DNA from: a virus | Length of the DNA stretch: 29,670 bases | Direction: 5' to 3' (one strand) | Virus record (IMG/VR): IMGVR_UViG_3300009181_000250 | Coordinates: 1 to 29,670 of that record | Shown here: positions 1 to 29,670 of the stretch, one piece after another | How the letters are laid out: each line of letters begins with the position of its first letter | How positions within the stretch are numbered: the stretch's first letter is position 1 | Notes under the pieces: model-generated | The model's input: only the letters and a program-made list of their open reading frames with translations | The model's database searches: none | Told to the model about the DNA's origin: nothing | Program-made: the position numbers and the translations under genes

Positions 1-20
1 AGTTTGATATTATCTTCCAT
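1..20 (-). CDS. Start of a further gene, cut by the left window edge
   Basis: Only six codons are visible (ATG at 20 reading leftwards, giving MEDNIK). The start is supported by AAGGTG ending five bases before the ATG and by its position 8 nt after the stop of the 544-residue fibre gene, in line with the tight packing elsewhere in the window. Nothing can be said about function; by position it may be another tail-fibre accessory gene. Confidence 0.4.
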
Positions 21-28
21 GGTGCACC

Positions 29-1663
29 TTAGGTCTTAATGTAGGTTACGAGTGGTGTAGCTGAAGAATCGTTACCCATTGTTGAAAGTACCATAGACGC
101 AGGAGAATATCTAGGTACAGGAAACTGTGTTGCTGCTGTATATGCACCATTGGCTGTAAACGAGAATACAGTTTTATAAGCTGATGTATACTGCAAAAAC
201 TTAGTGCCAAGTGCTATCAACTGAGAAGCAGTGCCAACTGAAGTATAAAGCAAATCTATATCTTTGAACCAGTATTTCAAATCTGATGAGTAGTAAATTG
301 TACTACCACTATAATTCAATACGAAACACTGCCCATTATGTACAATTTTACTATCAGCACCACCATTGTTGAGAAATGATAATGTGCCTGGGTTGCTGGT
401 GGTAGACAATCCTTCGGTTGGGCCAATTGCAGACCAGTTTCCATTTGAACCGTTTGAAGATGGTGCAACCAAGAATCTGTTACCAAGTGCAGGTATGATA
501 AACTGCCCGTTTGCTGAGTAAGAATTATAGAATAGTTGAGTAGTACCTTGAGTTGCAGATATATTTAACGCAGTTCTAAGATTAGCTGAGATATCTGACC
601 AGTACTGCCCGTTTGCAGACCAGAAAGCAGAATTACCTTGTGAAATAAGAAAACCAGTATTTGATGAGGTAATTGAAGCCCACCAGAAATTATTGGCGGC
701 CGGTAAACCATTTGAATATGACCATGTTCCACCATTATCATCTGATGTGGCTGTATTAGCTACATAATATTGATTACCACCTAATACTATACCGCAACAA
801 AGACTTCCTACACTAACTTTCATATGCAAATATACAAGTCTATTGAGGACGCCACCACCTGCAATCCCAGCAAAAGCTGTTGAGGTGCTCACGGGCGTAC
901 CAGTTTGATTTCTAATATCAATCGATCTGTTTGTCCATGTAGCTAAGTCTGAACTAGTTTGCAAATTATTTGGAGTTGACGCTGACGACCCCAGCATTGT
1001 ATTTGCTACCACCCAAACACCGCCAGAAACATTGGCCGCAAAAGCGCCATTTGTAACAAGCGCCCAAGTAGGCTGAGCGGTACCGGCAGTAAATGGTAAA
1101 CCTCGCGCAGTTCTAGCCGTCCATGTAGTACCGTCTGTGCTGGTGTAGATACCACCTGAATATTGAACATATTGAGGCACAATAGTAGTAGTATTAGAAA
1201 GAAAAGCCACACCATTTGCTACTGTTAAGTATCCAGGATTAAATTGTGCATTGGTGTTTGCATACTCAACCGTATAGGTCGATAACGATGCTGGTGTACC
1301 AATCACGTTAGCAAGCGCACCATATGTAGAGCGTGAGTAGATAGAACCGTCGCAGGCCAAATAACCAGTCGGTGCAGTTTTACTCGCATAATTGAGTACG
1401 GTACCAGTTGGATTACCAGGTGCAGCCGAAAGAACAGATGCTCCATTTGCGAACCTAAACTCTGTGGCTGTTACGTTACCTGTCATCGTCACGTTATTGC
1501 TGTTATCAACCAGCAAGGTTTGAGTACCATTGATCGAGATAGCAGCATTACCAGCAGAAGGGAAATACAGGCCAGTATCAGCGTCACTGCCACTAATGAA
1601 AGGTGTGGCTGCGCTACCATCTGCTCCGCTGATACCTGTTAATCCGTTAATCGTGATAGGCAT
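29..1663 (-). CDS. Tail fibre protein with phage tail-collar motif and BNR-like propeller
   Basis: A 544-residue virion protein, probably a receptor-binding fibre. Residues 1-80 are a typical phage fibre N-terminus (INGxTG, then a 'DADTGLYFPSAG' motif). Residues 87-122 match the phage tail-collar type (GTVLNYASK, GYLACDGS, 'YGALANVIG'). From about residue 125 to the end the chain repeats aromatic, Gly- and Ser-rich strands with Asp-box-like motifs: TSTDGTTWT, TSSDLATWT, SDDNGGTWS, SANGQYWSD and SSDLKYW. This is the pattern of a BNR or sialidase-type beta-propeller. Such domains bind or cleave glycans; the catalytic arginine triad of a true sialidase cannot be assigned here, so glycan binding is the safer inference. 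AAGGAAGT precedes the ATG. It lies last in the fibre array, after the 340-residue fibre gene. Confidence 0.75.
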   Translation of the reverse strand: MPITINGLTGISGADGSAATPFISGSDADTGLYFPSAGNAAISINGTQTLLVDNSNNVTMTGNVTATEFRFANGASVLSAAPGNPTGTVLNYASKTAPTGYLACDGSIYSRSTYGALANVIGTPASLSTYTVEYANTNAQFNPGYLTVANGVAFLSNTTTIVPQYVQYSGGIYTSTDGTTWTARTARGLPFTAGTAQPTWALVTNGAFAANVSGGVWVVANTMLGSSASTPNNLQTSSDLATWTNRSIDIRNQTGTPVSTSTAFAGIAGGGVLNRLVYLHMKVSVGSLCCGIVLGGNQYYVANTATSDDNGGTWSYSNGLPAANNFWWASITSSNTGFLISQGNSAFWSANGQYWSDISANLRTALNISATQGTTQLFYNSYSANGQFIIPALGNRFLVAPSSNGSNGNWSAIGPTEGLSTTSNPGTLSFLNNGGADSKIVHNGQCFVLNYSGSTIYYSSDLKYWFKDIDLLYTSVGTASQLIALGTKFLQYTSAYKTVFSFTANGAYTAATQFPVPRYSPASMVLSTMGNDSSATPLVTYIKT

Positions 1664-1674
1664 TTTACTTCCTT

Positions 1675-2697
1675 TTATTCGTATAAGATGTTAACGGAAC
1701 CGGCGTCGAAGGTGTCGGTGCCGTTCACGGTGGTGATGCGGACGCGATCAAGAGCGCCAGAAAGCGCGGGAGACCCGCCAGCAGATGCCGAAATAGTCCC
1801 ACCATTTCCATTGCTGTAGGCATTTCCTTGAGAAGTCCAAGTATTGCTTGAAAAAAGAGTAAGAATAACATTCCCGTAACGGGAATATGCTGCGACGGCA
1901 GCGCCGGGGGCATCTACAACAAAACCAGAAGTTGAAGTTCCGTAGGTACCCGCAGTACTCGCATAACTGGCACCTGAAAGATATCCTGATGTTGAAAAAC
2001 TTGTGGAGCCAATTTGAATTTGAACTGGGCTTGTCCCACTTGTACTAACGCCGTTGAACATCACAGTGATGCGCTTTACCCAAGAAGGGATGCTGGTGAA
2101 GTCAATGCTGGTGCCACTGGTGGTTGTATTTGCAGTACCAGAAATAAGCATCAAGTTACCAGCAGTACCGGTAAGAGTGCCACTAATAGCACCGTTAGCC
2201 TCGATCTTCATACGCTCATTGGCCGCTAGAGTACCGCCTGTGAAGAAGGTAAGAGGTTTGCTAGTTGCAGTGCCGATGCTTAGATTACTGTTTGATGTAT
2301 AGAGATAACCGTCCAAAGCACCATTGATTGTCCAATTTGAATCGACATATGTGCTGTTGTTAATACCCAAGTCGATAAAGTTTGAAGCGTCAGTGCCGTT
2401 ATCTGAGGTAGCTACGATGTCGGCGGATGCAGCAGTACCAGAACTAGCATTTCTAACATGTACCTGAACATAGCTGTTAGCCGTATGTGCGAACTCTGCA
2501 ATCTCACCAACAACATTTAACTGAGTTGTGTTATTCTGAGCTACTACGAGAGGTCCATTGATGTTGACATTACCAGATGCGTCGGTAACCAACAAGTTAC
2601 CGGTATTGGCCGGAATCGTCAGCGTTACAGTAGAACTTGTAGACGGAACATCTAGTGTGACTGTACCACCACCAGTTGATTGAAATTTAAGCGGCAT
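1675..2697 (-). CDS. Tail fibre / receptor-binding protein, paralogue of the gene at 6678-7520
   Basis: A 340-residue fibre protein. The N-terminus (VTLDVPSTSSTVTLTIPANT, then LLVTDASGNV) is a common phage fibre attachment module. The middle carries short beta-rich repeats. The C-terminal 150 residues, from about residue 180, have the pattern TSIDFTSIP, then KRITVMFNGV, TSGY, NTWTSQG, ALSGALDRVRITT and a final NILYE. The same pattern ends the 280-residue fibre at 6678-7520, so this is a shared receptor-binding head. A CTAAATA late-promoter-like element overlaps the stop codon of the preceding gene 31 nt before the ATG. GAGGTAA provides the ribosome binding site. The receptor is unknown. Confidence 0.75.
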   Translation of the reverse strand: MPLKFQSTGGGTVTLDVPSTSSTVTLTIPANTGNLLVTDASGNVNINGPLVVAQNNTTQLNVVGEIAEFAHTANSYVQVHVRNASSGTAASADIVATSDNGTDASNFIDLGINNSTYVDSNWTINGALDGYLYTSNSNLSIGTATSKPLTFFTGGTLAANERMKIEANGAISGTLTGTAGNLMLISGTANTTTSGTSIDFTSIPSWVKRITVMFNGVSTSGTSPVQIQIGSTSFSTSGYLSGASYASTAGTYGTSTSGFVVDAPGAAVAAYSRYGNVILTLFSSNTWTSQGNAYSNGNGGTISASAGGSPALSGALDRVRITTVNGTDTFDAGSVNILYE

Positions 2698-2728
2698 CTT
2701 CTATTACCTCGTTTCGGAATCTCATGAC

Positions 2729-2736
2729 TATTTAGA
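2729..2736 (-). promoter_or_regulatory. Late promoter-like element TCTAAATA
   Basis: Minus-strand TCTAAATA, one or two bases from the T4 late promoter core TATAAATA. It overlaps the TAA stop of the 133-residue gene and ends 31 nt before the ATG of the 340-residue fibre gene. Position and register match four other junctions in the window. Inferred from sequence only. Confidence 0.4.
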
Positions 2737-3133
2737 CCACGGTCCATACGGAATTTGCAGGAAGGGTGACCGTAACACCCGTATTCAGCGTGACTGGCCC
2801 AAATGTACCTGCATTATAGCCAGTTGTAATCGTATAGTCTGAAGTTATGTTTGAAGTGTTTTCGAAGAAAGCTCTGTTACCACCAGTACCAGTAGCACCA
2901 GATGCAGTTCTCCAAATGCTAGAAACAGAATCATAGACTTCAAGAGAATTGTAATCTGTGTTATAGCGTAGAGTAGCAGTAAGATTAGCAGTAGGTCTCT
3001 GTGCTGTGTTGCCTGAAGGTATGATAACACCACCATCAGAAACGATGCGGATCAAGTTATTTGATGGTATTCTATCAAAACGGTTAGTGGCCGTTTGATC
3101 GAACCAGATATTTGCAACACTTAGAATTGACAT
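2732..3133 (-). CDS. Short tail fibre / virion protein, C-terminal paralogue of the gene at 10474-10707
   Basis: A 133-residue beta-rich protein. The N-terminus (MSILSVANIWFDQTATNRF) resembles the start of the 242- and 77-residue fibre genes, a likely anchor to the tail. A central stretch (QRPTANLTATLRYNTD, then LEVYDS and W) is typical of small phage fibre proteins. The last 45 residues contain AGTFGPVTLNTGVTVTLP and end in WTVV, closely matching the end of the 77-residue protein (AGTFGPVTI, PANSTWSVV). A perfect TATAAATA lies 27 nt before the start. The two proteins may be alternative or successive segments of one fibre system; function is inferred from context. Confidence 0.65.
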   Translation of the reverse strand: MSILSVANIWFDQTATNRFDRIPSNNLIRIVSDGGVIIPSGNTAQRPTANLTATLRYNTDYNSLEVYDSVSSIWRTASGATGTGGNRAFFENTSNITSDYTITTGYNAGTFGPVTLNTGVTVTLPANSVWTVV

Positions 3134-3160
3134 TTCTTAATCCTTAAATCCTTTTGCTAG

Positions 3161-3168
3161 TATTTATA
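3161..3168 (-). promoter_or_regulatory. T4-type late promoter element TATAAATA
   Basis: An exact TATAAATA on the coding strand, overlapping the TAA stop of the 226-residue gene and ending 27 nt before the ATG of the 133-residue gene. T4 late promoters need only this -10 octamer, recognised by the gp55 sigma factor. The upstream stop codon sits in the same register as at 2729, 10732, 13675 and 22484. Confidence 0.55.
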
Positions 3169-3844
3169 CGATTGCCACTCTAGCACCTACGTTGATCTGT
3201 AGAATATATCCAGTTGAAATTGAGATTGGGCCAGCCGCTAGTGAGTTGTTGCCTGAAGATATATAGACGTTACCAGATAACGTATTAGAATGAACACGGA
3301 AAATGTCACCATACGCAGATGGATTCACTGCACCGTTATTGCCTTGATATGAACCGCCGCCACCTGAACCAGCAGTATTAGCCTTAGCAAATGCTGCATT
3401 AGCAATGATTGCGGTTGTGTTGCTATAATCATAAGCTGCACCAGCCGCTATGTTTGCTGCGTTAGCCTTTGCAAAGGCTGCAATGGTATTTGAATCAACC
3501 AGGAACGCATATAGATTAGCTGTGTTAGCTTTATCATATGCTGCACCAACAGTAGGTGCTGATATAGTAATCGTATCATTGCTTGAGTATGCTATGATAC
3601 CAATACCTGAACCAGGTAAAATTGTCAGAACGTCATTAGTAACAGCAGCAACAGCTAGAGTGCCGTTAGCGTTGACAGTACCATAACTTGGAACACTTGG
3701 AGAAAATTGTACGACAGTGCCATTAGAGGCTGCATAGAAAAGTTTACCATCAGCATAGTTAAGAGCTAGTTCACCATTAGCCAGTGAACTAGGAATGTTA
3801 GATGGTGTACCCGATTTCTTTATCGCAATTGTTGTGTTAGGCAT
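3164..3844 (-). CDS. Tail fibre protein, paralogue of the gene at 13678-14241
   Basis: A 226-residue fibre protein. Residues 7-45 carry the hallmark phage fibre N-terminus (KKSGTPSNIPSSLANGELAL, then NYADGKLFY). The middle has 'AYDKANTANLYAFLVDSNT' repeats (AFAKAN units) also found in the 498-, 187- and 242-residue proteins. The last 60 residues contain YQGNNG, DIFRV, AGPISI and LQINVGARVAIV, matching the end of the 187-residue gene (KGNNG, DIFRV, TGPLSV, LQINTDARVVII). The start overlaps the previous stop as TAATG, indicating translational coupling to the coiled-coil gene. It is probably a structural shaft or adaptor rather than an enzyme. Confidence 0.7.
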   Translation of the reverse strand: MPNTTIAIKKSGTPSNIPSSLANGELALNYADGKLFYAASNGTVVQFSPSVPSYGTVNANGTLAVAAVTNDVLTILPGSGIGIIAYSSNDTITISAPTVGAAYDKANTANLYAFLVDSNTIAAFAKANAANIAAGAAYDYSNTTAIIANAAFAKANTAGSGGGGSYQGNNGAVNPSAYGDIFRVHSNTLSGNVYISSGNNSLAAGPISISTGYILQINVGARVAIV

Positions 3845-4353
3845 TAAAAGTCATTTGTTGCGTTACCTGCTATAGCTACTGGTACATTACTTACTTCATC
3901 GGCTGCATTACCAGCTATCGCCACTGGCAGAAGAGACACCTCATCGGCCGCATTACCAGCAAAGCCTTTGCCTTTTTTGGTATTTATAGTTTTCTTGGCA
4001 GGGTTGAGCTTTTCTTCTAGTAGTGCAATCTTGATATCGCGCTGATATAACTCTTGTTTCATCTGCCCTAACTGGTTCAATGCAGTATCAGCCTGCCCGG
4101 CTTTCCTCATAGCAACATTGTACATGTCTTCCCAGTGCTGCGCTTGCCCACGGAGAACTGACATTTCATCAGAGTTGAATTTGATTGTTTCGAGTTGAGA
4201 TGCAAGAGAACCAATGATAGAATCCTTTTCGGCAACAATATCATTGGCCATCTTGAGTTGCGTCTTCAGTTGAAGGACGACATTAATCTTTTCGTGTATT
4301 AGCCCAATAGCACTATCAATATATGCGTTAACATATGCGTTTGATTCACTCAT
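3844..4353 (-). CDS. Coiled-coil virion accessory protein with C-terminal 15-residue repeats
   Basis: A 169-residue protein. It starts MSESNAYVNAYIDSAIGLIH, a sequence style I associate with uncharacterised proteins in fibre loci of T4-like marine phages. Residues 20-116 are a predicted long helix with heptad-like spacing (LQLKTQLK, IIGSLASQLE, QMKQELYQRDIKIALLEEKL). After a basic linker (KKTINTKKGKGF, 120-131) come two copies and a partial third of a 15-residue unit, AGNAADEVSxxPVAI (132-146, 147-161, 162-169). GAAGGAAA precedes the start. The next gene begins inside its stop codon. A fibre-assembly or trimerisation role is a guess; the function is unknown. Confidence 0.6.
   Translation of the reverse strand: MSESNAYVNAYIDSAIGLIHEKINVVLQLKTQLKMANDIVAEKDSIIGSLASQLETIKFNSDEMSVLRGQAQHWEDMYNVAMRKAGQADTALNQLGQMKQELYQRDIKIALLEEKLNPAKKTINTKKGKGFAGNAADEVSLLPVAIAGNAADEVSNVPVAIAGNATNDF
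3847..3960 (-). repeat. Tandem 45-bp coding repeat (2.5 units)
   Basis: Two and a half in-frame copies encoding AGNAADEVSxxPVAI at the 3' end of the coiled-coil gene. The units differ mainly at synonymous positions. Confidence 0.75.
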
Positions 4354-4381
4354 AATGTATTTTCCTTCACTTTAGTAAAAA

Positions 4382-5878
4382 TTAAAAAGTTCCTCCATCC
4401 AACATTGCGAAGTTAGGAACCCCTGTAGAACTGGCCTGTAGTACCTGCCCTTCGGTACCGGCTGCTGTTACTCTGAGAGGGCCTGAAGTATTACCGAACA
4501 CGATGCCATTGTTCGTGAATGAAGCGACACCAGTACCGCCATATGCTACAACCAGTGTACCGCTAGAGATGTTAGAAGCGTTGATGGTTGATGCTGCAAG
4601 GTTAGCTTTAGCAAATGCTGAGGTAGCAATGAGGTTTGCTGTAGTTACTGCACCTGCTACTGCATTAGCCTGTGTGAAAGCTGCTGTAGCATTAGCATCA
4701 ACTAGGTAAGCATAATAGTTTGCGCTGTTAGCTTTAGCGAAAGCTGATGTAGCGATAAGGTTAGCCGTTGTGACAGCACCAGCTACAGCGTTGGCCTGTG
4801 TGAATGCAGCCGTCGCGTTTGCGTCAACCAAAAACGCATAGTAGTTTGCAGAGTTAGCCTTGGCAAAAGCGGCCTGCATTGCTGTATTGACATAGCTGAC
4901 GTTAGCTACGGCAATGTTTGCTGTATTATATGCGTTTGTGATCCAGCTGATCGCATTGATACCACCGAGAATGATATTGCTGGTGCGAAGCGTTGCATTC
5001 AGAATAGAGATGGTGAAGTTATTGCCAGCAGGATCAATTACGTTATTGGTAGGTTCTTTGTCGTAACCTTCGAAGACATACCATTCTTTGGTACCAGCAT
5101 CACGAAACACACCAGTATGAATAGTAGAACATGCACCGTTATTGTAGTTAGCAACAAAACCGATATCTACAATGTCAGAGGTATAGTTGTTACCAGCGAT
5201 ATACAGCAACGGATCATTAACAACATATGATGCTACGTTGATGAATGTGGTAGAACCAGTGAGAGACAAGTTACCGGTGATATTAACGTCACCGTTGATC
5301 GTGCCGCCAGATGACGAGAACTTGGTATTTGAGTTACCAAAGGCTGCAACAGCAATGATACGGGTTATATTTTCAGAGTCGAATGCAGAACCAGCGGAAA
5401 GATTAGCTGCATTAGCCTTAGCAAAGGCCGCAGTGGTATTAGCATCAATAAGGAACGCATAGTAGTTGGCTGAGTTAGCCTTAGCAAAAGCAGAAGTAGC
5501 AATGAGATTAGATGTGGTTACTGCACCACCAACATTGTTAGCCTGAATGAATGCTGCTGTAGCATTTGCGTCTACCAGATATGCGTAATAGTTTGCTGAG
5601 TTAGCTTTTGCAAATGCAGCATTAGCCTGTGTGAATGCAGACTGAGCCATAGAGGCGCTGTTAGATGAATTGAATGCAGACTGAGCAATGGTATAAGTGG
5701 TATTCAGAAGGTCGATATAGTACTTACCGCCAATAGCGAGAACGTCATTACCACCAGAAGAACCAATGAATAGAACATTAGATGAGTATGAATAGGCCAT
5801 CTCACCTGCTGAAAGGGATCCACCTCCAGGTTGGTTTGTTGAGGTCGATCTCTTGACCTGGATGAGTGTATTTGCCAT
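4382..5878 (-). CDS. Long tail fibre protein with 42-residue repeats
   Basis: A 498-residue fibre protein. Residues 1-52 are a fibre N-terminal module (IQVKRSTSTNQP, LSAGEMAYSY, LFIGSSGG, IGGKYY). Repeats of SANYYAYLVDANATAAF, QAN, GAVTT and NLIATSAFAKAN occupy about 95-157 and 343-426. Between them, residues 200-305 form a globular module (VNDPLLYIAG, 'VDIGFVANYNNG', HTGVFRD, EWYVFEGYDKEP) of a kind that recurs in T4-like marine phage fibres. The C-terminus (YGGTGVASFTNNGIVFGN, EGQVLQASS, ending LDGGTF) ends like the neighbouring 82-residue protein (LNGGTF). Probably a trimeric shaft protein of a side or short tail fibre; the receptor is unknown. Confidence 0.75.
   Translation of the reverse strand: MANTLIQVKRSTSTNQPGGGSLSAGEMAYSYSSNVLFIGSSGGNDVLAIGGKYYIDLLNTTYTIAQSAFNSSNSASMAQSAFTQANAAFAKANSANYYAYLVDANATAAFIQANNVGGAVTTSNLIATSAFAKANSANYYAFLIDANTTAAFAKANAANLSAGSAFDSENITRIIAVAAFGNSNTKFSSSGGTINGDVNITGNLSLTGSTTFINVASYVVNDPLLYIAGNNYTSDIVDIGFVANYNNGACSTIHTGVFRDAGTKEWYVFEGYDKEPTNNVIDPAGNNFTISILNATLRTSNIILGGINAISWITNAYNTANIAVANVSYVNTAMQAAFAKANSANYYAFLVDANATAAFTQANAVAGAVTTANLIATSAFAKANSANYYAYLVDANATAAFTQANAVAGAVTTANLIATSAFAKANLAASTINASNISSGTLVVAYGGTGVASFTNNGIVFGNTSGPLRVTAAGTEGQVLQASSTGVPNFAMLDGGTF
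4601..4852 (-). repeat. Two tandem 126-bp coding repeats in the 498-residue fibre gene
   Basis: Adjacent units encode almost the same 42 residues (SANYYA(F/Y)LVDANATAAF, TQANAVAGAVTTANLIATSA, FAKAN). At DNA level the units differ at many third codon positions. A related, more diverged copy lies at about 5471-5596. Confidence 0.8.
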
Positions 5879-5879
5879 A

Positions 5880-6128
5880 TTAGAATGTTCCTCCGTTTAG
5901 AACCGGCAGTTCTTTTACTACATATTTTTGTGTCGCCGAATCATAAACCAAAGTATTATTATTTGCTGGGCTGACCGCTTTAACATCTGTAAGCTCAGAT
6001 AGTATACTTGCACCACCGCCAGCACCAGTAGCAATACCGACACTGATAGTTCTGATTGTATCTCTGTTCTGGCTATTTATCGAAACTCGGTTCCCAGGAG
6101 ATGAGTTGACGGATACTTTGATGGCCAT
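5880..6128 (-). CDS. Small virion/fibre-associated protein ending in LNGGTF
   Basis: An 82-residue protein, start overlapping the previous stop as TAATG. The N-terminal 35 residues are polar and beta-prone (MAIKVSVNSSPGNRVSINSQ). The rest (LSELTDVKAVSPANNNTLVY, DSATQKYVVKELP) is a short phage-fibre motif, and the end LNGGTF matches LDGGTF of the next gene, which starts one base after this gene's stop. That shared tail suggests both insert into the same fibre interface. No enzyme motif. The function is inferred from context only. Confidence 0.6.
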   Translation of the reverse strand: MAIKVSVNSSPGNRVSINSQNRDTIRTISVGIATGAGGGASILSELTDVKAVSPANNNTLVYDSATQKYVVKELPVLNGGTF

Positions 6129-6466
6129 TATCGTGTGATTCCTGGTGTGACATTGATGATGCCTTCTAGTATTCTCACAACATAATTATTAGTATCTGTA
6201 GTCTCTACATCGAACAGGTAACGGCCGGCCTTGATGTTTGAGGTGTTGGCCGGCGTCATTGACATTTGCACATTGCCTGTGTTAGCACTCACAATAGTAC
6301 AAGTGATGTTTGCTGTAGCATTAGCCGAATAGTATGAACGACGCATCTGGCTGGTTAGAGTATAGCCAGAGATATTCACAGGTGCGTTTGTCACATCATC
6401 CGTGATTGTCAGGGTGTTAGTGAAAGAAGCACCCTGGTCCATATACAGTTCTACATACGCCGCCAT
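6128..6466 (-). CDS. Small beta-rich phage virion protein (baseplate/fibre adaptor-like)
   Basis: A 112-residue protein, all beta in appearance: VELYMDQGASFTNTLTITDD, PVNISGYTL, SQMRRSYYSA, TANITC, AGRYLFDVET, VRILEGIINVTPGITR. This compact immunoglobulin-like pattern with 'DQGASF' and 'GRYLFDV' is common in tail loci of T4-like phages of aquatic bacteria. It resembles small N-terminal fibre or receptor-binding upper-domain proteins. Its ATG directly follows the upstream TAA, and its own stop overlaps the next ATG, so the 66-, 112- and 82-residue genes should be co-translated. Exact role unknown. Confidence 0.6.
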   Translation of the reverse strand: MAAYVELYMDQGASFTNTLTITDDVTNAPVNISGYTLTSQMRRSYYSANATANITCTIVSANTGNVQMSMTPANTSNIKAGRYLFDVETTDTNNYVVRILEGIINVTPGITR

Positions 6467-6667
6467 TTAGTTACCTGTGTTTGCTAGTGCAGCCATTTGT
6501 GCTGTTATAGTTGCTAATTGTGCTTGGAGTTCTCCAAGTGTTGGTGCTGGTGGTACTACCGGCACAACCAAAGATGCGACGCTGGCCAACATATCAGACG
6601 CTTCTTCAGGAGTAAACTGAATTACTGATACTGTGCCGGTTTGAACATTTGATTCAATGCGTTCCAT
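6467..6667 (-). CDS. Small helical protein in fibre array
   Basis: A 66-residue protein with a strong AAGGAGA ribosome binding site eight bases before the ATG. An N-terminal half (VSVIQFTPEEASDMLASVAS) and a Pro-rich linker (VVPVVPPAPT) precede a short helix (LGELQAQLATITAQMAALA) that could form a coiled coil. It follows the 280-residue receptor-binding gene and may assist fibre assembly. I do not recognise a family. Confidence 0.5.
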   Translation of the reverse strand: MERIESNVQTGTVSVIQFTPEEASDMLASVASLVVPVVPPAPTLGELQAQLATITAQMAALANTGN

Positions 6668-6677
6668 AAAAATCTCC

Positions 6678-7520
6678 TTATTCGTACATTATGTTTATAG
6701 AACCGCCGATAAGAGCGCACACCGCCGCCGAGTTGTTGAGGGCAGCTATGCGAACTCGGTCGAGTGTGCCGCTCAAAGTAAGGGCGCCGCCGCCAGCCGA
6801 TCCTGCTGATGCAGTTGGAACGGACCCTAAAGTATGAGTTTCGATCCATGTATTCGATCCAAAACTATTAAGTATAACAGTTCCATATACATTCGAAGTT
6901 GATCCAAAAACAAATGTAGTTAACAGAAAACCTGACCCGCTAATCAACTGATCGGAGTTGTAACCATATGAGCTGTCAGTAGTTGCATTTTTATATCCGC
7001 TGGTTACAAAAGAACCAGCGCCAATTTGAACGTATAAATAAATCTGTGATGAGTTTGCAGTAATATTATTAAAATTTATTAGAACACGCTTGGCTGTCGC
7101 AGGAATACCCGTAAAGTCGATGGCAGTAGTGGTGTTTCCACCTGCTGGAGAAACCGCAGTTCCTACTGTGATGCCTCCAGAAAGAGCAGACGATATCCAT
7201 GCCGTCCCGTTGCTGGTCATCACATTTGCTGAGGTACCTGGCGTAACGGCCACAACAGATGTTCCACCAATCGTAGTAGCACCACTTATCACCAAGTTAC
7301 CAGTTACGTTAACACTACCACTGATATCTAACTTCTGTGTTGGCGTAGTTGTTCCGATCCCTACGTTGCCGGTGGTACTAACCGTCATCGCAGTCGTACC
7401 GCCAGACTGAATCGTAAGAGCGGTTGCAGCCGGGCTACTAAGAGTTGTGACAGTCTCTGTTCCGGTAGTATTAGAGGCCGGTGTAGTGATACCTGTCGAA
7501 CCGTTAACTATTACTGGCAT
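6678..7520 (-). CDS. Tail fibre / receptor-binding protein, paralogue of the gene at 1675-2697
   Basis: A 280-residue fibre protein. The N-terminus MPVIVNGSTGITTP and the stretch TGNVGIGTTTPTQKLDISGS are standard phage fibre modules. Residues 55-120 are short beta-helical repeats. The C-terminal head from about 125 (TTTAIDFTGIP, KRVLINFNNI, TSGY, NTWIE, LTLSGTLDRVRIAAL, final NIMYE) is homologous to that of the 340-residue fibre. The start overlaps the preceding stop as TAATG. Two alternative heads of one family in one locus suggests either different receptors or different places on the virion. Confidence 0.75.
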   Translation of the reverse strand: MPVIVNGSTGITTPASNTTGTETVTTLSSPAATALTIQSGGTTAMTVSTTGNVGIGTTTPTQKLDISGSVNVTGNLVISGATTIGGTSVVAVTPGTSANVMTSNGTAWISSALSGGITVGTAVSPAGGNTTTAIDFTGIPATAKRVLINFNNITANSSQIYLYVQIGAGSFVTSGYKNATTDSSYGYNSDQLISGSGFLLTTFVFGSTSNVYGTVILNSFGSNTWIETHTLGSVPTASAGSAGGGALTLSGTLDRVRIAALNNSAAVCALIGGSINIMYE

Positions 7521-7699
7521 TATCGTTTTTCCTCAGAAGCAGGTGCTATTGTTAGTTGGCCCTTCTCTACAAGGGCCATAATGTTGGCGTAGTCGGTGTT
7601 TGCTGGGTCAAGTGGCACATAGCTTGTTACGCCGTTGATGTCGCAGCGGATGCTGGTGATGGCGCTGTTGAAGGCTATGTACTGAGCGTTTGTGTGCAT
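7520..7699 (-). CDS. Small fibre-associated protein, copy 2 of a paralogous pair
   Basis: A 59-residue protein beginning MHTNAQYIAF. An earlier in-frame ATG at 7705 exists, but GGAG at 7708-7711 is only two bases from it and eight from the ATG at 7699. The paralogue at 8961-9137 has the same GGAG-8 nt-ATG arrangement, which decides the start. The core VPLDPANTDYANIMALVEKG and QLTIAPA is shared with the paralogue. Each copy directly follows a 'RNRIINGNMVIDQRNAG' receptor-binding gene, whose final Glu-Leu-stop codons form the ribosome binding site. That coupling suggests an assembly or cap role for the fibre; this is inference. Confidence 0.6.
   Translation of the reverse strand: MHTNAQYIAFNSAITSIRCDINGVTSYVPLDPANTDYANIMALVEKGQLTIAPASEEKR
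7558..7577 (-). other. Intragenic hairpin, copy 2
   Basis: A perfect 7-bp inverted repeat GGCCCTT/AAGGGCC with a six-base loop inside the 59-residue gene. It is repeated exactly at 8996-9015 in the paralogue. No U-tract follows, so it is not a typical terminator. Confidence 0.4.
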
Positions 7700-7701
7700 G
7701 A

Positions 7702-8961
7702 TCATAGCTCCGCACTCATTGTTTCTGACTGGTTAGTACATTGGACAAGACCAGCAGCAGCAGACTCAACACTTACGCTTGCTTGCGTTGAAGTAAGTTT
7801 ATTAAGACCCAACCCAGCATAAGCAGTAGAGCTACTTCTAACATTAGCTAAAGTTCCTGCCGTTGTTACAGTTCGTGTTGGCGCTGCTCGCATTTGAACT
7901 GGAAATGTCATTGGAACATTTACAGCACGGACGGTTCCAGCATTTGCATAACCTTCAATGTCAAATGTATTGAAAACTTGGAAGTACCTCTGACACTGCG
8001 CCAACTGATCGCTGTAGATTTGCAGCTCGTAAGGAGTTGCTTTGGTGCCCATTTCAACTTGAACGCCTGTGATGTAGAAGGTTGCGCCGGAGGTTCCGAC
8101 GACGGAGACTGCGCCTGTGGCGGAATAATAAGTAGAACCAGCCCAAGCGCCAGCAGTTCCAGAGCGTGTCGTGCCAACACCAATACCAAAACTGACCTGA
8201 ATGCCAATCCCAGTGGTCGTCAACCAAGTCCCGCTTGTATCGCCGGGGATAGTGACAGAGACTGTGGCCCAAGTGTTTGCGGACGGGATAGAATAGCTGA
8301 ACGGATAGGAACGGTTTTGCGCTGAATTGTTGATCGCGCCACCAAAGGTTCCTGTGAGAGACGAATAGACAACAAACGACAGCGTCACCGTTTTCGCGCT
8401 GGCGGTTCCCCATTGAAGATCCGCAACATTGAAACCTTCAATGCGCTGATACAGGCCATAAATATCTGTAGCGCCGACTGAGTATGCTGATAAGGATGTG
8501 CAGCCAAGATAGTTGGCAAAGCCTGTAGGAGGCGTCACAGAGCCAGCATTTTGCTGAACAGAGAACTTGCTTGCCGACGCATAAGAGATAGCTGCCCAAC
8601 GATCCAGCGTGTAGCCACCGTCAGTTGCAGTCACATTCGCCCCAGCATTACGTTGGTCAATAACCATGTTCCCGTTGATGATGCGGTTTCGTTTAAAGCT
8701 AGAACTCATTACCACAGTACCAGTTACGTTAGCATTGGCCGCAGTCATGGTACCAGCAATCGTCAAGTTACCTGTTACGTTACCGGTGATATTAACATTA
8801 CCAGCAGTCAAAGTACCAGTGAAGGTTGAAGTACCGTTAACAGTCACGTTAGCATTGGCCGTCAGAGTACCACCAATGACTATACCACCATTAGCATCAT
8901 TGACTAGGTTGGTTATAGTTCCTGATGGGTGGACGATATTGATTACTTTAGCAGTAGACAT
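7702..8961 (-). CDS. Receptor-binding tail fibre protein, copy 2 (paralogue of 9140-10474)
   Basis: A 419-residue protein. The N-terminal 85 residues (HPSGTITNLVNDANGG, then repeats such as GNVNITGNVTGNLTIAGTMT) form a beta-rich shaft. From residue 92 comes the widespread phage module KRNRIINGNMVIDQRNAGAN, YTLDRW, then a jelly-roll-like lectin domain (TVTLSFVVYSSLTGTFGG, SVTIPGDTSGTW, GATFYITGVQVEMG, TPYELQIYSDQLAQCQRYF). The final 100 residues differ from the paralogue and are the likely variable receptor-contact part. The start overlaps the previous stop (TAATG), and the stop overlaps the ribosome binding site of the small partner gene. Carbohydrate recognition is inferred from family style. 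Confidence 0.75.
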   Translation of the reverse strand: MSTAKVINIVHPSGTITNLVNDANGGIVIGGTLTANANVTVNGTSTFTGTLTAGNVNITGNVTGNLTIAGTMTAANANVTGTVVMSSSFKRNRIINGNMVIDQRNAGANVTATDGGYTLDRWAAISYASASKFSVQQNAGSVTPPTGFANYLGCTSLSAYSVGATDIYGLYQRIEGFNVADLQWGTASAKTVTLSFVVYSSLTGTFGGAINNSAQNRSYPFSYSIPSANTWATVSVTIPGDTSGTWLTTTGIGIQVSFGIGVGTTRSGTAGAWAGSTYYSATGAVSVVGTSGATFYITGVQVEMGTKATPYELQIYSDQLAQCQRYFQVFNTFDIEGYANAGTVRAVNVPMTFPVQMRAAPTRTVTTAGTLANVRSSSTAYAGLGLNKLTSTQASVSVESAAAGLVQCTNQSETMSAEL

Positions 8962-9137
8962 TACTCTTTATCCTCAGCGGGTGCTATTGTTAGTTGGCCC
9001 TTCTCTACAAGGGCCATAATGTTGGCGTAGTCGGTGTTGGCCGGATCGAGTGGTACAAAACTTCTCATACCGTCGATATAGCAGCATATACTCACATCAA
9101 TTCCGCCAATAGAGATATATTTGAGATTCGTATACAT
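8961..9137 (-). CDS. Small fibre-associated protein, copy 1 of a paralogous pair
   Basis: A 58-residue protein starting MYTNLKYISI at 9137, eight bases after GGAG (9146-9149). A longer reading frame from 9164 would overlap the upstream gene by 25 bases, with no matching extension in the paralogue, so I prefer 9137. The C-terminal 30 residues (VPLDPANTDYANIMALVEKG, then QLTIAPAEDKE) are nearly identical to copy 2, while the N-terminal half (GGIDVSICCYIDGMRS) is diverged and has two adjacent cysteines. It sits between the two receptor-binding genes, with a TAATG overlap to the next one. Confidence 0.6.
   Translation of the reverse strand: MYTNLKYISIGGIDVSICCYIDGMRSFVPLDPANTDYANIMALVEKGQLTIAPAEDKE
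8996..9015 (-). other. Intragenic hairpin, copy 1
   Basis: The same GGCCCTT-(6)-AAGGGCC inverted repeat as at 7558-7577, lying inside a 59-bp block (8980-9038) that is identical to 7542-7600. Confidence 0.4.
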
Positions 9138-9139
9138 AA

Positions 9140-10474
9140 TCAAAGCTCCGAGTTTGCAGCCCAACCGCCAGCCACATTAAACAGGACGGACTGAGATACT
9201 TGATTATTAACATAAAGAGATGTTGAATCAGGACTTTGTGCATTTACATCAGCAGTAAATGTAAATGTTGTTCCACTCGTAGGTAAAGTTCCACTAGAGA
9301 TATATCCCCAATAACCACTACTATTTCCATATGTTGTCATAGTTGGTGTGCTGCGTTTAGGAACAAAAAATCGAATTTGGGCGCTTTGTCTAAGATTGTT
9401 CGTCCAAGGTGCAGCAACAGCGATATTTGTTGCTCCATTTGCAAATGTACTAACACTACCTCCATTAGCGGGTGCTGTTCCACTAGCAAAAGATGTTTCA
9501 TAATACCGCTGACACTGCGCCAACTGATCGCTGTAGATTTGCAGCTCGTAAGGAGTTGCTTTGGTACCAACCTCAAGTTGGACGCCTGTGATGTAAAAGG
9601 TTGCACCATTGGTGCCGACAACGGAGGTCTGACCCGTAGGGCCGAGGTAGAGAGTGGAACCCCAAGAACCGGCAGTTGTTGTTCTGCTGCTCCCCGCACC
9701 AAAACAAAAGAACACTTCAATCCCAGTGTCATTTGTTTTGTTCCATGTGCCGGAAGTGTCGCCTGCAATGGTTACAGACTTCTGTTCCCATGTATTTGCA
9801 GCACTTATAGTGTAAGAAAAAACATAGAACCTATTAGCAGCAGCGTTAAAGAAAACACCCCCAAAGGTTCCGGTCAGAGAACTGCGAACCCAAAAAGACA
9901 GTGTGACGGTGGAAGCGCCCGCAGCGCCCCAACCAAGGTCAGCTACGTTATAACCTTCAACTCTTTGTTTAACGCCAAAACCCTCCGTTGCACCAATACT
10001 GTATGCAGAAGAAGATGTGATGCCGAGATAATTTGTAAAGCCGGTGGGGGAAGTTACACTTCCGGCGTTCTGCTGTGCAGTGAACTTTGAAGCTGCGCCT
10101 ACAGAAAACTGCCAACGGTCAACGGAATATTGCCCGTCAGTTGCAGTCACACTCGCCCCAGCATTCCTCTGGTCAATAACCATGTTTCCATTGATGATGC
10201 GGTTGCGTTTAAAGCTAGAACTCATTACCACAGTACCAGTTACGTTACTATTGGCCGCAGTCAGAGTACCAGCAATCGTCAAGTTACCTGTTACGTTACC
10301 ACTCACCGCTAAGGTAGTAGCAGTTATATTAGCAATATTAGAAGTGCCATTAGCATCTGAATAGAGAACTGTACCATTGATATTAGGCAGCGTCAGTGTG
10401 GTGTCAAGTACACCTGTACCTGAATCAAGGGTGACAGAACCACCACCGACACCAGTTTTAATTGTTACAGGCAT
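9140..10474 (-). CDS. Receptor-binding tail fibre protein, copy 1 (paralogue of 7702-8961)
   Basis: A 444-residue protein. The start MPVTIKTGVGGGSVTLDSG at 10474 overlaps the preceding stop as TAATG; an upstream in-frame ATG at 10489 would intrude into the previous gene and lacks support. An N-terminal anchor (VTLDSGTGVLDTTLTLPNI, VLYSDANGTSNI) leads to shaft repeats and then KRNRIINGNMVIDQRNAGAS and YSVDRW. The lectin-like domain (TVTLSFWVRSSLTGTFGG, GATFYITGVQLEVG, TPYELQIYSDQLAQCQRYY) is close to copy 2. The last 110 residues are unrelated to those of copy 2, so the two proteins share a scaffold with different tips. Probably host-receptor binding. Confidence 0.75.
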   Translation of the reverse strand: MPVTIKTGVGGGSVTLDSGTGVLDTTLTLPNINGTVLYSDANGTSNIANITATTLAVSGNVTGNLTIAGTLTAANSNVTGTVVMSSSFKRNRIINGNMVIDQRNAGASVTATDGQYSVDRWQFSVGAASKFTAQQNAGSVTSPTGFTNYLGITSSSAYSIGATEGFGVKQRVEGYNVADLGWGAAGASTVTLSFWVRSSLTGTFGGVFFNAAANRFYVFSYTISAANTWEQKSVTIAGDTSGTWNKTNDTGIEVFFCFGAGSSRTTTAGSWGSTLYLGPTGQTSVVGTNGATFYITGVQLEVGTKATPYELQIYSDQLAQCQRYYETSFASGTAPANGGSVSTFANGATNIAVAAPWTNNLRQSAQIRFFVPKRSTPTMTTYGNSSGYWGYISSGTLPTSGTTFTFTADVNAQSPDSTSLYVNNQVSQSVLFNVAGGWAANSEL

Positions 10475-10707
10475 TAGACAACACTCCAAGTAGAATTAGC
10501 AGGCACAGTTAAGGTTACATTACTATTTATAGTCACTGGCCCAAATGTTCCTGCATTCTTACCTGTGCTGATAGTAAAGTCAGTCGTCATATTGGTATCG
10601 TTCTGCCAGAAAATCTGGTTGTTACCACTGCCGACAGCCATACCAAGCGCGGTGTTCTGCGTTGTTCCGTCTCTGAAGTTAATACTCGTGACTGTAATTG
10701 TTGACAT
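10474..10707 (-). CDS. Short tail fibre / virion protein, paralogue of 2732-3133
   Basis: A 77-residue protein. MSTITVTSINFRDGTTQNTA is an N-terminal anchor like those of the 133- and 242-residue proteins. The rest (IFWQNDTNMTTDFTISTGKN, AGTFGPVTI, LTVPANSTWSVV) is the short beta module ending many phage fibre proteins. An ACTAAATA element overlaps the upstream stop 24 nt before the ATG, and the stop overlaps the start of the 444-residue receptor-binding gene. It could act as a small adaptor in front of that fibre. Confidence 0.65.
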   Translation of the reverse strand: MSTITVTSINFRDGTTQNTALGMAVGSGNNQIFWQNDTNMTTDFTISTGKNAGTFGPVTINSNVTLTVPANSTWSVV

Positions 10708-10731
10708 TTATTAGCTACCTGTGTTTTCTTG

Positions 10732-10739
10732 TATTTAGT
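10732..10739 (-). promoter_or_regulatory. Late promoter-like element ACTAAATA
   Basis: Minus-strand ACTAAATA overlapping the TAA stop of the 78-residue gene, 24 nt before the ATG of the 77-residue gene. It is two mismatches from TATAAATA, in the same stop-codon register as the exact copies. Confidence 0.4.
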
Positions 10740-10971
10740 CTTTTTCATTTGGTTGGATAATAGCCGTAGACGTATCCCTATCTATCGTTAAAACACCCTC
10801 ACAACAAACATTCCATTGCTCACCATCACGTTCATCCCAGACAGGCGCAGTAATACTCAGATGCTTGAACAATCGTTCTTTGCCATCTTCGAACACGCGC
10901 CAAACATGTTCCGCTGTCCCTCTACCTGGTTGCCCTCGTGTCTGATTGAAGCGAATACAAAACTTACTCAA
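10735..10971 (-). CDS. Conserved small phage protein, TTG start
   Basis: A 78-residue protein (SKFCIRFNQTRGQPGRGTAE, HVWRVFEDGKERLFKHLSI, WNVCCEGVLTIDRDTSTAII). I recognise the style as a conserved uncharacterised protein near oxygenase and fibre genes in T4-like marine phages, but cannot give a function. The start is TTG at 10971; it overlaps the TGA stop of the oxygenase gene as TTGA, with GAGGT five bases upstream, so it should be translated by re-initiation. The cysteines (Cys5, and two adjacent in WNVCCEG) and acidic/aromatic residues are notable. A partner of the oxygenase is possible by neighbourhood only. Confidence 0.65.
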   Translation of the reverse strand: MSKFCIRFNQTRGQPGRGTAEHVWRVFEDGKERLFKHLSITAPVWDERDGEQWNVCCEGVLTIDRDTSTAIIQPNEKD

Positions 10972-11672
10972 ATTACCTCAACATCAGAGGTAGAACAAGC
11001 CGTTGGCGCGACTGGTTGAACACTGACATTGAAATGTATAAAACGCATAGGTTTACTGGCTGCATGTCGCGTGAATGAATGGGCCAACCAAGAATTGGTG
11101 AACATACACATACCTGGTTCAGGTTCAAAGTTAATCATATTCGATGCTGCGGTAGCTTGTGACATATCTTTTTCAGGAAGGTTCAACTGAACTTTACCGG
11201 CCTTTGGATCATGAAACAGCACACGCGAACTATCTTTAGGAACATCGATGAAATAGAAACCAACAATCTGTGATCCGTAACCATGAACATGTTGTTCCAT
11301 CGCAGAGTGTTTGTGATGCTCTTGACACCAGAACTCGGTGAAGTAAGTGTTAAAATTTTGCATGGCATAACCTTGCCCATCCAAAATATCCCATGCTGCT
11401 TGTGCAATGAAGTTAGCCATATCGAGCATACGAGGATCACTGTTAAGATTATCTGTCATCACAAGTGGATAAATCTCATTGAGTTTCTTAATCTCCTTCT
11501 TCTTGATAGCAAGTGCTTCGTTCACTACTTCTTTAGCCGTATCAAGAAACTGTGGGGCTTTAGTGCTATAGATTACCACAGGGAAATAAAATAGGGTGTC
11601 CATCTTTATCTCAATAGGTTCAGCAATTGTAGGTTCTATCACATCATTCAACTGGCCAGCTTTGCACATCAT
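10968..11672 (-). CDS. Putative 2OG-Fe(II) oxygenase
   Basis: A 234-residue protein resembling the phage 2OG-Fe(II) oxygenase group (Pfam PF13759-like, TIGR02466-like). These are Fe(II)- and 2-oxoglutarate-dependent dioxygenases that hydroxylate proteins or small substrates. The double-stranded beta-helix core runs from about residue 110 to 215: FWCQEHHKHSAMEQHVHGYG with His128/His130, then GFYFIDVP, VLFHDPKAG, PGMCMFTNSWLAHSF with the distal His198, and the 2-oxoglutarate-binding candidate Arg210 in 'KPMRFIHFNV'. I assign His128 or His130, an acidic residue still to be identified, and His198 as metal-ligand candidates; this is family-based. AAGGAGA precedes two adjacent ATGs (11672 or 11669). 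The substrate is unknown; neighbours suggest a virion protein. Confidence 0.7.
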   Translation of the reverse strand: MMCKAGQLNDVIEPTIAEPIEIKMDTLFYFPVVIYSTKAPQFLDTAKEVVNEALAIKKKEIKKLNEIYPLVMTDNLNSDPRMLDMANFIAQAAWDILDGQGYAMQNFNTYFTEFWCQEHHKHSAMEQHVHGYGSQIVGFYFIDVPKDSSRVLFHDPKAGKVQLNLPEKDMSQATAASNMINFEPEPGMCMFTNSWLAHSFTRHAASKPMRFIHFNVSVQPVAPTACSTSDVEVI

Positions 11673-11681
11673 ATAATCTCC

Positions 11682-12053
11682 TTATTGTGTAGTTAGTTCT
11701 ACCCAATTCACAACATCTTCATCCCAGGTATATATCTTACCGTCCTTAGGCCTTGGGATAGGCGACATCCATTTACATGTATCTGTATTTAATACCCAAG
11801 ACGGAAAAAGTTTTGAAGAAATAAACGCATCTCGTTCAGAGTCATATATACCATTCAACGATGCAAAATTTTTGCGAAAATTGCCGTTGTAACTAGTTTG
11901 CTTCCAGACGGTTTCTTCTCCAAAGATAGATTGAAGAAACTTTATGCCAACAGGCTCGCTTTCTGGGAATGGAAGACTCCCTAGCGCGTCATTATTGACG
12001 ACAAGAACCTGGACGACATTGGAAGCATCATCAAGCTGTGCGAAGTGTGCCAT
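11682..12053 (-). CDS. Conserved small phage protein, tail-locus type
   Basis: A 123-residue protein (MAHFAQLDDASNVVQVLVVN, then ESEPVGIKFLQSIFG, WKQTSYNGNFRKNFASLNGI, FPSWVLNTDTCKWMSPIP and YTWDEDVVNWVEL). This Trp- and Tyr-rich pattern is common in tail-gene regions of T4-like cyanophages and related phages, where it is left as hypothetical. The ribosome binding site is AAGGGGGGG immediately before ATATG, made from the previous gene's stop and a run of seven G. It opens the non-fibre cassette with the oxygenase gene. A virion-surface role is possible; no catalytic motif is seen. Confidence 0.6.
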   Translation of the reverse strand: MAHFAQLDDASNVVQVLVVNNDALGSLPFPESEPVGIKFLQSIFGEETVWKQTSYNGNFRKNFASLNGIYDSERDAFISSKLFPSWVLNTDTCKWMSPIPRPKDGKIYTWDEDVVNWVELTTQ

Positions 12054-12062
12054 ATCCCCCCC

Positions 12063-12917
12063 TTATATCTTTAGAGTGCCAGTTCCAGTGAACTTATAAA
12101 TTCTGTACCCGCCGCTTACGGTTACAGTCGGAGAACCTGTTGTTGTCGCGGCAGCATAACTGTCTGGGTATCGCATCCAAACGACACCGCTTCCGCCACT
12201 ACCATTGCAACAAGAAGTAGTGCCGCTGCCACCCCCTCCCCCACCTGTGTTCACAGTTGCATTGCCACCTCTCACACCACCCGTCTGTCCATTCCCACCG
12301 CCACCTGTTCCGCCTGTTCCGCCAGCGTATGTTTTTGCGCCGCCGCCGCCGCCACCCGCATATGTTCCACCAAATATAGATGAAGTTTTTCCAGCGCCGC
12401 CATTGCCGCCAGTTGTACCCGTCGTAGCACATCCAACAGCCGACGCGCCGCCGCCGCCAGAGCCACCATAAGTTGATGCCGGTTTATTGCCACCGGCAAA
12501 ACCTTGCCCAGAAATACCCGCCCCACCAGTGATGTAACAAGCGGGATTGTTATTGCCGCCCGCTCCTCCACCAGAACCACCCGCAGTTCCACTGTCACTA
12601 AAAAGATAGTAACCACCACAAGTAACACAATAATAATTATAATAAAAACCGCTTCTTCCACCGCCAGTAGCTTCCACAAGAGTTGCGTTTTCAACAATTT
12701 TAGAGTTTGATCCATTGCCACCACAACTACCCGCACCAACTGTTATGGCGTAAGTTTTACCAACAGCGCCTGTAAAAGAATTTTCTAGATACCCGCCTGC
12801 GCCGCCGCCGCCGCCTGCGGCCCAGTACCCCCCGCCACCGCCAGCGACAACAAGGTAGCAAAATTTAACTACGCCACCGCCACCGGCAGCACCAACTAAA
12901 ATATTATAGATAGACAT
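12063..12917 (-). CDS. Glycine-rich tail fibre adhesin
   Basis: A 284-residue protein, start MSIYNILVGAAGGGG at 12917. That start overlaps the preceding stop as TAATG; a longer frame beginning at 12965 would only add residues antiparallel to normal fibre starts. From residue 16 runs CYLVVAGGGGGYWAAGGGGG, AGGYLENSF and YAITVGAGS, the standard start of phage glycine-rich domains. Glycine-rich loops then alternate with short strands to about residue 235. The C-terminus (GSGGSGVVWMRYPDSY, TVTVSGGYRIYKFTGTGTLK) is the usual closing strand pair. Such domains in phage adhesins pack as polyglycine-II-like sheets and contact host surface proteins or glycans. Eight cysteines are unusual. GC content is locally high. 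Confidence 0.75.
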   Translation of the reverse strand: MSIYNILVGAAGGGGVVKFCYLVVAGGGGGYWAAGGGGGAGGYLENSFTGAVGKTYAITVGAGSCGGNGSNSKIVENATLVEATGGGRSGFYYNYYCVTCGGYYLFSDSGTAGGSGGGAGGNNNPACYITGGAGISGQGFAGGNKPASTYGGSGGGGASAVGCATTGTTGGNGGAGKTSSIFGGTYAGGGGGGAKTYAGGTGGTGGGGNGQTGGVRGGNATVNTGGGGGGSGTTSCCNGSGGSGVVWMRYPDSYAAATTTGSPTVTVSGGYRIYKFTGTGTLKI

Positions 12918-13645
12918 TAAGTTAACCCGCCTCCAGTAACAACGAATGTATTGGCCGCTACACAAATCACTGTTGCCAACCCTCTTTGAGCAAGTACTCT
13001 TGTACCCGTTGTTGCAGTGCCTACGAGATATGCTGTCACGCTAGTATTTGAGACAACATTGATAGAAGCGGCTGAGTTATTATAGATAGTGATGTTATCG
13101 CCTGTTGTAAAAACTGCGTTTGGTATAGCTACGTTACCTGTCGCGAATGAGATGACCTTACCAATATCATTTGCACTGAGGGCGTAGTAAGCTGATTGAC
13201 TGACGATAGGCAGAATTCGAAGCCCGCCTAAGTTATCGGTAATTGTACCAGTTACTATCAAATTGCCGATTACGTTACCAGTAAAGGTAGTAGGGCCAGT
13301 ATGAATCGTAGCACCAATTACCGTCAAGTTACCTGCTACGATGTTGCTGGTAACCGTTAATGCGCCCGCAAAAGTTCCAGTTGAGTTAGATAGTGAAGTG
13401 TTGGCTCTAGTGAAAGCTGCATTAGACTGAGCAAAGGCAACCTCGACAGATGTATTCAATGAAACTTCGGTAGAACCGCCGCCCTTATAGATAATACGAT
13501 TGTTCGCTACAAGGTCACCATTACTTCTAAATTGAGCAACCTCTTTACCACCTGAAACAATAGAAATATTCCAAGAGTTAGCTATAGAAACACTGGCATT
13601 ACCAGCATCATTGAAATAAACTTGATTGACTCTTAGAGTTGACAT
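12917..13645 (-). CDS. Tail fibre protein
   Basis: A 242-residue fibre protein. MSTLRVNQVYFNDAGNASVS is an N-terminal anchor shared in style with the 77- and 133-residue proteins, followed by a phage shaft (FRSNGDLVANNRIIYKGGG, AFAQSNAAFTRANTS). Residues 95-135 are paired GNVxGNLxVTG strands. The C-terminal 90 residues (ILPIVSQSAYYALSANDIGK, VAIPNAVFTTGDNITIYNNS, ATVICVAANTFVVTGGGL) form a compact head that is common in phage fibres. A TATAAATA element lies 29 nt upstream. The next gene, the glycine-rich adhesin, starts inside its stop codon. Confidence 0.7.
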   Translation of the reverse strand: MSTLRVNQVYFNDAGNASVSIANSWNISIVSGGKEVAQFRSNGDLVANNRIIYKGGGSTEVSLNTSVEVAFAQSNAAFTRANTSLSNSTGTFAGALTVTSNIVAGNLTVIGATIHTGPTTFTGNVIGNLIVTGTITDNLGGLRILPIVSQSAYYALSANDIGKVISFATGNVAIPNAVFTTGDNITIYNNSAASINVVSNTSVTAYLVGTATTGTRVLAQRGLATVICVAANTFVVTGGGLT

Positions 13646-13674
13646 TGTTCACTATTATCCTTGTTCTCTTCTAA

Positions 13675-13682
13675 TATTTATA
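13675..13682 (-). promoter_or_regulatory. T4-type late promoter element TATAAATA
   Basis: An exact TATAAATA overlapping the TAA stop of the 187-residue gene and ending 29 nt before the ATG of the 242-residue fibre gene. Same stop-codon register as four other junctions. Confidence 0.55.
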
Positions 13683-14241
13683 TGATGACTACACGAGCAT
13701 CTGTATTGATCTGTAGAATATTGCCAACATTGACGCTTAGTGGGCCAGTAGCAGATGCGTTCTCTCCAGCATCAAAGTAAATGTCTTGATTGACATAGTT
13801 GACATTGACACGGAAGATATCGCTTCTACCATAGTTGTTGTTGCCTCTTGGCCCATTATTGCCTTTGAAGTAACCACCACCTTCTGCATTGTTGGCTCTT
13901 GCAAATGCTGCAACTGAGATTGCGTTTATGGTGTTTGCATATGAATAAACTGTCTGAGCAAGTGGTTCTGCATTAGCTCGGTCGAAGGCTAGAAAGCTGA
14001 TTGAACCGCCAGTGTTAGCCTTATCAAAGGCGGCTGTAGTATTGGCATTGACAAGATATGCAAAGTAGTTGGCTGAGTTGGCCTTATTGAATGCAGCACC
14101 AACAGCACCAGCAGCAAGATTGGCTGTAGTAAAAGCACCATTAGCAAACGTCAAGCTTTGCTCTGCGGCCGCAATAATTTGGTTTGTGCGTACACGCCAA
14201 ACGTCAAATGTGTCTGTAATGTTTACGTTTGCTAAAGCCAT
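13678..14241 (-). CDS. Tail fibre protein, paralogue of 3164-3844
   Basis: A 187-residue fibre protein. It opens NVNITDTFDVWRVRTNQIIA, a typical N-terminal attachment motif in T4-like phage fibres. Residues 30-115 are AFTTAN and AFNKANSANYFAYLVNANTT repeats. The C-terminal module (GGYFKGNNG, SDIFRVNVN, TGPLSVNVG, LQINTDARVVII) matches that of the 226-residue fibre. The gene starts one base after the stop of the short coiled-coil gene, with weak Shine-Dalgarno sequence, so coupling is likely. Confidence 0.7.
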   Translation of the reverse strand: MALANVNITDTFDVWRVRTNQIIAAAEQSLTFANGAFTTANLAAGAVGAAFNKANSANYFAYLVNANTTAAFDKANTGGSISFLAFDRANAEPLAQTVYSYANTINAISVAAFARANNAEGGGYFKGNNGPRGNNNYGRSDIFRVNVNYVNQDIYFDAGENASATGPLSVNVGNILQINTDARVVII

Positions 14242-14242
14242 T

Positions 14243-14443
14243 TTACTTTACTAGCCCTCTGAGAAGTTCTTTGATCTCTTGCATATCATTTTTCAAACCT
14301 GCAATGTCTTGTTCAACCATATCCAACTTCTGCTCTTTTTGCTTTCGCTTTTTATACGCATCGAGAGCCTTGTTATCTTTATTTATAAGAGCCCCCGTTG
14401 CAGGATTTTTAAATATGCCAGGTACGTCAGTCTTATATTCCAT
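14243..14443 (-). CDS. Short coiled-coil phage protein
   Basis: A 66-residue protein. The N-terminus (GIFKNPATGALINKDNKALD, then AYKKRKQKEQK) leads to a 25-residue helix with heptad spacing (LDMVEQDIAGLKNDMQEIKE, LLRGLVK). This 'NPxTGALxNxDxxALxxYK plus coiled coil' layout is common in small T4-like phage virion genes of unknown role. The start overlaps the end of the beta-helix gene by 11 bases. It may be an oligomerising or scaffold factor; this is inference. Confidence 0.65.
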   Translation of the reverse strand: MEYKTDVPGIFKNPATGALINKDNKALDAYKKRKQKEQKLDMVEQDIAGLKNDMQEIKELLRGLVK

Positions 14444-15203
14444 TTGTTTTCCGTCTCGCTATAATTCTATCTTGTGTATCACCACTCAGAATGCGCCTAA
14501 TAAGGTCTTTCTCATCAATATCTTTTAGGTCTTCTTCGCGGTCTGTGCAATCATAGAAGTCTAAGACACTGAGTAAAGAACTGAGCCACTTCTTTGAAAC
14601 GTCTTTAGGATGCCCGAAAGATCGAATTAGTATAGACCCTTTGCTTCTCCATAAACTAGGTGGTAGTACAATGCAACCGACTGTGATATGATGGTCTGTA
14701 ACGATAACGGTAGAAGGTAAAGCGCCAGACACAACTAGAGGTTTTTTAGTACACACACAAGTAGCAAATACTTTCACATACTCAGATACATCGGCCTTGC
14801 CATACACTCTCGCATCTTCATAGATTTCTGCTGAGTTTCTGACAATAGCATCATCGTAGACTTCACACTCACCAAAAACTTGAGCTTGATCCATGATCTT
14901 AGCTTTGCCATAAACTCTTGCATTACCACTGATACGAGCATTACCACTTACAACTGCATTTCCGTATACTCTCGCATCACCATATACTCTCGCATCATTA
15001 GTCACAAATGCTTCACCGTATACTCTGGCATATCCATCTATCTTAGCATCACCGTATACTCTAGCTTGCCCGTAAACCATTGCGTATGGCCCAACAAAGA
15101 CGGTATCATCTATCATCACCGTATCAGCTACGATGCCTCCACCCTTCGAATGTTTATGTGCAGGTACTAATCCTTCACCAAAATCAAAATTGAAATTATC
15201 CAT
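14433..15203 (-). CDS. Left-handed beta-helix (hexapeptide-repeat) protein
   Basis: About 256 residues from ATG 15203 (MDNFNFDFGEG), with GAGG ten bases upstream; a GTG at 15209 is an alternative start. HKHSKGGGIV is followed by over 15 hexapeptide-like turns such as ARVYGDAKI, DGYARVYGEAFV and ARVYGNAVVSGNARI, up to about residue 155. This is the coil geometry of left-handed beta-helices. The last 100 residues (CTKKPLVVSGALPSTVIVTD, HHITVGCIVLPPSLW, then an acidic and basic helical tail) are a separate domain. Bacterial relatives include acyltransferase-like proteins, but no transferase catalytic residues are evident, and in a fibre locus a structural role is more plausible. Confidence 0.65.
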   Translation of the reverse strand: MDNFNFDFGEGLVPAHKHSKGGGIVADTVMIDDTVFVGPYAMVYGQARVYGDAKIDGYARVYGEAFVTNDARVYGDARVYGNAVVSGNARISGNARVYGKAKIMDQAQVFGECEVYDDAIVRNSAEIYEDARVYGKADVSEYVKVFATCVCTKKPLVVSGALPSTVIVTDHHITVGCIVLPPSLWRSKGSILIRSFGHPKDVSKKWLSSLLSVLDFYDCTDREEDLKDIDEKDLIRRILSGDTQDRIIARRKTNGI

Positions 15204-15231
15204 TATCACAACACCTCATAAAATGTATATA

Positions 15232-18200
15232 TTAGATTTGTAGAGCGATTGTTCTCAAATCAGCCACTCTTGGCACAACTGCTGAGTTTGAGGCCATCAG
15301 ACCTACCTTGATAGCGAAGTACTTGTATCCAGTGAAGACAATTCCTTGACTATTGGTATACTGAACTTGCCCTTGTGACCCTGTCATATAAGAACTTGCG
15401 AAGTCAAACTCATACTCTTTGAAGTCATCGCGGTTAGAAAGTGATGAGTAAACGCTATCGCCATTTCCACCCTTTTCCAATTCAATCCAGCTTCTTGCTA
15501 CAAAACTATCAGAATCTTCACCGTTGAGTATCTTAACCCATACACGAACGTCTGTGTTAGGTGGTCTGTATGCAGTAAGAACGATCTTGATATCTTCCGC
15601 ATCTTGCCCTTCTGCAAGGGTTACTGTCTTAGATATATATCTGTTACCTAGATAACCACCAGAAGAACCACCTTCACCAGTTGCATCATTGTTGATGATG
15701 TTATCAACGTAAACGGTATGTGTTCTTGACAAGTCGAGAACAGGTGAAAGGAAGTTAGTTGCGGTTGACATAGACACACGGATCTTATTTGATCTGTCAC
15801 TAGAAAGCGATGCAATCTCATTCGATCTTGAGTAGAGGGCCTGCTCTGTAGAGAAGTAGTAGTTCTCATTAGGATTGATCTTGGTATAGCTACCCATAGT
15901 GCCTGTGTTTGAATAGGTCTGCATTTCGAAGTCGATGGATGTCTTGTTGAATGTTAGATATCCAGGTTCAAAGTCTGCAACAGAGTAACGGAAGTTTTGA
16001 ATCGTCTGAATGGTTGCATAATCACCAGTTGTAGTATTTCTGATGTAGTCATTCTGTGCAAAGTAACCATTAGATGAGGTTAGAGTTACTAGGTTCAAGT
16101 TTGCGCTTGACTTAAACTTACTCAACTGCCCACGCCCATTTGTCAAGCTGCTTACAGTTGCAGAGATGCTTGTCATGTAAGCATTAGCTCTACGAATCTG
16201 CAAGGTCTCACCAGACACATAGTTGGTATTTGACATAGTATAGACAGAACCACTGATACCGACAACGCTTGAGTTCGCATTTGATGTTCGACCAATCAGC
16301 AAGTCTGTTACGTTGATTGTGCCGTTAGCTGTAAGTGTTAGCTTGTCGCCTGTTGTCAAGAACTCGCCATATCTGGTTAGTTCGTTAGATACGTTAGCAA
16401 CGCTAAGTTTTTCAACACCTCTATTACCGATGATGGCCTGCCCTGTCGTACCGGTTGTGAAGTCTGCACGATATGCAATGCAAGTCAAATCCATATCTGG
16501 AACAATATCCCAGTTGAGGTTGTTATTGGTTGTATACATTGTTCCGCTCATTGGGCGAGCAGTAACAGGTGTATTGGTATTGATATCGTTTTCACCAAGT
16601 CTTGATACCCAGAAGTAGTAGTTTGGATTTACAGCCTCAGGGTGCATAATGAAGGCATACTGTGTCTTATTGTACAAGAATAGTGGTGATGCAAATCTCA
16701 CTCTCAATGGATTATCTGTACCATTTGTAGAGATTGGAATATCAGCATTCTTGATCCATACTTCAGATAGAGGAATTTGGTTTCTGGTAATCTTGCCACC
16801 ACTATCCATTTCACGAATCTCGAACCAGCAACCAAGAGTTGGATGCTTCTGAGCGACAAACACATCTATACTTGTAAGGAACATACCTTCTTCGCCGTCA
16901 GGTGCGCGGGCCACAAATGAATAGGCCAAGCAAGACTTGCCACCACCGCCGCCACCTTGTACAATCTGAGGTACGTTCTCAAATCCTGATGTGAAATATC
17001 CTTGTGAAACTTCTTTCTGCTGAGGAATAACTTGACGAACAGTCAGAATTGTGTTCTGCTTCTGCTGGATCAATCCCTGTGCAGTGAAGTAACCAACACC
17101 AAGCGTTGTTGCATCTTCAGCACTATTTGTTGGGCTGTCGGTTAGTATAACTCTCTTTGAACCTGTTGTAAATCTTTTTTCTGAAGGTAGTCTCAGCAAG
17201 AAGAATACAACACCTTCAGCATCAGCCTTTAGATTAGATCCTTCAGAACTTGCCGTCTTCGTCAATCTTGAAGCATTGAATTCTGCTTCTGTAAGTGGTG
17301 TAACATAAGAACTCAGATTCTGCTCATCAAAGTATGCGTAGAATCTTGCATAAGGTTTCAATCCTCGCCCTGAAACCTTGATTGTCTGTGGGCGAATATA
17401 TGGTACAATTCTAACATCAACGACTTTATTACCAAGAGCTTGTGTATCACTATTGACAATCAAGAAGTTATCGATACCTGTACGAGCGGTATTGTAGATG
17501 GTTTCGATGGTGACGTTTGTAGAGTTCGTATATTGGTTAGCAATTGACTGTGCTTCTTCTTTTGAAGAATATGTTCCAACATAATTTGGATTCTTGCTTT
17601 CACCACCAGATTCACCATCTACTGAACCTCTATAAACGGCATAACCAGTGATGTTTGTTCTCCAAGCATCCCACTCGGTCACAAGCCCAGCATCTAGCTC
17701 TGTTACTTCTTGGTCTGTTGGACCAAATGTGAGTGCTGCGTCAGGTGCAAATTGAGTATCGACCCACACATCGCTGTCAGGTGAAAGTACCAGATTACCG
17801 ATGAAGCGATATGTTGTTCTTTCGGTATTTCTCGTTGTCGTCACACGGGCCTGGTTTGCAAAGGCTACTTCAGAATATGCAAGAGTAATGATATCATTGC
17901 TTCTTGCTACACCTGAACCAGAGATGTAATCATAGTCAAATGATTCCATCGTATATGTTGGGCGAATAGATTTTTCTTTTGGATCAACGACAATCTTGTA
18001 GTCTGGATTTGTTGTTGCACCTAAGATATGGCTGGTGAATGTATCAACAAAGACACCATTCTTAAATCTATTTAATCCATTAGTATCCAGTATTTGAAAA
18101 TCAATAGCAGATTTTTCAAGCAGAGAAAGGGTTGTATAGTACTCAAGATTTACGATACGGTCTTTAAGAACACCGATATCACGCATTGTCTGTCTGATAG

Positions 18201-21126
18201 GTGCAATTCTGGTGAACCAAGAAGATAGGTCTTTTCTACCGATAGCTTGCCCTGCATATGGAGAGATAGAAGGATATGGTGTGATGTTGAGTACGGCCAG
18301 AGCCATAGCATTGTCTGGTGTGCGAGGTGTGATAGGTATAACTGAAGGCACACCACGAATTGTTGAGAAGTTTCCGTCTTGGTCAACAACTACCATATCT
18401 CTTCTTGATAGGTAATATGAATAGTCATATGTGATTGTGCTACCTGAAGCAGGTATTCTCAAACCGCTACCAGAATAGTAGAATGTTGTTGAGACCAAAG
18501 GATTTGTTGTTGCGCCACCAACTGTTGTAGAATCGGATGCTGTGATTGTTTTCACAGGTCTGAAATCAACATGGTTTCTCAGGTCATATTGCTGCCCTGA
18601 TGTAGGTGATTTATAGACTGGGATATTTTCAGTCTTGATGGTATTTGATGCAACACCAGTATCATCGATTGGATATGAATCCACAGAGAAGTAACCAACA
18701 CCGGCAGTGAAGTCTGGATAGAAATAGTCTAGGTTTACGAGCAAGTAATCTGTCGCACCAAGAGTTACATTTGGAGTTATGGTGCCGAGATCATAGTGCC
18801 CATCTCTCTGCCCACTATCAACTTTGAATGATGAAGTTATATCGGTGCCGTCTACTAGAGATGCTGGCGCAGAACCAGTCTTCTTCACAATATTGTTAAT
18901 CTTGTAGACATCTGAGAAGCCAAGTGTGAATGGGCCAGAAATGCCAGCTGTAGCACAATTGATGATTACATAGCGAGACTTTCTGAGAAGCTTGTTGCTC
19001 TGGCTAGCTGCTGTTCTAGATACTCTTGAAGTAACTGTAGCGGCTACTGTAGTTCCATAACTCTCTTTAAGGTCGATAGCAAGAGATGTTGATGTAGAAG
19101 ATACGGCACGGGTTACACCAGTATTACCTTTTGTTGTAAGGTCGATGATATCACCAGTCTTGTAGGCCTTGAACAGAGTTGCTGATGAAACGGTAGATGC
19201 TGGTACCGAAGTGAGGTTAAGAGATGATGAACTTGCAATGCTTTCGATAAAGTATGTACCAGCCACACCAGAGATTTCTAGCTTATCACCAACATTGAGA
19301 ACGGTATCATATGCAGTACCTGTACCTGTTAGAGTTTTACCAGTATTAGATGCGGTACCACCAACTCGAACATTGATACTGGCATCAAAAGATAGTGTTA
19401 TTTCACGTTTTTGTGTTGCAGAAAGTGCAGCAGAAATACCATAAGGAGTAACTTCGTTTGTAATGCTATAAGGAATAGTAAGTGTACCGGCTGAAGCTAT
19501 TGATAGCCCACTAGCAGTTTTCTTGAATGTGAATGTAGTATCATTTGATGTATCTGAGCTATCTTTTATCTTACGAACGCTATTAGAACCAACATAGTAT
19601 AGTAGTGGTGTTAGAGATGCTTCTTGTAGAACTGCTGTGTTTGAACTGCTGAGAACAATGTCAGCACCAAAATCGGCCAAGGTAGCATCATTATAATACA
19701 AGCTCTTTACGCTAGAGAATGAGTTTGTTCCATTCATCTTGATATCTAGCAGATAAACATCTAGCTTACCTGTTGGTGTACCAAGAGTTCCTGAATTGTA
19801 CTCGATTGTCTTGAGTATAGCTGAACCGATATTGTTACCGGTTTGGGCGCCTGTTGAAAAGAGTGTATTAGATAGTCTGGCCTGAGCCTTATCATAAAGT
19901 TGAATTGTCAACCCTTGGTCGAGAGTTGGTGATCCTACAGCTTCTTTAACGGTGACATATGAACCCATAGTAGCTGAAGAAAGCTGAGAGTTCACATAGT
20001 TATAGTCTGCTGACTTATCAACTTCAAGGAATGTAGTTGTTAGTGGGCCAACCTCGAAACCTTTAACATATGCCAGCCCTGGTTCAACACCAATAGAAAG
20101 CAACGATGTGTTACCATTAGCCGCAGATGTTAGCAATCCGCCATTATTAGCGATGTCAAGATGTTCACGAATACGAATGTTCATACCGGTCACATAATAG
20201 TCACCAGACTCATCGAATGTTCTCTTAGCTAGTTCGCTGCGAAGGATATTATATTGTGAACGCTCAAATGTCGTCTGGATAATACCGTCTTTGATTGTGA
20301 ATAGGGTTACGAAGTCTGGTGGGCCAATATCATCATTGATATCCACAACAGTCAGCACAGGATCAAGTTTGAATCTATCTGCACCAGGTGCTGAGTAGTT
20401 AGAGGCCTCTTGAGCAGGATCAAGAAGAGATGTGTCATCTGAACTGCGGATAATATCTTCACCAACAAGGAAACCAACCTTACAGGTTGGCGTATCGCTG
20501 TACTTGCTCAGAATTGTTTTCTGACCTGAGAATGAAATGAAATGTTCTTTAGCAAAGAAAACACCATCTTCGATTGAGAAGATAGAACCTTTACCAGTAG
20601 GATCAGTGTTGAGAACAACCAGTGTACCAACATCTTCTGCGTACAGAGTTTCACCGGCTTGGAATGTTTTAACTTGAGAGTTTGCATTAGAAACATTGGT
20701 GTAGTTAATCATCAATGTTTTTGTGTCAGATGTGGTTTCTACACCGTCTTCGATAATTTCAACATACGCTGTAATACCTGAAGTGTTACCTGTTATAATC
20801 TTGTTTTGGAATAGTGAGAGGTTGACTTCATTGTTGCTAGAGTCGGTATCTTTAACCTTGACATACCAGATTGGATTACCTGTTGTAGCACACTCCAGTG
20901 TGAATGCACCAGGAAGAACGATACTACCTTCACGAAAAACATGTTTACCAAAGCTATCGATCTGATGCTGAAGCATCGACTGTACTTGAGTGAGTTCTCT
21001 GGCCTGAACAGCATAACCTGGGCGGAAAAGAATACGATGGAAGTTCTTCGTCTTATCGAAGTCATCGTAGTAAGGTGTTACGTTAAAGTCTGTTCTAAGA
21101 GTACTCGTATTTGCTTCAAAAGTCAT
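15232..21126 (-). CDS. Very large virion/tail fibre protein, DUF4815-type
   Basis: A 1964-residue protein. The N-terminus matches the phage family I know as DUF4815: VTPYYDDFDKTKNFHRILFR at 17-36, PGYAVQARELTQVQSMLQ, then GSIVLPGAF by residue 73. Residues 80-1000 include Thr/Ser-rich beta domains and the motif YDLRNHVDFRPV. A six-glycine run precedes KSCLAYSFVARAPDGEEGMF at about residue 1390, beginning a conserved block (VDVFVAQKHP-like, FEIREM, SPLFLYNKTQYAFIMHPE, YYFWVSRLGE). The C-terminal 250 residues are jelly-roll-like (VTLAEGQDAEDIKIVLTAYR, ARSWIELEKG, YKYFAIKVGL). In this gene order it lies where T4 places gp9 and gp10, so a peripheral baseplate or fibre-anchor role is likely, but homology to those proteins is not visible. 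Confidence 0.75.
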   Translation of the reverse strand: MTFEANTSTLRTDFNVTPYYDDFDKTKNFHRILFRPGYAVQARELTQVQSMLQHQIDSFGKHVFREGSIVLPGAFTLECATTGNPIWYVKVKDTDSSNNEVNLSLFQNKIITGNTSGITAYVEIIEDGVETTSDTKTLMINYTNVSNANSQVKTFQAGETLYAEDVGTLVVLNTDPTGKGSIFSIEDGVFFAKEHFISFSGQKTILSKYSDTPTCKVGFLVGEDIIRSSDDTSLLDPAQEASNYSAPGADRFKLDPVLTVVDINDDIGPPDFVTLFTIKDGIIQTTFERSQYNILRSELAKRTFDESGDYYVTGMNIRIREHLDIANNGGLLTSAANGNTSLLSIGVEPGLAYVKGFEVGPLTTTFLEVDKSADYNYVNSQLSSATMGSYVTVKEAVGSPTLDQGLTIQLYDKAQARLSNTLFSTGAQTGNNIGSAILKTIEYNSGTLGTPTGKLDVYLLDIKMNGTNSFSSVKSLYYNDATLADFGADIVLSSSNTAVLQEASLTPLLYYVGSNSVRKIKDSSDTSNDTTFTFKKTASGLSIASAGTLTIPYSITNEVTPYGISAALSATQKREITLSFDASINVRVGGTASNTGKTLTGTGTAYDTVLNVGDKLEISGVAGTYFIESIASSSSLNLTSVPASTVSSATLFKAYKTGDIIDLTTKGNTGVTRAVSSTSTSLAIDLKESYGTTVAATVTSRVSRTAASQSNKLLRKSRYVIINCATAGISGPFTLGFSDVYKINNIVKKTGSAPASLVDGTDITSSFKVDSGQRDGHYDLGTITPNVTLGATDYLLVNLDYFYPDFTAGVGYFSVDSYPIDDTGVASNTIKTENIPVYKSPTSGQQYDLRNHVDFRPVKTITASDSTTVGGATTNPLVSTTFYYSGSGLRIPASGSTITYDYSYYLSRRDMVVVDQDGNFSTIRGVPSVIPITPRTPDNAMALAVLNITPYPSISPYAGQAIGRKDLSSWFTRIAPIRQTMRDIGVLKDRIVNLEYYTTLSLLEKSAIDFQILDTNGLNRFKNGVFVDTFTSHILGATTNPDYKIVVDPKEKSIRPTYTMESFDYDYISGSGVARSNDIITLAYSEVAFANQARVTTTRNTERTTYRFIGNLVLSPDSDVWVDTQFAPDAALTFGPTDQEVTELDAGLVTEWDAWRTNITGYAVYRGSVDGESGGESKNPNYVGTYSSKEEAQSIANQYTNSTNVTIETIYNTARTGIDNFLIVNSDTQALGNKVVDVRIVPYIRPQTIKVSGRGLKPYARFYAYFDEQNLSSYVTPLTEAEFNASRLTKTASSEGSNLKADAEGVVFFLLRLPSEKRFTTGSKRVILTDSPTNSAEDATTLGVGYFTAQGLIQQKQNTILTVRQVIPQQKEVSQGYFTSGFENVPQIVQGGGGGGKSCLAYSFVARAPDGEEGMFLTSIDVFVAQKHPTLGCWFEIREMDSGGKITRNQIPLSEVWIKNADIPISTNGTDNPLRVRFASPLFLYNKTQYAFIMHPEAVNPNYYFWVSRLGENDINTNTPVTARPMSGTMYTTNNNLNWDIVPDMDLTCIAYRADFTTGTTGQAIIGNRGVEKLSVANVSNELTRYGEFLTTGDKLTLTANGTINVTDLLIGRTSNANSSVVGISGSVYTMSNTNYVSGETLQIRRANAYMTSISATVSSLTNGRGQLSKFKSSANLNLVTLTSSNGYFAQNDYIRNTTTGDYATIQTIQNFRYSVADFEPGYLTFNKTSIDFEMQTYSNTGTMGSYTKINPNENYYFSTEQALYSRSNEIASLSSDRSNKIRVSMSTATNFLSPVLDLSRTHTVYVDNIINNDATGEGGSSGGYLGNRYISKTVTLAEGQDAEDIKIVLTAYRPPNTDVRVWVKILNGEDSDSFVARSWIELEKGGNGDSVYSSLSNRDDFKEYEFDFASSYMTGSQGQVQYTNSQGIVFTGYKYFAIKVGLMASNSAVVPRVADLRTIALQI

Positions 21127-21141
21127 TTCTTATTGCTCTCT

Positions 21142-22464
21142 TTAAAACTTGATGACGATCTTGAAATCTTCGGTCTGATCGGCCGCTCTCGTAATTGGTA
21201 AAATGTTGTTGACGTAGAGTATCTGCCCGGAGTATCTCATAAGTTCTGGTTCAATGATGTTGGTTACGAACCTTGCTGTAGAACTGTTAGCGCCTACAAG
21301 AGACTGTGAGGTTGGTGATCCTGTTGTATTTATCAGTTTAACCACGCCGTTTGTAGAGTCCCAAGAAACAATTTTACCATTGAAGAATGATGTATCAAAG
21401 CTACCGCCCTGATATACAATCTCGTCTAGGTCATAATCACCAGATCCTATGGTAGATATTGTATGAGTTTGTGCAAACGTCAGATTGGTGGACACATTGC
21501 TGTCAGTTTTCTTTGGATCTATAAGAAGAGCGATCTGTCTATAGTCGTTCGATATGTCAAAAACTCCTTGCTCAGTATTTCTGAGCGATCCATTGACCAT
21601 AGCATACGAAGCACCCAGCTCATATATTGGATCACTTCCGTGCCCACCTGAAGGTGAGATTATGGCTCTTGCTGTTGCATCTGCTCCACCGCCACCTGAT
21701 ATAGAGACGGTCGCATAGCTATAACCAAAACCATAATCATTCACTGTTATGCTAGATATGGTATTTGATACCGTATTTACTGTTGCTGAGGCTGAAGCGG
21801 ATTCTCCATCACCAGCAATAGTTACAGATACGTTTGCAGGGTCTGTAAAATTACGCCCACCATTTGTGAGTAGAATAGAATCTATTTGCCCTTCGATGGC
21901 CTGATTTTGAACTTGCCATTGCAATGAGCCGTCGTCAGAAGTCAATGCTCTTACAGGCGTATACTGTGAAGTGGTAAATCTTAATTGGTCACCATCAGAA
22001 ACACTATACATATATTTCCAAACATAACCGTCAGACGTTTCAGAGAACGCGGCCGGATTGATAGCTGTTGGTTCTACAGTTGAGAACGAACTATTTGCAT
22101 TTGATATACACTTATAGACATTATACTCACTTGTCAAAATATAAAATTGAGTGTTACCATCATACAGATTGCTGTTTGTATGGTCGTAAGCAATGTACTT
22201 TGTATTTGCAGCCCAATCAAATCGAGGAATAACATGAACAATGTCACCAGAAAAAAGTCTTTTTCCGCCTATCATATTCTGCCAGATTTGATTTACTGTA
22301 GCTACTGATGTGTTTGCAATGTCAGGATTTGAATCGTTAGCCCATGAAGTAACTTTACCAAAAGTCATATAGAGACTAGTATTTGCTACCGTTCTTGAAG
22401 GTGCAAGTCTAAACTGATCTGCGGCATATACTCGCATATTTGTGAATGTTGCTGATGAACTCAT
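21142..22464 (-). CDS. gp8: Baseplate wedge protein gp8
   Basis: A 440-residue baseplate wedge protein; T4 gp8 has 334 residues. Recognised from FRLAPSRTVANTSLYMTFGK, the WxxDxxPD-like 'WANDSNPDIA', NMIGGKR, VIPRFDW, NTQFYILTSEYNVYKCI and GYVWKYMYSVSDGD (about 142-155), and its location after gp6 and the gp7-like gene. In T4, gp8 joins the gp6-gp7-gp10 wedge arms. The extra length is explained largely by an insertion at about 192-290 holding two GxGY-type repeats (NGGRNF and DYGFGYSYATVSISGGGG), the kind also present in the two other wedge proteins. AGAGGA precedes the start and TATAAATA lies 19 nt upstream. Confidence 0.85.
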   Translation of the reverse strand: MSSSATFTNMRVYAADQFRLAPSRTVANTSLYMTFGKVTSWANDSNPDIANTSVATVNQIWQNMIGGKRLFSGDIVHVIPRFDWAANTKYIAYDHTNSNLYDGNTQFYILTSEYNVYKCISNANSSFSTVEPTAINPAAFSETSDGYVWKYMYSVSDGDQLRFTTSQYTPVRALTSDDGSLQWQVQNQAIEGQIDSILLTNGGRNFTDPANVSVTIAGDGESASASATVNTVSNTISSITVNDYGFGYSYATVSISGGGGADATARAIISPSGGHGSDPIYELGASYAMVNGSLRNTEQGVFDISNDYRQIALLIDPKKTDSNVSTNLTFAQTHTISTIGSGDYDLDEIVYQGGSFDTSFFNGKIVSWDSTNGVVKLINTTGSPTSQSLVGANSSTARFVTNIIEPELMRYSGQILYVNNILPITRAADQTEDFKIVIKF

Positions 22465-22483
22465 TTAATCCTCTGATTCTTTA

Positions 22484-22491
22484 TATTTATA
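22484..22491 (-). promoter_or_regulatory. T4-type late promoter element TATAAATA
   Basis: An exact TATAAATA overlapping the TAA stop of the gp7-like gene and ending 19 nt before the gp8 ATG, with AGAGGA in between. Best candidate for internal late re-initiation within the baseplate block. Confidence 0.55.
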
Positions 22492-25399
22492 CGACCCTAC
22501 CAATCAGGACATTACCTGTGGTAGTTGTACCATTGAAGGCCGTATTGACGTTCCATGCTTCTCTCATAGGTAGCTGATGGATCAGATCATATGTAGCATC
22601 TGTTAGATATACCATTGAACCGTTGTTGGCAAAAGTGATACCGGCCATAGCCGGTGAGAAGGCATTGAAAGAGCTACTGTTAGCATAGATTGTGGCTGTG
22701 TTTACATTCCATGAAGTAGACAATCTAAATTCTTTGATTCTATTATTACCTTGCCCGCCAAGATACATGCTTGAGCCGTTTGCATTGAAGTATACGCCAG
22801 TGAAAGTACCGTCATATGTACCAAGATATTTCTGCGTCAAGTAAGAGGCGGTGTTGACGTTCCAAGCCTCTGTAAGCTGTAACTGATACATAATATCGAC
22901 GCCAGTGTCCATGAAGTACATATAATTTCCATCACGACTCACATGTACAGACTGTGGATTGGTTACATTCAATACGCTTTCTACGTTGAATGATAAACCA
23001 ATAGCTGCTGAATTGACATTCCATGCTTCTGACATGTTATACTGAATAATGCGATGCTTACCAGTACCACAAATATACATGATTGTGCCGTCTGGTTTGA
23101 ATGTAAGCCCAGATGGGCTACCTTCGGTTGAAGTTATAGTTGAGCTTCTCTTATCTAATGAGGCAGTTGTGATATCATATTGTCTCGATAGCTTGAAATC
23201 ATATACCGTATCAGTTGTTGTGCCTATCAAGAATAGATGTCGACCATCTTCTTTCATATAGATGTCAGAAAGCCCAGTCTCGGCCACAAAAGTTTTCACA
23301 TTGATAGAACCTGGCAGATACTTGCCTGAGTAAATGGTAAACGCATTGCTATTGATGACATTAGCCACTCGGTAGATGCTGTTAGGTGTATAGCCGGCAA
23401 CATTCGCAGCATAGTTAGCAATGTTACCAGATATAAACTCGACATACACCGAATCTGCATTGGTAAATCCGTGTGAGGTGTAGTTGATTATCACATTGTT
23501 GGCAATCGTATATCGAGTCTTCGCTCTTGTAGTGTAACTCGTAATTACCACATTTGCAGAATGCTCATAAGTCTCAGCATTATCTTCGACAAGGTATTCA
23601 CCAAACATCTTCATACCAGCAGGATGCACTAGATCCTTCAAAGCCTGTCTATAATTGTCGATAGATGATCTCAGCTTGAGTACATATGAGAACTCTTGGT
23701 AATAGTCACGGTCTTGCAGATAGTTAGATGTACTCAACATACCGTCATCGTTCAAATATCTACCTGGATATGTATATACACCTTCGATGATTGTGGCATT
23801 GGCTTTTGCAGTACCGTCACCATACGATCTCAAGTTTAGTGTAGGTGGTGACAAATAACCTGAACCTCTATTAAGAATAACAATTCTTTCGATAGCACCG
23901 AGTGTGGTGTTCGAGGTTAGATAGATACCGCCAGTGCCTAAAAGTTCGGTAACAGTAATACTTGCTCCGTAAGCATTTGCATTTGCAGAGATAACATTTG
24001 CTAGTGGTAAACGGTCAATATCATAACCAGAACCACCGATGATATGCCCAGGTACTTTTTTAAATCTAACTTCTGTAATCATACCGTTAGCGGCCACATT
24101 TGTCACGTTGGCGGCCGCACCAGTACCAAAACCTAAGGGTATATTGTTAAACTCAATAGTGTCGTTAACTTGATATCCAAGCCCACCATTATCGATAATC
24201 ATACGCCCAAGCACACCGAGTTCTCGAATACGATTATTGGCTAGAACTGTGATTGATGGAATTGATGTGTATCCAGAACCTCTGGTGTTAATGACGATAG
24301 CTTTTGAAGGGCCAGTATTACCATAGACGAATGATGATAGAGAATTTGCAATCCAACTGTTAGCTGGGTCTGTAATAGAAGGCACAAGGTTCGAATAAAT
24401 CGTATTGCTTATCGCTGTATTAGCTTCAAGTGAGATTGAGCTGTAATAGATGTTATAGGTATTTGGATGTACCTTACCATCAGGAACAACAGCAGAAAGA
24501 TAACCATTAGCACCAGATCCACCACCACCTGCAATGAGCAAATAGTCATTGTTCTGATACCCAGCACCACCTTCTAGTACGGTGATAGATGCGATGTTAC
24601 CGCTACTCACTCTTGCTACTTGTACGTTCGCACCTGTTCCGCTACTACTTTCAACGATGACAGGATCACCTACGTTATAACTTGTTCCTGGTTCATCAAT
24701 TCGAATCGTATTTAAAATTCCGCCAAAAACATTTGCTGTTGCCGACTTAGTAGAATCATTCTCGGTAAATAGTGAAAAAACTTGTTCACCGTTTCTGAAG
24801 GTGCCGCGAATGTCGCTGATAACTAGTTCTTGTACTTCTGTTCCACCTTCGTAGAATCTGTCTACTCTTTCGACAACGGCCGTAGCACCAGAAGTATTAC
24901 CTGTCAATCTTGTGCTGACGAACTTTTCTAACCCGAAGAATTCTGTGTTAGCAACCGCATTGATATATACGTCTTCAATTTTCAAAGATTTCTGCACATA
25001 CCACTTACCATCAGAAGCTCTGAGTATGTCATTTTTTGGATAGTAGAACTGTAGCTCTTCTTCTCGAAAGAGTACGTTCATCAGAAATTTAATAGACTTC
25101 TCAGTACCACGAGATATGTAGAACTCTTTAGCATGTTTCAGCAAGAGAGTTCTATCAGTATTCAAATTTTTAGGAAATAACTTTAGGTAAGTATCATATA
25201 GCTTTTCAGCAAACTGATCTATAGTATTGTCAATATCATAGTAGTTTCTTACGTTCTTGATACCTTCAATAACCTGCCCTTCTTGTTCTAAAAACTCGTA
25301 ATAGGCCTCTAAGAAAAGCATGAATTGTGGGTGGTCATTTCTTACAAAGAAAGGTACCTGAGAACTTATTAGATTCGATATCTTGTTGTTGGTTGTCAT
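22487..25399 (-). CDS. Large baseplate wedge protein, gp7-like, with C-terminal propeller-like repeats
   Basis: A 970-residue protein between gp6 and gp8, the place and size of T4 gp7 (1032 residues). I assign gp7 by position, not by clear motif. Residues 1-130 are helical (VPFFVRNDHPQFMLFLEAYY, GIKNVRNYYDIDNTIDQFAE, KLFPKNLN, EFYISRGTEKSIKFL), a pattern found in large wedge proteins of marine T4-like phages. Residues 230-540 carry about six GxGY beta modules (GGAGYQNNDYLLIAGGGG, RGSGYTSIPSI, RGSGYLSPPTL). Residues 580-640 are helical (SYVLKLRSSIDNYRQALKDL, HPAGMKMFGEYLVE). From about 711 five ~50-residue repeats follow, each with xGxxMY and AWNVNTA, resembling a beta-propeller. The start overlaps the gp6 stop as TAATG. 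Confidence 0.7.
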   Translation of the reverse strand: MTTNNKISNLISSQVPFFVRNDHPQFMLFLEAYYEFLEQEGQVIEGIKNVRNYYDIDNTIDQFAEKLYDTYLKLFPKNLNTDRTLLLKHAKEFYISRGTEKSIKFLMNVLFREEELQFYYPKNDILRASDGKWYVQKSLKIEDVYINAVANTEFFGLEKFVSTRLTGNTSGATAVVERVDRFYEGGTEVQELVISDIRGTFRNGEQVFSLFTENDSTKSATANVFGGILNTIRIDEPGTSYNVGDPVIVESSSGTGANVQVARVSSGNIASITVLEGGAGYQNNDYLLIAGGGGSGANGYLSAVVPDGKVHPNTYNIYYSSISLEANTAISNTIYSNLVPSITDPANSWIANSLSSFVYGNTGPSKAIVINTRGSGYTSIPSITVLANNRIRELGVLGRMIIDNGGLGYQVNDTIEFNNIPLGFGTGAAANVTNVAANGMITEVRFKKVPGHIIGGSGYDIDRLPLANVISANANAYGASITVTELLGTGGIYLTSNTTLGAIERIVILNRGSGYLSPPTLNLRSYGDGTAKANATIIEGVYTYPGRYLNDDGMLSTSNYLQDRDYYQEFSYVLKLRSSIDNYRQALKDLVHPAGMKMFGEYLVEDNAETYEHSANVVITSYTTRAKTRYTIANNVIINYTSHGFTNADSVYVEFISGNIANYAANVAGYTPNSIYRVANVINSNAFTIYSGKYLPGSINVKTFVAETGLSDIYMKEDGRHLFLIGTTTDTVYDFKLSRQYDITTASLDKRSSTITSTEGSPSGLTFKPDGTIMYICGTGKHRIIQYNMSEAWNVNSAAIGLSFNVESVLNVTNPQSVHVSRDGNYMYFMDTGVDIMYQLQLTEAWNVNTASYLTQKYLGTYDGTFTGVYFNANGSSMYLGGQGNNRIKEFRLSTSWNVNTATIYANSSSFNAFSPAMAGITFANNGSMVYLTDATYDLIHQLPMREAWNVNTAFNGTTTTGNVLIGRVV
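22490..23269 (-). repeat. Five ~50-codon propeller-like repeats in the gp7-like gene
   Basis: Each unit has a strand such as SGLTFKPDGTIMYICG, a second strand with HRIIQYNMS and a closing AWNVNTA. Five units are seen from about residue 711 to the end of the protein. Confidence 0.7.
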
Positions 25400-27480
25400 T
25401 AGGATTCGGCGACCATATCTAGCTGAATGCTTTTGGCATCGGCATCATCGATGATGAGTATTCTGTTTCTAAGTGGCGGTATAATCTCTTTACCAGAAGG
25501 TGCAAAAAAGGTGATTAGATCGGTTGGATAGAAATCATTCTCAATAGCACCACTTGTTGCGAGAGTGTTCAATATCATCTGCCCTGTTGAGTACTTGATG
25601 GTACCTGCAATCGATGTGATCGGAACTTTTTCACCTGTTGACTTATAGTAGAAGGTTCTGATAGTACCATAATCATTCTCAAGTAGAGCAATTGCTGTAG
25701 CACCAGTTCCACCGCCGCCGCTTAACTCTATAGTGGCCTTAGTGTAGTCAGAACCTTTTGATATAATCTCGATAGTAGATACCTTACCATTTGAAATCTT
25801 AGCAACCGCACTAGCACCAGAACCGTCACCTACTATGGTAACAGTAGGTGCAGTTTCATAGCCGTAACCAGCATTGACAACCTGAAATGAATTGATACCG
25901 CTGAGAGCGTCCAAGACTTCTTCGAAGAGGGCTGTTCTCTCAATACCATTAGCATCATAGGTGTATATCTCAGGAAACGAATAGATTCGGTCAGAGAAAT
26001 TACCTTTGCGAAGAGGCATACTGTAATTTATTTCATATCTCTTTGCAACTGAAGTGGAGAGAATGACGCGCTTCTGGATATAAATTGTGATATCAGAACC
26101 TGTAATAGCTTTGTCTGCTGCTTCCATGTAGGCCTGAAGCTTCGATTTACGAAATATAGCATTGAAGTTTGATAGCTCATTATCATTATAATCATAGATA
26201 GCGGCCTTGACAAGCTCTCTGAGTTGGTTGTCGGATAGTGTCGTTGCTGCTGGATTATAGTTTACTTTACCTACAACTCTGATATAGGTATACTCAGGGT
26301 CTACAATTTCAGGGGTGACGGTTACTACGTTTCTATTCTTGACCAATTCTTTCTTGATGTATTCTTTATCAGCATTTGACAGCGCATAATTTTGCTTCGT
26401 CTTAATTGCAGCATATATTTTACCATATACGACTGGATCGTTGTCTTCGCCACCCCATACGGAAACTGCTTCGATGTTTGGAAAATCTTTGAGTAGAAGT
26501 GTTTCATAGTCTCCGGCTGTGACCGCTCTATTTTGTGTAGAGTATGCGTATGGTGAGCGGAATCTTACCTGTTCGATTGTTTCTTTCTCGATACCACCGT
26601 ATGATGATGTAACAGTAGTCACGGCCACATTATCTCTGTATAGCCCAGCAATTCTGTCTTTAGATGTGAACTTAGATATATTATTTGCTTGTGTGCCTGC
26701 TGTATCAAGGTATGTGACTGTGATGATGTTTCCGTTTTTAGGAGACTTACCAATTACGCCATCACCAAAGTAGACGCTGTAATTTAGATCATCACTCTCT
26801 TCAATGAAGTATACGGTAGAGTTTGAACCGATATCAACAATGTTGTTTGATTTATTGTAAGTAATATAATCGGTGTTTGATGAAGATTCCTGTACTCGAA
26901 CTTCGATAGTGTTTGTGTCCACGTTCGCAGAAGATATCTTGAAGCGACGTTTAGTGTTTGTTGGATCCATTAAGTATTGAAGAGAGACTGTCTGCCCTTG
27001 TTGAATCGTCACATTAGAAAATGAAAATTTACCGTTAGCCTTTACAGACGTTGCTGAACTAGTTGTTACGAAGTTGTAGTTGATGCCATCGATATCTTCA
27101 CCAAGGAAATTTGAGTACTTGCTCAGTGTAAGAGATGTGGTCGTATTGTTCTCGCTGCCTGATGGTGTGACAAGTAGATTGACAACTGCCAGCGCACCAC
27201 GTTTTGAACCAGGCAAATAGTTAATGTTCTTAGCATGAGAAAGAATAGATGAACGAAGCTGTGCAGTATCCATGAACATCTCATTACCAACCATGTTCAG
27301 GTAGTATGACATATAGTGAGTATTATAGGCCAGAACGTCGAGCAGTACCGACATACCAGACCCTTCGAAGTCATAGTCTTGAAACTCAGATTGACTTCTG
27401 AGATAATTCTTCAGATTGGTCTTGATACTGTCGAAGTCCAGCTCTGTAATTCTCAGGGCTGTATTAGATGTAACTGCCAT
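25399..27480 (-). CDS. gp6: Baseplate wedge protein gp6 (baseplate J-like family)
   Basis: A 693-residue wedge protein; T4 gp6 has 660. It is recognised from ITELDFDSIKTNLKNYLRSQ, FQDYDFEGSGMSVLLDVLAY and NTHYMSYYLNMVGNEMFMDT in residues 11-71, then AQLRSSILSHAKNINYLPGS. Further family features are YSVYFGDGVIGKSPKNG, the VRFRSPYAYSTQNRAVTAGD motif and YETLLLKDFPNIEAVSVWGG. In T4, gp6 dimers form the inner baseplate ring that joins wedges and rearranges on contraction. Near residues 533-600, two GxGY repeats (NAGYGYETAPTVTIVGDGSG and KGSDYTKATIELSGGGG) form an inserted module. The ATG directly follows the gp25 stop, so they are coupled. Confidence 0.9.
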   Translation of the reverse strand: MAVTSNTALRITELDFDSIKTNLKNYLRSQSEFQDYDFEGSGMSVLLDVLAYNTHYMSYYLNMVGNEMFMDTAQLRSSILSHAKNINYLPGSKRGALAVVNLLVTPSGSENNTTTSLTLSKYSNFLGEDIDGINYNFVTTSSATSVKANGKFSFSNVTIQQGQTVSLQYLMDPTNTKRRFKISSANVDTNTIEVRVQESSSNTDYITYNKSNNIVDIGSNSTVYFIEESDDLNYSVYFGDGVIGKSPKNGNIITVTYLDTAGTQANNISKFTSKDRIAGLYRDNVAVTTVTSSYGGIEKETIEQVRFRSPYAYSTQNRAVTAGDYETLLLKDFPNIEAVSVWGGEDNDPVVYGKIYAAIKTKQNYALSNADKEYIKKELVKNRNVVTVTPEIVDPEYTYIRVVGKVNYNPAATTLSDNQLRELVKAAIYDYNDNELSNFNAIFRKSKLQAYMEAADKAITGSDITIYIQKRVILSTSVAKRYEINYSMPLRKGNFSDRIYSFPEIYTYDANGIERTALFEEVLDALSGINSFQVVNAGYGYETAPTVTIVGDGSGASAVAKISNGKVSTIEIISKGSDYTKATIELSGGGGTGATAIALLENDYGTIRTFYYKSTGEKVPITSIAGTIKYSTGQMILNTLATSGAIENDFYPTDLITFFAPSGKEIIPPLRNRILIIDDADAKSIQLDMVAES

Positions 27481-27882
27481 TTATCGAATTCTTTCCAGAA
27501 AAATTGTTGTAATCAGTGGTTCAGGTCTATTGACCATTGAGTAAGTGATGGTAACAGCATAACCATTGTTGTCATAATCAAACGTCACATCTAGTCCTAA
27601 CAAAATTATACGAGGTTCAAATTTTTTGATAACTTCTCGAATAGCATCTGTCAAAAAATTAGCTGTTAGCTGGTCAGCATTCATGAACAGTAATCTTTGA
27701 GCACCTGAACCAATGCTATGATTAAAAGGCCTATCATAGAAGTTGGTCAGAATAAGGTTTCTGAGTGAACGCTTGATAGCATCAACACCTTTCTTCTTCA
27801 CAATGTCACCCGTGGTTGGATGCGCCATGAAATCAAGGTCAAGGTCTGAGTAGTCTGGTTGTCTTGCTATTGTAACTGCCAT
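27481..27882 (-). CDS. gp25: Baseplate wedge protein gp25 (GPW/gp25 family)
   Basis: A 133-residue protein, near the 132 residues of T4 gp25. This family, shared with the type VI secretion protein TssE, joins the sheath to the baseplate wedges. The N-terminal DYSDLDLDFMAHPTTGDI, AIKRSLRNLILTNFYDRPFN and the conserved EPR motif at 89-91 (KKFEPRIILL) are all present. The ribosome binding sequence AAGGA lies 12 nt upstream, a long spacing. It lies between the spike gene and gp6, an order known from other T4-like phages, and its stop abuts the gp6 ATG. Confidence 0.92.
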   Translation of the reverse strand: MAVTIARQPDYSDLDLDFMAHPTTGDIVKKKGVDAIKRSLRNLILTNFYDRPFNHSIGSGAQRLLFMNADQLTANFLTDAIREVIKKFEPRIILLGLDVTFDYDNNGYAVTITYSMVNRPEPLITTIFLERIR

Positions 27883-27896
27883 AAACTTATTTATCC

Positions 27897-29177
27897 TTAT
27901 ACGTCCACAGTGTCGGCTGTTTCGGCACTACTTACGGTAAATTCTAGTTTTGGATTGGTAGGATCTGGTGCAAGCCAAACAATAGGAATTACTGGTGCAG
28001 GTGGTGTAGGTGGTACTGCAACAACCACAGGACCATTTTGTTCGATAATACCGAGTGAGGCAATGAGTGAGGCGTTCAAACCTATTGAAGCCGATTCGAT
28101 ACCAACTGCACCAACGGCCGCAATACCAACCGCAGCACCAGCATCAATACCAACTTCACCCACCGCGGAAACACCTACAGCCGCACCGCCAGTTATACCT
28201 ATAGCACCTGTAGCACCCATCAATAGGGCGCCGCCAGCTTTAACTTGCATCAAACCTGTGCTGGTAATATCGACCGCGCCTGAACTCTTCATAGCCAAAA
28301 ATGTGCTGCCTGTAATATAAGACGTTAAACCTTTTGCTGAAAATTTACCTGTTAGAGTTTGAATTACAATATCACCAGTCACCGCTTCCATCGATAGCTT
28401 CTGACCAGAACGGATCATCATCTCGCCAGTATCAGCAAGCAAGGCCAGCTGGTTCTTAGCTACAATAGAGGCCGAATCGTTGACAGAGCCAGCCATGAAA
28501 CCACCCTTAGATGATAGAGCCATTGACCCTTTAGCGGTTACTGCATTCGAGCCTTCCAGCTTGGTGGTCATATTCTTGGCTGCAATATCAATATTACCTA
28601 ATATATCTTGACCAAAATTAGTTGCTTTGACATTCAGATCACCCTTGACGGCAATATTCATATTCTTGCCAACGGTCAGATTGTAGTCGCCGTCAACCTT
28701 CATACTTGCTGCACCGTCTACAGTGATATCATATGCACCAGTAATCTTTACACGATTCTCACCGAAGGTGAATGTATATTGCCCGTTCTGTGCTGTGATA
28801 GCCACTTTGCCATCAGGATGAAATTGCACCATTGAACCAGAACGGTGTTGAAGGGTAACACTCTCAGCACCTTTCGAATCATCCATGAGTAGCACATGCC
28901 CAGACCTGGTCTTATGTGCATAATAGTTTGGATATTTACCAGCACCATCAAGTTCACGGGCATCTTTGGGCCCATTCCATTTTGGTCGTGTATTTTTTTT
29001 ATCTGTCGATTCTGACTCTGAAGTAGCCGGATCACCATTCGAGTCAGCAGGTACGAATGTAGTTTGCCCGTCTTCGCCTTTAGTCGCCACATAATTGACA
29101 CCATCCATCTCAAGCTTATCACCAACCTGAGGTGTCTGAGTAAAGGTTTTAATTGCTACATTTGGATCAGTTGACAT
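27897..29177 (-). CDS. gp5: Baseplate central spike protein, gp5 C-terminal type
   Basis: A 426-residue protein. Residues 85-150 match the gp5/VgrG spike entry: KYPNYYAHKTRSGHVLLMDD, VTLQHRSGSMVQFHPDGKV. Residues 150-375 are beta-helical repeats (GAYDITVDGAASMKVDGDYN, LTVGKNMNIAVKGDLNVKAT), ending in octad-like turns such as AAVGVSAVGEVGIDAGAAVG. This forms the trimeric needle that punctures the outer membrane in T4-like phages. T4 gp5 (575 residues) also has an OB fold and a lysozyme domain; no lysozyme motif is visible here, so cell-wall cutting must come from another protein if it occurs. A Pro-rich tail (VPPTPPAPVIPI) with an acidic end follows. AGGAA precedes the ATG. Confidence 0.8.
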   Translation of the reverse strand: MSTDPNVAIKTFTQTPQVGDKLEMDGVNYVATKGEDGQTTFVPADSNGDPATSESESTDKKNTRPKWNGPKDARELDGAGKYPNYYAHKTRSGHVLLMDDSKGAESVTLQHRSGSMVQFHPDGKVAITAQNGQYTFTFGENRVKITGAYDITVDGAASMKVDGDYNLTVGKNMNIAVKGDLNVKATNFGQDILGNIDIAAKNMTTKLEGSNAVTAKGSMALSSKGGFMAGSVNDSASIVAKNQLALLADTGEMMIRSGQKLSMEAVTGDIVIQTLTGKFSAKGLTSYITGSTFLAMKSSGAVDITSTGLMQVKAGGALLMGATGAIGITGGAAVGVSAVGEVGIDAGAAVGIAAVGAVGIESASIGLNASLIASLGIIEQNGPVVVAVPPTPPAPVIPIVWLAPDPTNPKLEFTVSSAETADTVDV

Positions 29178-29179
29178 AA

Positions 29180-29668
29180 TTAAATTCCTGGAAACATACG
29201 TTGAAGAGGATTACCACCTTGATTAACTGCTCGGAGCCCTTCATTAATCAGAACACCGACAGGATCTCTTGCGATAGCCTGTAGCATACCGAGTGAGGCT
29301 GACGTTGTACCTAGTCTATTTGACATATCTTGCATTACTGATGATGAACCACCAAACATATTTTGCCCAGGTATTACACCAGGGAAACCAGCGCCGCTTA
29401 AGAATGATGTTACCACTTTGGCTGCAACCGCAACAGCTACTGGCGTATAGTTGACCATCTGCCCGCTTGGGCTAAAGCTTCTGTATGTGGTGCCGTGTGG
29501 TGATGCAATAGCTGACACGACTGGTGCAAGAGTATCTAGCCCAAATAGAGAGGTGTCATACTGCAATCTCTGAAATACGTTGACCATATCAGAAATACCA
29601 GTGGCCTGCCCAATCAGATTAATTGCGTTTTGTTGATATACATCTTGATTAACACGAGTGCCTGTCAT
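29180..29668 (-). CDS. Unknown baseplate-region protein, possibly truncated by the right window edge
   Basis: At least 162 residues. ATG at 29668 is the first codon available, but only two bases lie upstream, so the true start may be outside the window. It has an N-terminal helical half (YQQNAINLIGQATGISDMVN, VFQRLQ), a Ser/Gly-rich middle (SPHGTTYRSFSPSGQMVNYT), a hydrophobic helix (PVAVAVAAKVVTSFLSGAGF) and a C-terminus ending NPLQRMFPGI. No family recognised. Its stop is two bases before the spike ATG (TAATTATG), so it belongs to the baseplate operon; a hub or membrane-contact role is possible but unsupported. Confidence 0.6.
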   Translation of the reverse strand: MTGTRVNQDVYQQNAINLIGQATGISDMVNVFQRLQYDTSLFGLDTLAPVVSAIASPHGTTYRSFSPSGQMVNYTPVAVAVAAKVVTSFLSGAGFPGVIPGQNMFGGSSSVMQDMSNRLGTTSASLGMLQAIARDPVGVLINEGLRAVNQGGNPLQRMFPGI

Positions 29669-29670
29669 GA

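Follow-up and report, generated by a model that had tools for sequence, protein, structure and literature searches.

Probable late-promoter octamers at gene junctions of a phage with T4-like baseplate genes: overlap with stop codons and a fixed spacing ahead of gp25

Introduction

The late promoters of bacteriophage T4 carry the element TATAAATA at positions −13 to −6, in which the first base is loose, and CTAAATA is documented as the late element of phage Aeh1 (PMC1524935). The late element of S-PM2 is NATAAATA (PMC2984593). The late-promoter calls of Sullivan et al. in 2010 permitted an overlap of up to 10 bp with the upstream gene (PMC3037559), and in the parts available of the cyanophage and Aeh1 late-promoter literature examined an overlap with the stop codon is not discussed. 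Gene 25 of T4 is translated from a split ribosome-binding site, with a hairpin between the Shine–Dalgarno (SD) sequence and the AUG (PMC3014915). In leaderless mRNAs the 5′ end lies at or close to the start codon, for which AUG is strongly preferred (PMC9031893), and a passing remark in the literature describes phage transcripts as frequently leaderless (PMC5312081).

Here we compare with these systems the gene junctions of a whole IMG/VR record, a fragment of 29,670 bases (the window). We consider it highly probable that five octamers in this window are T4-type late promoters placed over stop codons, with no coupling of termination and transcription, and that a further octamer ahead of gp25 represents a second class that would start transcription on the AUG itself.

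Octamers over stop codons in the window

In the window a group of T4-like baseplate genes, for gp5-like, gp25, gp6, a wedge protein and gp8, is followed by fibre-like genes. According to a preliminary description, late-promoter octamers lie at five gene junctions, each supplying the stop codon of the upstream gene and each followed after 19–31 nt by a new start. All five octamers were found as described, on the minus (coding) strand; the TAA at octamer positions 3–5 is the upstream stop in 5/5, and the distances to the next start agree. The genes and octamers concerned are as follows.

1675..2697, minus strand, gene downstream of the 2729 octamer (from its translation); a probable fibre gene by position, with no PHROG match
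2732..3133, minus strand, fibre-like gene flanked by the 3161 and 2729 octamers (phrog_34255, phrog_5342; translation)
10474..10707, minus strand, fibre-like gene preceded by the 10732 octamer (phrog_34255, phrog_5342)
12917..13645, minus strand, gene downstream of the 13675 octamer (from its translation); no family match
21142..22464, minus strand, baseplate wedge gene gp8, preceded by the 22484 octamer (Phage-Gp8, phrog_438)
22487..25399, minus strand, gene of a baseplate wedge protein, located between those of gp6 and gp8, with its stop within the 22484 octamer (phrog_17744, PF23786); its residues 707–945 match SGL and lactonase beta-propeller models
2732–3133, 3164–3844, 10735–10971, 13678–14241 and 22487–25399, minus strand, genes with a TAA stop inside a junction octamer
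2729..2736, minus strand, octamer TCTAAATA; TAA is the stop of 2732–3133; 31 nt to the start of 1675–2697; predicted +1 at 2723 (G)
3161..3168, minus strand, octamer TATAAATA; TAA is the stop of 3164–3844; 27 nt to the start of 2732–3133; predicted +1 at 3155 (A)
10732..10739, minus strand, octamer ACTAAATA; TAA is the stop of 10735–10971; 24 nt to the start of 10474–10707; predicted +1 at 10726 (A)
13675..13682, minus strand, octamer TATAAATA; TAA is the stop of 13678–14241; 29 nt to the start of 12917–13645; predicted +1 at 13669 (A)
22484..22491, minus strand, octamer TATAAATA; TAA is the stop of the wedge gene 22487–25399; 19 nt to the gp8 start; predicted +1 at 22478 (A)

Four of the five junctions had been taken to lead into fibre genes. 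Family matches bear this out for 2732–3133 and 10474–10707, but 12917–13645 and 1675–2697 remain unmatched. The 22484 octamer was rejected as a fibre-gene junction, the next gene being the baseplate gene gp8.

Exact copies of TATAAATA are more frequent in the window than expected (7 versus 2.05, a count reached in 0/100 shuffles). The looser WMTAAATA is not enriched over the whole window (9 versus 6.9 expected, with 30/100 shuffles reaching this), so that what is non-random is the placement of the octamers, and counts alone were dropped as an argument. Three more coding-strand copies of TATAAATA are intragenic, where they encode -Ile-Asn- (within KKTINTKK, PVTINSNV and GALINKDN); these were rejected as promoters, being codon-driven, and since they arise by codon choice, octamer counts by themselves overstate promoters. 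As to placement, TAA stops are followed by ATA in 5/27 cases, compared with 2.2% of the non-stop TAA triplets on the same strand (rough binomial P of 2.5e-4). At junctions with a gap of at least 14 nt the octamer is stop-embedded in 5/9 (P of 5e-7), a descriptive value, as the cut was chosen post hoc and the sites are partly dependent. The octamer was not found at any junction with a gap below 14 nt, rather than being equally frequent there; these tight junctions are a constrained control, in which the overlap of stop and start fixes the bases past the stop.

Relation to T4-type late promoters

The junction octamers correspond to the T4 late element, being TATAAATA or a close variant with a loose first base. 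The variants agree with the literature, and those of the T4-like cyanophages and Aeh1 are the same as observed here. In relatives, ACTAAATA occurs commonly at junctions other than that of 10732. The octamers lie upstream of, and on the same strand as, late structural genes, identified by family for gp8, gp25, 2732–3133 and 10474–10707, with 12917–13645 and 1675–2697 unmatched. As the T4 element lies at −13 to −6, the sixth base after the octamer corresponds to +1. The predicted +1 is a purine at all five window sites, A at four and G at 2729, and among 165 deduplicated leadered sites, which include those of T4 itself from a stretch at 70–120 kb, 106 have A at this position and 6 have C.

The gp8 junction was compared in 80 relatives, which were clustered to 42. 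The octamer was scanned as NMTAAATA, so that weaker promoters go uncounted, and was found 18–38 nt ahead of gp8 in 36 of the 42 clusters; the corresponding rates are 1.2% for random windows of the coding strand and 5.3% for shuffles. Within these 36 clusters its TAA is the upstream stop in 28, whereas the octamer lies past the stop in 6 and in another register in 2; it persists where it is not the stop, and is thus kept independently of that role. G019 and G020, which have 73–75% nucleotide identity over the baseplate genes, and G001 retain the gp8 and gp25 sites but differ elsewhere. Two copies of TATAAATA spaced by 11 nt, about one helical turn (TATAAATAGTATATAAATA), lie ahead of gp8 in L070–L073, L079, L082 and L084–L087.

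Genes for gp55, gp33 and gp45 were not seen in the 29.7-kb window fragment. In relatives longer than 140 kb, gp55 is present in 5/5 and gp33 in 4/4 of those tested, and we infer that the window phage itself encodes gp55. The phage sigma factor gp55, on the host RNA polymerase, would read the octamer as a −10 element. In an almost spacer-free genome the promoter would overlie the end of the upstream gene, with the TAA of NMTAAATA doubling as its stop, and some 20–30 nt after the octamer would be left for the transcription start, a ribosome-binding site and the next AUG. The proposal that the octamers act as independent late promoters is thus supported comparatively, by the conserved position ahead of gp8, the preference for A at +1 and the presence of gp55 and gp33 in the long relatives. 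On this sequence evidence the five octamers are very likely late promoters; promoter activity and the exact start sites are what we infer from it.

Overlap with the stop codon and its precedent in T4

T4 has TATAAATA overlapping the stop codons of gene 17 (ahead of gene 18), gene 21 (ahead of gene 22) and gene 38 (ahead of t), where the following gene starts after 28, 27 and 17 nt, respectively. The octamer and its overlap with the upstream TAA at the 18, 22 and t promoters are the same as in the window, and, as T4 has the overlap at three junctions, the arrangement is not peculiar to the window phage. The share differs, with 3 of about 14 plus-strand junction octamers in T4 (70–169 kb) and 5 of 6 in the window. 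Hence the stop overlap is real, ordinary and already present in T4. Every octamer brings a TAA with it, so that in a compact junction the upstream gene will frequently terminate at this triplet; the overlap is an economy of bases, and nothing leads us to suppose that ribosome and polymerase are coupled.

Such coupling, in which the overlap would let ribosome termination and the start of late transcription affect each other, had been suggested in the preliminary description, and we regard it as highly improbable. The overlap is indeed the commonest arrangement, with the upstream stop at the TAA of the octamer in 54 of 125 sites with a recognisable stop; it is frequent at gp8, and it exceeds the other possible overlap, the +4 register (5 sites). 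However, an upstream gene that drifts in frame into the octamer is forced to end at its TAA, many junctions have the stop just before the octamer, and T4 shows both forms, so that no mechanism is needed. It is also very unlikely that the sequences are not promoters at all and that TAAATA is favoured near stops by efficient termination or A/T-rich junctions. The octamer does contain TAA and does sit on the window stops. Against this, it is absent from the coupled junctions of the window, with the constraint given above, and among 61 distinct contexts of the C-terminal fibre domain of 10474–10707 in relatives, none of 44 TAA stops is followed by ATA. The octamer is moreover retained ahead of gp8 and gp25 even where it is not the stop, and its spacing tracks the downstream start. 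If the octamers are late promoters, as we propose, the stop overlap would be a way for a compact phage to fit independent late promoters without spacers, and promoter annotation should not demand an intergenic position, a rule that T4 already breaks.

A fixed 5-nt spacing ahead of gp25

A sixth junction octamer, overlooked in the preliminary description, lies ahead of gp25.

27481..27882, minus strand, gp25 baseplate wedge gene (GPW_gp25, phrog_261)
27888..27895, minus strand, octamer GATAAATA, located beyond the gp5-like stop codon and exactly 5 nt ahead of the ATG of gp25 (27880–27882); predicted +1 at the A of the AUG (27882)
27883–27895, minus strand, octamer and spacer before gp25, from the sequence

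The distance from the octamer to the gp25 ATG was determined in 65 clusters, taking ATG starts only. It is exactly 5 nt in 42 and 4–6 nt in 47. The others comprise 2 clusters with 8–9 nt, 8 leadered ones with at least 16 nt, and 8, including T4, that are without an octamer. The gp25 of the isolate HTVC008M is preceded by TATAAATA-GTCGT-ATG. The sequence of the 5-nt spacer varies between clusters and the upstream stop lies anywhere from 8 to 33 nt before the AUG, so that the position of the octamer follows the AUG rather than the stop. In the gp25 tree the 4–6 nt class is clustered, with 8 parsimony changes, at least 4 of them forced by supported branches, gains and losses being undistinguished.

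Over all loci, the distances from octamer to start have a sharp peak at 5 nt and a broad peak at about 18–31 nt, and five control motifs give no 5-nt peak. The loci were picked by relatedness to the window genes, so that gp25 is over-represented in this count; 9 sites at 5 nt are left when gp25 is removed. The deduplicated open frames 5 nt past an octamer begin with ATG in 45 cases, GTG in none and TTG in 5.

With T4 geometry, a spacing of 5 nt would place the start of transcription on the A of the AUG. We propose that the gp25 octamer belongs to a second class of late promoter, from which the late mRNA would be leaderless. A leaderless gp25 late mRNA is probable on these comparisons. In the 47 clusters with 4–6 nt spacing the octamer fills the usual SD slot, and an SD-like tetramer is present within 20 nt upstream in only about one third of them. 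There is also evidence against a leaderless message: the window gp25 has AAGGA farther upstream, with an 11-nt spacer to the ATG, so that gp25 could still be expressed from transcripts that read through from the gp5-like gene, and the 5 TTG frames stand against the 45 with ATG. The predicted gp25 message would share with leaderless mRNAs such as that of lambda cI a 5′ end at or close to the AUG; unlike the latter, it would be that of a baseplate gene and come from a late promoter of the gp55 type. The comparison with T4 gene 25 is similar, as the same gene would have a non-standard translation start in both, but T4 relies on a hairpin formed between the SD and the AUG, whereas in the window the putative promoter itself fills the SD slot.

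Two other accounts of gp25 expression were weighed against this reading. The octamer may be a real promoter that serves gp6 and the genes below, with gp25 translated from read-through transcripts by translational coupling; the upstream stop 8–33 nt before the AUG and the AAGG found farther up in some clusters are in keeping with this. We nevertheless consider it unlikely, since it offers no reason for an exact 5 nt in 42 clusters with differing spacers, while the gp8 spacing in the same group ranges over 18–38 nt. A split ribosome-binding site, in which SD and AUG lie 27 nt apart and are brought closer by a hairpin, is known for T4 gene 25, and the window has its AAGGA 11 nt before the AUG, yet the hairpin is reported to be missing in distant T4 relatives (PMC3014915) and most of the clusters are without SD-like tetramers, as noted; this account is hardly credible here.

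Taking the leaderless reading, it seems likely that a widespread group of T4-like phages, made up of metagenomic contigs and HTVC008M, has two late-promoter geometries, a loose one with a leader and ribosome-binding site, and a fixed octamer-N5-AUG arrangement without a leader, used mainly for gp25 and occasionally for others, such as a gene of about 170 residues in G004, G007 and G009. A limited open-access search by titles and the openings of abstracts gave no description of leaderless T4-type late transcripts among the matches listed, and a limited open-access search for late transcription starts mapped in T4 or in cyanophage Syn9 gave no fitting match among those listed; HTVC008M is not mentioned in a pelagiphage transcriptome paper (PMC12753301). 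As far as this limited literature search extends, the gp25 promoter class is new. The gp25 geometry matters more than the stop overlap and is the part worth following. If it is true, one fixed distance from the late promoter would set both the transcription and the translation start, and aquatic phages would have a conserved set of leaderless late mRNAs, which is a direct prediction for every genome.

In these three long relatives the gene of about 170 residues has its octamer 4–6 nt before the ATG, with the start codon at 45855 in G004, 46775 in G009 and 118042 (minus strand) in G007 (0-based offsets).

Junctions in the fibre region

The preliminary description further held that fibre modules can be swapped together with their own promoter, which is not established by the relatives. 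The 3161 octamer is conserved in L101/L089, a relative at 69% amino acid identity, 28 nt ahead of the start, and the L101 junction homologous to 2729 has TATAAATA, again as the stop, 26 nt ahead of the next gene. However, the 13675 octamer is absent from L011/L012/L090, the nearest relative, which share the downstream gene and have AATAAATA 43 nt before its start instead, and the fibre domain of 10474–10707 occurs without the octamer. No relatives with the whole 10732 junction were found. The possibility that the octamer is a by-product of this C-terminal domain was ruled out by the same 0/44 count.

The genes 2732–3133, 10474–10707 and 12917–13645 have similar N-termini (MST/MSI...), and the first two have a C-terminal fibre domain in common, as if built by shuffling. 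A 2OG-Fe(II) oxygenase gene (10968–11672, phrog_81) lies amid the fibre region.
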